Shown here: piece after piece, positions 1 to 64,000 of the stretch
Layout: each line of letters begins with the position of its first letter
Numbering within the stretch: position 1 is the stretch's first letter
DNA from: Chitinophagales bacterium
GTDB lineage: Bacteria; Bacteroidota; Bacteroidia; Chitinophagales; Chitinophagaceae
Assembly (NCBI GenBank): GCA_015655015.1
Contig: JAATFV010000063.1
Span: 1 to 64,000 of the forward strand
Length of the DNA: 64,000 nt
Direction: 5' to 3'
Translations under genes and position numbers: made by a program
Notes under the pieces: generated by a model
Told to the model about the DNA's origin: nothing
The model's input: the letters and a program-made list of their open reading frames with translations, nothing else
The model's database searches: none

Positions 1-393
1 GCCTATATCGATTCCAATGGCGTAGGCAGCAGAAGCAAATGTAATGTCGGCGACCTGCCCAGCATTACGTTTAAAGGCAGATCGGTCACCCTGTCCAAAG
101 ATGCCCAGGCATTGATGGCCGGAACGGCAGAAAAACTGCGCAATAGTCCCGGCTGCAAAATAGCTGTGATCGGTTACGGAGAATCCAGCAAGGCAGCTCA
201 GCAGCTCAGCTGGGATCGTGTAAACGCAGTAATTAACTACCTCGTTGAAAAAGAAGGGATCAGCGCCGACAGGTTTATCTTCCGCTATGGACAGGCCGGC
301 GGCGAAGAAAATACGGTGGACCTGAAAGACGGCACCGGGGAAGAAGGCCCGAACACAGTACCAGCCCCACATCCCAATCTGAGGAAAAAATAA
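1..393 (+). CDS. OmpA-family protein, C-terminal part (5' end outside window)
   Basis: The reading frame is open from the first base, so the start lies upstream of the window. The first codons (AYIDSNGVGSRSKC) look like the end of a calcium-binding D-x-D/N-G linker of the type that precedes OmpA domains. The rest fits an OmpA-like peptidoglycan-binding fold: a beta strand (SITFKGRSVTLSK), a helix, then 'IAVIGYGESSKAAQQLSWDRVNAVINYLV' with the usual R-x-x-x-V helix. Family members are periplasmic domains that tether the outer membrane to peptidoglycan. The C-terminus after the domain is short and low in complexity. The family call is good; the full architecture cannot be seen. Confidence 0.75.
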   Translation, partial: AYIDSNGVGSRSKCNVGDLPSITFKGRSVTLSKDAQALMAGTAEKLRNSPGCKIAVIGYGESSKAAQQLSWDRVNAVINYLVEKEGISADRFIFRYGQAGGEENTVDLKDGTGEEGPNTVPAPHPNLRKK

Positions 394-419
394 ACGGTTC
401 GTCCATATTTATTTATTGT

Positions 420-456
420 AAGGGTTCAACCTCTCAGGTTGGACCCTTATTGTTTT
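420..456 (+). terminator. Rho-independent terminator after the OmpA-family gene
   Basis: Stem arms 420-431 and 437-448 (AAGGGTTCAACC / GGTTGGACCCTT, one G-T pair) enclose a 5-nt loop. A T-rich tail (attgttttctt) follows. Confidence 0.8.
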
Positions 457-503
457 CTTGCCACACAGGGGATTCCCGCGATCAGTCCAACGTATTAAAA
501 TAT

Positions 504-536
504 CCTGATACTACAATACATAGCCTGATACTACAA
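504..536 (+). repeat. 13-bp direct repeat with 20-bp period, putative operator
   Basis: CCTGATACTACAA occurs at 504-516 and again at 524-536. The 20-bp period is about two helical turns, as expected for tandem half-sites bound by AraC-type activators. The pair lies about 20 bp upstream of the promoter block of the catalase gene. The binding protein is not known. Confidence 0.5.
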
Positions 537-558
537 AACAAGGAAAAGGTTAGAGGAT

Positions 559-617
559 ATCTACCAGTTATTTTGCCAATTGTCTATTGTCTTCGCCTGC
601 AAAATGAAAGAGTTTTG
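559..617 (+). promoter_or_regulatory. Promoter/operator block of the catalase gene, shared with the SDR gene at 11.8 kb
   Basis: A 20-bp core (TTTTGCCAATTGTCTATTGT, 571-590) ends in a TTG at 587-589. A 20-nt spacer then leads to GAGTTTTG at 610-617, close to the Bacteroidota -33/-7 consensus TTG-N19-21-TAnnTTTG. The core contains the inverted repeat CAAT-N5-ATTG just upstream of -33, a typical activator position. The same block with the same spacing is found at 11758-11816; about 45 of 59 positions agree by hand alignment. Transcription would start near 624, giving a short leader to the ATG at 641. Confidence 0.65.
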
Positions 618-640
618 CCAGACACCAATCATTCCTGTAT

Positions 641-1606
641 ATGCCACAAAATAGTCAATACAAACATTCCGGTGAGATCGTCGAAAAGATCGGAAAGATC
701 CTTGGATACTTTCCCGGGTATCGTTCGCTTCATGCAGACGGCCGTTTTTATCAGGGTACGTTCCGCGCCAATCCAACAGCACGTGAATATACCCGTGCCG
801 TACACCTGCAGGGAGATGAAATTCCCGTGACTGTACGTTTCTCAAAAGGCGGAGGAGATCCCTATGCTCATTTTAGTTCCACGGTGGGCATGGCCACGAG
901 GTTCTACCTGCCCCGCGGAGGAGTGACCAACCTGGTGATGCTTAGCCAGAAATTGTTCATTGCCAATACCATCGATCAGTTCATGGGCCTGCTGGAGGCG
1001 GGGATGCCGACAGAGCCAGGCGGCCCTGTTAATAAGGCAGGGCTTCAAAAGTTCCTGGGTGTCAACCCCAATAGCCTCGCCGTCTTCCGGATGCGGGGAG
1101 CCAGTCCGGCTCCCGTCAGCTTTGCCCATACGGAGTTCAATTCCGTGCACGCCTTCCTCTACATAAATACCCTGAATGTGACCACTCCGGCCCGTTGTCA
1201 TTGGGTGCCGGTTGCAGGAATACAAGGGCAGCCCGCTGATAAGATCAGCCAGGAGGATACGGATATTCTTTACAAAGAGCTGGAGGAAAGACTGACGAAA
1301 GAGCCGGTGAACTTTGACCTGGAATTAGAGCTGGCGGAGCCGGGTGATCCGCTCAACGATGCAACGGCGCTCTGGCCGGAGGATCGACGCCGGATTGTGA
1401 TCGGGCGGATGACACTGTCGGGTCCGATCACTGAAGATGAGCTTAATGATAAGGTAATGAACCACGACCCTACAACACTCACGGACGGGATCGACCCGAC
1501 GGATGATCCGATCCTGCAGATCCGCCGGGGAGTCTATGAAGTTTCGGCCGCCCGGCGAATGGGAGCAAAGCAGGGCTGTCCATTCGGTCATTCACAAAAG
1601 AAATAA
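641..1606 (+). CDS. Catalase-family heme peroxidase (SrpA-like)
   Basis: A 321-residue single-domain catalase-like protein, well short of classical catalases (about 480 residues or more) and matching the small catalase-related peroxidases. Visible landmarks are the distal histidine His31 in 'RSLHADGRFYQGTF', the strand 'VTVRFSKGGGDP', 'GMATRFYLP', and near the C-terminus the R-x-x-x-Y pattern (Arg295, Tyr299 in 'RRGVYEVSAARR') where the proximal heme-ligand tyrosine sits. No signal peptide is evident, so it is probably cytoplasmic. Small catalase-like enzymes usually act as organic-substrate peroxidases rather than strong catalases. It is the first gene of a plus-strand cluster, has its own promoter block, and is 11 bp from the next gene. 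Confidence 0.85.
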   Translation: MPQNSQYKHSGEIVEKIGKILGYFPGYRSLHADGRFYQGTFRANPTAREYTRAVHLQGDEIPVTVRFSKGGGDPYAHFSSTVGMATRFYLPRGGVTNLVMLSQKLFIANTIDQFMGLLEAGMPTEPGGPVNKAGLQKFLGVNPNSLAVFRMRGASPAPVSFAHTEFNSVHAFLYINTLNVTTPARCHWVPVAGIQGQPADKISQEDTDILYKELEERLTKEPVNFDLELELAEPGDPLNDATALWPEDRRRIVIGRMTLSGPITEDELNDKVMNHDPTTLTDGIDPTDDPILQIRRGVYEVSAARRMGAKQGCPFGHSQKK

Positions 1607-1617
1607 AAGAGACAATA

Positions 1618-2052
1618 ATGGAAACCAACCTGGACAGGATGAGGGCAATCGACCTGGCATGGAATGAACGGCGCTGGAACGATTATGGCGACTTGCTGGC
1701 AGATGACCTGCTGGCCTTCGCGAGCGGCGATGCGCTCCCGCATAAAAAGCGGGAGCATATCGACCGGGCAAAAACCTTCTGCAATGCATTCCCTGACAAT
1801 CGGGTGTATAGCACGCCCTATCTGGAGCTGTTTGCCAGTTTCGACAATCGTATGACCTGTTCGATCGCGCGGATCACCGGCACGATGACCGGTACAATGA
1901 AGCTGAGTGGAAAAATGATAAAGCCAACCGGTAGAATTTTTGATACCAGTTTCGTCGCTATCTGCCGATGGCAAGACGGGAAGATCATAGAGCAGCGTGA
2001 ATATTTCGATGTGGAACTGATGATGGCCCAGCTGAAAATCGGTTCTAAATAA
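1618..2052 (+). CDS. SnoaL/NTF2-like protein (ester-cyclase-like)
   Basis: A 144-residue protein with the alpha+beta cone pattern of the NTF2/SnoaL superfamily: N-terminal helix 'RMRAIDLAWNERRWNDYGDLLADDL', a middle hydrophobic pocket region, and C-terminal strands 'FVAICRWQDGKIIEQREYFD' that carry the typical D-G-K-I-x-E-x-x-x-Y/F-x-D signature. Members bind small hydrophobic ligands; some are polyketide cyclases and many have no known reaction. It lies 11 bp after the catalase gene and is surely co-transcribed, which suggests it handles a substrate or product of the neighbouring peroxidases. That role is inference. Confidence 0.7.
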   Translation: METNLDRMRAIDLAWNERRWNDYGDLLADDLLAFASGDALPHKKREHIDRAKTFCNAFPDNRVYSTPYLELFASFDNRMTCSIARITGTMTGTMKLSGKMIKPTGRIFDTSFVAICRWQDGKIIEQREYFDVELMMAQLKIGSK

Positions 2053-2111
2053 CCCGCCTCAAAAAATACACGGCAACAACAAGTTATCTATAATCATTTA
2101 AAAAAGAAAAA

Positions 2112-2633
2112 ATGGAAAACGAAAGTAAAGTGATCCCCAACGAAAGAACCGTAACTGCCCAGGCGGTGTTGAATCAACCTGACGGGCCCGGTAAACGCAT
2201 CGGCAAGCGTGGCGAGCTCGTATTATTCGGAAAAGTGGCTTCCGGCGGAGCCAGGCTCTTCCGTGAGCGGCTCCCCCAATTCCAGGCCGAAGCCGCCTAT
2301 TGGGAAGGCCGTGTAGGCACAGTCCACGATTTCAGGGCATTCCTGTTCGATAATGATACCCGTATCCTTTTCCTTATCACCTACGATGGCGACTTTAAAG
2401 CCTATGTCACTGATATTATCACACAGGCGCACGAATGGTTCGATGCCTTCTTTCCCGGTATCTGGGAAGGTTATGAAGGTTCACATGATGCCAGGTCGGT
2501 GCAATTGGTGATCGACGGAGCAGTAACTTCCGAGCTCTTCTACGTTGCCCATCCGGATGTCACTGTCCACGATATTCGCAAGATGAAAAAACTCTCCCAG
2601 GCAGTCAGCGATCTGTTCGATGCCGCAAACTAA
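2112..2633 (+). CDS. Conserved peroxidase-companion protein of unknown function
   Basis: A 173-residue soluble protein without signal peptide or membrane segment. The middle part ('GTVHDFRAFLFDNDTRILFLITYDGDFKAYVTDII') has the pattern R-x-L-F-L-x-x-Y-D-G-x-x-x-x-Y-x-x-D. From memory, this resembles domains fused to, or encoded beside, DyP-type and other heme peroxidases. The gene overlaps the upstream ATG of the DyP gene by 14 bp, or stops 7 bp before the alternative DyP start. Both layouts imply translational coupling and a likely functional partnership. No catalytic motif is recognised. The name reflects context rather than a proven role. Confidence 0.55.
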   Translation: MENESKVIPNERTVTAQAVLNQPDGPGKRIGKRGELVLFGKVASGGARLFRERLPQFQAEAAYWEGRVGTVHDFRAFLFDNDTRILFLITYDGDFKAYVTDIITQAHEWFDAFFPGIWEGYEGSHDARSVQLVIDGAVTSELFYVAHPDVTVHDIRKMKKLSQAVSDLFDAAN

Positions 2634-3978
2634 ATATTCCATGAATTTTGCTTTAGAATTAGATGATATCCAGGGGACGGTGCTTAGAAACCGTCCCATG
2701 CCCTATTTCGGGGCCTATGTCCTGTTCCGTATCGATGAGGCCGAGGAGGCGCGGACTTTGCTGCGCCGGCTGATCCCGCATGTTACATCGGCCGGAGATT
2801 GGGAGGATCCTGCGGAGAACGCCTGGATCAACATTGTTTTCAGCTTTGAAGGTCTTCGGCGCTTAGGTGTCGCCGCGGATATCCTTGCAGGATTTCCGGT
2901 AGAATTTCGCCAGGGCATGGCTGCCCGCAAAGACTTTCTCGGCGACCACGGTGAGAGCGACCCGGAACATTGGGACCTGCCGCATGGAACTACCGGCTTT
3001 CATATAGGATTGCTGGTGATGGCCGGCAGCGAAACCCTTCGTGATGAAAAGCTGTCGGTTGGTCATCAGGCCATAGCGGAACTTCCCGGCGTTACACTGA
3101 TCGCGCGACTTGAAGTCGGAGTTCCTCCTACGATGCGGGAGCATTTTGGTTTCGTAGATGGTCTCAGCCGGCCGTTTATCGAAGGCGAAGGCGGGATACC
3201 GCTCCCGGGACAGGGTGAACCGATGAAAGCCGGTGAATTCGTGCTGGGATATGAGAATGAAATGGGGGAGATCGCGACAGGACCAGGTCCGGAGGCTCTC
3301 TGGCGGAACGGGACTTATATCTCGATCCGGAAGATCAGGCAAAAGGTTCATTCCTTCCGTCAGTTCCTGCGCGAACAGGCTGCCACCACAGATGGCCAGG
3401 AGTTTGTCGCCGCTAAAATGATGGGACGCTGGCGAAGCGGCTGTCCGCTGGCGCTGGCTCCTCAGAAAGATAACCCCGAAATCGTAAAGGACAAGCAGCG
3501 TAACAATGACTTCGCCTATTATACCGACGACCCCGATGGGAAAAAAACACCAGTCGGATGTCATATCCGCCGGGTCAATCCCCGTGATGCCCTTAAGGAC
3601 ACCATTGTCGATGCCCGTCTTCATCGTCTCCTGCGTCGCGGTACTGCCTATGGCCCCCTATTGCCGGAAGATGCTACCGCCGATGACGGACTTGACCGGG
3701 GGATCGTCATTGCCTTTGTTAATGCCAATCCGGGAAGGCAATTCGAGTTCGTGCAATCGCAATGGGTAAATGACGGTGATTTTGTGTCGCAGGGTTCCCG
3801 TACCGATCCGATCGTCGGGCGACGCGATGTATCCGATGACTACGCCTTTCCGGACAAGCCGGTGCGCCGACGACTTATGAAGCTGCCGGATTTCACGGTC
3901 ACCCGTGGCGGAGAGCATGTATTTCTGCCGGGACTGCGGGGATTGCGCTGGTTGGCAGAAAACACGAAAAACAAATGA
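2620..3978 (+). CDS. DyP-type heme peroxidase
   Basis: A 452-residue dye-decolorising-type peroxidase. Family landmarks are present: G-x-x-D-G in 'FGFVDGLSRP' (catalytic Asp180), the proximal heme ligand His315 in 'VGCHIRRVNPRD', and the distal arginine in 'LLRRGTAYGP' (Arg339/Arg340). The C-terminus has the expected 'FEFVQSQWVNDGDF' segment. No Tat or Sec signal is visible, so it is probably cytoplasmic. The annotated ATG at 2620 overlaps the preceding gene. An ATG at 2641 (MNFALELDDIQG) lies 7 bp after that gene's stop and is an equally good start. DyP enzymes oxidise bulky aromatic compounds with H2O2. The setting beside a catalase-like peroxidase and an efflux system suggests detoxification of aromatic compounds. 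Confidence 0.9.
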   Translation: MPQTKYSMNFALELDDIQGTVLRNRPMPYFGAYVLFRIDEAEEARTLLRRLIPHVTSAGDWEDPAENAWINIVFSFEGLRRLGVAADILAGFPVEFRQGMAARKDFLGDHGESDPEHWDLPHGTTGFHIGLLVMAGSETLRDEKLSVGHQAIAELPGVTLIARLEVGVPPTMREHFGFVDGLSRPFIEGEGGIPLPGQGEPMKAGEFVLGYENEMGEIATGPGPEALWRNGTYISIRKIRQKVHSFRQFLREQAATTDGQEFVAAKMMGRWRSGCPLALAPQKDNPEIVKDKQRNNDFAYYTDDPDGKKTPVGCHIRRVNPRDALKDTIVDARLHRLLRRGTAYGPLLPEDATADDGLDRGIVIAFVNANPGRQFEFVQSQWVNDGDFVSQGSRTDPIVGRRDVSDDYAFPDKPVRRRLMKLPDFTVTRGGEHVFLPGLRGLRWLAENTKNK

Positions 3979-5339
3979 AAAAGTCAGGAGATCATCAATC
4001 GCTATTGAAAATGAATTACCGGATCTGCCACCTTCTGTTGCCGCTGGTTACTATCCTCTCGTCTGCTCCTATGCTGTCCGCGCAGGATAGCCCGGGGAAC
4101 AGGTCACTGAACATGGAAGAAGTTTTTCAGCTTGCCCTGAACAATAGCGTACAGCTTAAGGTACAGCAGCAATATACGGAACTGGCCAGGCAGCAGACGG
4201 AAATAAATAAGCTGGCCAGGCTTCCGGGTATTTCCACTGATCTCGGTTACGGATATATAAGCAATATCGATGTCTGGGACCCTTCCTTTTCCGAACATCA
4301 AAAAGGAGGCGTTCCTCATCCGTTAACACAGCTTTCCGTCTCAGTCGCGGAAGTGATATTCAAAGGAAATGAGATCAACCATACGATCCGTAAATCTACG
4401 CTGGAAGAGCAGATCGCTTTTTTAAAACTGGAAAAAAATACAACCGACATCAAATTTCTCGTTGCCGCCGTATACCTGGATATTTATCGCCTTCTTAATC
4501 AGCGAAAGGTCTATATCAATAATACGAGGCTGGCAGAGCACAGGCTGGCAAACATTCTGACCCTGAGAAAGCAGGGAATGGTCACTTCAAACGACGTATT
4601 ACGAACAGAACTCACTATCTCCGGCTTTCAACTGAACACCAGAAAAATAACCAACAGTATTGCCGAACTTAACAACCAGTTAAATATGGTGTTGGGCCTT
4701 CCGGACTCAAGCCGGCTGATACCGGACAGTAACCTGTTGCGCCGGGTCATCCGGAATGGGGGACTGGACGAATGGATGGAAGAGGCTTACAAAGAAAATC
4801 ATGAATTAAAGATAGCAGCCGTGGAAAGCGAGATCTCCGAAACGAATGTCAACCTCCTGAAAGGAGAAAGGTATCCTGAACTAAGACTTTTTGCCGGTTC
4901 TGCCCTACAGCGCCCGTTCCTCAATAATATCCCGGCCCTCGATATTTATTATAATATTTATGAGGCAGGGATCAGCCTGCATTATAATATCTCTTCCATC
5001 TATCAATCGCCCCGAAAAATAAAGGCAGGAAGAATAGCGCTCGAACAGACCCGGCAGAACGGGCTGTTGCAAAAACAAATGGTGGAGCTCGCCGTCAAAA
5101 ATTCATATATTAAATATAATGAGAGCAGAGACGAACTGGCTACCTATCGAAGCGATCTGAAATCCGCAGAAGAAAATTATCGCATCGTGGAGAAAAAATA
5201 TTTCAACCAGCTTTCCCTGCTGGCGGATCTGATCGACGCGACGGATACAAAAATAGAAGCGGAGCTCAAAGTGACGAACGCAGAAATAAACTGCATGTAC
5301 AATCATTTCCAGCTGTTAAAATCGACCGGTAAACTTTGA
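3975..5339 (+). CDS. TolC-family outer-membrane efflux protein
   Basis: A 454-residue outer-membrane factor. After a cleavable signal peptide ('HLLLPLVTILSSAPMLSAQ') come two repeats of long amphipathic helices typical of the TolC tunnel ('LNMEEVFQLALNNSVQLKVQQQYTELARQQ' and 'WMEEAYKENHELKIAAVESEI'). The ATG at 3975 overlaps the DyP stop as ATGA. A second in-frame ATG at 4011 starts immediately before the signal sequence and could be the true start. The next two genes are an adaptor and an MFS pump, so the three should form an EmrAB-TolC-like tripartite exporter. Coupling to the DyP gene places efflux and peroxidase under one transcript. Confidence 0.88.
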   Translation: MKKSGDHQSLLKMNYRICHLLLPLVTILSSAPMLSAQDSPGNRSLNMEEVFQLALNNSVQLKVQQQYTELARQQTEINKLARLPGISTDLGYGYISNIDVWDPSFSEHQKGGVPHPLTQLSVSVAEVIFKGNEINHTIRKSTLEEQIAFLKLEKNTTDIKFLVAAVYLDIYRLLNQRKVYINNTRLAEHRLANILTLRKQGMVTSNDVLRTELTISGFQLNTRKITNSIAELNNQLNMVLGLPDSSRLIPDSNLLRRVIRNGGLDEWMEEAYKENHELKIAAVESEISETNVNLLKGERYPELRLFAGSALQRPFLNNIPALDIYYNIYEAGISLHYNISSIYQSPRKIKAGRIALEQTRQNGLLQKQMVELAVKNSYIKYNESRDELATYRSDLKSAEENYRIVEKKYFNQLSLLADLIDATDTKIEAELKVTNAEINCMYNHFQLLKSTGKL

Positions 5340-5358
5340 TTATACTAAAATCACTCCC

Positions 5359-6420
5359 ATGAATGCTGTTCAAACTGTAATAAAGAAGTCAAAAGTCATT
5401 GTATTGATCGTGAATATGCTGCTTGTTGTCAGTATCCTGTTCGCCATTGGATGGGGTATCCGTATTTATTATCAAATGGACCGGGAACTTTACACCAATG
5501 ATGCCCAGGTGGAAGAATATATCAACCCGGTGAATACAAGGATCCCCGGTTATATAAAAGAAGTCCGTTTCACCGATCATCAGCGGGTAAAAAAAGGAGA
5601 CACTCTGGTGATCATCGATGACCGGGAATATAAAATACAGTTAGAACAGGCCGAGGCCGCTTACCTGTCTGCCCTGGCCTCTAAAAAAGTTACGGCATCT
5701 TCCATAAGCACCGTACATAGCAATCTAAGTGTGTCCGATGCCAATATCAGGGCTGCAGAAGCACGCTTATGGAATGCGGAACAGAATTACCACCGGTTTG
5801 AAAATCTTTTAAAAGAGGATGCCGCGACCCGGCAGCAATTCGACCAGGCTAAGACGGAATATACTTCTTTGCTGGCCCAAACCAATGCGCTGGTGCAGCA
5901 ACGTCTCACTACTACCCTATCCACTACGGAAGTCTCCAAAAAGATCGATGTCAACGATGCGGAGATCAAACGCGCCCATGCCGGTGTCGACATGGCTGCG
6001 CTCAACCTCTCCTATACGGTGGTGACAGCCCCCTATGACGGAGTGGCCGGCCGCCGGAATATACAGGAAGGTCAACTGGTACAGCCCGGGCAAACATTGT
6101 TATCTTTTGTCCGGAATAACTGCAAATGGGTGGTTGCCAATTTTAAAGAGACCCAGGTTACCCATCTGCACATCGGACAGAAAATGGCCCTGGCCATCGA
6201 CGGGCTTGATCGTAGCGATTTCACCGGTGAGATCGCAGCGATCTCGGAAGCTACAGGCGCCAGGTATTCGGCTATACCCCTGGATAATTCGACAGGCAAT
6301 TTTATTAAAGTACAGCAGCGGGTACCCGTCCGGATCGAATTCATTGCTACCGATAAAAATAAAAAAGATCTCGATTTGTTAATCGCCGGCATGAATGCGG
6401 AGGTGCGGATATGGAAATAA
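5359..6420 (+). CDS. HlyD/EmrA-type membrane fusion protein
   Basis: A 353-residue periplasmic adaptor. Residues about 12-35 form the single inner-membrane anchor. A lipoyl/biotinyl-like half ('RIPGYIKEVRFTDHQRVKKGDTLVIIDD') follows, then an alpha-helical hairpin rich in A, Q and E (about 85-210), the second half-lipoyl 'VTAPYDGVAGRRNIQEGQLVQPGQTLLSFV', and a beta-barrel end. This is the domain order of EmrA. It lies 19 bp after tolC and overlaps the pump gene by 10 bp, so all three are translated together. It would connect the MFS pump with the TolC channel. Confidence 0.9.
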   Translation: MNAVQTVIKKSKVIVLIVNMLLVVSILFAIGWGIRIYYQMDRELYTNDAQVEEYINPVNTRIPGYIKEVRFTDHQRVKKGDTLVIIDDREYKIQLEQAEAAYLSALASKKVTASSISTVHSNLSVSDANIRAAEARLWNAEQNYHRFENLLKEDAATRQQFDQAKTEYTSLLAQTNALVQQRLTTTLSTTEVSKKIDVNDAEIKRAHAGVDMAALNLSYTVVTAPYDGVAGRRNIQEGQLVQPGQTLLSFVRNNCKWVVANFKETQVTHLHIGQKMALAIDGLDRSDFTGEIAAISEATGARYSAIPLDNSTGNFIKVQQRVPVRIEFIATDKNKKDLDLLIAGMNAEVRIWK

Positions 6421-7937
6421 AAGACCTGTTTTATAAGTGGGTGCCGGTTTATGTGAAATTACCGGTCTTATTTATCTTATTTTTTGTCATTCTCACGGCT
6501 AACGGGGTCTTTCTGGGAAATACCACCGATATGTACAGCAGCCTCGGCGTATATGCAGAGCCATATACCGCAGCCTATAATGCCATGTATATCGGAATGG
6601 GCCTGGGTCTGATGATGGGGATGCGGCTCAAGCTGCGTTTTTCCAACAAGGCCCTGTTGTTATGGGGACTCATCTGCATGGTGTTGATGAACCTGATCTG
6701 CGCTACCAATGATCATCCGGTTATTATAATAGGGGCTTGTCTTGTGTTAGGATTTACGAAGATGGCTGCACTTATAGAAGTGTTTATCATCTGGATGTTT
6801 GTCTGGAGCAAAAAAGGGGACACCAGCCGGCTCTATCCTTTTGTGTATTTTACCGCCCTGTCGGGCCTGTACTTTATTACCTGGCTAACGACTCATCTGG
6901 CAGCCATTTATAACTGGAGGTTCGCTTATATCGTTATTATTATTCTGCTGCTTATTTGTTTGTTATTCGCACTGGTGTTTGTGGAAAATCATCGGTTGAG
7001 AAGGCCTGTCCCCCTTTATCAGCTGGATTGGCAGGCCGCGTTGCTGCTGATGGCCTTTATGATGCTTATCAATTACGCAGCAGTTTACGGGAAGGTGGAA
7101 GACTGGCTGGAATCCGATAAGATAAAAATGGTTTTGGCATGCATACCGGTCGCTTTTTGGGGGTTTGTCAAAAGGGAGCTGACGGTAAAACGCCCCCTGC
7201 TGGATCTGAGATTATTCAGGAAATCATTCTTCCGCATAGGATTGTTCTATTTCCTGCTGATGGGAATATTTTTCCCGTCTTCCATTCAGTCCGCCTTTAC
7301 AGGAGGTATCCTCCATTTTGAAATGATCCGGAACATGGAGCTTAACCTTTACATGATCCCCGGAGTATTGGCAGGATCTGTATTATGCTATTACTGGTAC
7401 TTTCATAAATACGATCCCCTGGTGTTGATCTTCTCGGGGTTCCTGGCTTTTGTCGTCTACTATGTCATTTTATACAACAGCCTTATTACGGGATTTGGAA
7501 TCCGGGATTTCTGGCTGCCATCCATTGTCAAAGGATTTGCCATTGTACTGATCTATATCGCCCTGGGTCTGTATTCCACTGCCGGGTTTGATATAAAAAA
7601 TCTTCTGACCGGGGCTGGCGTGGTGATATTGGTACGGTCTTTTTTAGGCAGCGGGGTATTCACCGGGATATATTCTTACTTATTATATGCCGGAAGGGTA
7701 CGGCACCTGGATTATTTAGCCGGTATGGCCGATGCAGATAATTTCCTGGTAAAAGAAGGGAGAAGTCCGGGCGATCTTTATAGAATACTCCAGGAGCAGT
7801 CCAATTTGACGGCATCCAAAGAGATGACTGGCTTTATTATTCTCTCCGGAATAGTGATACTGGCCGGGATCGTAATCAGTTCCGTTCATCAAAGGGTTAA
7901 GGCTGACTGGTCCATTACACCCCAAAACAACCAATAA
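6411..7937 (+). CDS. MFS transporter, DHA2/EmrB-like drug efflux pump
   Basis: A 508-residue polytopic protein with about 14 hydrophobic segments, the number typical of the DHA2 drug:H+ antiporters that pair with EmrA adaptors. Motifs are diverged: no classical MFS motif A (GxxxDRxGRR) is obvious, but 'MYIGMGLGLMMGMRLKLRFSNKALLLWG' occupies its place. Many Bacteroidota EmrB homologues look like this. The start overlaps the adaptor gene by 10 bp. The substrate cannot be read from sequence. The cluster suggests aromatic or oxidised compounds. Confidence 0.8.
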   Translation: MEIKDLFYKWVPVYVKLPVLFILFFVILTANGVFLGNTTDMYSSLGVYAEPYTAAYNAMYIGMGLGLMMGMRLKLRFSNKALLLWGLICMVLMNLICATNDHPVIIIGACLVLGFTKMAALIEVFIIWMFVWSKKGDTSRLYPFVYFTALSGLYFITWLTTHLAAIYNWRFAYIVIIILLLICLLFALVFVENHRLRRPVPLYQLDWQAALLLMAFMMLINYAAVYGKVEDWLESDKIKMVLACIPVAFWGFVKRELTVKRPLLDLRLFRKSFFRIGLFYFLLMGIFFPSSIQSAFTGGILHFEMIRNMELNLYMIPGVLAGSVLCYYWYFHKYDPLVLIFSGFLAFVVYYVILYNSLITGFGIRDFWLPSIVKGFAIVLIYIALGLYSTAGFDIKNLLTGAGVVILVRSFLGSGVFTGIYSYLLYAGRVRHLDYLAGMADADNFLVKEGRSPGDLYRILQEQSNLTASKEMTGFIILSGIVILAGIVISSVHQRVKADWSITPQNNQ

Positions 7938-7987
7938 TGAATAAAGCGCAATTAGAATGATGTTCAACATATTAGACAAAAGTAGCT

Positions 7988-7995
7988 TATTTTTG
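7988..7995 (+). promoter_or_regulatory. Possible -7 box for the three-GAF regulator
   Basis: TATTTTTG matches TAnnTTTG exactly and lies 21 bp upstream of the ATG at 8017. No clear TTG is found at the -33 distance, so the promoter may be weak or activator-dependent. Confidence 0.4.
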
Positions 7996-8016
7996 AGTTG
8001 CTAGTGGCAACCTATT

Positions 8017-10704
8017 ATGGATCCGATTTTTTTAAAAAGCGAAGATGACCTGTCTCTCACACTGAGCGAAATGGAATATCTTTTATCCCTGAGTCATCAT
8101 ATGGCGAAGATAAAAGACAGGAATGATCTGCTCCATATCATCAACGAGCATATGAAAAAGCTGTTCTACTTCACGCATTGCGCCATACAGCTGATCGCTT
8201 CCGATAAAAAAACATTTTCTATGTTCCTGCTGGACCCGGATTCCCGGTCCGGGAGGCACCCGGCTTACCGGCAGGTGGTCGAAAATAAGCTGCCGGCAGT
8301 GGACGGACTAATAGACAAGGCCCTCGGGTCGGATGATCCGATGGTCTTTGATCTCGATAGCCTGATGCAACGGCCAGCGGAAGAGTTGCCCTTGTATGTG
8401 AAAATGCATTATGAAACAGGTGTAAGGGAGACAGCCACGGCGCCTCTGAGCAATGAAAGGGAAAAATTCGGGTTGCTGGCCTTTTATTCGGACAGGAAAA
8501 ACAACTTTACCCCCGGGGTGCTGAATATTATCCGGGGAGCGGCCAGTCTTATATCCATTGCAGCCTCCAACATTATTGCCAATGAGGATATCCGCGCCCG
8601 GGAGCAGGAAAAAGAAATACTGCTCACACTCAGTTACGAAATGGCGAAAATAAGGGATAAAAATGCCCTCCTTACGCTCATGAACACCAGGCTTAAAAAA
8701 TTATTCTACTTCAAACATAGCAGTATCATTGCATTCAGTGAAGACAGGGAAACTTTTTCCGCCTATTTACTGGACCCGGAATCAAAAGCCAGGTTACACC
8801 ATGATTACGGGACAATGACCACCGATCATTATTCCGTGCATGATGAGATCATCAGGAAGGTGGTATCGCAGGATGAACCGGTTGTTTTTGACCTTGAAGA
8901 AATGGCGGTTTCCGGCAAAGTACCCTCTTACCTAAGGGTACTTTGTGAGGTAGGGCTTAAAGAAATGGTAGTGGTCCCTTTACAGGGAGATAAGCAACTG
9001 TTCGGGTTATTAAATTTCTTTACGGATATCAAAGGTCTTTTTGATCCAAATTGCCTGAATATTATCAAATCAGTTGCCAGCCAGATTGCCATTGCCGTTT
9101 CCAATATTGCCGGAAATGAAGGGATCAGGGTACGGGAACAGGAAAAAGAAACTTTGCTTTCTATCAGTTATGAAATGGCGAAAATAAGAGATCGGAATGA
9201 ACTGCTGACCCTGATCAATACCAAGCTTAAAAACCTGTTTTACTTTACCCATAGCAGTATTTCCGCTATCAATGAAGACAGGGAAACTTTTATTGTTTAT
9301 CTGACCGATCCGGAGTCAAGGTCGAGACGCCATCCGGATTATCACAACCTGGTCAATACTCCCTATCCTATTAAAGACGGTGTCTTCGAAACTTTTTTGC
9401 AATCGGATGAACCGACAGTCTCCGATGTGGAAAAGATCGCGACTTCCGGCAGGGCGCCCAAATATAGTATAACGCATTATGAAGTAGGTCTCAGGGAAGC
9501 TGTATCCATCCCGCTGCACGGCGGAAAAGAAATATGGGGAGTATTACATTTCTATTCTGACAGGAAGAATACCTTCACTCCTAATTACCTGAATATTATC
9601 AAAGGGGTGGCCAGCCAGGTAGCCATTGCCGTTTCCAATATACTGGCGAACGAAAAGATCGCCAGGCAGCTTCAGGAAATCAGTCTTTATAAACAACAGC
9701 TGGAGCATGAGAAGTTATATCTCCAGCATGAGATCAATACAGCCTATAACTATTCCGAGATCATCGGTTCGGGGCCTGCCATGCAGAAGGTCTATCGCCT
9801 TTTGTCCCAGGTGTCTTATGCCAGCAGCACCGTACTGATCTTAGGCGAGACAGGCACCGGAAAAGAGCTGATTGCCAGAGCCATCCATAATTCATCCCCC
9901 TATAAGGACAAGCTGATGATCAAGGTGAATTGTGCCGCTTTGCCGGCCAATCTGATCGAAAGCGAGCTGTTTGGTCATGAGCGGGGCAGTTTTACCGGGG
10001 CCCTGGAACGCAGGATCGGGAAATTCGAGCTGGCCAATAATAGTACGCTGTTCCTGGATGAGATCGGAGAAATGCTGCCGGAGCTGCAGGTGAAGCTGCT
10101 CAGGGCCATACAGGAAAAAGAGATCGAAAGAGAGGGCGGAAAGACCCCTATCAAGGTAAATGTCCGGATCATCGCAGCCACGAACCGGGATCTGCAGAAG
10201 GAAGTCAACCAGGGCAATTTCCGAAGCGATCTGTACTACCGGCTGAATGTATTCCCCATAATACTTCCTCCATTACGGGATCGCAAGGAAGATCTGCCTC
10301 AGCTGGTTGCCCATTTTGTAGAACGTCTCGCAAGAAATGCAGGCAGGAAAATAAAAGGGGTCTCCAATAGTGTAATGAATAAAATGATGGCCTATCCCTG
10401 GCCTGGCAACGTAAGGGAGCTTGAACACCTTATAGAGCGAAGCGTATTGCTGGCAGAAGGAAGCACGATAAAAGCCGTGCATCTTCCCGACAGCGGGTTA
10501 ATGGAGAATGAAGAGAATAGTATGGTCCGCATTAAATCCATTGATGAAGTGGAAAGGGAACATATTATGAATGTTCTAAAACGCTGCAACGGCAAGATAC
10601 AAGGCATAGATGGCGCCGCCGAATTATTGAATATCCCCCCTACTACCCTTCACTCCAAAATGAAAAAATTAGGAATAAAAAAGAAGCATACCAGCTCAGG
10701 CTGA
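8017..10704 (+). CDS. Three-GAF sigma54-dependent transcriptional activator (FhlA/NtrC type)
   Basis: An 895-residue enhancer-binding protein. Three tandem GAF-type sensor domains start near residues 22, 201 and 380 (period about 179 aa), each opening with a near-identical 'L-x-x-x-x-M-A-K-I-[KR]-D' helix and a '[KR]LFYF' strand. The AAA+ domain has Walker A GETGTGKE (610-617), the sigma54-contact loop as GSFTGA (657-662), and Walker B 'TLFLDEIGE'. A Fis-type helix-turn-helix forms the C-terminus ('[24 protein letters not shown]'). It lies 79 bp after the pump gene and is a likely sensor for the cluster. No -24/-12 element was seen in front of the peroxidase operon, so its target is unknown. 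Confidence 0.92.
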
Positions 10705-11580
10705 GAACTGGCCCCTTTTGAAGTCTGAGAAGCTGATGCCTGCCGCTTTTTTAAAAAATTTACTGAAATGAGAGATATCGTCGTACCCCAGCGTATAAGC
10801 AATTTGCTTTAAATTCATTCCTTCCCATCTGGCCTGCCGTTTGGCTTCCTGCAGGATCCGTTGTTGTATGTGGTAGCTTGCTGTAAAACCCGTAACTTTT
10901 TTCACCCGTATATTAAGATAATTGGGTGCGGTGCCGAGTGTTTCAGCATAATCCGACACCTTTTTCATGGTCATATAATTTTTATGCACAAGGGCCAGAA
11001 AGTCGTTGACCATTTTGATGTCCCCCCGGATTATTTCTTTCGCAGGGTAGTGTGGCCCCACTTTCCTGCCAAGCTGAATGATCAATATTTTCAGCAAGGC
11101 CCGGAGCACTTCCGTCTTCATTTCGGTGACACCCTTATATTCCTTTATGATGCTGTAAAGTAATTGCTCCATTTCGGTTTTTGTATCGGGAGAGAGGGTA
11201 ACAGAAGCCGGTTTATATACATTAAAAAGCCCCGAATTGAGCAGGGTGCTTATATCATCTTTTAAAGGGCATATAAATTCTGTGGAAAATGACAGGGCAT
11301 ATCCTTTCATATAGAGCGTGTCGGCAAAAACATTCAATTGGCCGGGGTATATGCAATAGACCGTGTCATTGCTGAGAGAATATCTCCGGAGGTCTACCCA
11401 ATAGGTGCCGCTACCCTGCAGGACCCAAAAAATCAGAAAAGTATCAAATCCTACAGGAGTCGTCTTCTGTAAAGACCTTTCTTCCATAAAGGATTCCAGG
11501 TCGTATAGCTGAAAAGCGGATTTCCGGGTTTCCGGGGACGAGCCTGAGATATGCGGAAGTTGATGTAAGAATGTTGTCAT
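10696..11580 (-). CDS. AraC-family transcriptional regulator
   Basis: A 294-residue regulator with an N-terminal cupin-like sensing half and a C-terminal AraC DNA-binding domain (about 195-290). The two helix-turn-helix units are '[27 protein letters not shown]' and '[27 protein letters not shown]'. Its 3' end overlaps the end of the convergent three-GAF activator by 9 bp. It is divergent from the SDR gene whose promoter block is shared with the catalase gene, which makes it the best candidate for the protein that recognises that block. That link is inference. Confidence 0.88.
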
Positions 11581-11660
11581 AACCCTTTTTATTACAATCC
11601 GCCTGCCAAATCATAAAAATATGATTATCAATTATTTGCAAATAATCTAACAAAACACTT

Positions 11661-11706
11661 CCACTTTATTTCGTATTTCCACCCCGCATTCGGCGAAATA
11701 TAGTGG
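11661..11706. promoter_or_regulatory. 13-bp inverted repeat between the araC-type and SDR genes
   Basis: Arms 11661-11673 (CCACTTTATTTCG) and 11694-11706 (CGAAATATAGTGG) are inverted copies with one mismatch, separated by 20 nt. The element lies between the divergent AraC-family and SDR genes and could be an operator or a hairpin in the araC leader. Confidence 0.45.
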
Positions 11707-11757
11707 GTGAATGGAAAGGTCCTGCTGTTTGCCGGCGTCGGGCTGGATGCGAAGGAA

Positions 11758-11816
11758 ATCTACCTGCTTTTTTGCCAATTGTCTATTGTATCCGCGGGAT
11801 GGATAGATGAGTTTTG
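11758..11816 (+). promoter_or_regulatory. Promoter/operator block of the SDR gene (twin of the block at 559-617)
   Basis: TTTTGCCAATTGTCTATTGT at 11770-11789 is identical to the catalase copy. TTG (11786-11788), an exactly 20-nt spacer and GAGTTTTG (11809-11816) follow, as at the catalase gene. The -7 element overlaps an in-frame ATG at 11807, which argues that this ATG is not the translation start. Confidence 0.65.
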
Positions 11817-11833
11817 CATTAAAATACAGCAGT

Positions 11834-12598
11834 ATGGAACTTAAAGGAAAAATTGCCGTCGTCACCGGCGGCGCCAGCGGAATCGGGTTGTCCCTGGCTA
11901 TCCGTTTTATCAGGGAAGGGGCTACCGTTGTCATTTCTGACATCAATGAAACTGCGCTAAATGAAGAAGCGGCCATCATTGGAGCCACTCCCATTGCAGC
12001 AAATGTGGCAAAGGAGGAAGACGTAAAGAACCTCGTGGATAAAGCAACCGCTCAGTTCGGCAGGATCGATCTCCTTGTTTCCAATGCAGGTGTCGCTAAG
12101 TTCGGAGACCCTTTTTCTTCCGAAAGTGATTGGGATTTCTCCTGGCATGTCAATGTGATGTCGCAGGTGTATGCGGCCAAATATGTATTGCCTCAGATGA
12201 TCGCTCGTGGAAGCGGATATTTATTGAATACGGCTTCTGCAGCAGGACTGTTGGTGGAATTCCACTCGGCCCTGTACAGTACGACCAAACATGCCTCCAT
12301 TGGTCTGGCAGAATGGCTGGCAGCCACTTATAAGAGCGCGGGTATTACCGTAAGCGTACTTTGTCCCGCCGCTGTTAAAACTCCTATGGCAGCAGGGATC
12401 CCTGCCATGCAGGAGGGAGCTATCGAGCCGGATGACCTGTCTGAGATCGTCGTGCAGGCAATAGAAAAAGAGCAGTTCATGATCTCTTCCCACGAAAATA
12501 TCTGGAAGCTCTACCAGGTGAAGTCGCAGGATTATGATAAATATATCGGGCTGCTCGTGGAAAGACGTGCTTATAAATTGGGAATGGATCAGAAGTAA
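11834..12598 (+). CDS. SDR-family NAD(P)-dependent oxidoreductase
   Basis: A 254-residue classical short-chain dehydrogenase. The start is placed at 11834 (MELKGKIAVVTGG) rather than at the in-frame ATG at 11807, because the latter overlaps the predicted -7 box. Motifs: TGGASGIG cofactor loop, D-I-N at the end of beta 2, SNAG, catalytic Ser in 'NTASAAG', and Y-S-T-T-K (Tyr/Lys pair). The substrate is not predictable. It shares its promoter architecture with the catalase-led operon, so it may reduce carbonyl products of the same stress or detoxification pathway. It is followed by a terminator shared with the convergent AI-2E gene. Confidence 0.88.
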   Translation: MELKGKIAVVTGGASGIGLSLAIRFIREGATVVISDINETALNEEAAIIGATPIAANVAKEEDVKNLVDKATAQFGRIDLLVSNAGVAKFGDPFSSESDWDFSWHVNVMSQVYAAKYVLPQMIARGSGYLLNTASAAGLLVEFHSALYSTTKHASIGLAEWLAATYKSAGITVSVLCPAAVKTPMAAGIPAMQEGAIEPDDLSEIVVQAIEKEQFMISSHENIWKLYQVKSQDYDKYIGLLVERRAYKLGMDQK

Positions 12599-12603
12599 CA
12601 GAG

Positions 12604-12640
12604 AGGGAAATCGCTAAGCGATCGGCGTTTCCCTTTTTTC
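12604..12640 (+). terminator. Terminator after the SDR gene, overlapping the end of the convergent gene
   Basis: AGGGAAATCGC (12604-12614) pairs with GCGTTTCCCT (12625-12634) with one bulge, followed by a T run. The right half lies inside the last codons of the minus-strand permease gene. Confidence 0.65.
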
Positions 12641-13696
12641 CAGCCAGGAATTAAATAGCGTATAAAAAACCGCTAAAATGATGGCGCCTTTGAACATACC
12701 GGTAAAGCCCCAGGCTGCCAGCCCTCCGATCACACCTAAGAACAGGACCAGGAAAGGCAATTTCCCTCCGCTCTTAGCGATCAGGATCGGTTTTAAAAAG
12801 GCGTCGATCAGCAGTAGGGCTATCCCATAAATGATCAAAAAGATCGTCACACCTGTATGTCCCTGGGCGGCGGTGCTGATCACCAGGGGTATCCACACCA
12901 ATAAAGGCCCTAACTGGATCAGGACCAGGAAAAAGATTAGCGATGTAAGACCCAGGGCAAATGGGATGCCGGCGATCGTAAGGCCGATCCAGGAAATGAC
13001 GGAGGCGATCAATGCCGTGCCCATTACGCCGATCGATACACTCTTGATAGCCTGTGTGGTCGCCCTCAACAGGGAAAGTCCATCCCTCCTGCCAAGCAGG
13101 TGTTGCATAACGGATTTGACAGGGCTGAGCATTTTATCCCCCGAAGTCAGGAAAAAGGCTGAAATAATAATGCCGGTGATGAATTGCAGGATCGTGCCGA
13201 GCATGCCGGCTCCGCTGGTCAGTATATGACGGATCGCCAATTTGATCTGCTCTTCATGATGGGCGATCGTCTCCTTTGGGCTGTTCTGCAATTGTTCCCA
13301 AAAAGAAGAAATTTCCTCCCCAACTAGGGGTAAGCGGGACAGCCAGGCTGGCAGTGGCGGAAGGCCGTTTGCTTTTATGTCCCCCAGCCCGATAATGGCT
13401 TCTCTGAGATGATGCCTGAAAGCCGAAATAATGTAAATGAAAGGTAAGGCGATAATAGCGCCGAGAAGGATCGAATAAATAAAAGCAGCCAGTTTGCGCC
13501 TGTTCCCTAAAAACCTGACCAGGTGTTCGAAAGGGGCTGCAAAGGATACGGAAAAAATTAGGGCGAAAGTAAATACGCCAATGAAAACCTTCAGTACGTC
13601 ATAAAGCGCCCATATCAGGCTTAATAACGCTAATAGTACTAATATGTTCTCAATGGTATTACGGGAGCCTGGACCTGTCTGAACATATTTACTCAT
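12614..13696 (-). CDS. AI-2E family (PerM/YdiK-like) membrane protein
   Basis: A 360-residue integral membrane protein with about eight hydrophobic segments and the family layout: two N-terminal helices ('ILVLLALLSLIWALYDVLKVF'), a soluble middle part (about 95-150), and a glycine- and proline-rich C-terminal core ('PFALGLTSLIFFLVLIQLGPLLVWIP', 'LLLIDAFLKPILIAKSGG'). The PxxxG elements and 'DAFLKPIL' are conserved in this family. Members are exporters or antiporters of varied, mostly unknown substrates; the AI-2 name is historical. It is divergent from the AsmA-like gene with only a 44-bp spacer. Confidence 0.85.
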   Translation of the reverse strand: MSKYVQTGPGSRNTIENILVLLALLSLIWALYDVLKVFIGVFTFALIFSVSFAAPFEHLVRFLGNRRKLAAFIYSILLGAIIALPFIYIISAFRHHLREAIIGLGDIKANGLPPLPAWLSRLPLVGEEISSFWEQLQNSPKETIAHHEEQIKLAIRHILTSGAGMLGTILQFITGIIISAFFLTSGDKMLSPVKSVMQHLLGRRDGLSLLRATTQAIKSVSIGVMGTALIASVISWIGLTIAGIPFALGLTSLIFFLVLIQLGPLLVWIPLVISTAAQGHTGVTIFLIIYGIALLLIDAFLKPILIAKSGGKLPFLVLFLGVIGGLAAWGFTGMFKGAIILAVFYTLFNSWLEKRETPIA

Positions 13697-13740
13697 AAAC
13701 TATCGCTTGCATTTAAAGTTAGCATAAATTTATAGTTATT

Positions 13741-16700
13741 ATGCATTTTTCCCCAAAACTGAAAAAGCGCATCCTGCTGCTGGCTGTCCTGCCTGCACTT
13801 TTCCTTTCGGGTGGTGTGGGACTACTCTATTTCGTCGTGGTGCACCGTTTTAAAGATAGTATAAAATTCATCGTCAGCAGAGAGTCCAAAGGCAGGTATG
13901 CATTCGATGCAGGCGAAGCTAACTTATCCATATGGAATAAAAGCATTCAGCTAAAAGAATCCGTATTGTATTCTCCGGATACGGTCAATGCCGACGCCTC
14001 GTATCGTGTAAAGATCCATGAGATCTATTTCTCCCTGGCCTCCTGGAAGGACCTGCTCTATCATAAAAAGGTCATCGCGGACAGCCTGTCTATCATAGAG
14101 CCGGACTTTACGATAGCCGTTCACAAAATAAATGAGCGGAAGGAGCCCTTCCAATTTCATCCATCCGATATCTTAGACCACCTGGAAAGTGCTTTAACGC
14201 ATTTTAATGTACATTCCTTTACGCTAAAGGATGCTTCCTTCACCTATAATGGGCCGGATGGAGCCCCTCCTTTGCATGGTGACCACATTAATCTTGCCGC
14301 CACCAATTTTACCAGGGTAAATAACGAGGATAGCCATCTGCTGGGATCAGATAAGGTGAGCCTGTCTCTGGGCCCGCAACACTGGATCTTCCCCGCCACC
14401 AAACACGAGATCAATTTTAACCGGCTGACTTTCGACAGCAAAGGCCAGCGGTTTGAGCTGGATTCCTTTAGCTTTTACCAGCGGGCTGTTATGGATAAGG
14501 GGGAAGTAAGGATACATGCGGATAAATTCTTCTTCAATTCACAACATCTCCCGGCTATTTACCAGAAGGGAGAGCTGCTGCTCGATACGTTGATCTGCGT
14601 CAACCCGGTACTGACTGTCGTCAATAATGGAAAGGAAGAAAAAGTAAAAGACTCTCTCCAAAGAATAGGTCTTACCGGTAATTTATTTAAATTGATCCGG
14701 GTCAATTTCGTATCTGTTATCGATGGGACTTTATCCCTGCAAAAGGATGGCCGTACGGAAAATACGGCAGCCCGTAAAGCGAATATGAGCATTTTTAACC
14801 TTGTCGTCAACCCGGAGAAAGACCCTTCCCTCCATACGGACAGTATCCGGATAAATTTAAAAAAGATCGAATTCATCACAAAGGACAGTTTGTTCAGGCT
14901 CGGCATCGATGAGTTCTCCATCCGCAGCAATGATGTGCTCTTCCGAAATGTAGTATTTGAACCCACTTCCTTCAATCATTCGGATAAGGGGGTGATGTTT
15001 ACAGCCCCCTCCCTGCTCTTAAAAGATATCAGCATCCCCGACCTGCTGGACAAACGCCTGGTATCGTCAGGCGCGGAACTTTACCGGCCGCTGATCGTTC
15101 TGTATGAAAAAAGAAAGGGGGCTGGCGTTGGGCCGGGAATGCCCCCCTCAGCGCAAATCTCCCCGGGAAAAATGGCTTTATTTTACCAGACCTTACATGA
15201 GATGAGCGATTTGATCAAAACTCCCGATTTCAATCTCACAGAAGGGATCATACGATATAAGCTTACCGGGACAAAACCGTTGGAATTGAATGTCAACCGC
15301 CTGAGCGCACACATATTGCTCAATCAGTTATTTGTAAGTGACTCTCTCGTGGATATCAAACATGCCATTCCCGACTTACGGATCGGTGCGTTTGACCTGG
15401 TTTCGAAAGGACTGCAGATCAACCTTCGGGATTTCCGGTTTGACGGCGTCCGAAGAAATAGCTGGGGCCGGCAATTACAGGTTTCCACTGCCAATGGAAT
15501 GGAACTAACTGGCGCAGGCGTCTATTGGAACGTGTTTGATTGGGATATTTACGAAAGGACCGGCGGGATACAAATAGATTCCCTTCATGCCGATGAATTA
15601 GCTGTCCGGATCAAGGGCGCAAGGATCCCGTCCCGGCAATCCTCCTCCCCTAAAGATCTTCCCGGGATCCGTATAGACAAGCTCACGGTAGGAAAAATAC
15701 AGTTTGACAATAATACAGCCAACAGTTCTTTACATTTTAATGCAGGCGATCTGAATGCCGATCGCTTACAATCGATAAAAAGTTTTTTCACCTGGGGCAA
15801 TGCCCGGCTGAACGTTTCTTCGATGACGATGGATGGGAAAAACAGGAAGATCCATATAAATGACGTTGCTTTTAACAATAATAAAGAAACCGTACTGAAG
15901 GATCTGCAATTTGAATCGGAGAGCAGCCAGGGCAACATCCACCTATCTACCCCCCTTATCCGGATGAAGCTGGAGTTACATTCCAGCGATTTCAGCCAAT
16001 TGTTCGTTCCATCCTTCCTGACGGATAATGTAGCTTTCTACTATGCAAAACGATCGGAAAAAGATACCCTGAGGGTAAAGGCCCGCATTAAACTACAAGC
16101 ACAAGATATCAATACTTTTAAAGATCCTGAAAAAGGCATTCAGGTTGGCGACGTTAAAATAGACCTGCGAAATATTACCCTCAACAAAGGGAAGATCGAC
16201 CTTGAATTACCTGAATCCTCCATTCATCTGGCCGGGTGGCAATTCGCTAAAAACAATGCGGACAAATGGAGCCTCTCTTCCGCCCTGGATCTCACCTGGA
16301 AAGACGCCCGCCTGCTTTATAAGAACGACAGCACAGATTTGTCCGTCAGGCATCTTTCGGGGTCTTTCAATGACCCCGCTCTCACGATGACCCTCCCGGC
16401 AAAAATAAGCTGGCAACAGCTGGCGGCAGCGATTACCGTCAGCGAAGGAGACCTGCATTACAAAGGGAAAAAGATCACCGCTGAGGCAAGCGGTTGCACC
16501 TGGAGTCCATTGGGTAATATCCTGCATCTTACCAATTTCAGCATCCTTCCGAATGAAAGCAGGGAAGTTATGTTTAAGAAAGCAACCTGGCAAGAAGATT
16601 ATATCACTGTTAAAGGAGGCTCCCTGGAGCTCTCCGGGATCCGGATAGATCGCTCCCTTCGGGATTCTTCCATCCATCTGAACAAAATGGTCCTCGCCGA

Positions 16701-17487
16701 CGTCGCGATCCAGGCATCGAGAGACAAAAACATGCCCTTCCGGCATGGTATTGAAAAGCCCATGCCTACCAAATTGATCAATGCCATCCCTTTCCCGTTC
16801 AAAGTGGATTCCGTGTTGCTCTGCCACAGCAGCGTCGTTTATAATGAGCTTTCCATCGCCACAAAAAAGTGGAGCCGGATACCATTCGACAACCTGAATG
16901 GCCTTATTCTACAGGTAAGCAACAGGGCTAATCAACAGGACACGTTAAGGATCTTTGCCACTGCGGAATTATTCAATAGCAGGATCCGGTATTTCTCCTA
17001 TGAAGAATCTTATGGAGATCCCTTGTCTTCTTTTACGGTCCGGAACCGTTTATCCCCCATCGATCTTACCGGATTTTCACAGGTATCCATACCCATGGCG
17101 AATGTAAGTGTCACCAGGGGCCACGCGGATACCCTCTATTCCAATTGGGAAGGCAATAAGTATGCGGCTACCGGAACCATGAACTTCTATTATGACCATT
17201 TAAAGATCCGGGTACTTGACAAAGAAGATATGCAGAAGCGGAGCTTCCTTCCTGTTCTGAAGACCTGGGTGGCCAATATTATCCTGCCGGATTGCCGAAA
17301 AAAAGCGGCTGCTATTTTCGTAGAGCGGGATCAGGAGAAATTCATCTTTAATTATTGGGTAAAAGCGGTGAGCAGTGGAGCTTTGACCACGGTTGGCGTT
17401 AAAAGGAGCAAGGCCTACCGAAAGAAATACCTGAAAAAATATAAGTTGTACTCCCTGCCGGAGAAGAGAATGGATAGCTGGAGATAA
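13741..17487 (+). CDS. Very large AsmA-like envelope protein
   Basis: A 1248-residue protein with one N-terminal membrane anchor (about residues 9-34, 'RILLLAVLPALFLSGGVGLLYFVVV') and otherwise long stretches of alternating beta strands, for example 'INLAATNFTRVNNEDSHLLGSDKVSLSLG'. The anchor plus a long repetitive beta region fits the AsmA/TamB/DUF748 group of bridge-like proteins thought to span the periplasm and move lipids, but no motif was matched with certainty. It ends in basic residues ('KRSKAYRKKYLKKYK'). It stands alone as a plus-strand gene, divergent from the AI-2E gene. The assignment is by general architecture. Confidence 0.5.
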   Translation: MHFSPKLKKRILLLAVLPALFLSGGVGLLYFVVVHRFKDSIKFIVSRESKGRYAFDAGEANLSIWNKSIQLKESVLYSPDTVNADASYRVKIHEIYFSLASWKDLLYHKKVIADSLSIIEPDFTIAVHKINERKEPFQFHPSDILDHLESALTHFNVHSFTLKDASFTYNGPDGAPPLHGDHINLAATNFTRVNNEDSHLLGSDKVSLSLGPQHWIFPATKHEINFNRLTFDSKGQRFELDSFSFYQRAVMDKGEVRIHADKFFFNSQHLPAIYQKGELLLDTLICVNPVLTVVNNGKEEKVKDSLQRIGLTGNLFKLIRVNFVSVIDGTLSLQKDGRTENTAARKANMSIFNLVVNPEKDPSLHTDSIRINLKKIEFITKDSLFRLGIDEFSIRSNDVLFRNVVFEPTSFNHSDKGVMFTAPSLLLKDISIPDLLDKRLVSSGAELYRPLIVLYEKRKGAGVGPGMPPSAQISPGKMALFYQTLHEMSDLIKTPDFNLTEGIIRYKLTGTKPLELNVNRLSAHILLNQLFVSDSLVDIKHAIPDLRIGAFDLVSKGLQINLRDFRFDGVRRNSWGRQLQVSTANGMELTGAGVYWNVFDWDIYERTGGIQIDSLHADELAVRIKGARIPSRQSSSPKDLPGIRIDKLTVGKIQFDNNTANSSLHFNAGDLNADRLQSIKSFFTWGNARLNVSSMTMDGKNRKIHINDVAFNNNKETVLKDLQFESESSQGNIHLSTPLIRMKLELHSSDFSQLFVPSFLTDNVAFYYAKRSEKDTLRVKARIKLQAQDINTFKDPEKGIQVGDVKIDLRNITLNKGKIDLELPESSIHLAGWQFAKNNADKWSLSSALDLTWKDARLLYKNDSTDLSVRHLSGSFNDPALTMTLPAKISWQQLAAAITVSEGDLHYKGKKITAEASGCTWSPLGNILHLTNFSILPNESREVMFKKATWQEDYITVKGGSLELSGIRIDRSLRDSSIHLNKMVLADVAIQASRDKNMPFRHGIEKPMPTKLINAIPFPFKVDSVLLCHSSVVYNELSIATKKWSRIPFDNLNGLILQVSNRANQQDTLRIFATAELFNSRIRYFSYEESYGDPLSSFTVRNRLSPIDLTGFSQVSIPMANVSVTRGHADTLYSNWEGNKYAATGTMNFYYDHLKIRVLDKEDMQKRSFLPVLKTWVANIILPDCRKKAAAIFVERDQEKFIFNYWVKAVSSGALTTVGVKRSKAYRKKYLKKYKLYSLPEKRMDSWR

Positions 17488-17489
17488 AT

Positions 17490-17516
17490 AAAAATCGGGC
17501 AGGAAACCCTACCCGA
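17490..17516 (-). terminator. Terminator of the DUF4142 gene
   Basis: Read on the minus strand, TCGGGTAGG (17516-17508) pairs with CCTGCCCGA (17503-17495) with one mismatch and is followed by TTTTTATTT. It lies between the convergent AsmA-like and DUF4142 genes. Confidence 0.7.
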
Positions 17517-17559
17517 CTGGTTCGGTGCGTGTTGAGGTAAGGCAATGGTTAAGGCTGAA

Positions 17560-18171
17560 CTATTTTATCATTTTTTTACACTTCTCTGCTTCGGCGAGGT
17601 GGTGCTGCAGCGTAGGCAATGTGCTGCTGGCAAAAGCCTTGATATCGGCATCCGATCCGTTCTTTACTTCATCCTGGAACAGGCTGATCACTTTTTTATG
17701 ATCATCGACCATCATACCGATGTATGATTTGTCAAAATCCTTTCCGTCCTTTTTCTGCAGGTCATCTATATTCGTCTGCATATCGGGAGAGATCGCAGGA
17801 GGAAGAGTAATATTCTTGGAAGCTGCCACGGCTTTCAATTTATCTGCTGCAGCAGTGTGATCTTTTTCCATCATGGAGCCATAGTCCTTTATGTCTTTGG
17901 CCATTCCTTTCTGCTGCGCCAATTGGCCTGCCTGGATTTCGGTCATTCCGGCATTAGCGACGTTTACGACAAAGGTGGCGTCGTCTTTTGATACAGAAGC
18001 GGGTATGGACGCGGCTGTCTGCGTTTTAGCGCTATCACTTATCCCCGTACTATCCATTTTTGTCATATTCGAATCTTTTGCATCTTTGGTAGCATCCGGC
18101 TGACCGCTTCCACAGCTGAAACAGGAAAAAGTAATAACTGTAACGGCACAATAGTTAAACAATTTTTTCAT
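17560..18171 (-). CDS. DUF4142 lipoprotein
   Basis: A 203-residue lipoprotein. The signal peptide ends in the lipobox 'SCFSC' (Cys20). A Ser/Thr/Asp-rich linker follows to about residue 62, and then a four-helix DUF4142 domain, ferritin-like in predicted fold. It shows 'EIQAGQLAQQKG', 'YGSMMEKDHTAAADKL' and 'YIGMMVDDHKKVISLFQDEVKNG', with the D/E-H pairs characteristic of the family. These proteins are common in Bacteroidota and are often induced by stress. No reaction is established. It lies 49 bp downstream of the flavin split-barrel gene on the same strand. Confidence 0.85.
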   Translation of the reverse strand: MKKLFNYCAVTVITFSCFSCGSGQPDATKDAKDSNMTKMDSTGISDSAKTQTAASIPASVSKDDATFVVNVANAGMTEIQAGQLAQQKGMAKDIKDYGSMMEKDHTAAADKLKAVAASKNITLPPAISPDMQTNIDDLQKKDGKDFDKSYIGMMVDDHKKVISLFQDEVKNGSDADIKAFASSTLPTLQHHLAEAEKCKKMIK

Positions 18172-18220
18172 AACTGGCTATTTTTCATTAATAAATTGAT
18201 ATCAGGCGTATACTCAATTA

Positions 18221-18742
18221 TCATACCACCTGCCCATAAGAGAGCCTGGGCAGCGGAGACTCCAGGTAGTAAGGTTTGTATCCCGGCCTCGTGTTGAACA
18301 GCCATGCATGTATTTGACTGCGGAGATCGCGCCACCATCCTGCGTGATCAGCGGGCAGACTGCTCTCAAAATAATCCGCCTTCGTCATTTTCACTTTTAT
18401 GAGAACCATATGATCGGCTACTCTTTCCTTTATCTCATCATATAACAGGCTATTGATCTCTTCCGGATCGGTAACAATGAATGCCTTTCCGGTCAGGTGT
18501 AAAAAAAAACGCTTCCCCTTGCGGAAAAAGTCCAGCTTAACGGGGAATTCCCGGTCAAATTCATGCAAGGCCTGCCTGGGACGGGGTACAAAGAACCAAA
18601 TCTGCCCCAGTTCGTCTACTTTCAGAATGGTGACGATGCTGGTAGATATCCTTAGAAGGGAACTGTTCTGACTGAAGAATAGAGCGCTTCTTAATTCCTG
18701 TATTTTCCCCTGAAGAAAATTGAGGTCGGATTGATTCAGCAT
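18221..18742 (-). CDS. Pyridoxamine-5'-phosphate-oxidase-like flavin split-barrel protein
   Basis: A 173-residue protein that resembles the general-stress FMN-binding split-barrel family: N-terminal helix, strand 'ALFFSQNSSLLRISTSIVTILKVDELGQIWFFVPRP', strands 'FPVKLDFFRKGKRFFLHLTGKAFIV' and a helix-rich C-terminus. In these proteins 'D-x-x-G-x-[IL]-W-F' holds part of the FMN site. True pyridoxamine oxidase activity is unlikely for such short relatives. It precedes the DUF4142 gene with a 49-bp spacer, so the pair may be a small stress operon. Confidence 0.6.
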   Translation of the reverse strand: MLNQSDLNFLQGKIQELRSALFFSQNSSLLRISTSIVTILKVDELGQIWFFVPRPRQALHEFDREFPVKLDFFRKGKRFFLHLTGKAFIVTDPEEINSLLYDEIKERVADHMVLIKVKMTKADYFESSLPADHAGWWRDLRSQIHAWLFNTRPGYKPYYLESPLPRLSYGQVV

Positions 18743-19132
18743 AACTTACATTTTAACATATAATTTCAAATCCGATACCACGCGCCTGATAAAGAAAAAT
18801 GAGCCCCCCTGAAACCGTGCTGAAGGTTTCAGTATCAATGTTTAAATAAATTATCAACCGGCCTGGTGGATGAGTCATTCACCTACCGGCATATGGGTGT
18901 AACTGGGGATTTTGAGGAAAATATTGCACAAAAAACCAATGCAGGAAAGGAACCTGGTGGAAAGGAAGTATGAAAGATATCAGGTATTTGACGTCCGGAT
19001 CAGGAAAATATGAAAAGTTGGCATAATTTTTTAATGTATATGCTTGTCAATAAACCTGAAAGAAAGAATAACTCATAGGGCCCTGTTTCTACAGGGTCCT
19101 CTATTCTTATTTCTAACGAATCAGCCATTGTT
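18743..19132. other. 390-bp intergenic region with two hairpins
   Basis: No credible ORF was found here. It holds a perfect 8-bp hairpin (CTGAAACC 18809-18816 / GGTTTCAG 18825-18832). It also has a 10-bp hairpin with one G-T pair (19077-19086 / 19091-19100), flanked by further A/T complementarity, so it may terminate in both directions. Nothing else could be assigned. Confidence 0.5.
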
Positions 19133-19462
19133 CTAATGGATTAATTCAAAGGCAATGGTTTTCCCTTTTTCGTCTTGCCACTCCATGTAAGAGCTGCCGT
19201 CTTCTTTTTTTACAAGCTCAGTGATAATGAACTCCTCTTCTCCCACCAGGACCCCGCAATAATCATCCTTGATCGTCAAAGCATATTTCAGGAACTCTTC
19301 CCCGGGCGGCGAAGAATGCCGGATCTTCAGCTCCCGGAACATCCTTTCATCCCGGACCTCCATTTTATCTACTGTAAAGGAATATACATCCCCATTATCT
19401 ATTCTATTCCAGTCACCTGGTAAAGAGACTTCACATTCACTGAGATCGGTTGTATTTATCAT
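19133..19462 (-). CDS. Hypothetical protein
   Basis: A 109-residue acidic protein with no signal peptide or membrane segment. No family was recognised. The charge pattern and beta-rich stretches ('EEFIITELVKKEDGSSYMEWQDEKGKTIAFELI') look like a genuine soluble protein. The gene stands alone, with a hairpin at 19077-19100 just downstream and a 42-bp gap to dgoK upstream. It could be the last gene of the dgoA-dgoK transcript. Confidence 0.5.
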   Translation of the reverse strand: MINTTDLSECEVSLPGDWNRIDNGDVYSFTVDKMEVRDERMFRELKIRHSSPPGEEFLKYALTIKDDYCGVLVGEEEFIITELVKKEDGSSYMEWQDEKGKTIAFELIH

Positions 19463-19504
19463 ATTCGTTCAATTAATGCTGATAGCTGTCTCAATAATCA
19501 TGCT

Positions 19505-20590
19505 TTATTTTATAAATATACGCAAAAGCCTGAGTATTTTCGACTGCCCGCGCAGAACCGCCTGGTCAAGCGGCTTCATTTCAACATTCGTGATCCCCAG
19601 TTCCTTTAAGGCAATATTATAATGCTGTATCAGCACTCCTTCGCTTACAACGGTCAAGGGCACTCCGGCGTTGATTAATTCCTTACATTCCGCCCCGATC
19701 AATAAGCCACTTAGATAATAATAGTTTTCCTCCTTTGCCTTTCTCCCAAAGAGCTGATTGGTCCTTACTAAGAATGATTGGTGGAGAAGATTGGTATGAA
19801 CGCTGTCGCGGACCCCTTCCCGGAAGTTTTTTACCAGGCCATTCTCATTTTCCTCGTTTGCAGCTGATCCGGAAGTAACGGCGACGAATGGGGTAACCGC
19901 CATGGATGAGGTAACCGCCGCGGGTGAGGTAACCGGCGCGGGTGGGATGCCCCCAACAGAGGCAGATAAAATGCTGTTCTTTGATAAAAGAGAGAAATAT
20001 TCACCCGTCATGTAAGTTTTGAGATCGGTGGCTTTGCCGTTCTGTACGGTGACATGTTTTGAATGGGTGCCGGGGAAGATAAAGATGCGGGTATCTTCAG
20101 CCGATGGAGATCCTTGCGCCGGGACCGGCACACATCCGATCAGCTGGGTCTCTTCTCCCCGCATGACATCGTCGGTAGTTCGGGCGCCTGAGATCAGCAG
20201 GGTCCTGTGTTTATATTCTTCCGTCGCTTCCAGAACCTCCCGGTTCAGGTCCATCCCATCCAGCCTGAAGGGTAATTCTTTATAAGGCAGCTCCTTCATG
20301 CCGATACTGGAAGAGGCCATCCCCGAAATGACCAGGGGTATATCCTGCAAAGATACATTCAATAACTTCTCCAGGTTTTCCACCCCGTTTTTAAGAATGG
20401 ACCGGTAGAAAGGCAACCTGTGCTCTTCACTCTTCCCCGTACTTTTCCATAATTCAAAGGTGCTGGCGATGCCCTGATCGTTTCTTAGCTCACCTGTTAT
20501 GCGCAGGCCGGATGGAATATCCATCAATTCCACCAGCCTTAAGCGGAAAGAAGAGGTTCCCCAGTCGCAACTGATAAATTTATTATACAT
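19505..20590 (-). CDS. dgoK: 2-dehydro-3-deoxygalactonokinase
   Basis: About 361 residues; start taken at 20590 (MYNKFISCDWGTSSFRLR), where ATGTATAA overlaps the aldolase stop by 8 bp. An ATG at 20608 is possible but overlaps more. The N-terminal 'ISCDWGTSSFRLRLVE' is the phosphate-binding strand of the DgoK family, with 'VISGMASSSIGMKELPYKELPF' and 'IFPGTHSKHV' further on. The enzyme phosphorylates 2-keto-3-deoxy-galactonate for cleavage by the neighbouring aldolase. A low-complexity run of 6-aa repeats ending in A-V-T-[SP] (coded by 19873-19944) is inserted in the middle and is not part of the usual fold. Confidence 0.85.
   Translation of the reverse strand: MYNKFISCDWGTSSFRLRLVELMDIPSGLRITGELRNDQGIASTFELWKSTGKSEEHRLPFYRSILKNGVENLEKLLNVSLQDIPLVISGMASSSIGMKELPYKELPFRLDGMDLNREVLEATEEYKHRTLLISGARTTDDVMRGEETQLIGCVPVPAQGSPSAEDTRIFIFPGTHSKHVTVQNGKATDLKTYMTGEYFSLLSKNSILSASVGGIPPAPVTSPAAVTSSMAVTPFVAVTSGSAANEENENGLVKNFREGVRDSVHTNLLHQSFLVRTNQLFGRKAKEENYYYLSGLLIGAECKELINAGVPLTVVSEGVLIQHYNIALKELGITNVEMKPLDQAVLRGQSKILRLLRIFIK
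19873..19944 (-). repeat. Four 18-bp tandem repeats inside dgoK
   Basis: Units 19873-19890, 19891-19908, 19909-19926 and 19927-19944 are variants of AGGTAACCGCCGCGGGTG. The last two differ at one base. They keep the frame and encode P-A-P-V-T-S / P-A-A-V-T-S / S-M-A-V-T-P / F-V-A-V-T-S. This is an in-frame minisatellite. Confidence 0.85.
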
Positions 20591-21257
20591 AGGCCAGGGC
20601 TTGTACATATTTTCCGGCCTTTTCTTTCAACTGCTGCAAATACTCCCTGGTTACTGCCGGTGTAACATTCACCAGGGCCGACCCGATGCCGAATGCCACG
20701 GCGCCCGCTTTTTGAAACGCCCGGATATTTTCCAGGTTGACACCACCGGTAGGCATAAGAGGAATATGAGGGAACGGTCCACGAAGATCCCTGATATAGT
20801 CAGGTCCGATAGAGGCCGGGAATACTTTGATAATATCTCCGCCATATCGGTAGGCCTGCAGGATCTCGGTAGCGGTGAAGGCTCCGGGAATGCTGATAAT
20901 CCCGGACTTTTTAGTGGTTTCTATCGTCGCCTTATCCAGGTTGGGCGATATAATAAATTTAGCCCCGGCGGAAATAGCTGCTTTAGCCGCTTCCGCGTCC
21001 AGTACGGTACCTGCTCCTACCAATAGCCGGTCACCCAGTTCGTGTGTTATCCGTGTAATGGCGCCCAGGGCATCCGGGGAATTAAGCGTAACCTCCAGTA
21101 ATTTCACCCCACCATCGCTGAGGGCCCTGGCTATTTCAACTACGTGATCCGGATCAGCTCCGCGTAGGATCGCTACTACTTTATAAAACAGGATCTTTTG
21201 TAAAGGCTCCATTGGGTTAGTCAGATTTCGGATAGTAAGATAGGCCAATCCCGTCAA
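20583..21257 (-). CDS. dgoA: 2-keto-3-deoxy-6-phospho-galactonate/gluconate aldolase (KDPG aldolase family)
   Basis: A 224-residue class I aldolase of the Eda/DgoA family. The core probably starts at an internal Met at 21212 ('MEPLQKILFYKVVAILRG'), since the residues before it do not resemble the family. The catalytic Glu lies in 'LEVTLNSP' and the Schiff-base Lys in 'IIKVFPAS'; 'GAGTVLDAEAAKAAISAGAKFIISP' and 'PTGGVNLENI' are typical. Pairing with dgoK favours the galactonate substrate, giving pyruvate and glyceraldehyde-3-phosphate. It lies 98 bp after the ABC-permease gene, so read-through from that operon is possible but unproven. Confidence 0.85.
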   Translation of the reverse strand: MTGLAYLTIRNLTNPMEPLQKILFYKVVAILRGADPDHVVEIARALSDGGVKLLEVTLNSPDALGAITRITHELGDRLLVGAGTVLDAEAAKAAISAGAKFIISPNLDKATIETTKKSGIISIPGAFTATEILQAYRYGGDIIKVFPASIGPDYIRDLRGPFPHIPLMPTGGVNLENIRAFQKAGAVAFGIGSALVNVTPAVTREYLQQLKEKAGKYVQALAYV

Positions 21258-21354
21258 AATTCAGACCTCTTTCGACCCTATTATCCAGCCAAAACCTGCT
21301 TTCTCAATTTGGCCGCCCACGGCAATATGCAGCGTGATCGTCATGGGGGATAGT

Positions 21355-23706
21355 TTATTTTCTTTTACGCCTGATCAAAAGAACAGTTCCCCCCAGCAGT
21401 AAAAACCCGGGCAGGATGCCCAGCAAAAGGATACGGAGGCTGGTCATGCCCGCATTGGTAAGGCTGAGGCCGTTGTCTTTGCCCTTCGGCCGGGAGGTGT
21501 CGATGGGGAACTCCCCGTAGCTGAACCAGCTGAACAGAGCCGTGCTGAAATCAAAATTACAAGCCCTGAGATTGGTCCGGCCCAGTTCCGCATTGCTCAG
21601 AAAATCTGCATCGCCGGCCACGACAATACGCTGTTGTTTTCCATTAATGGTGCGCGTGAGACCAATCACCGCCGGCAACGGAGCATTTTGATCGCCTTCG
21701 GCAGGAGAATAGGTCAGTTGCCCTGCGCTCATAACAGGACCACTCCTGTTTTCTGTGGACTCGATCTCCTCCTCATTCGGTTTGACCTTTTTGTTCCAGC
21801 AGAACTTTCCATCTGTCATCAGAAACGGTATCACCGTAAAGGGACCGTCAGTGTTGTAAGACAATGCTGCAGCACCACGCATGGTTACGCACAGACTGTC
21901 TTCTGCATCCTTATGCAGTCCTTTTGTCAGCGCAGCAACTGCCGGCGTCAGAAAGGGTTGGATCAATTCCGGCGAGAAATCCTTATTGGGCTGAACCAGC
22001 ATACCGTCCATCATTTGCACGCCGAGGGATTGCAGGATAGGATTGAGCACAGCTTGTTTGCCCGGCTCCCCGGCGAGCAGCAGATTGCCGCCTGCGGCGA
22101 TGTACTGCTGAATTTTCATCAGGGACGCCGTATCAAAGCTGACTTTTGGATCTGCAATGACCAGGGTAGCAATGTCCTTCGGGATATCCTGGTCTTTCAG
22201 CGAAATTGTCTCCACATCGAAACCCTGGTTGACAAGGGAATACCGGAAAACAACCTCGTTGGTCAGGATCTTATAATGCCGGTCCCCTGCCTTGTCTATG
22301 CTTCGTTCCAGCTCTCCCCCCAAAAACGCGATCTTCGGCATCTTTGCCTGTAATAACCGCTTCAGCGCCGCCCCTGTTTCCGTTTCGGAGGGGAATACCG
22401 CCGGGTCATCGAATAATCTCAGGAAGGTGGTCCTGTCCTTGTACCTGAGCTGCATCACATACCGGCCCTGTTCCCTGCTCAGGTCGACCATCTTTCTGAT
22501 CTCCGCCGGGGTTTTGAACAGGCGGAGATCCATTTTGGATGTCAGGGCGTACCTTTCCGCCAGGGCTTTCAGGGACATACCGGGGTTATATTTGTACAGG
22601 TTCCTGTTCGGAACGCTGTCGTAATAGTAAACATAATTGAACCGGATACCGGGCTTGAATCTCAGGTAAGGCTCCCAGCGCGTTAGGTCGGTATTGCGCT
22701 GGTTGGGCAGCCCGTACCAAAAGCGGCTGTCCAACAGATTCATATAGGTAGTTACTTCCAAAGGCTCGTCTCCCGTCTCTTTGATGATCTTTTGCGCATT
22801 GACGGTCAGGGTTCTGGACTTCGTCGCCGTAACATCGAGATACCCGATAAGACCCGGGCGGGAAGTCACATATCCGACGGCCAGGCCGGAAACGGTAATA
22901 AGGATATAACGGCCGGCTTTCACCAACGCCGGTTTCGATTCCCTGCCGGATTGCAGTTTGTAAATGCTGAACCCAAGGAACATATAAATGATGACCCAAA
23001 AATACAGGATATCCTTTGTGGTGATGAGTCCGCTCATCATATGTTCCGCGCGCCCGGAGATCGACAGGAAATAAGTCAGGTCCCTTACAAAATCGATATC
23101 CTGCCACATGGCGCCGATATAGGACAGCGCGGCCAGGAGGACCAGCGTGCTCAGTGCGGCCACCACCTGGTAAGCTGTCAGACAGGACATAAAAAGACCG
23201 ATGGCCGAATAAGCGCAAAGAAGGAGGTAAATCCCCAGGAGACCGGAGAACAGCAACCCGGCATCCGCCGACCGGATGTTAACCAGGGCAAACACGGCAA
23301 CTACGGCCAGCAAGACTATCAGCAGAAGATTGTAGATCATCATCGCCAGGAACTTGCCAAAGATGATCTGACTGACCTTTATGGGAGAGGAGTACAAGAG
23401 CCTGATCGTCCCGCTGCTGATCTCCCGGCTCATAAGTCCCATCGTGAGCAAGGGCAGGTACAAATATAAATTCCTCGTCATGGTGGAAAAAACTCCGAAA
23501 GGAGGGGCAAAGGTCCGCTGCGTCAGGAATACCAGGTATCTTAATCCTCTCCCGCCCAGTTCCTGGGTGGTGAGGGGATTTTCCAGGGCGTTGGTATAGG
23601 CCAGCCCGCACTGGAACAGGAATACGATCAGCAGGAACCAGGCGATCGGGGAGTAAAACAATATATTTAGCTCAAGTCGGGCGATCCTTACTATCTTCTT
23701 CATCAT
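21355..23706 (-). CDS. Fused ABC-2 permease and GldG-like protein (locus A)
   Basis: About 783 residues from the ATG at 23706, whose ATGA overlaps the stop of the ATPase gene. The frame stays open up to 24036, but that extension is only the other frame of the ATPase gene. The N-terminal third has six hydrophobic segments and the ABC-2 pattern 'LTMGLMSREISSGTIRLLYSSPIKVSQIIFGKF', as in GldF. The remainder is a soluble GldG-like domain ('VIADPKVSFDTASLMKIQQYIAAGGNLLLAGEPG', 'QRIVVAGDADFLSN') closed by a C-terminal membrane helix and 'RRKRK'. GldF and GldG are usually separate proteins of the gliding-associated ABC complex. Here they form one chain, as in the paralogue at 35831-38140. Confidence 0.85.
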   Translation of the reverse strand: MMKKIVRIARLELNILFYSPIAWFLLIVFLFQCGLAYTNALENPLTTQELGGRGLRYLVFLTQRTFAPPFGVFSTMTRNLYLYLPLLTMGLMSREISSGTIRLLYSSPIKVSQIIFGKFLAMMIYNLLLIVLLAVVAVFALVNIRSADAGLLFSGLLGIYLLLCAYSAIGLFMSCLTAYQVVAALSTLVLLAALSYIGAMWQDIDFVRDLTYFLSISGRAEHMMSGLITTKDILYFWVIIYMFLGFSIYKLQSGRESKPALVKAGRYILITVSGLAVGYVTSRPGLIGYLDVTATKSRTLTVNAQKIIKETGDEPLEVTTYMNLLDSRFWYGLPNQRNTDLTRWEPYLRFKPGIRFNYVYYYDSVPNRNLYKYNPGMSLKALAERYALTSKMDLRLFKTPAEIRKMVDLSREQGRYVMQLRYKDRTTFLRLFDDPAVFPSETETGAALKRLLQAKMPKIAFLGGELERSIDKAGDRHYKILTNEVVFRYSLVNQGFDVETISLKDQDIPKDIATLVIADPKVSFDTASLMKIQQYIAAGGNLLLAGEPGKQAVLNPILQSLGVQMMDGMLVQPNKDFSPELIQPFLTPAVAALTKGLHKDAEDSLCVTMRGAAALSYNTDGPFTVIPFLMTDGKFCWNKKVKPNEEEIESTENRSGPVMSAGQLTYSPAEGDQNAPLPAVIGLTRTINGKQQRIVVAGDADFLSNAELGRTNLRACNFDFSTALFSWFSYGEFPIDTSRPKGKDNGLSLTNAGMTSLRILLLGILPGFLLLGGTVLLIRRKRK

Positions 23707-24638
23707 TTGGTTTTTGGGGATTTGTTGGATAATTCTGCAAACACTTCGTCCAGAGAGCTCTTGTCCAGGCTGATCTCTCTCAGCTCCCAGCCACGCTCCA
23801 CGCTGGCCGCGATGATCCTGCCCGTGATGTCCGGGGCTCCGTTGAAATAAAGCCGCACCTGCCGCTCCGTAAGGAAGTCGACACGGGTGGCGCCCGGCAG
23901 CTGTAACAGCTCCGCCTCCGCCGGCGGATTCTCCATCCGCATCAGCACGCTGTGCGGCTCGACATAGTTGTTGAATGCGTCCATCGTGTCGGAGAAGACG
24001 ATCCTCCCCTCTTCGATCATCTTGATCTCCTTGCACAACACCTGGACCTCGGAAAGGATATGCGTGGAAAAGATAACCGCCCGGTCTACGGCAATCTCTT
24101 TGATCAGTGACCTTACTTCGATGATCTGGTTGGGGTCCAGTCCGTTCGTCGGTTCGTCCAGCACCACGAGCTTCGGCCGGTGAATGATAGCCTGGGCAAT
24201 GCCGACACGTTGACGATACCCTCCCGAGAGGTTACGGATCAGCCGTTGGCTGAAATGCGCGATGCCGCAGCGCTCCTTGGCATCTTCCAGTGCCGCCCTG
24301 ACGTGCTCCTTTTCGATCATTCGAAGGTAGGCGCAGTGGGTCAGGTATTCGTCCACGGTAAGGTCCATATACAATGGCGGGTTCTGGGGTAGAAAACCAA
24401 TCTGCCTTTTGGCCTCCACGGGGTTTTCCCGGAGGTTGATGCCATTGATATGGACGGTGCCTTCCGTTTGGTTCAGGGCGCCGCAAAGGATGTTCATCGT
24501 TGTCGACTTACCCGCCCCGTTGGAGCCCAGCAGGCCCACAATACCCGTCTGGCTGATGTCCATGTTAATGTCCCGGATCGCCCAGGCTTGGCTATACTTG
24601 TGAGACAGGTGCTCGACCTTTACTATCTGTTTTTCCAT
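23703..24638 (-). CDS. ABC transporter ATP-binding protein, GldA-like (locus A)
   Basis: A 311-residue ABC ATPase. Walker A GSNGAGKST at 38-46, Q-loop 'GFLPQNPPLY', signature LSGGYRQRVG, Walker B 'LVVLDEPTNGLDP', and H-loop 'FSTHILSE'. A C-terminal extension of about 90 residues is shared with its paralogue at 38156-39082. The last base pairs overlap the permease start. It lies 51 bp downstream of the susD gene and belongs to the same operon. It powers the fused permease; direction and substrate are unknown, though GldA-type ATPases drive exporter-like ABC-2 systems. Confidence 0.9.
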   Translation of the reverse strand: MEKQIVKVEHLSHKYSQAWAIRDINMDISQTGIVGLLGSNGAGKSTTMNILCGALNQTEGTVHINGINLRENPVEAKRQIGFLPQNPPLYMDLTVDEYLTHCAYLRMIEKEHVRAALEDAKERCGIAHFSQRLIRNLSGGYRQRVGIAQAIIHRPKLVVLDEPTNGLDPNQIIEVRSLIKEIAVDRAVIFSTHILSEVQVLCKEIKMIEEGRIVFSDTMDAFNNYVEPHSVLMRMENPPAEAELLQLPGATRVDFLTERQVRLYFNGAPDITGRIIAASVERGWELREISLDKSSLDEVFAELSNKSPKTK

Positions 24639-24689
24639 TATACGCTGTTATAAGAAATCATCTATATGGCTTAGATTGTTTATCCCATC

Positions 24690-26105
24690 TCAGTAGCCTA
24701 TATTTTGTATTAAAAGATTATCCAGCTGAAGCTGTGTCTGTGGCAAAGGATATAGTGCAGCATTCGCTTGCCAGCCTGTCTTTTCAGTACCAAGCACAGC
24801 ATCGGCCGTCGCAGTCCTTTTCAGATCAAACCATCTGTTGCCCCACTCGCAAAAGAGCTCCGTTTGGCGCTCATGTGCTATTGCATTCTGAACATCGTTC
24901 TGCGAAGAGGGGTCTGCAATGCTTTCGGGTAAACCTGCCCTGACTCTTACCCTATTCAAATCAGTCAAAGCATCTTCATTTTTACCGATATGCACGGCTG
25001 CCTCTGCGCGAAGGAGGTAGACCTCGGCAAGTCTGAAAATCATATAATCTTCTACTGGCGTAGCGCTTGTCAACCTGTTTTTGTATTTATAAGGATAAGA
25101 GTAATTATGACTATTCCCGCCAACATTTACCGTCACCGTTCCTACCCATTTTTGCAAACGTTGATCTCCGGCTTCAAAAGCACTCAATAAAGAAGGAGAC
25201 AATATATAAACCGGAGTAGTTCCAGTCGTGGAAGGCACAAAGAAATTGGCATCGGCAGTTACTTCATAGGGTCCTGTAGCCGGCAACTGCCAGATTGCTT
25301 CCTGGCTGCCGTCCAGAAATACTTTGGAAGGATCAGGATTTAAAGTATAAATCCCGGATTTTATTACCGAATCGGCCTCATTATAAGCATCCTGCCATTG
25401 CCCGCGAAACAGATGCACCTTAGCAAGAAAGGTCAATGCAGTATACAGATTCGGACGCGCTCTGCCTGCAGATGGATAAGCTGCTGTAAGATCCGAACCT
25501 GCATCTGAAAGATCCGACACGATCTGTGCATAAATGGAATCCACCGAAGTTCTGGCTATATGTGCGGTGTTATTATAATCAGTGGATGTAACCAGCGGAA
25601 CAGCTCCAAATAAATTAACCAGGTTGAAATAATAAAGAGCGCGCACGACCTTCATTTCTCCTACGATCTGCTTCCTGAAAGAAGAAGATAAATTATTATT
25701 GCTGGTAACATTCTGTAAAATGGCGTTTACCGGATAGATATTTTTATACACCGTTGACCATAATGTGTTTATGTTCCCGTTTATGGAGGTTAATCCATAA
25801 GAATAAAACGCTTGTAAATCAGCAGATGTACCTGTGTAAGACAATTCATCGGAAGAAAGGCCCGCACACCTGGTTAACAGGGCATCATCATAAGGGAAGC
25901 CTGAACCAGTGCCTGCTGTGTATACGTATACACCGGCAACCGCTGTCATAGCAGTAGAACTATCCGCGAATTGCCCCGATTCGGCAATCTCGGAAGGAGG
26001 ATTAGGGGGAATTTCAATCAATTTCCTGCATGACGAATTCAATAAAATAAATAATATCCCGCCAATCAATTTAATTATATTCTGATAATATTTTTTCATG
26101 ATCAT
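24690..26105 (-). CDS. SusD/RagB-family outer-membrane lipoprotein (locus A)
   Basis: A 471-residue SusD-like protein. The signal peptide ends with the lipobox 'LLNSSC'; the mature lipoprotein sits on the cell surface over its SusC partner. Typical family parts are present: TPR-type helices in the first half ('MKVVRALYYFNLVNLFGAVPLV', 'YTALTFLAKVHLFRGQWQDAYNEADSVI') and the C-terminal 'YMIFRLAEVYLLRAEAAVHIGKNEDALTDLNRVRVRAGLP' with 'HERQTELFCEWGNRWFDLKRT'. It follows susC by 7 bp. The ligand cannot be inferred. Confidence 0.93.
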   Translation of the reverse strand: MIMKKYYQNIIKLIGGILFILLNSSCRKLIEIPPNPPSEIAESGQFADSSTAMTAVAGVYVYTAGTGSGFPYDDALLTRCAGLSSDELSYTGTSADLQAFYSYGLTSINGNINTLWSTVYKNIYPVNAILQNVTSNNNLSSSFRKQIVGEMKVVRALYYFNLVNLFGAVPLVTSTDYNNTAHIARTSVDSIYAQIVSDLSDAGSDLTAAYPSAGRARPNLYTALTFLAKVHLFRGQWQDAYNEADSVIKSGIYTLNPDPSKVFLDGSQEAIWQLPATGPYEVTADANFFVPSTTGTTPVYILSPSLLSAFEAGDQRLQKWVGTVTVNVGGNSHNYSYPYKYKNRLTSATPVEDYMIFRLAEVYLLRAEAAVHIGKNEDALTDLNRVRVRAGLPESIADPSSQNDVQNAIAHERQTELFCEWGNRWFDLKRTATADAVLGTEKTGWQANAALYPLPQTQLQLDNLLIQNIGY

Positions 26106-26112
26106 GTATTAA

Positions 26113-29100
26113 TTAGAGATGAAGGCTTACACCAAAAGCAATTATTCGCTGCATGGGAAAAGAGTTGTACGAGAACTGTTCCGGGTCCCCGACCTTATAA
26201 TTAGTAATAGTCAGTAAATTCTGCGCATTTATGTAAACACTACCATCCTGGATATGGAGTCTGCTGATAAGTGAATTGGGAAGTGAATAAGAAAGCGCTA
26301 CGGTTTTTAACCGTAGATAAGTATCATTGCTGTATACGCCGCTGGAAGATGTAAAATCAGATGCAGGTACCGCTGCAACGGAGCTATATCCGGTCATTAA
26401 TCTTTGCAAAGCAGCCTGGTCCCCCTTCTCTTTCCAGTAATTATTTAACAATTGCACCGGCTGATTATAAATGGTTCTTCCGGGGGAATACGAGCTATAC
26501 ATCGTATATAAATAATTGGGCGCCATTTGGCTGGAAAATTGAAAGAAAACATAAACACTAAAATGTTTATAAGTGATAGTATTCCCCAAACCGCCCATAT
26601 AGTTGACTTCACGATTGGCTATCGGCACAATATCCCCTCCCTGGGCAGCCAATAAAGAACTGGGCTTTGAGGTATCCCCTCCATTTTTAGTGTAGAATTC
26701 AAAAAGCCCTGTTGCCGGGTTGACATCTTTATACCTATAACCTAATATTATCGAGGTCGGCTGGCCGATTACGTACTTCGAGTTATAAGAAGATGACGCA
26801 AGATTAGGGAATGAGATCAGCTTATTACGATTGAACGAAATATTAAAATTGGTAGACCAGGTAAAGTTTTTGGTTTTTATATTATTCGAAGTCAGTGTAA
26901 ATTCCCATCCCTGATTCTGGACGGTAGCATTAAGGTTCTCCAGGACATTTGCAAAGCCGGTGTGTATTGGCAAGGGGTAGCCCGCTAATTGATTGCTCTC
27001 CCGGTCACGATACCAGGTTGTATTCAGCAATAACCTGTTTTTGAAAAACCCAAGATCCAGCGCAATATTCAGTGACTTTTTTAGCCCCCAGCTGTAATCG
27101 GGATTATACAGATTTACAGGTGCATTGGGCTGCACTCCCTGGAAAGGAGTAAGATAGGGTTTCCAGAATGCCTGATATTGATAAGCCTGAATACCATCCG
27201 ATCCGCTGGTTCCATAATCACCGGATAATTTAGCGTAGCTTATAAAAGGCAATGCGTTTTTCACCCCTTTTTCTTCCGAAAATATCCAGGCGCCGCCGGC
27301 GGACCCGAAATTCCCAAACTGGCGTCCCGGGCCAAAATTACTGGACCCATCTCTTCTACCTGTCAGGCTGACAATATATTTCTGGTCATAAATATATTTT
27401 ATCCGGGCAAAACCTGCGCTATATTTATATATGCCTGCGTTGTCAGAAGCAGTCAACGTTGCAGCTCCGACAATAGATCCCAGAAAATTATCATTTGCGT
27501 ACCCTGAGCCCTGAATAGTATTTGAGCTGCTGGTATTCTTCTTATAAGTACCGCCCAGTAAAGCAGAGAACATACCTTTTCCTATCCGCCTGGTATAATC
27601 TACCAGCGGCTCTATATTAAGGGTCTGAAAAGCCGAATTCGCAAAATTTGCCGTCCTGTTGATATATAAGGGACTCTGTGCAGAAGCGGGACTCTGAGAT
27701 TGTTCAGAAGTCGTATTCCTGCTATAGCCCATATTGGCACTGACAGTCAATCCGTCAATTATTTTGTAGGCGATGCGTAAGGTGTTGTTTAAATTATAGT
27801 TCTGTAAACCGGTAGGCCTTTTCAAATAAGCATAAAACTGATAGCTGCTTAAGTCTATGCCTTGATAGTTCCATATCAAATTTTTCTGTGCATCTAACAG
27901 ATCCGGAGTATTGGGAGGTAACAGCATATCCTGACTGCCTCCAAATCCCGGCGAATTGTTCTGATCGTAGGCATAATCCGTACCAAAATCTATACTAAAG
28001 TGGTTATCGGTTGAGGAATGATGAACAGCGCTATGGATCGTCCATCTTTGTTCTGCATAATTACCCGGATAATTATAATTTGATCGGGTATATCCTCCTG
28101 ACAATATAAACGTGTTATTGTAGGAGCCTCCTGATACACTTCCGTGAATATCCGTATTGCTGGACGTCTTGCCAAAAATGACCTTTTGCCAGTCTGTATA
28201 TTTATTCTGATCGAAGATGGTTAACTCCGGACTGTAACCCGAATTGGATGGATTATTGCTTGGAACAATCCCGTCGGCGGCAAAAGCGTCTTTTCTTAAC
28301 TGAATATACTGTGGTGTATTCATAAGTTTCACCGATCTCGCGTCAGAATTGAATCCTGAATTGACATTGAGATTAAAAACAGTTTTACCCGGCTTACCCT
28401 TTTTGGTAGTAATTAATATGACGCCATTTGATCCCTGTGTCCCATAAATAGAGGTGGCATCTGCATCTTTTAATATGCTGATACTTTCGATATCATTCGG
28501 ATTAATATTGTTAAAAGGGCTGAATCCTCCTGCCTGACTGATCCCGCCGCTAAAACTTTGGACATTGGCAAGAGAGCTTAATTGATTGATATTATTATTT
28601 TGGGGGGCAAACGGAACTCCATCTATGATAAATAATGGCTGATCATACGGTTTGAACCCACTATAAGTGCTTGCGATGGTATTTTCACCTCTTATTTGCA
28701 CCAATACTCTTGATCCCGGAACACCACTGGTGGCATTGACGGTAAGTCCTGGCGCCTGACCTTCCAATGCCAATAAAACATTGGTTACCGGCTGCTTTTC
28801 GATGGTCTCCGCATTGACCGAGGCAATCGATCCCACGCTGAAACGCCGGGAGGTGGTGCCATAGGCCTGAACGATGGTGGCGTCCAGGCTATTTATCGCC
28901 TGTTTGGTTCTAACGATCAAATTCGTTTTCCCTCTTACTTTCATTTCCACGGTTTCTATACCAACACTGCTGAATACCAGGGTGGCATTTTCATCTATTC
29001 TTTTCAGCTCAAATTCCCCCTTTTCACCCGTGATCGTTCCTTTTCCTGTTCCTTTCACTGTTACATTCGCTCCTGCAAACGGTTGTCCCGCCTCATTATA

Positions 29101-29541
29101 AACCGTTCCATGAATGTCTATTTTTGCGGGTGCATTCGGGAGGAGGACCGTATCCCCTGCCTGAAGGAGAGGGTCTGTTTCTTTCGACCGGATCACGATC
29201 GCGCCGTTGACCAGGCTATACATAAAGGGCTGATCTTTCAGGCAAGCCTGCAGGGTCTCTTCCAGGCTGGCATCCTTAACAGAAAGGCTCACCGGACTGG
29301 ACTCGCGCAGCATTTCTTCGTCGTACATGACGGAGAGCCCCGTCTGCCGGGAAATTTCTTTGAAGACAGTACGGAGGGGAGACTGCCGGACGGTCAACGT
29401 GATCTTCTGGGCCCGGATGGCGGCGCTGGCATGAAGTCCGGCGATAAGAAGGAAAACAGCAGTTAGTCTCATAATGCGAAACGTTTTGGCGGTCATTGTC
29501 CGCCTCCAAAAGGAGGCTTTCCCGCGAAAAATTAAATGCAT
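26113..29541 (-). CDS. SusC/RagA TonB-dependent transporter with STN signalling domain (locus A)
   Basis: A 1142-residue outer-membrane transporter. After a signal peptide (about 20-45) comes an STN (secretin/TonB N-terminal) domain of about 70 residues ('TVFKEISRQTGLSVMYDEEML'), which in FecA-like systems passes the ligand signal to a FecR anti-sigma. A carboxypeptidase-regulatory-like fold (about 135-215), the plug ('QGSNGVILITTKKGKPG') and the 22-strand barrel ending in '..IIAFGVSLHL' follow. The ATG at 29541 is supported because the paralogous susC also begins ATGCATTT at the matching place. With FecR and the sigma factor upstream it should form a cell-surface signalling circuit. Confidence 0.93.
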   Translation of the reverse strand: MHLIFRGKASFWRRTMTAKTFRIMRLTAVFLLIAGLHASAAIRAQKITLTVRQSPLRTVFKEISRQTGLSVMYDEEMLRESSPVSLSVKDASLEETLQACLKDQPFMYSLVNGAIVIRSKETDPLLQAGDTVLLPNAPAKIDIHGTVYNEAGQPFAGANVTVKGTGKGTITGEKGEFELKRIDENATLVFSSVGIETVEMKVRGKTNLIVRTKQAINSLDATIVQAYGTTSRRFSVGSIASVNAETIEKQPVTNVLLALEGQAPGLTVNATSGVPGSRVLVQIRGENTIASTYSGFKPYDQPLFIIDGVPFAPQNNNINQLSSLANVQSFSGGISQAGGFSPFNNINPNDIESISILKDADATSIYGTQGSNGVILITTKKGKPGKTVFNLNVNSGFNSDARSVKLMNTPQYIQLRKDAFAADGIVPSNNPSNSGYSPELTIFDQNKYTDWQKVIFGKTSSNTDIHGSVSGGSYNNTFILSGGYTRSNYNYPGNYAEQRWTIHSAVHHSSTDNHFSIDFGTDYAYDQNNSPGFGGSQDMLLPPNTPDLLDAQKNLIWNYQGIDLSSYQFYAYLKRPTGLQNYNLNNTLRIAYKIIDGLTVSANMGYSRNTTSEQSQSPASAQSPLYINRTANFANSAFQTLNIEPLVDYTRRIGKGMFSALLGGTYKKNTSSSNTIQGSGYANDNFLGSIVGAATLTASDNAGIYKYSAGFARIKYIYDQKYIVSLTGRRDGSSNFGPGRQFGNFGSAGGAWIFSEEKGVKNALPFISYAKLSGDYGTSGSDGIQAYQYQAFWKPYLTPFQGVQPNAPVNLYNPDYSWGLKKSLNIALDLGFFKNRLLLNTTWYRDRESNQLAGYPLPIHTGFANVLENLNATVQNQGWEFTLTSNNIKTKNFTWSTNFNISFNRNKLISFPNLASSSYNSKYVIGQPTSIILGYRYKDVNPATGLFEFYTKNGGDTSKPSSLLAAQGGDIVPIANREVNYMGGLGNTITYKHFSVYVFFQFSSQMAPNYLYTMYSSYSPGRTIYNQPVQLLNNYWKEKGDQAALQRLMTGYSSVAAVPASDFTSSSGVYSNDTYLRLKTVALSYSLPNSLISRLHIQDGSVYINAQNLLTITNYKVGDPEQFSYNSFPMQRIIAFGVSLHL

Positions 29542-29548
29542 AATTTAG
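29541..29548 (+). promoter_or_regulatory. Candidate -7 box for antisense RNA of locus A
   Basis: TAATTTAG matches TAnnTTTG with one mismatch. It lies at the same place relative to the susC ATG as the perfect TACCTTTG at 44776-44783 in locus B. The -33 position shows TTT rather than TTG. Confidence 0.35.
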
Positions 29549-29554
29549 CAGTGT

Positions 29555-29647
29555 TTGGTTAAACAATAAATGGTGAACAGCAATAGATCCTTTTCATTGG
29601 GTAACCCAGACGATCCCCGGGAGTGTTCGCTGCACTCCCGGTTTTTT
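29555..29647 (+). ncRNA. Predicted 93-nt cis-antisense RNA opposite the susC leader (locus A)
   Basis: A plus-strand hairpin (CCGGGAGTG 29617-29625 / CACTCCCGG 29633-29641) is followed by T6 (29642-29647), so it is a strong terminator in the direction opposite to the operon. A weak -7 box ends at 29548. The predicted RNA starts TTGGTTAA and contains ATTGGGTAACCCAG (29596-29609). The same order, spacing and length occur in locus B (44791-44883). Antisense RNAs between the anti-sigma gene and susC, such as DonS, are described in Bacteroides sigma/anti-sigma loci and repress susC. Both ends are inferred from sequence only. Confidence 0.5.
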
Positions 29648-29674
29648 ATGGGCGACTCAAACGGTCAGATAAGG

Positions 29675-30910
29675 TTATGGCAAAACATGAATGGATTTTC
29701 CTTCGATCCGGAAATGGATCTTATTGGCTTGCAGGATAGCCAGTACATCGGAAAGGTTTAAGCGACGGCTGATCCGGCCCCCGAAATGCCGGCCCGCCAG
29801 GCTGGCGGCGGGCAGGTCATAAACGACATCCGCATCGTACCATCGGGCGATCTGGCGCATAATAGGCTGGATGCCCAGGTCTTCGAACTGGAAGAAGCCG
29901 GTAGTCCAGGCGATGGCTTCGCTGGTATCGGCATTGGATATAAGGCGGATGGGGTTGGGTTCGTTAGCAGCTCCGGATGTTATCCGGGCCTGCATGCCGG
30001 GATGCAGCAGCGTGGAGGCGGGTCCTTTGTGGACGCGGATAGCGCCTTGTATAAGGGTGGTGCGGATTTCCGGCTCGTCCGCATAGGCCATGATATTGAA
30101 CCCGGTCCCGAGCACTTCCACCTTCACGGCTTCCCTGTCGGTGGCTCCGGTTCTCATCGTGGAGCGGATAACCACCCGGAATGGCCGGGATATATCTTTC
30201 GCTACCTCAAAGTAAGCCTCTCCGGAGACGGATACCTCTCTTTGCTGCCCGGTAAAAGCCGTAGGATACGTAATGGAGGAAGCGGCATTCAGCCAGACCC
30301 TGGTGCCATCGGGCAGGGTCAATTGATATTGGCCGCCCCTTGCTGTGGTAAGCGTATTATAGGCGATTTCCGAAGAGACCGTGCTACCGATATTATAGGC
30401 CAGCCGGCCATTGGCATTGGCGACAATCGCAGCGCCTTCGGTAAGGACGGTATCCCGGGTAGCGCTGTCCAGCATGACCTGCCGGTCGCCGGATAAGGTA
30501 AGGATAGCGGCATCCCGGCCGGGAGCGATATCAGGGGATTTCGCTGCCACTGGTGCAGGGCCGATATCCTGTCGCCGGTGAGTGGTAAACCACCAGCCCG
30601 CAGCAGCCAAAAGGAGTAGGACCGCTGCCACACGGGCGATACGGGGCATACGAAGGATCCGGCGGAGCGGGCTGCGTTCGGATAGAGGAGCTTGCGGAAC
30701 AGGTAGATCCGCCGTCTCTGCGGCCAGGGATTCTGTCAGGGCATCGGCTTCAGTAATTGGCGCCGTCTCTGTCATAGCGGTCACCAGGTAAGGCTGTAGC
30801 AATCCGGCCTCCAGGGAATGGAAGAAAACTTCCAATTCCTCTTCGGAGAGCAAATTGTCCGTGTAACGCTGGACGAGTTGGCGGTAAAATTCATTTTCTT
30901 CCATGACCAT
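29675..30910 (-). CDS. FecR-family anti-sigma factor (locus A)
   Basis: A 411-residue inner-membrane regulator. The cytoplasmic N-terminal part binds the sigma factor. One membrane helix follows at about 94-111 ('AVLLLLAAAGWWFTT'), then a periplasmic FecR domain ('LPDGTRVWLNAASSITYPTAFTGQQREVSVSGEAYFEV') and a C-terminal DUF4974-type domain ('IMRQIARWYDADVVY', 'LSDVLAILQANKIHFRI'). Family members receive the signal from the STN domain of SusC and release the ECF sigma. It lies 65 bp after the sigma gene and 133 bp before susC. Confidence 0.93.
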   Translation of the reverse strand: MVMEENEFYRQLVQRYTDNLLSEEELEVFFHSLEAGLLQPYLVTAMTETAPITEADALTESLAAETADLPVPQAPLSERSPLRRILRMPRIARVAAVLLLLAAAGWWFTTHRRQDIGPAPVAAKSPDIAPGRDAAILTLSGDRQVMLDSATRDTVLTEGAAIVANANGRLAYNIGSTVSSEIAYNTLTTARGGQYQLTLPDGTRVWLNAASSITYPTAFTGQQREVSVSGEAYFEVAKDISRPFRVVIRSTMRTGATDREAVKVEVLGTGFNIMAYADEPEIRTTLIQGAIRVHKGPASTLLHPGMQARITSGAANEPNPIRLISNADTSEAIAWTTGFFQFEDLGIQPIMRQIARWYDADVVYDLPAASLAGRHFGGRISRRLNLSDVLAILQANKIHFRIEGKSIHVLP

Positions 30911-30975
30911 TGTATACTAAGACCGTAAAAAGATCCGGGAGGGTAGGTCGCCCTGAAAAAAAAGTTTGCACCCGG

Positions 30976-31572
30976 TCAGGAACCCTGTAAGATAAGGAGG
31001 AAAAGGCTGAGTGGAATACCTAAGTCTTTTTCGACGGAGGTCTTGAGGACTTTCATCGAATGGACCATATGGCTTTTAACGGCATTGCGGGAGATCCCCA
31101 GCCGGGCGGCAACTTCCTCATAGGACAGCTGTTGCTCGCGGCAAAGGCGGAACACTTCCCGGGACCGGGGCGGAAGACTGTCGATTATGCGGCGAAGGAA
31201 CTCCTGGTATTCCCGGTTGAGCACTGTGTCTTCCGTAGGATTGCGCAGTGAGAGGGCATGGCGGGTTATTTCTCCCATGCCGCCCTGATCGCGGCTGGCG
31301 GCTTCGAGCGTGTTGAGGGTATGGTTACGGGCGACAATGAATAAGAAGGCGCGGAAAGATTGGAGTTCGGGAAGTTTTGTGCGCTGGAGCCAGATCTTCA
31401 GAAAGACTTCCTGGGAGAGGTCTTCAGCAAGCTGGGGAGATTTGACAAAACGAATGATATATTGGGTAAGGGGGGCCTGGTAGTGGCTGAACAACCCGGC
31501 AAAGGCATCCTCTTCCCCGGCAGCAAGCCGGGTTAGCAGGGTCTTTTCGTCATATGGAGAGAGTGCGGACAA
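30976..31572 (-). CDS. ECF RNA polymerase sigma factor (locus A)
   Basis: A 198-residue sigma-70 family protein with region 2 ('FSHYQAPLTQYIIRFVKSPQLAEDLSQEVFLKIW') and region 4 ('LPPRSREVFRLCREQQLSYEEVAARLGISRNAVKSHM'). The start codon is TTG at 31572. An in-frame TAA lies two codons upstream and no internal ATG precedes region 2, so TTG is the only reasonable start. The paralogous sigma gene at 46929 also starts with TTG. It should direct transcription of the susC operon of its own locus, controlled by FecR. Confidence 0.92.
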   Translation of the reverse strand: MSALSPYDEKTLLTRLAAGEEDAFAGLFSHYQAPLTQYIIRFVKSPQLAEDLSQEVFLKIWLQRTKLPELQSFRAFLFIVARNHTLNTLEAASRDQGGMGEITRHALSLRNPTEDTVLNREYQEFLRRIIDSLPPRSREVFRLCREQQLSYEEVAARLGISRNAVKSHMVHSMKVLKTSVEKDLGIPLSLFLLILQGS

Positions 31573-31928
31573 CTTTTATCTTTACCGGATGGTGGGGGAT
31601 AAAAGTAGGGAAATTGTGTGAATCCGGTACCCGGATATTCATTTTGTGTGTGGTAACTCAAAATTAACCTTTGGGGTGGTTCTTCGAGACTGCCCTTTAT
31701 TTTTTAAACCCTGACTTTAGTCGGACAACAATGATTTTTTTTAATAAAATATTATCTTTCTACATTTGTACACTGTCCACGCTTTCTGTTGACAATTCAT
31801 ACTTACTAACATTTGAAGCTAATATCAGGAAGCTTCATAGAGACTAATTAATTTTCAACAAGCCAAGGTTTGTATCTAAATGCTATTGCTCGTAAGAGCT
31901 ATGAAAAAACTATTTAAATCATTATTGT
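31573..31928. other. 356-bp AT-rich intergenic region before the KilA-N gene
   Basis: No gene is seen. Base composition turns markedly AT-rich from about 31640. It holds TACATTTG at 31761-31768, an exact match to TAnnTTTG that would give the KilA-N gene a leader of about 155 nt. A small stem GCTC-GTAA-GAGC lies near 31889-31900. Confidence 0.5.
31761..31768 (+). promoter_or_regulatory. -7 box for the KilA-N gene
   Basis: TACATTTG matches the Bacteroidota TAnnTTTG box exactly. The -33 position shows a T run (TTT) instead of TTG. Confidence 0.45.
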
Positions 31929-32753
31929 ATGGTAGATAAACAAGTAATAGAAGTAAAAGGAACAGCTATTACCATTATACAGGTCAATCATGCTGACTAT
32001 ATTTCATTGACAGACATGGTAAAAAGTTTTGAGGATGGTTTACCTCTGATCGAGAAATGGCTGCGTAATAAAAATACGGTTGAGTTTTTAGGAATTTGGG
32101 AGAAAATCAACAATCCTGATTTTAATTCCCCCGAATTCGGGGGAATTATGCTCGAAGCGGGGCTTAACCGTTTTACCCTATCTGTCAAGAAATGGATAGA
32201 AAAGACAAACGGCATAGGATTGATAGCTAAAACCGGCCGTTTTAATAGCGGAACTTATGCTCATAAAGACATAGCATTTGAGTTTGGGTCCTGGCTTAGT
32301 GCTGAGTTTAAACTATACCTCATAAAAGAATTCCAACGTTTAAAAGATGAAGAAAGCAATAGTAAGAGATCAGAATGGAATTTTCAACGCACCTTGTCCA
32401 AGATTAACTATCGAATCCATACCGATGCCATTAAAGAAACGCTGATTCCCCCTTCGGTCACAAAAGAACAAATTGCTACTATCTATGCCACTGAGGCCGA
32501 TATGTTAAATGTCGCTTTGTTTGGTAAAACTGCCAAACAATGGAGAAAATATAATGCTGGAAAACAAGGGAACATCCGGGACGAGGCGACTTTGGAACAA
32601 TTGGTAGTACTGTCCAACATGGAAAGCATTAATTCCCTTTTATTACGTCAAGGACTTTCACAAACGGAAAGACTGCAAAAACTTAATGAATCTGCCATTC
32701 ACCAAATGAAATCACTTTTATCTAATACCAGTGTGAAAAAACTTTCACGATGA
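31929..32753 (+). CDS. KilA-N domain DNA-binding protein
   Basis: A 274-residue protein. Residues about 15-115 fit the KilA-N/APSES-like DNA-binding domain: 'YISLTDMVKSFEDGLPLIEKWLRNKNTVEFLGIWEKIN', then 'WIEKTNGIGLIAKTGRFNSGTYAHKDIAFEFGSWLSAEFKLYLIKEFQRLK'. The C-terminal half is helical and may oligomerise. KilA-N proteins are typical of phages, large DNA viruses and mobile islands of Bacteroidota. The gene is clearly more AT-rich than its neighbours, an indication of transfer, and sits between two paralogous operons. Its stop codon lies beside the broken toxin reading frame on the other strand. No integrase or direct-repeat boundary was found. Confidence 0.85.
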   Translation: MVDKQVIEVKGTAITIIQVNHADYISLTDMVKSFEDGLPLIEKWLRNKNTVEFLGIWEKINNPDFNSPEFGGIMLEAGLNRFTLSVKKWIEKTNGIGLIAKTGRFNSGTYAHKDIAFEFGSWLSAEFKLYLIKEFQRLKDEESNSKRSEWNFQRTLSKINYRIHTDAIKETLIPPSVTKEQIATIYATEADMLNVALFGKTAKQWRKYNAGKQGNIRDEATLEQLVVLSNMESINSLLLRQGLSQTERLQKLNESAIHQMKSLLSNTSVKKLSR

Positions 32754-32834
32754 ATGTTGTATGAATTTTTTAAAAACATGGGTTTTACCCGATCCATTCG
32801 GGCCTCCAAATAACCGAAATTTAGGCTCGAGCAT
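32745..32834 (-). pseudogene. Truncated zeta-toxin-like/P-loop kinase gene (N-terminal remnant)
   Basis: A 29-codon frame starts at an ATG at 32834 that overlaps the end of the small upstream gene. It reads 'MLEPKFRLFGGPNGSGKTHVF' and then stops at 32745, next to the end of the KilA-N gene. GGPNGSGKT is a textbook Walker A preceded by a hydrophobic strand, as at the start of zeta toxins and related kinases of about 200 residues. The rest of the protein is absent. The remnant suggests a toxin gene cut when the KilA-N segment arrived. Family identity rests on one motif. Confidence 0.6.
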
Positions 32835-33015
32835 GTTTAAGCGCCTGAAGAGCTTGTTTAGTGAAAGGCTTGCGGCTGCCATCCGGATAGACAAGAATTG
32901 TCTTACCATTTTCAGAGATCGCTACAGGCAGCTTATGACGAAAGGCTTTTCGTCTGGCAGAAGCACTTACTCCTTCAATAGCATTATTAAGACTTATATT
33001 TTTACTGCGGATCAT
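32821..33015 (-). CDS. Small protein, possible antitoxin of the truncated zeta-like module
   Basis: A 64-residue basic protein: N-terminal helix 'NAIEGVSASARRKAFRHKL', then two beta strands 'PVAISENGKTILVYPDGSRK' and a C-terminal helix. Small proteins with the 'lPVAIS-NGK-x-x-x-x-YPDG' pattern often precede zeta-like kinases in bacterial genomes (from memory, not searched). The downstream remnant frame starts inside its last codons with a 14-bp overlap, a typical antitoxin-toxin coupling. The gene itself looks intact. Confidence 0.55.
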   Translation of the reverse strand: MIRSKNISLNNAIEGVSASARRKAFRHKLPVAISENGKTILVYPDGSRKPFTKQALQALKHARA

Positions 33016-33112
33016 GACTTAAAGTTAAATAATTTTTATCATATAGTTACTCCAAATTTTGTTTGGGTTAATTTGAAAAAGTGAAATGCGTGGATAAAGT
33101 GAGCGCAAAATC

Positions 33113-34429
33113 TTACGAACCGATCAACTCCAGGATCCGCTCATTCCGTATGATCATCATCCCCTGACGGTCTTCTGTAATGCCATCCTGCAGCTGGTAA
33201 GTGTATCGCGGGTGATTCCCGTCCATCACGGTAGGCATATAGACAAAATGAATATTATCGCTTCCCTTCAGGGCTTCCCCGACCTCGATGATATGGGTGC
33301 TAACGATAAACAGGCATTCCCTGTATTCGGCAAACGCCTCTGTAACCGCCAGCGTGCCATCATAAGCGTCTTTTACGTTGGTGCCCTTGAAGAGCTCGTC
33401 GAACATCAACAGGAGTCTCTTGCCGGTACTGGCAGCCTCCGCAGCTTGTTTTACCCTTACCACTTCCGCATAAAAATGGCTGTAGCCAAGTCCGATATTA
33501 TCAGCTACATTGATAGAGGAATAAAGTCCCTCCCGGACAGAGAACTCCATGTGGGTGGCGGCTATGGGAAAACCCATATGCGCCAGGTACATAGCTATGC
33601 CCACCGATTTCATCAGGGTGGATTTTCCGGCCATATTCGCCCCTGTCAGGAAAAGTACATTGCTGTCCTCGTTCATCGACAGGGTATTGCCCACGGCACG
33701 CTCTATACAAGGATGGCAAAGCCCGGTGGCTGACAGGATATTTTTCTCCGGCGGAAAGGCGGTGGCATAGGTAAAACTTTTGGAACGGGCCACGTCGCTT
33801 ATCGCGATGTTCACATCCAGCTCGTAGATGAATGACAGGATGTCTTCCATCTCTTTGAAGAGCCTTCTTTTTAATAAATGATCATAAAAAGCCAGGGCCT
33901 TTACCGGCAACGCCTGGTAGATATCTATATTCCGCAATTTTTCCAGCTGCCGGTCGGATAATATTCCCTTTATAGACTGCAACCTGTCGGTATAAGCGTC
34001 CGGCGCGAAAGGGATTGTTTCCAGGAAAGCATGACACCGGTTCAGCGTAACGATCGTAGCCTGCAATCCCTGGACAAGTTTCTTGTACCGTTCGTCCCGG
34101 GTTAAAGCAGAAAGTCCTTTTTTAACCAGGGTACCTGCCAGGGTCAGCAGGGCATTTTTCCCTGTACCCGTATCCAGGTATTCCCGCATTAAGCTCAGCT
34201 GCTGCAAATCGAAGGGGAAGTCCAGGTTGGCCTGCTGGAAAAATTTAAAAATGTGGCTGCGCCTGTTGATGCCGGCCGCATCTTCCAGGGGATAACGGAA
34301 CATGTCGTCCAGCAACCGCTCTCCCCCCCTTGTCCTTACCTGGTTGAAGAGGTTGTATACCGATCCCTGCCGGAACTTGCCCAGCAGGTTCAGCTCTTCC
34401 ATTGTCTGCTTGTCTATACTAAAGCTCAT
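33113..34429 (-). CDS. MutS-like ATPase lacking mismatch-recognition domains (second of pair)
   Basis: A 438-residue protein with the MutS core and ATPase. Walker A GANMAGKST lies at 263-271 and Walker B 'LLLMFDELFKGTN' near 339-350, followed by the signature 'VSTHIIEVG'. The N-terminal 250 residues are helical, like the MutS lever/clamp region. Mismatch-binding domain I with its F-x-E motif is absent, and so is an Smr nuclease domain. The C-terminus 'GITEDRQGMMIIRNE' is shared with the adjacent paralogue, 100 bp upstream. It is the last gene of the operon starting with the sigma factor at 46.9 kb. A role in DNA repair is not supported; the function is unknown. Confidence 0.85.
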   Translation of the reverse strand: MSFSIDKQTMEELNLLGKFRQGSVYNLFNQVRTRGGERLLDDMFRYPLEDAAGINRRSHIFKFFQQANLDFPFDLQQLSLMREYLDTGTGKNALLTLAGTLVKKGLSALTRDERYKKLVQGLQATIVTLNRCHAFLETIPFAPDAYTDRLQSIKGILSDRQLEKLRNIDIYQALPVKALAFYDHLLKRRLFKEMEDILSFIYELDVNIAISDVARSKSFTYATAFPPEKNILSATGLCHPCIERAVGNTLSMNEDSNVLFLTGANMAGKSTLMKSVGIAMYLAHMGFPIAATHMEFSVREGLYSSINVADNIGLGYSHFYAEVVRVKQAAEAASTGKRLLLMFDELFKGTNVKDAYDGTLAVTEAFAEYRECLFIVSTHIIEVGEALKGSDNIHFVYMPTVMDGNHPRYTYQLQDGITEDRQGMMIIRNERILELIGS

Positions 34430-34529
34430 GTTGTCTGTATATGATTGTTGCTACTATTTACTATCATTCCTTTCGTCGGTTATGCCCGTCTTCCGGTCAT
34501 TACCGGGGTCTATGTTCGTTTTCCAATCC

Positions 34530-35828
34530 TTATCTGCGCTTGCGCCCATTTTTCAGCGTCTCCAATATCCCTTCGTTCCGAATGATGATCATGCCGTGGC
34601 GGTCTCCTGTAATGCCCTGCTCCAGGGTATAGGTATATTCCGGCGTATGCCCATTCATCCGGGTAGGCAGATATTGGAACCCGATCTCAGGCCGTTGTCG
34701 CAATTCCTCTCCCGCCTCGACGATGTGCGAGGAAATGATGAACAGGCTATTCTTCTTGCCCGCAAAGGCATTGGTGATGGCGACGGTAGCCTCATGTGCA
34801 TCTTTTACATTGGTGCCGCGGAACAGTTCGTCAAAGATGATGAACAGTGATTTTCCGGAATTCAATTCCGTGGCTACCTTTTTCACCCGCAGCACCTCTG
34901 CATAAAAATGGCTGGCGCCGATACCCAGGTTATCCGGCAGGTTGATCGTCGTATAGATACCATCCATGACAGAGAATTCCATGGATTTGGCGGCTACAGG
35001 AAAACCCATGTGCGCCACATACATAGCCGTGCTCAGCGAGCGTAAAAAAGTACTTTTTCCCGCCATGTTGGCCCCTGTCAGGAAGATAAGGTTGAGGCCG
35101 GCGTTCATAGCGATCGTATTACCAATCGGATTCTTCAGCCCGGGATGATAGACTCCCTCCAGCTTCAGCGTACATTGTCCTTTGTCCAGTGCGGTAGGGA
35201 AAACGAGTTTCCGGTCGTTGGCCACTTTTGCCACGGACAAATAAACATCCAGGTAATAGATATACCCTAACAGCCGTTCTATTTTAGTACGTTCGCGGGC
35301 CCTGAAAAGGATATCATAGGCGGCAACGGCGGCATAGGGCAGCTTTCCTTTCCCTTTTTCCTTAAGCGCCGGTTCGAATGCGGGATCTTCCAGTAATAAT
35401 AACATACCTTCCCGTTCCTGCGCATAGGCGGCTAAGCCGGCGATCTCCTTTGATTCTATAAATTTCTTTACGCCCTGAATAAGCTCGATGACGGCCGTTA
35501 CGCCATTAAAGATCTCTTTTTCGCTCAGCGCAGGTTGGTGGGTAGCATTTTTCGGATGTTCGCCGGCGTGCAGTAAATACTTTTCCGCCATGTCGAACAG
35601 GGCGGCGTTGAACGGGAAGGCCGTGCTCAGCCGGGCAAAATGTTCAATAATGCCGATGCGCCTGTTGATCTGTTCCTTGTCTGACAAGGGGCTGGTGAAC
35701 ATCTCCCGCAGGACCACCTCTCCTCCCCGGGTAAACGTATGATTGTACAGGTCGTAGATGCCGCTGCTGTCGCCTTTGCCGAATATTCGTAAATCTTCTA
35801 TCGTTTGCCCGTCTGTATGTAGGATCAT
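34530..35828 (-). CDS. MutS-like ATPase lacking mismatch-recognition domains (first of pair)
   Basis: A 432-residue paralogue of the next gene. Walker A GANMAGKST is at 252-260 and Walker B 'LFIIFDELFRGTN' near 328-340, with the lysine of a normal Walker A intact and the DE of Walker B present, so ATP hydrolysis is expected. A helical core of about 240 residues comes first. Domain I is missing. The gene starts 2 bp after the stop of the permease/GldG-like gene, which fixes it to the transport operon. Equivalent genes are missing in locus A. Confidence 0.85.
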   Translation of the reverse strand: MILHTDGQTIEDLRIFGKGDSSGIYDLYNHTFTRGGEVVLREMFTSPLSDKEQINRRIGIIEHFARLSTAFPFNAALFDMAEKYLLHAGEHPKNATHQPALSEKEIFNGVTAVIELIQGVKKFIESKEIAGLAAYAQEREGMLLLLEDPAFEPALKEKGKGKLPYAAVAAYDILFRARERTKIERLLGYIYYLDVYLSVAKVANDRKLVFPTALDKGQCTLKLEGVYHPGLKNPIGNTIAMNAGLNLIFLTGANMAGKSTFLRSLSTAMYVAHMGFPVAAKSMEFSVMDGIYTTINLPDNLGIGASHFYAEVLRVKKVATELNSGKSLFIIFDELFRGTNVKDAHEATVAITNAFAGKKNSLFIISSHIVEAGEELRQRPEIGFQYLPTRMNGHTPEYTYTLEQGITGDRHGMIIIRNEGILETLKNGRKRR

Positions 35829-35830
35829 TT

Positions 35831-38140
35831 TTATTTTCTTTTACGGCGGATCAATAATACGGTTCCAAGAAGTAACACCAGGCCCGGCAGCACCCATATG
35901 TATGCTATTTTCAGCGCGTTGGCACCGGCAGGACTGATCCTTAATTTAGCATCCTTTGGCTTGGGACGGGGGGTGTAGATAGGAAAAGTTCCATAATCCA
36001 TCCAGCTATAGAATGCCCGGCTAAGAAAGTCCCCACCCTGCCGGAGATTGCTCATGAAATCCGCATCCCCGCCAATCACAATCCGTTGTTGCCGGCCATT
36101 GATCTGCCGGGTCAATCCAAGGACGGTAGGGAAGGAATCTTTTTTAAGATCTCCCTCCTGCGGGCTAAAGACCGGAGCGGCGGAGTCCGTTACCAATGTA
36201 CCCGCCTTCAGCCAATCCTTGTTGGCAATGGTCGTCAGCAATGTGGTTATCGTAAAAGCGCCCGTATCGGTATAAGATAAACTGGTCGCTCCCGGCAAGA
36301 GCATTTTCACCGTGTCGTCGCTCTCCTCCTTCAGCGTCCTGAGCATTTCTTCCTGGGCAAGCCCGGTGGCCGCCGGAGTAATATAAGGCCGCACCATATG
36401 CGGCATCTCGTCTTTGCTAAGCTCTATCAGGGTGCCATCCATCAGCTGAACCCCCAGCTGCCGGAGTAAAGGATTGAGCATTTTCTGTTTGCCCGGTTCG
36501 CCCAGGATCAGCATATTGCCGCCTTTTTCAATATACCGGTGTACCCGGTCCAGGGTAGCTGCGCTCAGCTCTGTTTTAGGATCGGCGAGCACCAGCGCAT
36601 CGATATCCGAAGGGATGTCCCGGGTAGCCACCGAAAGCGTATCCGAATCAAAGCCCAGGTTGATCAACGAACCACGGGATAGTTTTTCAATAGAATGAAG
36701 GCTGAATTCCCGCTCTCCCTTCTTGTAAATATTCCGCTCCAGGTCCCCGGTCATAAATACGGCCTTTGGCAGCTTAGCCTGTAACAACCGCTTGAAAGCC
36801 GCGGCAATATGCATTTCCTGCGGCCAGAAGATGCCATCATCATAGGTCCTGAGAAAAGTGGTCCTTCCTTTATACTTTAGCTGCATCACCAGCCGGTAAT
36901 TTTCCGATTCCGGGTCGATCATTTTATGGATCGCTTCCGGCCCTATGAAACGGGACATATCCGCATCGTAACCCTCGGCCATTTGTTCGGCGATCTGTTT
37001 CAAGCTCTTCCCGGGAAAAGACTTGAATAAAGAGCTATCGTTCGTATCATAATAATAGACATAGTTAAATTTAATCTCCGGTTTGAACCGCGTATAGGAC
37101 TCCCAGAGGGTCGACAGATAGGTATTGCGGGCTTCCGGAAGCCCCTGCTGCAGACCGCGCCCTAACAGGTTGCAGTAAAGGGTCACTTCCAGCGGATCAT
37201 CTCCCAGCTCTTTGACGATCTTTTGCGTATTCTCATGGAGCGTATTGACCTTCCCGGCCGTCGTATCCCAATAACCGGTGAGCACAGGACGCGAGGAGAC
37301 ATAACCGATCAGCAGGGCGGACACCACCACTGCCAGGTACTTCCCGGCCTTCACGAACCAGGGCCTGGACTCCCGGGCCCCTTTCAGCCGGATCAGCGTA
37401 AATCCCAGGAACATATACACGATCACGACAAAGTAGATCACGTCTTTGGTAACGATCAGTCCTTTCAACATTTTTTCGGTTCGTCCTGAGAGGGAAAGGA
37501 AATAGGTGAGGTCTCTTACAAAATCATATTTCTGCCATAAGCCGCCGATGCGGGAGAGGACAAAAATGAGCAGGAAACTGCCCAGCGCGGAGACGACCTG
37601 GTAGGTAGTGAGGCTGGACATATAAAGCCCGATCGCCGTGTATGCGCATACCAGCAAATAAAACCCCAAAGCCGCAGCCAGCAGCATGCCATAGTCAGCC
37701 GACCGGATATTCACCAGGCCGGACACCATAAAAATACCCACGATCAGGAGTAACAGCAAGTTATATACCATGACCGCCAGGTATTTCCCCAAAACGATCT
37801 CCCGCGTTCTGACCGGAGAGGAATACAATAATTTGATGGTGCCGTTATTCGTTTCCCGGCTGATCAATCCCATGGTGAGCAAGGGGACGAATAAAAATAA
37901 ATTTTGCAGGACGTTCGCGAAAATACCATTGGAGTTCAAAAAAATAGCGGTGGTCAATGAAGCGCCAAAATCCTTGAATTTCGGATTATTCGTGATCATT
38001 ATATCCTGCCATTTGGCTATCGGCGCCAATCCATAGGTATAAAAGACCGCGCACTGCACCAGGAATGCGATCGTTAAAAACCAGGCCACCGGCGAATAAA
38101 AAAGGTTGCGAAGCTCTGTTTTGGCAATTTTGAATATCAT
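35831..38140 (-). CDS. Fused ABC-2 permease and GldG-like protein (locus B)
   Basis: A 769-residue paralogue of the locus A protein, colinear over its whole length. It has an N-terminal membrane part with 'LTMGLISRETNNGTIKLLYSSPVRTREIVLGKY', six hydrophobic segments, then 'IGYVSSRPVLTGYWDTTAGKVNTLHENTQKIVKELGDDPLEVTLY', a GldG-like soluble domain ('LVLADPKTELSAATLDRVHRYIEKGGNMLILGEPG', 'QRIVIGGDADFMSN') and a C-terminal helix followed by 'RRKRK'. It follows the ATPase gene by 15 bp and precedes the MutS-like pair by 2 bp. The inner-membrane location is certain; the cargo is unknown. Confidence 0.86.
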   Translation of the reverse strand: MIFKIAKTELRNLFYSPVAWFLTIAFLVQCAVFYTYGLAPIAKWQDIMITNNPKFKDFGASLTTAIFLNSNGIFANVLQNLFLFVPLLTMGLISRETNNGTIKLLYSSPVRTREIVLGKYLAVMVYNLLLLLIVGIFMVSGLVNIRSADYGMLLAAALGFYLLVCAYTAIGLYMSSLTTYQVVSALGSFLLIFVLSRIGGLWQKYDFVRDLTYFLSLSGRTEKMLKGLIVTKDVIYFVVIVYMFLGFTLIRLKGARESRPWFVKAGKYLAVVVSALLIGYVSSRPVLTGYWDTTAGKVNTLHENTQKIVKELGDDPLEVTLYCNLLGRGLQQGLPEARNTYLSTLWESYTRFKPEIKFNYVYYYDTNDSSLFKSFPGKSLKQIAEQMAEGYDADMSRFIGPEAIHKMIDPESENYRLVMQLKYKGRTTFLRTYDDGIFWPQEMHIAAAFKRLLQAKLPKAVFMTGDLERNIYKKGEREFSLHSIEKLSRGSLINLGFDSDTLSVATRDIPSDIDALVLADPKTELSAATLDRVHRYIEKGGNMLILGEPGKQKMLNPLLRQLGVQLMDGTLIELSKDEMPHMVRPYITPAATGLAQEEMLRTLKEESDDTVKMLLPGATSLSYTDTGAFTITTLLTTIANKDWLKAGTLVTDSAAPVFSPQEGDLKKDSFPTVLGLTRQINGRQQRIVIGGDADFMSNLRQGGDFLSRAFYSWMDYGTFPIYTPRPKPKDAKLRISPAGANALKIAYIWVLPGLVLLLGTVLLIRRKRK

Positions 38141-38155
38141 CTTGAGTAAGTAAGT

Positions 38156-39082
38156 TTATCGAAGCGTTTGAGTAGATAATTGTTTGAAGATGTCGTCGAG
38201 CAGGCCTTTTTCCAGGTTGATCTCCTTTAGCCTCCACCCATGCTGCATACTGGCTGCCACTATTCTTTCCGTGATCCCGTCATCGCCGTCAAAATAGATG
38301 CGGACCTGCCGGTCACTCAAAAATGCCGCCCTGGTAACGCCTGGTATTTTGAGCAGCTCCGTGACCGGGGGCGGGTTTTCCATCCGCACCAGGATACTCT
38401 GCGGCTGGGCATAATTGTTAAAGGCGTCCATGGTATCGGAGAAGATGATCCGTCCCCCTTCCATCATGATCACGTCCCTGCAGAGCAAGTGTATCTCGGA
38501 TAAAATATGAGAGGATAAGAGTACCGTATGATCGATGGCGATCTCTTTGATCAGCTTTCTGGCTTCTATCAGCTGGTTGGGATCCAGTCCGTTGGTGGGT
38601 TCGTCCATGACCACCAGCCTGGGCTTATGGATAATGGCCTGTGCGATCCCCACCCGCTGGCGGTAGCCGCCGGACAGATTGTGGATCAGCCGGGTGCTGA
38701 AATGCGTGATGCCGCAACGTTCCTTCGCTTCCTCTACAGCGGCCGGGATCTTATGTTTCTCCATTCTCCGCAGCTGCGCAGCGTAGGAGAGGTATTCATC
38801 TACGGTAAGGTCGGTATACAACGGCGGGTTCTGCGGTAAAAAGCCGATCTCTTTTTTGGCGGCCTCCGGTTCTTCCCGGGTGTCCATACCATTGATATAA
38901 ACATGGCCTTCTGTCTGGTTCAATACCCCGCAGAGGATGTTCATGGTAGTAGACTTACCTGCGCCATTGGATCCCAGCAGTCCCACTACGCCGGTCTGGC
39001 CTATTTCAAGATTAACATCCCGTATAGCCCAGGAGCTGCTGTACTTGTGGGAAAGTCGTTCGATTTTCAGAATAGTGCTCAT
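38156..39082 (-). CDS. ABC transporter ATP-binding protein, GldA-like (locus B)
   Basis: A 308-residue ATPase closely similar to that of locus A. Walker A GSNGAGKST at 37-45, 'GFLPQNPPLY', LSGGYRQRVG, Walker B 'LVVMDEPTNGLDP', H-loop 'LSSHILSE'. The two share the unusual C-terminal extension including 'FSDTMDAFNNY' and 'MENPP'. The gene lies 13 bp after the DUF4397-like gene and 15 bp before the permease, inside one long operon. Confidence 0.9.
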   Translation of the reverse strand: MSTILKIERLSHKYSSSWAIRDVNLEIGQTGVVGLLGSNGAGKSTTMNILCGVLNQTEGHVYINGMDTREEPEAAKKEIGFLPQNPPLYTDLTVDEYLSYAAQLRRMEKHKIPAAVEEAKERCGITHFSTRLIHNLSGGYRQRVGIAQAIIHKPRLVVMDEPTNGLDPNQLIEARKLIKEIAIDHTVLLSSHILSEIHLLCRDVIMMEGGRIIFSDTMDAFNNYAQPQSILVRMENPPPVTELLKIPGVTRAAFLSDRQVRIYFDGDDGITERIVAASMQHGWRLKEINLEKGLLDDIFKQLSTQTLR

Positions 39083-39095
39083 AATAAGTTTATCA

Positions 39096-39863
39096 TTAAT
39101 AATTATTGGCTAAAAAGACGATTTGTGTCGACCCGGTCGTCCCTGCGGCCGGCAAGCCGGCGAGGATCAGCGTGAAGTTGCGGTAGCGCCATAAGTTGTT
39201 CGCGGTATTGTTCCCGGCGTCGTTGTTCACACCGTCGAACGTATAACTGCCCAGCAGGATGCCGGCAGCATCCCTGAATTCGAACACATAACTGCCGGTG
39301 GCGGAAGTGGCCGGATAAGTTTTGAAGGCAGTGATGCTTTTATACGGAAGACTGGCCGTTTCGGACCCGTTGGCTTGTCCCTGGATATTCACGCTCACGG
39401 GACCGCTGCCGGGGGAAAGGTTGACCAGCCGTATGCCGAAGCTGCTGTCCTGCGGGGGATGAACCGGAAGGATATCCGTCGTGAACAAAGTATCCGGTGC
39501 ACTCGTAGTACCTGTTAAAAATAACGTGTGTACGCTACCAATAAGAAGATCGATTCTCAGATCAAAGAGGGGCGTGCTTTTTTCAAGTGTGTCGGGATAT
39601 TGGTACAGCTTCAGCGGCTGCGTGCCGCTATAGGAGCTGGTCTCATAGTAGGGTGAATAACTGCCGTATTGGACCTGCATGGCACTGTAATACCATTCAA
39701 TGGAGTAAGTGTCGCTGAAGTTGGTGGCCAAGATATTACTGCCTGCCACCGCGTTGATGAGGGTGAGCGAGGCCGTGCCGGATCCCGTGCTGCTTTTTTT
39801 ACAGGCAAAAAGTACCGGCAACAGCAGGAAGACCCGTGACATCCGGAGGAGTCCGTGTTTCAT
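39096..39863 (-). CDS. DUF4397-like lipoprotein
   Basis: A 255-residue secreted lipoprotein: signal peptide 'SRVFLLLPVLFAC' with Cys at the lipobox, then a beta-rich domain opening with 'ASLTLINAVAGSNI' and, further on, 'FGIRLVNLSPGSGPVSVNIQG', the strand pattern of DUF4397 proteins. Such proteins are frequently encoded after SusCD pairs in Bacteroidota and lie on the cell surface. No enzymatic motif is visible. The gene is absent from locus A. It sits between susD (43-bp gap) and the ATPase gene (13-bp gap). Confidence 0.65.
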   Translation of the reverse strand: MKHGLLRMSRVFLLLPVLFACKKSSTGSGTASLTLINAVAGSNILATNFSDTYSIEWYYSAMQVQYGSYSPYYETSSYSGTQPLKLYQYPDTLEKSTPLFDLRIDLLIGSVHTLFLTGTTSAPDTLFTTDILPVHPPQDSSFGIRLVNLSPGSGPVSVNIQGQANGSETASLPYKSITAFKTYPATSATGSYVFEFRDAAGILLGSYTFDGVNNDAGNNTANNLWRYRNFTLILAGLPAAGTTGSTQIVFLANNY

Positions 39864-39906
39864 GTTATGATTATTAAAAGTTATAAATAGTGTACTCCGG
39901 GATAGT

Positions 39907-41367
39907 CTAATGATAACCCGGGTTCTGGACCAGGTTATGGTCCGCTAAGATCTCCGAAACCGGGATCGGGTATAACAATTGGTAATCGCCCTCCCAGGGT
40001 TGTTTTACCGGAATAACAGACAACACGTTATGCGCCTGTCCTGTCCTTTTCAGATCCAGCCAGCGGTGGCCCCATTCGGCGAAGAGCTCTGTCTGCCGTT
40101 CATGCGCCACGGCAGCAATCACCTGGTCGTGGAGCAGAGAAAACGGCAGATCGGGTAAGCCTGCCCGGTGGCGGAGCACGTTCAGATCCGTGATGGCAGC
40201 GGCGTCCCCTCCGGCCGCCCCATTTGCTTCCGCTTCGGCTTTTATCAGGTACTGTTCCGCCAGGCGGAGCACCATATAATATTCCGTGGCTGTGCCGCCT
40301 ACCGAATAGTCAGCTGTTCCTGTCTTATACTTATAGGGGAAATAGTAGAGGCCGGTGGAATTATTATCGGTGCTGTCGACCCATTTCGATCTGCGCTGAT
40401 CACCGGTCTCGAAGGCATCCAGCAGCTGGCTGGAAAGATAAAAAGATACCAGTCCCGTCGAAAGGGGATTGGGAAGCATCGCGATGCCCTCCGGAGTGGC
40501 ATTCCCTACATTGGCCACCGAAGTGTTCTGCTGCAATTGCCAGATGGCTTCGGTGCTGTTCTTCCAAAAAACTTCTTTCAGGTCGCTTACCAGGTTATAT
40601 TGGGTGGTATACCCGATGACTGCGGCTGCCTGGGTGGCCGCGCCGGTATAATCGCCGGTAAATAAAAGGACCCGGGCCAGCAGGGCGGTCGCGGCCCATT
40701 TGTTGGGCCGGATCCTTTCGCCCGCTGCTACCGAATAATCGGCCGGCAATACCGATTGAGCGTCCTTAAGATCGTTAATGATCTGCTGGTAGACCTTCAC
40801 CTGTGGTGTCCTGGCCATCGTAGTGGTCTGGTTGAAGTCGATCGTGAGCGCGAGCGGTACGTCTCCGAATAAATTGGTGAGATAAAAATAACTAAAGGCC
40901 CGGATGAATTTGGCTTCTCCCGTTAATTCTTTCCGCACGCTATCGCGCAGGGAGGCAGAAGTGGAAGCCGCGATACCTTCTATCACCGCATTAGCTCCAT
41001 AGATCGCTGTATAGGCCGTGGTCCATATGGTATTGGAAGACAAGCTAGTGGTCAGCAGGTGGTTGCTGTTATATAACTGGTATTCACCCGTGGCCTGATA
41101 AAACATCAATTCGTCTGAAGACAATCCGCCGAGCAAGGTCGTAAGGCCATCGCTAAAGTTGGCATAGATACTATTGTTGATACCGGTGTTGCCATTGATC
41201 AGCTGCGTATAGATCCCCGCCAGCGCTGAATTGGCCTGTTGTTCGGTAGCGAATACCCCGGCCGTCGTCTGGCTGTTGACAGGTTCCGGAACAGACACGA
41301 GCTTTCTGCAGGAGACTCCTGACAGTGTGAAAACGATTAAAATAAAGAGATAACTATTGACTCGCAT
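39907..41367 (-). CDS. SusD/RagB-family outer-membrane lipoprotein (locus B)
   Basis: 486 residues from the ATG at 41367 (MRVNSYLFILIVFTLSGVSC). The open frame reaches 41433, but the signal peptide and lipobox 'LSGVSC' fix the start at 41367. SusD features: 'FIRAFSYFYLTNLFGDVPLAL', 'ATALLARVLLFTGDYTGAATQA', 'MVLRLAEQYLIKAEAEANGA', 'LNVLRHRAGLPDL' and 'HERQTELFAEWGHRWLDLKRTG'. It starts 10 bp after the end of susC. It should cap the STN-containing SusC of the same locus. Confidence 0.93.
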   Translation of the reverse strand: MRVNSYLFILIVFTLSGVSCRKLVSVPEPVNSQTTAGVFATEQQANSALAGIYTQLINGNTGINNSIYANFSDGLTTLLGGLSSDELMFYQATGEYQLYNSNHLLTTSLSSNTIWTTAYTAIYGANAVIEGIAASTSASLRDSVRKELTGEAKFIRAFSYFYLTNLFGDVPLALTIDFNQTTTMARTPQVKVYQQIINDLKDAQSVLPADYSVAAGERIRPNKWAATALLARVLLFTGDYTGAATQAAAVIGYTTQYNLVSDLKEVFWKNSTEAIWQLQQNTSVANVGNATPEGIAMLPNPLSTGLVSFYLSSQLLDAFETGDQRRSKWVDSTDNNSTGLYYFPYKYKTGTADYSVGGTATEYYMVLRLAEQYLIKAEAEANGAAGGDAAAITDLNVLRHRAGLPDLPFSLLHDQVIAAVAHERQTELFAEWGHRWLDLKRTGQAHNVLSVIPVKQPWEGDYQLLYPIPVSEILADHNLVQNPGYH

Positions 41368-41377
41368 GGTTGACGCT

Positions 41378-44300
41378 TTAGAAGTTGAACGATATCCCGC
41401 CGGTGAAGATCTTCGCGGGAGGCATGGCTCCAAAACTCTGTATTTCCGGATCGATGCCTTTATATCCCGTGATCACAAAAATATTCTGTGCATTGATGAA
41501 CAGGCTGCATCGCTGCATGCCGGCTTTATTTGCCAAACCGGCCGGGAGATTATACGAAAAAGACAGTGTGGACAGCCGGATATAAGAGGCATCCGTATAG
41601 GCCCGGTCCGATGTCTGAAAATTGTAATCGCTGGTTGTGCCCTGGGTCGTAAAACGAGCGTAACAGGCTTTATCTCCCGGCTGCTGCCAGCGGTCTTTGA
41701 AGATATCGACGGAGAGGTTGCCAAATCCGCCCGGCACGACGCCTGTGTAATAGGCGTTCTGGGCCTTTTGTTTTTTAAAGCTAAAGAAGAAACTCAGTGC
41801 AAACTCCTTATAGTTGAATTGGTTGCCGAATCCGCCGAAAAATTTAGGGTCGAGATTGATGGCTACGGAACGATCGTCATCCTGTGTTCCCGGAATAACG
41901 GAGTTGTCGGACATAATGCTGCCATCATGATTGGCATCCGCGAACCCGTATTGTCCTGTTTGCGGATCTATGCCCGTGTAATGTAAGAGATATCGGTTGT
42001 TAATGGGCTGACCGACCTTATAGGTAGTTGCATAGGGAGAATTCCCGATATTGGGATAAGCCAGCAGGGTGTTCCTGTTGAAAGAAAGATTGGCCTTGAC
42101 GGACCAGGAGAAGTTCTTGACCTGGAGCAATTTCGCATCCAGCAGGAACTCCCATCCGTCGTTCTGTATGGTAGCCGGCCAGTTCGCCGTCACGCTCGGA
42201 AATCCGGAAAAAACAGGCGTAGGATACTGCAGCAGCTGGTTATTACAGCGATTGCGATAATAGGCGGCCTCTACATTGATCCGGTTGTCTTTGAGGAAAC
42301 CCAGGTCCAGGGCGAGCTCTCCTTTCTTATTTACCTGCCAGTGATAATCCTGGTTGACGGCATGTTCGTTCACCAGGGGGGATATACCGCCATAAGTATA
42401 AAGCGGTGTATAATTTCCTAATTCGCTATTAGCCCATTGGGAAAGATATTGGTACTCGCCCACCGCATCGCTGCCCGTGAGACCATAACTGCCCCTGAGC
42501 TTGACGAAGCTGAAGACTGCCGGCAGGGCCCGTCTCAGCCATTTCTCTTCCGTGGCTATCCAGGCGAAACCCGCGGAGCCGAAATTGCCGAACTGTCTTC
42601 CGGGCCCGAAACGGGAAGATCCGTCCCTGCGGACATTCAGGTTCAGGATATATTTATTCGCCCAATCATAATTGATCCGGCCGAAGACGGCGGCATATTT
42701 GTATTGTGCATACTGTTCGTTCGCGATGATCATCGAGGCTCCTGAGATGGTCCGGATGAACGCATCATTGGTATAACCGAGACCATATTGCAGGGCGCCG
42801 TCGGTCATGGAGGCTTGTGTGCTGGCGCCTGCCAGTACATTCAGCTTGCCTTCTCCGATAAAGAGGGTATAGTCGATCTGCGGCTCGATGATCCAGTTGG
42901 AGATCTTATTGGTCCCGAAAAAAGCCGTTCCTGCGGGGCTGGATATCGGATCCTGGGAGGTAATGGGAGACAGCAGACTCTGACCGAGATCCGTATTATT
43001 ATAACCCATACTGGCTGCAAGCGTCAGCCCTTTTACCAGTTCGTAGTTAAGGGACAGGTTGCTGGTGAGAAAATTAGTCTTCGTCGTATAGGGCGATAAA
43101 AGAGGTGCAAAAGGATATTGATATCCGATACCAGCGGCATCCCAGGGGGCGTAGTTCAGCCCTCCGGTTTTATTATAGATCGGGGGAGCATCCGGGGGTA
43201 AGGTGGCCGCGCTGGGTGTGCTGATGGTATTGACGCCTGCATAAGAATAATTGGCAGTCAGGGAGACCGACAATTTCTGATTCAACGTATGGTGGGTGAG
43301 ATTAAAGGATAATGTCGCCCTTTGATTGGCCCCGCTTTGGGTGAGGATCTCCGTCTGACGGCGATAGTCGGCGCCGATACGGAATACGGTACGGCCATCT
43401 CCTCCTGTCAGGCCTGCCTGCACATCGGTAACCCTGCCCGTACCTCCCCATAAGGACTTCTGCCAGTCCTCATTCCGCGTCGTGTCCCATAATAACAGGT
43501 CGGGAGCGTTAGCGATAGTAGGGGTAATGCCGTCATTCCTGAAGGCCTCCCGCCGCATCTGTAAATATTGCGTGGTATTGAGCATGTTCCAATGGCGGGT
43601 CACCTTGCTGATACCCTGGGTGGCATTCAGGCTGAACCCGGATTTGCCGGCCTTTCCCTTTTTGGTGGTAATGAGGATCACCCCGTTGGCGCCGCGCGAA
43701 CCGTAAATGGCCGTGGCATCGGCATCTTTCAACACTTCCATGCTCTCAATGTCCGCGGGGTTAAGGCTAAAGAAAGGGCTCTGGCCCCCGGTCACCGCCG
43801 GCAGGCCGTTCTGAACAAAACCGGTCGATCCGTATTGATAGTTGGAATTACCGCCTGTTTCCAATACGGTGAGCGGGACGCCATCGATGATGTACAAGGG
43901 ATCCGAGGTGAAGCTGGCGTTGATTGTGCTTCGCCCTCTTATTTCCACTTTCGCGGTGCCGCTGGCATATCCCGAGTTCGGGGTGATTACCAGGCCGGCG
44001 ACCCTTCCCTGCAATGCCAGCAAGGGGTTCATCACCGGCTGTTTTTCTATTTCTTCGGCGGTCACTTTGGCTATATTACCCGTAGCCAGCCGCCGGCTGG
44101 TCATTCCATAGGCCTGAACGACGCTCTTATCCAGTTCGCTAACCGCGGCAGTCAAACCGACCATCAGGTAGCCGCCATCCCTGACCTCCAGCTGACGGGT
44201 ATTGTAGCCGATATAACTAACGACCACCATACTGTTCAACGGCAGCTCCGGCAGTTCAAATTCTCCTTTTGTATTGGTGATCGCTCCTTTACTTTTTCCT

Positions 44301-44776
44301 TTTACCGATACGGTAGCTCCGGATAAGAACTGACCGGTTTCATTAAAAACCAATCCTTTTACATGGATCCCCGGGATTGGGGGAAGATGAGCCGTATCCT
44401 CCGGGATTGCAGGCGCCCGGGCAGTCTTTGGCTTAACGACGATCACCCTGTCCCGGATAATATATTCCAGCGGCTGGTCACGGGAGCAGAGTTCCAGCAC
44501 CTCCGCGAGGCTGGCATTTTTTACGCTGATATCAATCTTCCGGGTGTCCTGCAGGGTCTCGTCATTATAGAGAAACTGGTACCCTGTCTGCTGATAGATC
44601 GAGCGGAAGATCTTTTCCAGGGAAGCCCCCTTTTCGGATAACGTGATCAGCTGTCCGTAACTACGGGCCTGCACCTGGAGACAGGCAGCGAGGATGAAAA
44701 CAGCCATAAGCTTCATTATGCAGAAAGTTTTGGTTAGCCGGTCGCCCGGCCGTCTGAAAAGAGCCTTAAAATGCAT
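41378..44776 (-). CDS. SusC/RagA TonB-dependent transporter with STN signalling domain (locus B)
   Basis: A 1132-residue transporter built like that of locus A: signal peptide ('IMKLMAVFILAACLQVQA'), STN domain ('KIFRSIYQQTGYQFLYNDETL'), regulatory-like fold, plug ('GSRGANGVILITTKKGKAG') and barrel ending in '..IFTGGISFNF'. It therefore both imports and signals to the FecR protein encoded upstream. The ATG at 44776 has the same ATGCATTT context as the paralogue. Plug and barrel loops differ strongly from locus A, as expected if the two copies recognise different ligands. Confidence 0.93.
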   Translation of the reverse strand: MHFKALFRRPGDRLTKTFCIMKLMAVFILAACLQVQARSYGQLITLSEKGASLEKIFRSIYQQTGYQFLYNDETLQDTRKIDISVKNASLAEVLELCSRDQPLEYIIRDRVIVVKPKTARAPAIPEDTAHLPPIPGIHVKGLVFNETGQFLSGATVSVKGKSKGAITNTKGEFELPELPLNSMVVVSYIGYNTRQLEVRDGGYLMVGLTAAVSELDKSVVQAYGMTSRRLATGNIAKVTAEEIEKQPVMNPLLALQGRVAGLVITPNSGYASGTAKVEIRGRSTINASFTSDPLYIIDGVPLTVLETGGNSNYQYGSTGFVQNGLPAVTGGQSPFFSLNPADIESMEVLKDADATAIYGSRGANGVILITTKKGKAGKSGFSLNATQGISKVTRHWNMLNTTQYLQMRREAFRNDGITPTIANAPDLLLWDTTRNEDWQKSLWGGTGRVTDVQAGLTGGDGRTVFRIGADYRRQTEILTQSGANQRATLSFNLTHHTLNQKLSVSLTANYSYAGVNTISTPSAATLPPDAPPIYNKTGGLNYAPWDAAGIGYQYPFAPLLSPYTTKTNFLTSNLSLNYELVKGLTLAASMGYNNTDLGQSLLSPITSQDPISSPAGTAFFGTNKISNWIIEPQIDYTLFIGEGKLNVLAGASTQASMTDGALQYGLGYTNDAFIRTISGASMIIANEQYAQYKYAAVFGRINYDWANKYILNLNVRRDGSSRFGPGRQFGNFGSAGFAWIATEEKWLRRALPAVFSFVKLRGSYGLTGSDAVGEYQYLSQWANSELGNYTPLYTYGGISPLVNEHAVNQDYHWQVNKKGELALDLGFLKDNRINVEAAYYRNRCNNQLLQYPTPVFSGFPSVTANWPATIQNDGWEFLLDAKLLQVKNFSWSVKANLSFNRNTLLAYPNIGNSPYATTYKVGQPINNRYLLHYTGIDPQTGQYGFADANHDGSIMSDNSVIPGTQDDDRSVAINLDPKFFGGFGNQFNYKEFALSFFFSFKKQKAQNAYYTGVVPGGFGNLSVDIFKDRWQQPGDKACYARFTTQGTTSDYNFQTSDRAYTDASYIRLSTLSFSYNLPAGLANKAGMQRCSLFINAQNIFVITGYKGIDPEIQSFGAMPPAKIFTGGISFNF

Positions 44777-44783
44777 ACCTTTG
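44776..44783 (+). promoter_or_regulatory. -7 box for the predicted antisense RNA of locus B
   Basis: TACCTTTG is a perfect TAnnTTTG box on the plus strand. It overlaps the first base of the minus-strand susC start codon. CTG lies 19 nt upstream at 44754-44756 in place of the TTG -33 element. Confidence 0.5.
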
Positions 44784-44790
44784 TTTTGTC

Positions 44791-44883
44791 TTGGTTAATT
44801 AATAAGCAGTCTGCAACGATTGTATAACTATTGGGTTAACCAGGACAATTTTCCGCACCGGGGTCCAGCCGGGGCGGTTTTTT
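44791..44883 (+). ncRNA. Predicted 93-nt cis-antisense RNA opposite the susC leader (locus B)
   Basis: The perfect -7 box at 44776-44783 points to a start near 44791 (TTGGTTAA). The hairpin CCGCACCGG (44853-44861) / CCGGGGCGG (44869-44877, one mismatch) with T6 (44878-44883) ends it. ATTGGGTTAACCAG (44830-44843) corresponds to 29596-29609 in locus A (12 of 14 bases). The whole unit has the same order and length as in locus A. By analogy with the Bacteroides DonS-type RNAs it may repress susC. Expression is not shown by sequence alone. Confidence 0.55.
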
Positions 44884-45001
44884 GTTTCAGGTCACCCTGT
44901 GGTCGAACTGATTTTTATGATCGGATTATTTTCTCTTCAAACCATTTCCCTCGTATCCCATTCCTCAATGACCGTCTCACCATTTCTCCGCTGGTCCTGC
45001 A

Positions 45002-46261
45002 TCAGGCAATGACCGTCACCTTTGACCCTTCCACCAGGAATTTCACTTTTTCGGTCGATTCCAGCATGGCCAATACCTGGGAGAGACTGTTATTCCGGCT
45101 GATGATGCCGCTGAAATGCTTTCCCGTGACATCTCCCTGGTAGACAATTTCCACATTGTACCACCGGCTCAGCTGCCGCATGATGGATCTTATATCGTCC
45201 CTGGAAAAAATAAACAGATTGTTCTTCCAGGCTACTACCCTTTCCATATCGGCGTCCTGAGAAATGCTGATCTCTCCTTTCCGGCTCATTGCTGCCTGCT
45301 CTCCCGGCTTCAGCAGCGCCGTCCGGATCCGGATGCTTCCTTCCAGCAGGGTTGTCTTTATATAAGTCTCTTCCGCATATGCATTGACATTAAAACTCGT
45401 TCCTAATACCTCTATTTCGTTTTTCTTTTCACCGGATCCCTGATTGTCCTTTTCTCCGCTTCGGCGATCGTCTCTTTCCCCAGTTCCCTGATCGTCCGAA
45501 GAGCGGGAAACGATCTCTACCTTAAACGGTTTCCCCGCATCTTTCACCACTTCAAAATAAGCTTCGCCGGTGATGACCACCTTCCTGTCCTTACCCGTAA
45601 ATACCGTGGGATACGAGATGGAAGAAGCCGCATTGAGCCAGACTTTGGAACCATCCGGCAATACCAGCTGATATTGATTGCCCTGATGGGTGGTCAGGGT
45701 ATTGTACACGGCGCTGACGGATCTTTCCTGTAATGAATTATAGGCCAGCAGGCCATTGCGGTTCACAATCTCGGAATTACCCTGCCTGCTGATCGTTCCA
45801 CTGGCAGTACTGTCCAGGACGATCTGGCGACCGCCAGCCAGGGTGAGAACGGCGGCATTCTTTCCGGGGGCGACATCGTTCCTTATCCGCTGTTCCCGGG
45901 AGAGCCCCTGCTGCCTGGAAGCCGTATTATAAAAGAAAAAATAAGCGCCGCCCAGCAGGACCAGCAGGATCGCCGCCGCAGCCCACCATCCTTTATTACT
46001 GCCTGCAAAAAGACGGATCGGAGACTTTTGCAGGGCAGGCACGACTCCTGTTCCCAGGATTCTATCAAGCGCCTCTTTGCGGGACGCAGCGTCAGAAAGA
46101 CCATGGAAAGCGGCATTATTCCACACTTCACCTGCCAGGCCCATCCACAGCTCCTTATTCTCCGGTTGCTGCAGGCTGGTCCATAGTTGCTGAAACTCCT
46201 CTGCGGAAAGTTCTTCCACCAGGTATTTCTCTAATAATATCTTTATAGCTTCTTCGGTCAT
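45002..46261 (-). CDS. FecR-family anti-sigma factor (locus B)
   Basis: A 419-residue anti-sigma: sigma-binding N-terminus, a membrane helix at about 92-110 ('WAAAAILLVLLGGAYFFFY'), FecR domain ('LPDGSKVWLNAASSISYPTVFTGKDRKVVITGEAYFEV') and DUF4974-type end ('IMRQLSRWYNVEIVYQGDVTG', 'LSQVLAMLESTEKVKFLV'). An acidic/basic insertion of three 8-aa repeats (D-[DN]-x-x-[ST]-G-E-[KR]) interrupts the FecR domain and is encoded by a 24-bp tandem repeat at 45427-45498. The paralogue in locus A has no such insertion. It lies 80 bp after the sigma gene. Confidence 0.93.
   Translation of the reverse strand: MTEEAIKILLEKYLVEELSAEEFQQLWTSLQQPENKELWMGLAGEVWNNAAFHGLSDAASRKEALDRILGTGVVPALQKSPIRLFAGSNKGWWAAAAILLVLLGGAYFFFYNTASRQQGLSREQRIRNDVAPGKNAAVLTLAGGRQIVLDSTASGTISRQGNSEIVNRNGLLAYNSLQERSVSAVYNTLTTHQGNQYQLVLPDGSKVWLNAASSISYPTVFTGKDRKVVITGEAYFEVVKDAGKPFKVEIVSRSSDDQGTGERDDRRSGEKDNQGSGEKKNEIEVLGTSFNVNAYAEETYIKTTLLEGSIRIRTALLKPGEQAAMSRKGEISISQDADMERVVAWKNNLFIFSRDDIRSIMRQLSRWYNVEIVYQGDVTGKHFSGIISRNNSLSQVLAMLESTEKVKFLVEGSKVTVIA
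45427..45498 (-). repeat. Three 24-bp tandem repeats inside fecR of locus B
   Basis: Units 45427-45450, 45451-45474 and 45475-45498 are diverged copies that keep the frame and encode DDQGTGER / DDRRSGEK / DNQGSGEK. Confidence 0.75.
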
Positions 46262-46341
46262 AATGATTCGATTGGATAGGCCTTCCTGTTAAAGACAGCT
46301 AATTAAAGCGGCAGGAAGTGCCGGGGTTAAAATTTATTTTT

Positions 46342-46929
46342 TTAATCGAAGAGGAACCGGAATAACAAAACGAAGATAGCCGCATGCTCCTGGAGATATT
46401 TCCGTAAAAAGGCAATGGCCCGAACGATGTAGTCTTTAACGGAAGCCTTTGTCACGCCTAGTTGCACCGCAATCTCTTCGTGGCTCAATCCCTGCTCCCG
46501 GCTAAGACGGAAAGCCTTCTGCTGCTGGGGCGGCAGCTGACGGACGCCTGCTTCCAGGACCTCCAGCAGCTCCCGGGCGCCTGCCGGGAAAGCCGGTTCA
46601 GCGGTCGCGCCGGTCAGCCGGTATTTCACATAACTCCGGTACGCGTCTTCCAGCTTCAGGCGGCTCATTTTATTATAGATCAGGTTGCGGGAAGCAACGA
46701 ACAAAAAACTTTCCAGGTTTTGGATGCTGGCTGCCTCCGGATGGTTCTGCCACAATTTCAGAAAAACTTCCTGGGCGATGTCCTGGGCAAGCTCAGCGGA
46801 TTTGGAAAGGATGAGCGAAGTGGAGTATACTTTATCCCAGTAACGTTCAAACAGCAGGGTGAAGGCCAACCGCTCTCCCGAGGAGAGCATACGGAGTAAG
46901 TATTCATCAGAGTAAGTTGAATCAATCAA
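46342..46929 (-). CDS. ECF RNA polymerase sigma factor (locus B)
   Basis: A 195-residue ECF sigma with region 2 ('LLFERYWDKVYSTSLILSKSAELAQDIAQEVFLKLW') and region 4 ('LPPQQQKAFRLSREQGLSHEEIAVQLGVTKASVKDYI'). The annotated start is TTG at 46929, with an in-frame TAA four codons upstream. An internal ATG at 46890 would begin just before the conserved 'LSSGERLAF' and cannot be excluded. It heads the long operon of locus B and is divergent from the phospholipase gene with a 58-bp spacer. Confidence 0.92.
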   Translation of the reverse strand: MIDSTYSDEYLLRMLSSGERLAFTLLFERYWDKVYSTSLILSKSAELAQDIAQEVFLKLWQNHPEAASIQNLESFLFVASRNLIYNKMSRLKLEDAYRSYVKYRLTGATAEPAFPAGARELLEVLEAGVRQLPPQQQKAFRLSREQGLSHEEIAVQLGVTKASVKDYIVRAIAFLRKYLQEHAAIFVLLFRFLFD

Positions 46930-46987
46930 AGGAGCCTTTTATGTTTAACCGTTAACTTCACCAACAATATTACTAAAAAACGGCTAT

Positions 46988-47842
46988 ATGAAGCAATTTC
47001 CCGGCAGGCGGCTAACAATGACCAGAAGAATTACTCCTATATTATGGGGCGCTATTTTTTTCGCGCCTGGCAACAGGGCTTACGCTCAGCTAATGAGTAA
47101 ACGAGTAGCGGACAGCCTGTTCAACGCACAGCCGTCCTTTACCATTTATAAAGACAATTATTTCATTACCGGCACTACTCTCAGCCAAAAACCCGATAAA
47201 TATAACTCCGACATCAAATACCAGATCAGCTTCCAGCAATTGCTGACGAAGACCGTTCTGCCCTTTCATACCTATCTGTTCCTTACCTATAGCCAGCTGG
47301 CCTTCTGGGACGTATACCGGTCCTCCAAGCCCTTCGCTGAAATAAATTTCAACCCGACCCTCGGCCTGGCCAAACGGCTCTACAGGAATGACAAGCTGAT
47401 AGGCGTCGCTACTATGATGCTGGAACATGAGTCGAACGGACGGGACAGTATTTATTCAAGAAGCTGGAACAGGCTGTCTTTTACCTTCCAGGGACCCGTT
47501 TTTAATAAGGCCATCCTTTCCGTGAAAGGATGGATCCCATTTGCCTATAAGGATGACAACCCGGACCTTTTACAATATGAGGGCTATGGAGAGGCTTCCC
47601 TGCTTTACAGCTTTATCCCTAAAAAATTCCTCATGGACGTCACCTTCAGAAAAGGGTCGGCATGGGACTGGAGAGGATCCGCGCAGACACAGATCTATTA
47701 CCGGCTCTTTAAGAACGATAACGAATACCTGATGCTCCAATGGTTTCAGGGGTATGGAGAAAGCCTGATCAGCTACCAAAAAAAGGTCAGCATGTTACGG
47801 ATCGGCGTCATCATCAAGCCGAATTACTCATCCCTGTTCTGA
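46988..47842 (+). CDS. pldA: Outer-membrane phospholipase A (OMPLA)
   Basis: A 284-residue beta-barrel enzyme. The catalytic motif is clear: His147 and Ser149 in 'EHESNGR', and Asn161 in 'SRSWNR', 14 residues after the histidine as in E. coli OMPLA (His142, Ser144, Asn156). A signal peptide precedes 'AYAQ' near residue 33. Alternating barrel strands fill the rest and the chain ends in Phe. The enzyme hydrolyses acyl chains of phospholipids misplaced in the outer leaflet. It is transcribed divergently from the sigma factor. Confidence 0.9.
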   Translation: MKQFPGRRLTMTRRITPILWGAIFFAPGNRAYAQLMSKRVADSLFNAQPSFTIYKDNYFITGTTLSQKPDKYNSDIKYQISFQQLLTKTVLPFHTYLFLTYSQLAFWDVYRSSKPFAEINFNPTLGLAKRLYRNDKLIGVATMMLEHESNGRDSIYSRSWNRLSFTFQGPVFNKAILSVKGWIPFAYKDDNPDLLQYEGYGEASLLYSFIPKKFLMDVTFRKGSAWDWRGSAQTQIYYRLFKNDNEYLMLQWFQGYGESLISYQKKVSMLRIGVIIKPNYSSLF

Positions 47843-47854
47843 ACGTAACCAGGA

Positions 47855-48793
47855 TTATCCATTCCGCTCATACACGACCTGGCCCTTTATGATCGTGGTC
47901 TGTATTTGAATGTCCTCATCGAAGATCACCACATCTGCATCCTTTCCGGGAAGTAAAGATCCTTTTTCCCGGTCTATCTTCATGATACGTGCAGGCACTC
48001 CGGTCATCATCCGGATGACGTCCACCAGGGGAAGCCCGGCCAGCTTTATCATATTGCGCACCAGCCTGTCGGCAGTGGCTACACTGCCGGCAAAGGCGCT
48101 CCGGTCCGGCAATTTAGCCACGCCATCCTCCACGATGACCCTTAGCCCGCTCTTTAACGGTCCTAAAATGCTTTCCCCGGGAGGCATCCCGGCGGCACGC
48201 ATGGCATCCGTGATCAATGCGATCCGGTCAGGGCCTTTTATCTTACAGATCAGCCGGAGCAGCGGCGCCGGCAGATGAATGCCGTCTGCTATGATCTCTA
48301 CATCTATCCTGTACTCCTTTTCATCAGGAGGACGTATATACCGGGGGTCCTGCGCACCTCGCTGTTCCATGGAAAAATAAGGTCCTTCCAGGTGCAAACC
48401 CATGAGCTGCGCACCCCGCTCATTTTTCACCAGCGCCAGCCGGTAGATATCGAGGGTATGTAACAAGTCTTCTTTCTCCGACGTCAGCGTTGTAGGGAAA
48501 AGGGCCGTCGTCCCAAAACGGGCATGGGTCTCCGCTATCTTTAGAAAAGCGTCTACCGTCCCATCCATGAAATCACTCCCTCCCCCCCCGTGAACATGCA
48601 GGTCTATAAAACCCGGGGCAATATAATTCCCGCCCGCATCGATGATCGTTATATCCCGCGCAGGGTGGCCTCCGGTTCGTGCGTCCTCTGTTTCTACCCG
48701 GGTAATGATTCCCCCGGAAATAAATAAACTTCCGTTTTCGATGATCCGGTGCGGGGTAACGATACGGCCGTTGATGATAGAGATGTCCTTCAT
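47855..48793 (-). CDS. nagA: N-acetylglucosamine-6-phosphate deacetylase with internal deletion
   Basis: 312 residues, against about 380-395 usual. The N-terminal half is normal: 'PGFIDLHVHGGGG' (His66, His68), 'GTTALFPTTLTS', and 'GLHLEGPYFSMEQRGAQDPRY' with the metal ligand Glu136. After 'EKEYR' (residue 162) the chain jumps directly to 'IDVEIIADGIHLP'. About 70 residues are missing, the part that normally carries the 'GH-T/S-x-A' and 'TH-x-x-[NS]AM' histidines that bind metal. Catalytic Asp196 ('ITDAM') remains. The deletion keeps the frame. The protein may be inactive or altered. The gene overlaps nagP as ATGA. Confidence 0.88.
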   Translation of the reverse strand: MKDISIINGRIVTPHRIIENGSLFISGGIITRVETEDARTGGHPARDITIIDAGGNYIAPGFIDLHVHGGGGSDFMDGTVDAFLKIAETHARFGTTALFPTTLTSEKEDLLHTLDIYRLALVKNERGAQLMGLHLEGPYFSMEQRGAQDPRYIRPPDEKEYRIDVEIIADGIHLPAPLLRLICKIKGPDRIALITDAMRAAGMPPGESILGPLKSGLRVIVEDGVAKLPDRSAFAGSVATADRLVRNMIKLAGLPLVDVIRMMTGVPARIMKIDREKGSLLPGKDADVVIFDEDIQIQTTIIKGQVVYERNG

Positions 48794-50127
48794 ACAGTTC
48801 TTAATACAGACGGACTTTTTTTAATACGCCATCCTTTGAAAGCATAGTATACCAGGTAAAGATAACAGGGGAACAACACCCAATAAGCCATTCTCACGGA
48901 ATAGGCGTCGGCGATCCGGCCATAGATAAGCGGTAGAATGGCATTACCGCAAAGGCCCATCACCATAATAGATGCGCCGAGCTTCGTATACCGTCCCAGT
49001 CCGTCAAGGGCCAGGGGCCATATGCCGGCCCAGACCAATGAATTGGCCAATCCCAGTAATACGACAAACCAGATCGAACACTCCGCCGTGTGCCCCAGAA
49101 TGGTCACTTCCCCTTTTGCATATATGATGAGCAAGGTCAGCAGAGTGCCCAGCAATGTACATATTTGCAAGGCCCGCAGCTGGCTGATCCACCTGGGTAT
49201 CGCCACAATGCCCGCCAGGTAACCGCAGATAGTGGCCATTAACGTATAGGAAGGGAACGCCTTCGCCTGCAGCAGCCCTATCCCCATGGAATTAGCATAC
49301 CCGATAATCGTATCCACTGCGATCACCTGGGTACCGACATGCAGAAAAATGGCAATGGCTCCCAGGATCAGGTGAGGAAAATGAAAAATGCTGGTCTTAT
49401 GAGCATTGGCCGTTGCCAGGGTCTCATTTTCTTCCTCTGTATTGATCTCTGGAAGAGGCGAATACCGGACGATAAGCCCTAAGATGGCCAGGACCGTGCC
49501 CACCACGGCATAAGGCGTCACCACCCGGTGGATCAGCGCATCGAGCACGTTCTTTTTTTCGGAGGCGCCCATCCCGGAAAGGCGGGCAAATAATTCCGTG
49601 TCATTGGGCCGTAAAATAACGGCCGCGAGCACCAGCGGCGCTATTATTCCCGCTCCTTTATTACAGATGCCCATTATACTGATCCGCTGCGCCGCCCTTG
49701 CCTGGCTGCCCAATATGGTGATATAGGGATTGGCCGCCGTCTGCAGGATAGCGAGTCCCATGCCAATAGTAAACAGCCCGGCCAAAAAGACCTCATAGGT
49801 CCTGGTCCAGGCCGCCGGGATGAAAATAAAGGCGCCCAGGGACATCACCCAGAATCCTGTCATGATACCTTTCTTAAATCCAATCCTTTTTAGCAGGTAC
49901 GAAGAGGGTACCGACATTACCAGGTAGGCGATGTAAAAAGAGAACGTCACCAGGTAAGATTGAAAATGGTTCAGCTCACAGGCGATCCTGAAATACGGGA
50001 TCAGGATGGCATTCACCCAGGAAACAAACCCGAAAATAAAAAACAACATCCCGATGATAACCAAAGAAACGGTTATCTCCCTTTTACTCAATGAGCCAAT
50101 GTCTACCGGTGTCATTTTTTTTGCCAT
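48790..50127 (-). CDS. MFS sugar transporter, NagP/FucP/GluP-like
   Basis: A 445-residue permease with 12 hydrophobic segments. FucP-family features include 'LVIIGMLFFIFGFVSWVNAILIPYFR', 'QTAANPYITILG' and 'ISIMGICNKGAGIIAPLV'. Placement between nagB and nagA makes N-acetylglucosamine the likely substrate. Its first ATG overlaps nagB by 16 bp, but a second ATG at 50115 overlaps the nagB stop as ATGA, the same coupling as with nagA downstream, and may be the true start. Confidence 0.88.
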   Translation of the reverse strand: MAKKMTPVDIGSLSKREITVSLVIIGMLFFIFGFVSWVNAILIPYFRIACELNHFQSYLVTFSFYIAYLVMSVPSSYLLKRIGFKKGIMTGFWVMSLGAFIFIPAAWTRTYEVFLAGLFTIGMGLAILQTAANPYITILGSQARAAQRISIMGICNKGAGIIAPLVLAAVILRPNDTELFARLSGMGASEKKNVLDALIHRVVTPYAVVGTVLAILGLIVRYSPLPEINTEEENETLATANAHKTSIFHFPHLILGAIAIFLHVGTQVIAVDTIIGYANSMGIGLLQAKAFPSYTLMATICGYLAGIVAIPRWISQLRALQICTLLGTLLTLLIIYAKGEVTILGHTAECSIWFVVLLGLANSLVWAGIWPLALDGLGRYTKLGASIMVMGLCGNAILPLIYGRIADAYSVRMAYWVLFPCYLYLVYYAFKGWRIKKSPSVLRTV

Positions 50128-50852
50128 AAGGAGGCGGATTGTTCATCCAGGAAAAAAAAGCAGGAGCCATGATCCTGCAAGATACTGGCCGGATAAAGAT
50201 TGCTCACCGGGTTTTCAAGCGCATCCCTCACCGCCGCTGCTTTCCGAAGGTCCGGCGCAGAGCAGATGATATGTTTAGACAACATGATCTGTTTCACCGA
50301 CATGCTGATCGCCTGCTTCGGGACAAGCGCCAGATCGGCAAACCAGCCTTCGTTCATCTGCTGCCGGCGGCAGGATTCATCCAGGTTGGCTATAAGATAC
50401 GGTTTATCCGTCTCAAAATCGGCAGGGGGATCGTTAAAAGCCAGATGCCCGTTCTCTCCGATGCCTACAAAAGCCACATCGATCGGATATTTCAAGATGA
50501 GTCCATCCAGACGCCGGCATTCTTCTTCCGGGTCAACCTCTCCGTCTATGAGGTACACGGCCTTCAGCGGGGGTACCTTATCCAGAAAACGTTCTTTCAG
50601 GTATTTACGAAAGCTTGCCGGATGCGCCTCCGGAAGGCCGATATATTCATCCAGGTGGAACATGACCACCTTGCCCCAATCGATGCCCGGCTCGGCGATC
50701 AATTGCGCGATCGTCTCAAACTGGCTGGCGCCGGTAGCCAAAATAACATTCGCGCTGCCTTTACTGCTTATCGCTTCGCTGATCTTTGCAGCAGCTTCTT
50801 TCCCCGCAGCGATTCCCAATGCCCGGGGGTTTTCCTTAATGATAACTTTCAT
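50112..50852 (-). CDS. nagB: Glucosamine-6-phosphate deaminase
   Basis: A 246-residue isomerase-deaminase. Signature parts: 'ILATGASQFE' phosphate loop, 'FHLDEYIGL' (catalytic Asp), 'GIGENGHLAFNDPP' with the Glu-His pair, and 'ISMSVKQIMLSKHIICSAP'. It converts glucosamine-6-phosphate to fructose-6-phosphate and ammonia, the last step of the amino-sugar route encoded here. It lies 53 bp after the GH109-type gene and overlaps the transporter gene. Confidence 0.92.
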   Translation of the reverse strand: MKVIIKENPRALGIAAGKEAAAKISEAISSKGSANVILATGASQFETIAQLIAEPGIDWGKVVMFHLDEYIGLPEAHPASFRKYLKERFLDKVPPLKAVYLIDGEVDPEEECRRLDGLILKYPIDVAFVGIGENGHLAFNDPPADFETDKPYLIANLDESCRRQQMNEGWFADLALVPKQAISMSVKQIMLSKHIICSAPDLRKAAAVRDALENPVSNLYPASILQDHGSCFFFLDEQSASLWQKK

Positions 50853-50905
50853 CCAACGAAAATTTAATGAAGGTCTCAGCAGACCTTGTTGTTATAAAAA
50901 CAGGT

Positions 50906-52351
50906 TTATTTAACAGGTGTCAGATTCCCATGATCGATCGACAGGTCTACCGGCCGGTTGTTCTGCCAGGCTCCCCGGGTAAAATCGGGAACATCGATCG
51001 TAGCGGAGCGGTGAGCCACCGACCACTCGCTTAAAGGAGCAATGGAGCTCCATGCGGCGGCATCATACACGTCGTGATCCACCGGCAGCCCATTGCGCAG
51101 GCAATCTATCAGTCTCCAGTCCATCAGGAAATCCATTCCCCCATGTCCTCCGATCTGTTTGGCCATTTCTCCCATCCTCGTCACTACGGGAAGCGTATAT
51201 TTTGCCTCGAGGTCTTTCATAGCGGCTTCGGAAAGCCAGCCTTCAGGTCCGGTGGCGATACGTCCGGGCTCTGGATATTTCACGGCAATAGCCTTCGTAC
51301 CGCTGATCTGGTGGATGCGGGAATAGGGACGCGGTGAACTGACGTCGTGCTGTAACAGGATCGTCCTGCCATGCAACGTACGGATAGTGGACGTATTCAT
51401 ATTGCCGCGGAAATGACTTCCGGCAAATTGCTGGAAATCCTTATCCTTCGCAGCGGCTTCTTTCTCCATCTCCCCCAGCGTGAAATCATTACTGCTGACG
51501 GATACGAGGTAATCCATTCTGTCGCCCCGGTTGATATTCATGATCTGGCATACCGGTCCGAGTCCATGGGTGGGATAAAGATTACCATTCCTGTGCGCGT
51601 TCTCCCGGAGCCTCCAGAAATCATACCGGGCGTCTTTATTGAAGAAGCTTTTGGCGATATCATGCAGGTAACCGCCCGCCCCATGCACGATCTCCCCGAA
51701 ATATCCCTGGCGCGCCAGGTTGAGGGTCAGCAATTCAAAAAAGTCATAACAACAGTTCTCCAGGATCACGCAATGGCGTTTATTTTTTTCAGAAGCTTCC
51801 ACGAGCTGCCAGCATTCCTCCAGTGTCTTTGCCGAAGGCACTTCCACGGCCACATGTTTGCCATGGGTCAATGCATGTACGGCAATAGGCGTATGTAAAG
51901 CCCAGGGAGTAGCGATATACACGAGGTCGATGTCATCACGCTCACACAGCTGTTTCCAGGCCTCCTCCTTGCCCGAGTACAGTACGGGGTCATGACCCGA
52001 TCCTTTCAGGCTGTCCTTAGCCAGCTGCGCCCTTTCAGGCCGGATATCACAGAGGGCTTTGATGGACACCCCATCGATATGATTCACCCGGGGCACGGCA
52101 GCTCCACCCCTGTTGCCCAACCCCACAAAACCGATACGGACGGTATCCAGCTTTGGCGCAGCATACCCAGACATATTGAAGAGCTGCTTTGGTCCCGGTT
52201 TGAAGAACTGCTTTGGTCCCGGTCCGGCAGCCTGTTCATCAGAACCTTTGCCGTCCTCTGCAAATGCATTCAGGGAGGCGCCGGTAGCAATTCCCGTACC
52301 CAGCAGACCTGTCAGCTTTAAAAAATCTCTCCGGTTGTTAGCCATAATCAC
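50906..52351 (-). CDS. Gfo/Idh/MocA-family protein, GH109 glycosidase type
   Basis: A 481-residue NAD-dependent protein with a Tat-like signal ('NNRRDFLKLTGLLG'), Rossmann motif 'GFVGLGNRGGAAV', and GH109-like segments: 'HGAGGYLHDIAKSFFNKDARYDFWRLRENAHRNGNLYPTHGLGP' and 'GGHGGMDFLMDWRLIDCLRNGLP'. GH109 enzymes cleave alpha-N-acetylgalactosaminides by a redox mechanism with bound NAD. The setting in an amino-sugar operon agrees. A 24-bp tandem duplication (52177-52224) lies in the linker after the signal and adds a second 'PGPKQ[FL]F' unit. Confidence 0.85.
   Translation of the reverse strand: MIMANNRRDFLKLTGLLGTGIATGASLNAFAEDGKGSDEQAAGPGPKQFFKPGPKQLFNMSGYAAPKLDTVRIGFVGLGNRGGAAVPRVNHIDGVSIKALCDIRPERAQLAKDSLKGSGHDPVLYSGKEEAWKQLCERDDIDLVYIATPWALHTPIAVHALTHGKHVAVEVPSAKTLEECWQLVEASEKNKRHCVILENCCYDFFELLTLNLARQGYFGEIVHGAGGYLHDIAKSFFNKDARYDFWRLRENAHRNGNLYPTHGLGPVCQIMNINRGDRMDYLVSVSSNDFTLGEMEKEAAAKDKDFQQFAGSHFRGNMNTSTIRTLHGRTILLQHDVSSPRPYSRIHQISGTKAIAVKYPEPGRIATGPEGWLSEAAMKDLEAKYTLPVVTRMGEMAKQIGGHGGMDFLMDWRLIDCLRNGLPVDHDVYDAAAWSSIAPLSEWSVAHRSATIDVPDFTRGAWQNNRPVDLSIDHGNLTPVK
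52177..52224 (-). repeat. 24-bp tandem duplication inside the GH109-type gene
   Basis: Units 52177-52200 and 52201-52224 differ at two positions and add eight codons in frame (twice G-P-K-Q-[FL]-F). Confidence 0.85.
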
Positions 52352-52366
52352 ATCTTTTAGTAAAAA

Positions 52367-54427
52367 TTAATTATTCGTAAAAAGGGTAACCCCGGTCTCC
52401 CGGCAAAGGGCCCTCATTGTTGAAAATTCAAGGTTCCACTGGTCTGCCTCTCCAACAGGCCTTCCGGACATGGATACCGGGTTGATGAATGCTGTTCTCT
52501 TTCCGGATAATGCCGCCGCCAGGGAAATATCGCCCCATTGCAGGATCCCGGGTATATGAATAGCCATGTTAAAGTAGTCTATTCCCGGACGCTGGTCGAA
52601 CACGTAACTTACCGGGCAATTCCGGAGAATGACCGTATCGGCGTCGGCGTCCAATGCATTATGGAACAGCGCTGCAATGCCTGGCTCTTTGGAAGCGTCG
52701 ATGGTAAGGGCTACAGGAGACCAGGTCGTTCTCATATACCGGGTCAATACAGCCATCTCCGTTACCCATTCCCCCATCACCGATCTTCCCAGCCAGAACT
52801 CCGATCGCGCCAGGGTGTGAAAACGGGGAAGACTTCCGTCTATACCATTGGCAGCAGGTGAAATACATTCTCCCGTACCCCAGGCATCCGCAATCAGGAT
52901 CCCTGTCCCTCTTCGTTCATATTCCTGTACGAGCGCCGAAGGAATACTGTCTTTTCCGCCGGAGGCGATCAGCAGCACATACTCCCGGTGACCAACAGAT
53001 GGAGCACGATGGAGCAGGGGGATTAGTCTGCGATCATCCGTTTGCAATACGGTCCTGTCCCAGCCTTCTTCCTGCTGGTAGTGGCGGATCTTGCTGACAG
53101 CAGGCAATTTCGGCAGGCGCAGCAGCGCTGTCAACTCGTTCTTTTTCTCCGTTGTATCGATCCGTTTTACCCGGAGCAGGTCGTTTTTCAAAGTCCATCC
53201 TTCCGACCGGCAATGGTCAGCGATGCCTGTTACCAGCATATCTCTCTTACCGGCAGGGAATACCAGGAGCTGCTGAACAGGCAGTAATTGAAAGTCGGCC
53301 TCAGGCTCGGCGGCCCCTGTCCCGTGTCCTTTCAGCTTCCAATCCAGCCAACCCAGCAAAGCCTGCCGCATTTCCGGCCAGTAACCATGACCGGTGTTGA
53401 AAAGTTCATATTGCAGGTTGTCCGCCTTACCATACAGGCTGAATACAGATGCTGTATTATGGTAGCTGCGAAGCATTTCAGCCGGCTTGAAGGTGGCGCT
53501 GGCATCCTGAAGGGCATTGCATATTTTCAGCGCGCGCGGCGCAATCAATCCCAGCACGCCAGCCTCTTCCATGAACGTCAGGCCATCCGGCAGCAGCTCG
53601 CATACGCAGTTGGAATTCATAATATACGATTCGAAGGTGCCTACGCTCACCACGGGCATCGCCGCTTTTATACGCTCATCCGTCGCAGCCAGCCACATGG
53701 TCTGGTTACCGCCGCCGCTTGCGCCGGTAGCTCCTATTTTAGCCGTGTCCACATACGGCAGGGAACAGAGAAGGTCCACGCCCCGCATATTGTCTGAAAG
53801 CTGGTCTCCCAACAGCGTCTCGCCGATATTGAGCAGGGAAGCGCCCAGGTTGGCGCCGTGATATTCGGCCACTCCGGGAAGGGTCGTTCTTTCTCCTGCG
53901 CCATAGGCATCTATATTCAGGCATACGTAACCGTGAAGGGCCAGGGTATGCCCGCAGGACTGCACCATCTCCCCCATCCTTCCGCCCGGCCAATGACCGT
54001 GCATATTGATGACAGCGGGAAAAGGTCCTTTCCCATCGGGGACATAGAGATTGGCGGTGGCATAGACTCCCGGCCTCGTCTGGAACCAGATATTCTTCAC
54101 CGTATAACCATTCAATTTTATACTGCCTGTCTCCCGGCAGTTCAGGGGCAGCGAGTGGTCGACAGCTACCGCCGCCTTCTGCAGGATATTCTTTTTGAGC
54201 CCGGCCCGATATTCATTCCAGCCTTCCAGTGTAACGGGAAGCTGCTGCGACTTGCTAAAAAAAGCGGCATCGGCTTTAAGCCCGGCAGCGATGATATCCG
54301 GCTGATCTTTCCCGAACACCCGGGGAAGACTATCGTTCCGCTGACCGGCCTGCGCGACAACCCCGGAGACAGGCAACAGTAGTCCTGCCACCACCAGTAT
54401 CGCACCATATTCCAATATTGCTTTCAT
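52367..54427 (-). CDS. Secreted alpha/beta-hydrolase (acetylxylan-esterase-like)
   Basis: A 686-residue secreted protein. A signal peptide ('ILVVAGLLLPVSGVVAQ') is followed by an alpha/beta-hydrolase domain with 'VINMHGHWPGG', the nucleophile elbow 'GASGGGNQT' (Ser in G-x-S-x-G) and a late 'GHGYWPEMRQALLGWLDW' that supplies the histidine. A second domain of about 300 residues of unclear fold follows. Related proteins are called acetylxylan esterases, but here deacylation of an amino-sugar glycan is equally plausible. It lies between susD (47 bp) and the GH109-type gene (15 bp). Confidence 0.75.
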   Translation of the reverse strand: MKAILEYGAILVVAGLLLPVSGVVAQAGQRNDSLPRVFGKDQPDIIAAGLKADAAFFSKSQQLPVTLEGWNEYRAGLKKNILQKAAVAVDHSLPLNCRETGSIKLNGYTVKNIWFQTRPGVYATANLYVPDGKGPFPAVINMHGHWPGGRMGEMVQSCGHTLALHGYVCLNIDAYGAGERTTLPGVAEYHGANLGASLLNIGETLLGDQLSDNMRGVDLLCSLPYVDTAKIGATGASGGGNQTMWLAATDERIKAAMPVVSVGTFESYIMNSNCVCELLPDGLTFMEEAGVLGLIAPRALKICNALQDASATFKPAEMLRSYHNTASVFSLYGKADNLQYELFNTGHGYWPEMRQALLGWLDWKLKGHGTGAAEPEADFQLLPVQQLLVFPAGKRDMLVTGIADHCRSEGWTLKNDLLRVKRIDTTEKKNELTALLRLPKLPAVSKIRHYQQEEGWDRTVLQTDDRRLIPLLHRAPSVGHREYVLLIASGGKDSIPSALVQEYERRGTGILIADAWGTGECISPAANGIDGSLPRFHTLARSEFWLGRSVMGEWVTEMAVLTRYMRTTWSPVALTIDASKEPGIAALFHNALDADADTVILRNCPVSYVFDQRPGIDYFNMAIHIPGILQWGDISLAAALSGKRTAFINPVSMSGRPVGEADQWNLEFSTMRALCRETGVTLFTNN

Positions 54428-54474
54428 CCTGTTGTTTATTTAACCGCTGATTGGTTGATTTATTATCCCGCTGA

Positions 54475-56031
54475 TCAGTTGACATCCCACCATACATGGG
54501 TAGCTGCATTGTCCGGCCCTCCCAGCATGGCCTGGGCCTTTTTCAGCTCTACCCCATTGGTAGCTGCATCGACAGAAGAATAGGGCAGCCGGTTGATAAA
54601 TTTACCGACGGGAAGATCGGGATTATCAGATTCCAGGAGCGGATACATCGCAGGATAACCGCTGCGGCGGAATTCAGCCCAGCCTTCTACCCCATCCGGG
54701 AAAAGACAGAGCCATTTCTGGGTGCCTATCTGTGCCCGCTGATCGGTCTCCGTGGCCGCCCATTTGACAGGCGTCGTGGAAACGGCCGGTGAATTCGCCT
54801 CGTCCCCCGGTGCTGCCGGCACCGCATTCGAATGAATATAATTGCTGACTGCTGTGGCATCCGTAATGCCCCATTCCTGCATGCTGACGGAAATGCCCTG
54901 CTCATAGAGGTCCTGTGCCGTTCCTCCCATATCCCATCCATTCAGGGCGCCCTCTGCACGAAGGAAATAAGCTTCGGCGGCATGCAGCACGGGTTCCGAC
55001 ACGGCAAGGTTAGCCACCCAGGCATTGGCGTCCTTACTCCAGGTAGCCCAGCGGGTGCCTACGTTAGAGGTCTGTGCAGGCCGGTTGCCCGGAAGATTGA
55101 TAGCAGTGGCGGGCGAGCCGTTCCGCAGGCCCTTGAATTGTCCCGTAGCAACGGCAGGCTGAAAATAAACCGGCAGCCGGGGATCCGCATATCCTTTCAG
55201 ATAGGAAGCCATAGTCGAGCTCATGCTGAATTCATTATCCGCCGCGTTGAAGGAAAGTCCGTTCGCATCATCTCCATTCAGCGAGCGCTGAATATATCCG
55301 GACTGATCGCTGGTGGTCATGACCCCCGCCCTGACAGCCGCTTCCGCCTGCGTTTTCGCCTCATCCGGTGCGATCCCGGAAATCCGCAGCGCCAGCCGCA
55401 GACGGAGGGTATTGGCAAAGGCGATCCATTTTTTCGTGTCGCCGCCATAAATGATATCATAAGTACCGAAAACATTTGCCCCGTTCAATGCCTTCAGATT
55501 GGTGACAGCAGAATCAAGCCGCTTGAACATATCCGCATAGATCTGATCCTGCGGATCATAAGGAATGGAAAGGCTGCTTTCCCCGGCATGAAAATAAGGT
55601 ACGGGTCCGTAATAATCCGTTAAGCGATGGAAGACATAAACATACATGATATTCGCCAGCGCGTACTCTCCGGAGGTAGGCGCCGTGACGCTGAAGATCG
55701 TCTGAAGCTGCGGCAGGGTCAGCACGTAGGTGACGATGCCGGGCCTGGACAGCCAGGTATCATTCAGCGCATAACGATCCGTCTGGAAGCTGGTAGTGGT
55801 CAGCGCATAATACTGCGCGAAAATATCCGGCATTAAAATGGAGATCGTCTGATAGTAAGACCGCTGGATCGTGCCCGCCGACTCAGCCTTGGAGAACATA
55901 AAAGGGATCTCGGTCGCCCCGGCTTCCGTGATCTTCGCGGGATTGGTATTGATATCTTCGAATTTTTTGGTACAGCCCGTGCAAATGAGTACGAACGCCA
56001 CTATGAGGAAAAATATATTATTCTTGTTCAT
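54475..56031 (-). CDS. SusD/RagB-like outer-membrane lipoprotein of the amino-sugar locus
   Basis: 518 residues with lipobox 'LICTGC' in the signal peptide. It belongs to the SusD_2-type branch, as seen from 'KFEDINTNPAKI', 'NIMYVYVFHRLTDYYGPVPYF', 'KWIAFANTLRLRLALRISGI' and 'LHAAEAYFLRAEGALNGWDMGGTAQDLYEQGISVSMQEWGI'. It follows susC by 18 bp. It binds oligosaccharide at the cell surface together with the SusC pore. Confidence 0.92.
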   Translation of the reverse strand: MNKNNIFFLIVAFVLICTGCTKKFEDINTNPAKITEAGATEIPFMFSKAESAGTIQRSYYQTISILMPDIFAQYYALTTTSFQTDRYALNDTWLSRPGIVTYVLTLPQLQTIFSVTAPTSGEYALANIMYVYVFHRLTDYYGPVPYFHAGESSLSIPYDPQDQIYADMFKRLDSAVTNLKALNGANVFGTYDIIYGGDTKKWIAFANTLRLRLALRISGIAPDEAKTQAEAAVRAGVMTTSDQSGYIQRSLNGDDANGLSFNAADNEFSMSSTMASYLKGYADPRLPVYFQPAVATGQFKGLRNGSPATAINLPGNRPAQTSNVGTRWATWSKDANAWVANLAVSEPVLHAAEAYFLRAEGALNGWDMGGTAQDLYEQGISVSMQEWGITDATAVSNYIHSNAVPAAPGDEANSPAVSTTPVKWAATETDQRAQIGTQKWLCLFPDGVEGWAEFRRSGYPAMYPLLESDNPDLPVGKFINRLPYSSVDAATNGVELKKAQAMLGGPDNAATHVWWDVN

Positions 56032-56049
56032 ATAATTGCTTTAGTTGGG

Positions 56050-59000
56050 TTAAAAGGACAGGCTACAGTTAAATCCGTAACTACGGGTAGTCGGCAGCAG
56101 GCCGGTTTCCACCCCCTGGTAGTTGCTGGACCCGATAGCGACTTCCGGATCTACGGGAGACTCCCGCTTGCCGATACCCGGAATATCCAGCAGGGATTTA
56201 CCGCGATAGAAGAAGAACAGGTTCCTGCCGGTGAAGGAGATCCGCAGCTGTTTCAGCAATCCGTCATTAAGAGAGAAGTCATAAGCCAATGACAGCTCAC
56301 GCAGCCGGAAGTTGGTAGCGCTATAGGAGAAAAAACCGGCATAACCCGTACGTCCTCCCTGTGAGACATTCGTCCACAGCTGCTCCGCGCTGATCGCCTT
56401 TGTATTTTGCGTGCCGTTGGTCGTAACACCCGGCAATACCAGCCCTCCATCCCGGAATTTCGTCGTATAGGACGCCACGCCGAAATAACCGATCATCGCA
56501 TCTGTTCCCGATACCACGATGCCTCCTACCCTTCCGTCAACCAAAAAAGAAAGGCTAAACTTTTTATATTGGAACTGGTTGCTCCAGCCAAGCGTATAGT
56601 TCGGATTGTAATTCCCGATCTTCTGCAAAGGATTGACCACCGGAAGCCCGTTAACGTCTACCATATGCTGTCCCGTTTTCGGGTCTGTCGCCCATGCATA
56701 ATCGTAGATATCGCCGTATGAACCTCCGGGTTTGATCAGCAGGCTTCCCAGGCCTGTCGCCGTAGAAAGGCTCGCCTGCGTAATAGTAGGGCTCAGGGAG
56801 ATCACTTTGTTGCGGTTGAGAGCCATGTTGACATTCGTATTCCAGGAGAAATTCCTGCCTTTCACCGGAGTGGCGGACAGCATGATCTCCATGCCTTTGT
56901 TCCGGATGTTCCCGGCATTCACATATTGCTGGTTATACCCGGAAGGCTGTGGAAGACCGATAAAGATGAGCTGGTTGGAAGTATTGCTCTTGTAGAGGGT
57001 CGCATCCAGGCCGATCCTTCCTTTCAGGAATTTCCATTCCAGGCCTGCCTCCCAGGAGTTCGTCTTTTCCGGTTTCAGGTTGTTGATATACTGCGTGCCA
57101 TCCCTGGAGACGAATCCATTCCCCGCTCCGGCGCTATAGGTATAGGTCTGTACCAGCAGGTAAGGATCGGCATCGTTACCCACCTGGGTGAAGGCGCCCC
57201 GCACTTTTCCGAAAGTCACCCATTCCGGCATTTTTATGATGTCGGAAAGGATCGCCGACAATCCTGCGGAAGGATAAAAATAGCTATGCGGCGCAGGCAG
57301 CGTGGAAGACCAGTCATTTCGCGCGCTGACATCCAGGTACAGCCATTTTTGAAAGTTCAGCTGGGCATTGGCATATACGGACTGGATCTCCTTGTCTGCA
57401 ATGATGCTGGAAAAAGAAGGGGTCGTGGCGAAGTTGAGGTTGAACTGGTTGGGAATGCTCAGGCCATTGGCGAATGACTGGGAATTATATCCTTTTGTCC
57501 GCAGTACGGAGGCGCCTGCATTATACGTAAGTCCGAAATTCTTTCCCAAGTCATTGCTGCCGGATAATAATACATCCATATTCCGTTCCCAATGATTGAC
57601 GTAGGCCTCCTGGTAACGACCGCCCGGATTGGTGGTGATGGGGAGCGTCCCCGCATAAAAGCTGCCGGTGATCTTATCATCGTAGCGGTCCAGGCTATAC
57701 CTGCCTTGTATGCTGAGCCGGCTGGTGAGCATATATTTGGCCGAGCCTACGAGCATGACACGGTTGCGTTGTTCGTTCAGCGCCGTCCGGTATACGTCCC
57801 AATAGGGATTCTGGAAAGCGGAAGAATTTGTCCAGTAATTCGGTACCGGCTGTTTGGTGACCAGGTTGAAATTCTCGTAATGCTTCAGCGAGTCGGAGCT
57901 CATATCGCGGGGCATGATCAGCGCCTCATTGGTGACGCCGTTATCCCCCAGCCGGGGTTTGTTCCGGATCTGCTGATCCATATAGGTTATTTTCACATCG
58001 GTCGTGAGCCTTGGCAGCACCTCATTGCTGAGGCGCAGGTTCAGGGTATTCCTGCTAAGGCCGTTCTTTGGAACGATCCCTTTCACTTCATTATCCGTAT
58101 AAGAGGCATATCCGCGCATTTTATCCGTGCCGCCGGACACGCTTACCGAATTGTCGAAAGACGAACCGGTATTATAAAAGTCCCGCAGGTTGTTCTTGAA
58201 GGTAGTGGCGGGAGCACCCCAGCTGTCGCCCGACTGGGCGCCATATTGTCCCCCATCGCCGCGGCCATAGGTATTCTGCAATTTCATCAGCAGGAAGGGC
58301 TGATCGAGTGAAGCTCCCCCGCTATAATTAATGGCCATCTTGCCGTTCCTGCCGCTTTTGGTGGTGATGATCAGGGCGCCATTGGCAGCACGGCTGCCAT
58401 ATAAAGCGGCGGCGGCCGGTCCTTTGAGTACGGTGATGGATTCCACGTCGTCCGGATTGATGCTGGCCGCGCCGTCACTTCCGGAATAACCGCTGCTGAG
58501 ACTTTTTTGCTGGGTAGCCACCGTATTGGCAGAGCCGCTGCCTCCTTGTTCGGTTGTCATGGTATTATCGATAGGAACCCCATCCACCACGATCAGCGCA
58601 TTATTGTTTCCACTGATGGAACGGTTGCCCCGGAGCACAACGCGAACAGCGCCGCCGGGCCCTGTAGCCACCGGGGTCACTACGGCGCCGGCAACCTTGC
58701 CGGTCAGCCTGTTCATAATATTGCCGCTGGGATCTTTTACGGCGTTGACGGCAGCGGCATCCAGCTGCTGGGTAGAATATCCCAGCGACCTCGTTTGTCT
58801 TTTAATGCCGAGGGCCGTAACCACCACCTCCTCCAGCCTGGCATCGTTCTGCTGCAGGACGATATGGAGATCGGACTGATCGTTGACGGCTATCTTCTGT
58901 GAAAGGTAACCGGTATAGGAGAACACCAGGGTATCATTGGAATTGGCGGACAGCGTAAATTCGCCCTTCGCATTGGTAAGCGTCCCCTGGTGACGCCCCT

Positions 59001-59163
59001 TTACCGATACATTGACGGACGGTAAAGGAGCCTGAGCCTTGTCGTCGAACACCACTCCCGTGATTTTCCTCATCTCCTGGGCGCTGCTCTTTCCGCTTAT
59101 CATAAGGGTAAAAGAGAATAAGAAAAGGGAGAGTAAAAAGCGCACTCGATTTTTTGTTGTCAT
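56050..59163 (-). CDS. SusC/RagA TonB-dependent transporter of the amino-sugar locus
   Basis: 1037 residues: signal peptide, carboxypeptidase-regulatory-like domain ('ITGVVFDDKAQAPLPSVNVSVKG'), plug ('YGSRAANGALIITTKSGRNG') and barrel ending in 'YGFNCSLSF'. Unlike the two other SusC proteins of the window, it has no STN domain, which fits its control by a LacI-type regulator rather than a sigma/anti-sigma pair. It is the first gene of the minus-strand operon reaching to nagA. Confidence 0.93.
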   Translation of the reverse strand: MTTKNRVRFLLSLFLFSFTLMISGKSSAQEMRKITGVVFDDKAQAPLPSVNVSVKGRHQGTLTNAKGEFTLSANSNDTLVFSYTGYLSQKIAVNDQSDLHIVLQQNDARLEEVVVTALGIKRQTRSLGYSTQQLDAAAVNAVKDPSGNIMNRLTGKVAGAVVTPVATGPGGAVRVVLRGNRSISGNNNALIVVDGVPIDNTMTTEQGGSGSANTVATQQKSLSSGYSGSDGAASINPDDVESITVLKGPAAAALYGSRAANGALIITTKSGRNGKMAINYSGGASLDQPFLLMKLQNTYGRGDGGQYGAQSGDSWGAPATTFKNNLRDFYNTGSSFDNSVSVSGGTDKMRGYASYTDNEVKGIVPKNGLSRNTLNLRLSNEVLPRLTTDVKITYMDQQIRNKPRLGDNGVTNEALIMPRDMSSDSLKHYENFNLVTKQPVPNYWTNSSAFQNPYWDVYRTALNEQRNRVMLVGSAKYMLTSRLSIQGRYSLDRYDDKITGSFYAGTLPITTNPGGRYQEAYVNHWERNMDVLLSGSNDLGKNFGLTYNAGASVLRTKGYNSQSFANGLSIPNQFNLNFATTPSFSSIIADKEIQSVYANAQLNFQKWLYLDVSARNDWSSTLPAPHSYFYPSAGLSAILSDIIKMPEWVTFGKVRGAFTQVGNDADPYLLVQTYTYSAGAGNGFVSRDGTQYINNLKPEKTNSWEAGLEWKFLKGRIGLDATLYKSNTSNQLIFIGLPQPSGYNQQYVNAGNIRNKGMEIMLSATPVKGRNFSWNTNVNMALNRNKVISLSPTITQASLSTATGLGSLLIKPGGSYGDIYDYAWATDPKTGQHMVDVNGLPVVNPLQKIGNYNPNYTLGWSNQFQYKKFSLSFLVDGRVGGIVVSGTDAMIGYFGVASYTTKFRDGGLVLPGVTTNGTQNTKAISAEQLWTNVSQGGRTGYAGFFSYSATNFRLRELSLAYDFSLNDGLLKQLRISFTGRNLFFFYRGKSLLDIPGIGKRESPVDPEVAIGSSNYQGVETGLLPTTRSYGFNCSLSF

Positions 59164-59252
59164 ATAACAGTTTTAGTCTTGGAGAAACATTGATGGTTTT
59201 AAAAGTAATTATAAAACCATCAGATAATCCGAAATGACAGGTATAAATCAAT

Positions 59253-59264
59253 GATAACGTTATC
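59253..59264. promoter_or_regulatory. Putative LacI-type operator upstream of susC
   Basis: GATAACGTTATC is a perfect 12-bp palindrome with the central CG typical of LacI/GalR operators. A second, imperfect half (AACCGTTACC) follows 3 bp later. It lies between the LacI-family gene and the susC start at 59163. Confidence 0.6.
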
Positions 59265-59340
59265 GAAACCGTTACCGAAGATCATTATGACAGCAACAGG
59301 CTGTTAAAGGAAGGTTTAATCAAAAGAGACAGGAGCATGA

Positions 59341-60351
59341 CTAGCCATTTCGCAACGTGGAGTTGCGAATGATCAGCGTATTGGGCAATGTAATTTCTTC
59401 GGGAGTGAAGTTCTTTTTATGGATGTGCTTTAATAACAGCTCGCAGCTTATCCTGCCGATATCGAATGCGGGCTCCGCTACGGTGGTGAGAGAAGGGGAA
59501 ATGATAGAAGACATCGGATCGTTCGTGAAACCTACCACGCCGATCTCCTTTCCTATACGGATATTTTTATTCTTAAGCGTGATCATGGCGCCGATCGCTT
59601 TACGGTCGTTCACGGCGAAAATCGCATCCGGAGCCTCCGCATGTTTCAATAAGCTGCGGGTATCGGCTTCTCCGCAATCCTGAGAGAACCCGGAATGAAT
59701 GATCAATTCGTCCCTTACGGGTATCCGATGCTTTTCCAGGGCATCCAGGTATCCTTTCAACCTCCTTTCCGTCATCGTGATCCCTTTCGGGCCGGCAAGA
59801 TGGGCAATCCTGGTATATCCCTGACCAATCAGGTGCTCCGTTGCCTCCAGGGCGCCGTTATAATCATCCTGCATCACCTTCGATGTATTGATAGTACTGG
59901 AGACACGGTCAAAGAATACCAGGGGGATGCCGCTTTCACGGATATCCTCAAAATGTTCATAGGAGGCCGAGCAGGTAGACGCCAAAAAACCGGCAAAACC
60001 CGAAACCGCGAGATTTTGCAGGATCGACACCTCCCTTTCGGGGGAATCATTCGTAATGAACAGGATGATATTATACCCTTTGGTATAGGCAATTTCCTGT
60101 ATGCCTGTAATGACGGTGGAAAAATAATAATTCGTGATAAAAGGGAGGATCACTCCTATATTGAATGTCCGGCCCTTCGCCAGGCCCGTTGCATTGATAT
60201 TGGGCTTATAATGCAGCTTTTCAGCCATTTCCAGCACCTTTTCCCTCGTCTCCCGGTTAACATCATAAGTATCTCTGAGCGCTCTCGATACGGTAGCCAC
60301 GGAAACTTTGAGATGACGGGCGATATCCTTAATGGTGACAAAATTCGGCAT
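59341..60351 (-). CDS. LacI/GalR-family transcriptional regulator
   Basis: A 336-residue repressor-type protein. The N-terminal helix-turn-helix and hinge read 'TIKDIARHLKVSVATVSRALRDTYDVNRETREKVLEMAEKLHYKPN'. The periplasmic-binding-protein-like part runs from about residue 62 ('FNIGVILPFITNYYFSTVITGIQEIA') to the end, with 'DAIFAVNDRKAIGAM' near the sugar site. It probably senses an amino-sugar intermediate and controls the downstream susC-to-nagA operon through the palindrome at 59253-59264. Confidence 0.92.
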   Translation of the reverse strand: MPNFVTIKDIARHLKVSVATVSRALRDTYDVNRETREKVLEMAEKLHYKPNINATGLAKGRTFNIGVILPFITNYYFSTVITGIQEIAYTKGYNIILFITNDSPEREVSILQNLAVSGFAGFLASTCSASYEHFEDIRESGIPLVFFDRVSSTINTSKVMQDDYNGALEATEHLIGQGYTRIAHLAGPKGITMTERRLKGYLDALEKHRIPVRDELIIHSGFSQDCGEADTRSLLKHAEAPDAIFAVNDRKAIGAMITLKNKNIRIGKEIGVVGFTNDPMSSIISPSLTTVAEPAFDIGRISCELLLKHIHKKNFTPEEITLPNTLIIRNSTLRNG

Positions 60352-60483
60352 ACGGGCAACAATGGTGGTAAATAACTAAGATAAAAAATAAAATCGACAC
60401 AACCATCGATCTTCTTATTAATCAGCTAATTACCCATTATTTGACCTTCGAAAACCCGGAATTTTGCCCCCATGCGGCCGGAG

Positions 60484-60693
60484 TCACATTCCGAACAAAC
60501 CATCCAGTTTGCCTGTAAGGCCCTGCATATCTTCCTGGATAGTATGGTCTTGCGGTAAACCGCCTCTTGCCGGCTGGCCGGCAGGCCGTTTATCCAGTAA
60601 GGGTTCTGCAGGCGGAACCACTTTCATTGTTTCCGGAGCCTGCACCGGTCTCTCCCCTGGATCTTGTTGCAAGGGTTGGATTATTGGTTGCAT
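60484..60693 (-). CDS. Small proline- and glutamine-rich hypothetical protein
   Basis: 69 residues from an ATG at 60693 that has a good ribosome binding site (AAAGGAG, 6 nt upstream). The frame extends upstream to 60726. The protein is rich in P and Q in the first half and ends in 'MQGLTGKLDGLFGM'. No family recognised. It carries one copy of a GCCGGC-type palindrome (60566-60582). It may be genuine because of the binding site, but coding evidence is moderate. Confidence 0.4.
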   Translation of the reverse strand: MQPIIQPLQQDPGERPVQAPETMKVVPPAEPLLDKRPAGQPARGGLPQDHTIQEDMQGLTGKLDGLFGM

Positions 60694-60789
60694 AATTTCT
60701 CCTTTAAGTGTTAATTTCATAAACAACTATGTTGCGCCCGGGTTCATGCCTGGCACAATATTTTATGTAAATCTTAAAAACGATTGTAT

Positions 60790-60954
60790 ATGCCAGCCAC
60801 TAAAACAACAACGGATAAAAATTTTGAGATCACCTATCTGCAAAAGAAGTTCCTGGTTTCCCGTCAGAAAGTTGAAGAAGCAATGAAGGCGTCAGGCAAT
60901 AACCGACAGCTGGTGGAAGCTTATCTGACAAAGTATACGACGAGAACCGAGTAA
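60790..60954 (+). CDS. DUF3606-like small protein
   Basis: A 54-residue protein starting MPATKTTTDKNFEITYLQ. The helices 'YLQKKFLVSRQKVEEAMKASG' and 'NRQLVEAYLTK' match the DUF3606 pattern (short, single helix-turn-helix-like unit, conserved hydrophobic spacing). The function of the family is unknown. It is convergent with the TonB-domain gene, with 5 bp between the stops. Confidence 0.65.
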   Translation: MPATKTTTDKNFEITYLQKKFLVSRQKVEEAMKASGNNRQLVEAYLTKYTTRTE

Positions 60955-60959
60955 GTATA

Positions 60960-61454
60960 TTACTTGCCTGCTTCCAACCGGAAGATAATAGGCTGTTTCT
61001 TATACGATTTCACCAACCGCCCGTTCTGCATAGCAGGTTTCCAGCGGGGACTATCTTCCATGGCTTTGAGCGCTGCTTCCGCCAGGATAGGCTCCCCGCG
61101 GAGAGCCTTAAGATCGGAGACAGTGCCGTCTTTGTCAACAATGAACTGCAACACTACGGTGCCTTCAATTCTCTTACGTACAGCTTTTTGAGGGTAAGTG
61201 AGGTGAGTGCTCAAAAAGTTGAACCATGCCTTGCCGCCGCCGGGAAACTCCGATTCGATCTCCACTTTTTCATAGATACCCGCCTGTTGATTGCCCTTGC
61301 CTATAGCGATCAGTTCGTCGATACTCCTCTTACCGGAACTGTCGGTAGACCTGACGGCAACGGTGTCCTGCTTGCCGGATTGGGCGCAGGAAGCTAGAGG
61401 ACCAGAGAAGCTGCCGGCAAGGAGCAGGAACAATGATGGGATGATGGGATGCAT
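60960..61454 (-). CDS. TonB C-terminal domain protein
   Basis: A 164-residue secreted protein with signal peptide ('SLFLLLAGSFSGPLASC', possibly a lipoprotein). Residues about 80-160 form a TonB C-terminal domain: 'YPQKAVRKRIEGTVVLQFIVDKDGTVSDLKALRGEPILAEAALKAMEDSPRWKPAMQNGR'. It has no inner-membrane anchor and no proline-rich span, so it is not a classical TonB. Stand-alone domains of this type are common in Bacteroidota and of uncertain role. Confidence 0.85.
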   Translation of the reverse strand: MHPIIPSLFLLLAGSFSGPLASCAQSGKQDTVAVRSTDSSGKRSIDELIAIGKGNQQAGIYEKVEIESEFPGGGKAWFNFLSTHLTYPQKAVRKRIEGTVVLQFIVDKDGTVSDLKALRGEPILAEAALKAMEDSPRWKPAMQNGRLVKSYKKQPIIFRLEAGK

Positions 61455-61536
61455 AAGGCTATATTACAAAAAAGAAATGAGATCCGGAAGGGGCTGTATA
61501 AAAATAACTGCGTAGATTAGTTGTCTAAAATTACCT

Positions 61537-62454
61537 ATGCAACGAAAAAAATTTCTTCAGAATTCCTTTCTGGCAGGGGCCGGCCTGATAACAGCCGGGG
61601 TCGCTACGGGCGCTGCCTTACCCAAAACCGGGCAACCGGGACAGCCCTTCAATCTGAATTACGGCTTCCACGATGGAATGTTCCGCAATAGTGCAGGCAA
61701 TGATTTCATCGATCAGATAAAATTCGGATACGACCAGGGTTTCCGATCCATAGAAGACAATGGAATGGCAAGAAGGCCCCCTGAAGAGCAACAAAAGATA
61801 GGGGACGCACTGGCTAAGCTGGGCATGTCTATGGGCGTTTTTGTCCTTGACAAAGGGGGGAATGGCGCGAACTCGCTTGCAACGGGCAAACCCGAATACC
61901 TGGAGATCTTCCTGAAAGGCTGCCGCCAGGCCGTCGAAGTTTCCAAACGATGTAATGGAAAGCTCACCACCGTTGTCCCGGGTGATTTTGAAAGACACCT
62001 GCCCATGGGTATTCAGACAGGGAATGTTATTGAGGCCTTGCGTAAAGGAGCCGCCATCCTGGAACCGCATGGCATCGTTATGGTCCTTGAGCCGTTAAGC
62101 GACACGCCGGACCTCTTCCTGCGTCATTCCGATCAGACCTACGCCATCTGCAAAGCGGTAAACAGTCCTTCCTGTAAGATCTTATTCGACATGTACCATA
62201 TGCAGCGTAATGAAGGCGATCTCATTCACAATCTCGATCTCACGTACAGCGAGATCGCATATTTTCAGATCGGAAATAATCCGGGACGGAATGAGCCTAC
62301 GACAGGTGAAATGGATTACAAGAACATTTTCAAACATATTTACAAAAAAGGATATAAAGGCATCCTGGGGATGGAACATGGTATTTCCCAACCCGGTAAG
62401 GAAGGCGAGGCCGGCCTGATAAAAGCCTACCGGGACAGCGATAGCTTCCTGTAA
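61537..62454 (+). CDS. Hydroxypyruvate-isomerase-like TIM-barrel protein
   Basis: 305 residues with a Tat-like signal ('QRKKFLQNSFLAGAGLITAG'). The AP-endonuclease-2-type TIM barrel shows metal-site carboxylates and histidine: Glu in 'SIEDNG', 'VLEPLSD', 'ILFDMYHMQ' and 'GILGMEHG'. This set is typical of the Hyi/sugar-phosphate-isomerase group. Export by Tat is frequent for such proteins in Bacteroidota, in line with action on sugars outside the cytoplasm. The substrate is unknown. Confidence 0.8.
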   Translation: MQRKKFLQNSFLAGAGLITAGVATGAALPKTGQPGQPFNLNYGFHDGMFRNSAGNDFIDQIKFGYDQGFRSIEDNGMARRPPEEQQKIGDALAKLGMSMGVFVLDKGGNGANSLATGKPEYLEIFLKGCRQAVEVSKRCNGKLTTVVPGDFERHLPMGIQTGNVIEALRKGAAILEPHGIVMVLEPLSDTPDLFLRHSDQTYAICKAVNSPSCKILFDMYHMQRNEGDLIHNLDLTYSEIAYFQIGNNPGRNEPTTGEMDYKNIFKHIYKKGYKGILGMEHGISQPGKEGEAGLIKAYRDSDSFL

Positions 62455-62540
62455 GAGCCAACATCGTTAATTGTCGTCCATAATTTGATTTTCGCAAATA
62501 ACGGATTGATATCTACAAACAGCAGCCATCTTTTACATGC

Positions 62541-62548
62541 TACCTTTG
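62541..62548 (+). promoter_or_regulatory. -7 box of the SDR gene
   Basis: TACCTTTG matches TAnnTTTG exactly, 21 bp before the ATG at 62570. No TTG was seen at the -33 distance. Confidence 0.5.
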
Positions 62549-62569
62549 TAGTATAAAAAACAATTCACG

Positions 62570-63334
62570 ATGGAACTGAAAAATAAAATAGCGCTCGTTA
62601 CCGGCGGCAGCCGCGGGCTGGGTAAAGACATGGCTTTACGCCTGGCGGAAAAAGGAATTGATGTCATCCTCACCTACAATAGCCGGGTGCAGGACGCACA
62701 AGGAGTAGTAGCACAGATACAGCAGGGCGGCCAAAAAGCCGCAACACTCCAGCTCAATGCCGGCGATATCAAAAGCTTTGGTTCTTTTGCCACACAGCTG
62801 CAAGCCGTTTTGCATAATACATTCGAAACTACCCATTTCGATTATCTTGTTAATAACGCAGGCATTGGCGGATATGCGCCCATTGCAGACGTAACCGAAG
62901 ACATGTTCGATGAGCTGCTGAACATCCATTTTAAAGGGGTTTACTTCTTAACGCAAAAAATGCTGCCGTTGATGAACGATGGCGGGGGCATCGTTAATAT
63001 CTCTTCCGGCCTCACCCGTGTCTCCTTTCCCGGTTCTTCCGCTTATGCTTCTATGAAGGGCGCCACGGAGGTATTCACCCGTTACCTCGCCAAAGAATTG
63101 GGTGTACGGGGTATCAGGGCAAACATCATAGCCCCCGGAGCTGTCATGACGGATTTTGGCGGAGGGCATCTCAGAGACAATGAACAGCTAAAACAAATAG
63201 TAAGCAGTGTAACCGCGTTGGGCAGACCAGGCGTGGCAGAAGACATTGGCGGAGTGGTCGCTTTCTTATGCACGGAAGAAGCGCGCTGGGTCAATGGACA
63301 GCGCATAGAGGTATCCGGCGGTATGCAGCTGTAA
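62570..63334 (+). CDS. SDR-family oxidoreductase (FabG-like)
   Basis: A 254-residue classical SDR: 'VTGGSRGLGKDMA' cofactor loop, 'NNAG', catalytic Ser in 'NISSG', Y-A-S-M-K (Tyr/Lys pair), and 'NIIAPGAVMTDF'. The C-terminal 'GQRIEVSGGMQL' is typical. It stands as a single gene between a perfect -7 box and a strong terminator. The substrate cannot be predicted. Confidence 0.9.
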   Translation: MELKNKIALVTGGSRGLGKDMALRLAEKGIDVILTYNSRVQDAQGVVAQIQQGGQKAATLQLNAGDIKSFGSFATQLQAVLHNTFETTHFDYLVNNAGIGGYAPIADVTEDMFDELLNIHFKGVYFLTQKMLPLMNDGGGIVNISSGLTRVSFPGSSAYASMKGATEVFTRYLAKELGVRGIRANIIAPGAVMTDFGGGHLRDNEQLKQIVSSVTALGRPGVAEDIGGVVAFLCTEEARWVNGQRIEVSGGMQL

Positions 63335-63382
63335 TATTAAAGCTACATGATAGAACGAGGCTCGTACTTGCATTACATGCAG

Positions 63383-63418
63383 AAGGGGCTGTCTTCAGTA
63401 GGACAGCCCCTTTTTATT
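63383..63418 (+). terminator. Strong terminator after the SDR gene
   Basis: AAGGGGCTGTC (63383-63393) pairs perfectly with GACAGCCCCTT (63402-63412) around an 8-nt loop, followed by a T run. It ends the SDR transcript just upstream of the convergent Gfo/Idh gene. Confidence 0.9.
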
Positions 63419-63433
63419 ATCCGAAAACAAGGG

Positions 63434-64000
63434 TTAGAAAAATTTGGTGACACCGGGAACAGCGACGGGATAAAAGCCATCGGCATCCGGCAATACGGGA
63501 GGTGCAGCGCTAAAATCATAAGCGGCAGGCATAATATTCAGCCCGGAATGAAGCGCTTTATCCCATTCCACTTGCTGCCCGGAATAGGTGGCCAGCCTTC
63601 CCAAAATAGACGTCATCGAACTTTTGGCGCCTCTTTCAGCATCCCAAAACTTATATTCGCCTTTGGCGATAGCCTCGAACAATTCATCGTGCTCATTCTG
63701 ATAAGGCTGATTTTCTTTTGATTTATCAAACTGGTAGATCGTATTTCCCTTCGGATCGGTGATCCGGGCCTGATCGCAGAATACCTTACCTTTCGTCCCG
63801 ATCAGCAGCTCATCTACCTTACTCATCGTTCCCTTTTGATGCCGGCACTGACTGTTTAGAACAGCCCCGTTCGCATAATGAAATTCTACAAAATGATGAT
63901 CAAAGATCTGGCCGTAGTCTTTCCCCTTCCTCACTTCCCGGCCACCCATCCCCTGGGCCGTTACAGGATACCCCTCCAATGCCCAGTTGATCACATCTAA
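63434..64000 (-). CDS. Gfo/Idh/MocA-family oxidoreductase, C-terminal part (5' end outside window)
   Basis: The frame is open to the last base of the window. The 188 or so visible residues are the C-terminal alpha/beta domain of the family: 'DHHFVEFHYANGAVLNSQCRH', 'ELLIGTKGKVFCDQARITDPKGNTIYQF', 'NEHDELFEAIAKGE' and 'MTSILGRLATYSGQQVEWDKAL'. The NAD-binding half lies beyond the edge. It is probably exported and may act on sugars, as for many Bacteroidota relatives, but this cannot be judged here. Confidence 0.85.
   Translation of the reverse strand, partial: LDVINWALEGYPVTAQGMGGREVRKGKDYGQIFDHHFVEFHYANGAVLNSQCRHQKGTMSKVDELLIGTKGKVFCDQARITDPKGNTIYQFDKSKENQPYQNEHDELFEAIAKGEYKFWDAERGAKSSMTSILGRLATYSGQQVEWDKALHSGLNIMPAAYDFSAAPPVLPDADGFYPVAVPGVTKFF

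Follow-up and report, generated by a model that had tools for sequence, protein, structure and literature searches.

What does a GldA/GldFG-like ABC system do in operons that also encode a SusC-SusD pair? The question is raised by a 64,000-nucleotide stretch of DNA, here called the window, from a Chitinophagales bacterium of the Chitinophagaceae (assembly GCA_015655015.1, contig JAATFV010000063.1, positions 1-64,000 of the forward strand). A sequence-only reading of the window had described two paralogous operons of this kind and had suggested that their layout was not a described system; searches of the open-access literature yielded no description of SusCD combined with a GldG/GIFT ABC system. 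To our knowledge, the inward movement of material after SusC is poorly known, and we know of no settled biochemical role for the GldAFG-type ABC proteins.

Gene content of the two operons

Pfam searches showed the same gene order on the minus strand in both operons, from 31572 to 21355 in operon A and from 46929 to 33113 in operon B, as had been proposed. Operon A consists of genes for an ECF sigma factor (30976..31572; Sigma70_r2 and r4_2), a FecR-type anti-sigma protein (29675..30910; FecR and FecR_C), a TonB-dependent STN-SusC transporter (26113..29541; STN, CarbopepD_reg_2 and Plug), a SusD lipoprotein (24690..26105; SusD_RagB and SusD-like_3), a GldA-like ABC ATPase (23703..24638; ABC_tran), and a protein in which ABC-2 membrane and GldG-like (GIFT) periplasmic domains are fused (21355..23700; ABC2_membrane_2 and ABC_transp_aux). 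Judged from the sequence, the start of the fused permease is most likely near 23700, which gives 781 aa, and not at 24036, where an 893-aa open reading frame begins. An aldolase gene lies after operon A.

Operon B encodes an ECF sigma factor (46342..46929; Sigma70_r4_2 and r2), a FecR-type anti-sigma protein (45002..46261; FecR and FecR_C), an STN-SusC (41378..44776; STN and Plug), and a SusD lipoprotein (39907..41433; SusD_RagB and SusD-like_3) that is likely to start at an internal ATG near 41367. A DUF4397 protein (39096..39863; PF14344), with what reads as a lipoprotein-like leader, stands between SusD and the GldA-like ATPase (38156..39082; identified by Pfam), which is followed by the fused ABC-2/GIFT protein (35831..38140; Pfam and TIGR profiles) and by two MutS-like ATPases (34530..35828 and, at the 3′ end, 33113..34429). 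The genes named in the sequence-only reading were thus recovered by Pfam in A and B, but the DUF4397 lipoprotein and the two MutS-like ATPases of operon B had been missed.

In both operons the genes for the ECF sigma factor, FecR with its C-terminal domain, and the STN transporter are adjacent, which is the Fec-type signalling gene set. The transporters belong to the SusCD type, with TIGR04056 scores of 635 (A) and 679 bits (B) against a cut-off of 368.25 and SusD adjacent. Pfam detected no carbohydrate-active enzyme or glycoside hydrolase in operon A or B, no peptidase, M16 protein or thioredoxin within the operons themselves, and no NosD family match among the window operon genes. Promoter and terminator scans gave weak sites only.

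Linkage of SusCD and ABC genes

The genome holds about thirty such operons, and not just the two of the window: 33 stretches, some of them cut by contig ends, matched the operon B fused protein at E<=1e-60 when all 49 candidates were scored. Another genome of the same family, which is in 40 contigs and has a listed contamination of 0, contains 36 copies, and a further one contains 3. The contamination of the source assembly is 5.85%; an assembly artefact or contamination is nevertheless an unlikely cause of the copies, since the most alike permeases among 20 operons are 77% identical and the second genome has its 36 copies without listed contamination.

The sequence-only reading had staked the link on the recurrence of the neighbourhood in related genomes, and it does recur. 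SusC-SusD genes lie upstream of the ABC genes in all 26 own-genome copies with enough upstream sequence, and are linked to them in 71 of the 74 testable ABC loci of other genomes; the link is therefore not accidental. Among further loci from other genomes, the pair was upstream in 10/14. The ABC ATPase open reading frames, found via the permease loci, have both the Walker A and the signature motif in 133 of 133 cases, some from overlapping loci.

That the ABC genes are merely functionally unrelated neighbours of SusCD is very improbable. Modules do reassort between operons, 11 of the 26 SusCD pairs of one SusC clade have no ABC genes, and loci L058 and L188 carry ABC genes with no SusCD in the stretch seen. 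Against this stand the linkage counts, the tight median intergenic gaps (11 bases for SusC-SusD, 9 for ATPase-permease, 5 for permease-MutS and -4 for MutS-MutS), and the clustering of ABC linkage on the SusC tree, which takes 6 changes compared to a shuffled mean of 19.4 (the label of one row in this tree was set manually, using a locus that overlaps it).

Identity of the ABC components

The ABC proteins have the same domain types as GldA, GldF and GldG, namely a GldA-like ATPase, an ABC-2 domain and a GldG/GIFT domain, but the SusCD-linked copies fall far under the curated cut-offs. For A and B, respectively, the ATPases scored 260.7 and 260.6 bits against GldA TIGR03522 (cut-off 402.6), and the fused proteins scored 73 and 84.4 bits against GldF TIGR03518 (cut-off 288.5) and 17.8 and 21.8 bits against GldG TIGR03521 (cut-off 389.85). 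A separate GldF copy in the same genome passes with 297 bits, while the remaining 32 rows reach 54-98 bits. The gliding ABC system was ruled out by these cut-offs and by the separate passing copy. After GldA, the ATPases scored best against DrrA and lantibiotic-protection ATPases; these matches are generic and below cut-offs.

The AlphaFold model of the operon B fused protein (mean pLDDT 80.7) has a NosY-like membrane domain and a large periplasmic GIFT domain, for which Foldseek returned the GIFT domain of IFT52. NosY was the best-scoring solved ABC membrane chain, PmtCD and ABCG2 also resembled the membrane domain, and a human OST subunit was among the fold matches.

Reassortment of front and back ends

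BLASTP identities between A and B are 68% for the ATPase, 50% for the fused permease, 41% for SusD, 39% for SusC, 37% for FecR and 31% for the sigma factor, in agreement with the earlier remark that SusC and SusD have diverged much more than the ATPases. The further proposal, in which one operon was duplicated and two specificities resulted, did not survive. On the permease tree, the set that includes A has 12 members, 11 of them from its own genome, and the set that includes B has 23 and crosses genera; SusCD and ABC modules are also reshuffled among operons. In 20 operons (with four permeases, one ATPase and two sigma factors present as fragments), Mantel correlations of distances were 0.96 for SusC-SusD and 0.77 for ATPase-permease, compared to only 0.32 for SusC-permease. 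Tandem duplication of one operon was ruled out by the permease tree and these correlations.

When the comparison was repeated with permeases over 700 aa (21 operons), every permease part, the GIFT domain included, correlated with SusC at r 0.11-0.22. No permease part tracks SusC closely, and this weak co-variation argues against transport by an ABC system matched to each ligand. The ABC system therefore probably acts on a feature that all the ligands share.

Neighbouring genes

Among 83 genes in or just after the operons there were 15 S41, 7 M16, 4 trypsin-like and 2 DPPIV-type peptidases and 14 thioredoxin-like proteins, for the 25 of 51 families shown, with the S41 count inflated by seemingly orthologous loci among Chitinophaga species. 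A rhamnosidase (GH106) is present once among the neighbours. The 83 genes comprise 81 of 97 gathered plus two more; the 16 omitted, most of them short, duplicated or adjacent to copies unlinked to SusCD, include those of L009 (453 aa) and L066 (2348 aa) and the operon A aldolase. The 24 own-genome neighbours include 5 thioredoxin-like, 2 M16 and 1 S9 proteins, and no glycoside hydrolase among the 25 of 27 families listed.

The controls were 20 operons chosen from the best-scoring SusC proteins; of 316 candidates, 56 TIGR04056 matches had been scored, and the 20 are among these. Carbohydrate-type domains were present in these own-genome SusCD operons, and the peptidase and thioredoxin classes accounted for 0 of 21 genes after SusD (Fisher p = 0.004), a contrast that may be due in part to SusC lineage and not to the ABC genes, and in which several control neighbours are cut at stretch ends. 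In the same SusC clade, 8 of the 11 members without ABC genes have a TlpA-like thioredoxin directly after SusD. Some peptide-product gene clusters are described in a passage of PMC12636315 as often found with SusC/SusD importers.

The MutS-like ATPase pair

The two MutS-like ATPases of operon B (432 and 438 aa; 42% identical) match only MutS_III and MutS_V in Pfam and have no mismatch-recognition domain I as in MutS repair proteins. The best PDB sequence match spans 541-791 of E. coli MutS, and the model of the first ATPase (pLDDT 89.3) matched MutS/MSH2 chains in Foldseek. Walker A and B are present in 163 and 160, respectively, of 164 MutS-like open reading frames, some from overlapping loci. 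A MutS gene is beside the permease in 76 of the 80 sampled loci, a figure biased because these are the best 80 of at least 546 confirmed loci and lie nearest to the operon B permease; in the own genome it accompanies 5 of 29 permease rows of at least 700 aa, one of which is the separate Gld-type copy. The closely spaced pair has become part of the unit in some of the ABC lineages. It is possible, though tentative, that the whole is a modular uptake machine of Bacteroidota with many interchangeable surface receptors and one conserved SusCD-linked GIFT-ABC motor in the inner membrane, in which the MutS-type pair is a cytoplasmic transport component. If so, the pair would work with a membrane ABC system, a surprising use of that fold.

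Proposed function and alternatives

Our preferred reading, to which we give a probability of about one half, is that the operons mediate Fec-type regulated uptake of protein-derived ligands and share a generic GIFT-ABC back end, as suggested by the protein families and neighbouring genes. A ligand at SusC/SusD would signal through STN to FecR and the ECF sigma factor and switch the operon on, and TonB would drive the ligand through SusC, as in the known families. Judging by the neighbours, the ligand is most likely a peptide, protein fragment or other protein-derived compound, which the associated peptidases and thiol reductases would process. The GldA-like ATPase and ABC-2/GIFT protein may form one shared inner-membrane back end, which would either take the processed ligand through the membrane or spend ATP to act on it while in the periplasm. 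Diverse SusCD front ends would combine with this conserved part, present in about thirty copies in this genome. Counting against this reading are the lack of peptidase and thioredoxin genes in A and B, the rhamnosidase neighbour, the sugar proposal for GIFT domains, the weak co-variation of SusC and ABC sequences, and the type V ABC class, whose proteins are mostly exporters.

A less probable but serious alternative is that the ABC proteins do not transport, and instead, like NosDFY, transmit ATP force to the periplasmic GIFT domain and aid a step shared by the operons, for instance the release of a substrate or its hand-over. Among solved ABC membrane chains NosY gives the best match, the GIFT domain is large, it and the membrane domain are similarly independent of SusC sequence, and a thioredoxin can take the place of the ABC genes within one SusC clade; the NosY likeness, however, may only reflect the ABC-2 class, and the window operon genes gave no NosD match. 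It is unlikely that the operons serve immunity, with SusC/SusD and sigma/FecR sensing a toxic peptide or natural product that the ABC exporter expels and peptidases destroy. The DrrA and lantibiotic-protection matches, the likeness to PmtCD and ABCG2 and the frequent peptidases would fit, but the ATPase matches are generic, an importer and an exporter for the same compound would be wasteful, and in the same SusC clade the members that lack ABC genes mostly have thioredoxins in their stead. Glycan or glycopeptide ligands, which would make these operons polysaccharide loci with an ABC system and a sugar-binding GIFT domain, are similarly improbable. GIFT domains have been proposed to bind sugars (in a passage of PMC7226087), and the OST match and GH106 neighbour point the same way, yet glycoside hydrolases are found in neither window operon nor among the listed families of the own-genome neighbours, whereas control SusCD operons do have carbohydrate-type domains.

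An operon in which SusCD is tied to a GldG-like ABC system, conserved in many genera and present more than thirty times in each of two genomes, offers a direct handle on both import after SusC and the role of GldAFG. It may also point to an extensive, hidden ability to use nutrients derived from protein.

Comparison with known systems

The Fec system (FecI-FecR-FecA-FecBCDE) is described in a passage of PMC11658791 as an ECF sigma factor, FecR, ABC transport genes and a TonB-dependent transporter that bears a signalling domain, and the window operons share these elements. They differ in that the outer-membrane part is a SusC-SusD pair. Their ABC protein joins an ABC-2 type membrane part to a GIFT domain and is not FecBCDE-like.

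In the Fus (FusA, FusB, FusC, FusD) and YddB-PqqL systems, peptidases of the M16 or another family accompany a TonB-dependent transporter and a putative ABC gene, and in passages of PMC6793856 and PMC7593965 Fus-type systems are described for Proteobacteria from FusA homologues. M16 likewise follows the ABC genes in several related loci. The transporter here, however, is of the SusC type, the window operons have neither M16 nor a TonB gene, and those passages show no SusD, FecR/sigma or GIFT-ABC.

NosDFY, which has a copper-handling role, shares with the window operons the NosY-like membrane domain, but the periplasmic domain differs and NosD has no match. SusCD polysaccharide utilization loci share the STN-SusC, SusD and sigma/FecR genes; the window operons differ from them in having no carbohydrate enzymes and in carrying an ABC back end.

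Gene order of operons A and B

Operon A (31572-21355, minus strand) encodes, in this order, an ECF sigma factor, FecR, an STN-SusC, SusD, an ABC ATPase and a fused ABC-2/GldG protein. The identical order on a single strand that the sequence-only reading had described for operon B (46929-33113, minus strand) was borne out, with three extra genes in B: one, for a DUF4397 protein, precedes the ATPase gene, and two, for MutS-like ATPases, follow that of the fused protein. The identities between A and B were 68% for the ATPase, 50% for the fused permease, 41% for SusD, 39% for SusC, 37% for FecR and 31% for sigma, and SusC and SusD have diverged more than the ATPases, as had also been proposed. A KilA-N domain gene and a small ORF lie on the plus strand between the two operons (31929-33084). 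Operon A is followed directly, on its own strand, by KDPG-aldolase and 2-keto-3-deoxygalactonokinase genes (19505-21257), which are probably unrelated to it, and a 1248-aa ORF at 13741-17487 had no Pfam match at E 0.01.

Conservation of the SusCD-ABC link

Genes around the matches to the B fused protein in this genome were typed with profiles built from the window proteins. There were 31 distinct ATPase copies, and all 26 whose stretch extends 3.5 kb or more upstream were preceded by SusD and SusC in the same orientation; FecR and sigma were also upstream in 11/11 copies with at least 9 kb of upstream sequence. With each gene start placed at the first start codon, a choice that makes gaps shorter, the median gaps in bases were 143 for FecR-SusC, 11 for SusC-SusD, 65 for SusD-ATPase, 9 for ATPase-permease, 5 for permease-MutS and -4 for MutS-MutS. 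This spacing is compatible with a single transcript from SusC onward, possibly with a separate start before SusC.

The scan of named genomes used the best 80 of at least 546 confirmed loci, which came from Chitinophaga, Niastella, Flavitalea, Pseudoflavitalea, Pseudobacter, Pedobacter, Mucilaginibacter, Pararcticibacter, Sphingobacterium and unnamed lineages. When six of these 80 with less than 4 kb upstream were set aside, SusC and SusD were upstream on the same strand in 71 of 74; the exceptions were L080 (SusD farther upstream in the same gene run), L091 (only 4.5 kb upstream) and L058 (SusCD absent there). The concern that the ABC genes might rarely lie beside SusCD in relatives is answered by these counts, both in this genome and elsewhere. 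Among 14 more stretches, from genus and phylum matches in other genomes, SusC-SusD preceded the ABC in 10. SusC-SusD was downstream in L182 and downstream of MutS in L190, at a contig edge; L189 had a sigma-FecR-SusC set past one further gene, and in L188, where the permease is at a contig edge, SusC/SusD were not found in the stretch in view.

The tail of the operon varies. The two MutS-like genes of operon B (33113-35828, minus strand) carry MutS_III and MutS_V regions only and no mismatch domain; chains of MutS and MSH2 align with the model of the first protein, and almost all of 164 MutS-like ORFs retain the Walker motifs. Such genes directly follow the permease in 76 of the same best 80 loci, in nine named genera. 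Remote relatives (30-33%), one per genome at E<=1e-50, are present in a further 7 genera of the family and in a single genome from a different family, with no permease beside them within the short stretches seen, so that the pair may derive from a gene like these. At loci of the family labelled f5, a gene of 936-937 aa comes after sigma, FecR, SusC, SusD, ATPase and permease, in that order; in the single locus scanned it encodes an M16 peptidase. A variant layout, in which a sigma gene separates SusD from the ATPase and two different permease genes follow each other, was seen at L065, L071, L073, L076, L082, L083, L087, L107, L110, L111 and L115.

Copy number in this genome (8.1 Mb, 259 contigs) is high, with 33 stretches (E<=1e-60) matching the B fused protein, of which some are truncated at contig ends. 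At L019 (G000:C248:325865-328144) and L021, an internal stop interrupts one permease copy and one ATPase copy is divided into two ORFs; some copies look decayed or mis-sequenced. The distribution is patchy in the genus (10/33 genomes, this one included, with 32 listed from 32 of its 49 candidates scored; two others carry 14 and 10 copies; 23 carry none). Matches were found in 21/194 genomes of the family (E<=1e-100, with no more than 5 candidates scored in each), including one with 36 copies (about 40 contigs, listed contamination 0), and in 11/395 of the phylum (E<=1e-50, with no more than 2 scored in each).

Predicted structure of the ABC

The model of the B fused protein (mean pLDDT 80.7) matched the N-terminal GIFT domains of IFT52 (TM 0.61-0.71 by target), a human OST subunit and a ThuA-like protein, and its membrane part matched NosY and, with weaker E-values, PmtCD and ABCG2. 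Because these matches and the profile search (IFT52, E 3.7e-4) agree, the protein is predicted to be an ABC-2 type membrane domain bearing a periplasmic GIFT domain. The ATPase motifs are intact. Of the GldA/GldFG likeness first proposed, the domain types stand, but identity with the gliding ABC is ruled out, as A and B score far under the curated cut-offs; one other locus of this genome passed that for GldF.

Modular evolution

Among 20 operons of this genome with all six genes, some represented by fragment sequences, distances were correlated at 0.96 for SusC-SusD and 0.77 for ATPase-permease, and at 0.32 for SusC-permease (49/2000 permutations as high), 0.27 for SusC-ATPase (95/2000), 0.38 for sigma-ATPase (31/2000), 0.17 for SusC-FecR and 0.07 for SusC-sigma. 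With full-length permeases from 21 operons, each permease region gave r 0.11 to 0.22 against SusC, none tracking it closely. In the permease tree, A falls within a 12-row set with 11 rows from this genome, and B within a 23-row set across genera. The proposal that duplication of one operon gave A and B therefore fails, and a tandem duplicate is ruled out; by the same evidence, the ABC back end looks generic. In the SusC tree (59 rows from this genome), all 26 ABC-linked rows fall within two sets (13 and 19 rows), with 6 label changes vs a shuffled mean of 19.4, or 4 without unknown rows.

Neighbouring genes and candidate ligands

The 83 genes that separate SusD from the ABC or come immediately after it included 15 Peptidase_S41, 14 thioredoxin-like, 7 M16, 7 PKD_2, 4 DUF4843, 4 trypsin-like, 2 DPPIV_N and 1 GH106. 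In this genome, 24 such genes included 5 thioredoxin-like, 5 PKD_2, 3 DUF4843, 2 M16 and 1 S9, whereas the 21 genes that follow SusD in 20 control SusCD operons (from the best-scoring SusC proteins; several genes cut by stretch ends) included no peptidase or thioredoxin (8/24 vs 0/21, Fisher p = 0.004) and instead carried lectin-like, rhamnosidase, GH2 and glucoamylase-type domains. These neighbours suggest protein-derived ligands.

The peptidase/thioredoxin theme may go with the SusC clade and not with the ABC. The search with operon A SusC gave at least 32 matches (150 of 283 candidates scored), and the first 26, query included, comprised 14 linked to an ABC, 1 at a contig edge and 11 without an ABC. 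Since a TlpA-like thioredoxin directly follows SusD in 8 of these 11, ABC and thioredoxin appear to be alternative partners of one SusCD clade; another has a met-zincin peptidase, one has no same-strand neighbour and the last has a neighbour outside the scan. A third SusCD locus in the window (47855-60351), with GH109-like, glucosamine-6-phosphate isomerase-like, amidohydrolase and MFS genes and a LacI regulator, had no sigma/FecR or ABC matches and, in contrast to A and B, looks like an ordinary amino-sugar type.

Comparison with known systems

Protein families suggest Fec-type signalling and TonB-driven import. Fec, Fus/protease-associated import and PULs are known relatives, and in the portions of text examined for them SusCD, FecR/sigma and a GIFT-ABC are not found together. 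What the analysis shows is which genes the operons contain and in what order, how conserved they are, how many copies exist, that they evolve as modules and which folds are predicted.
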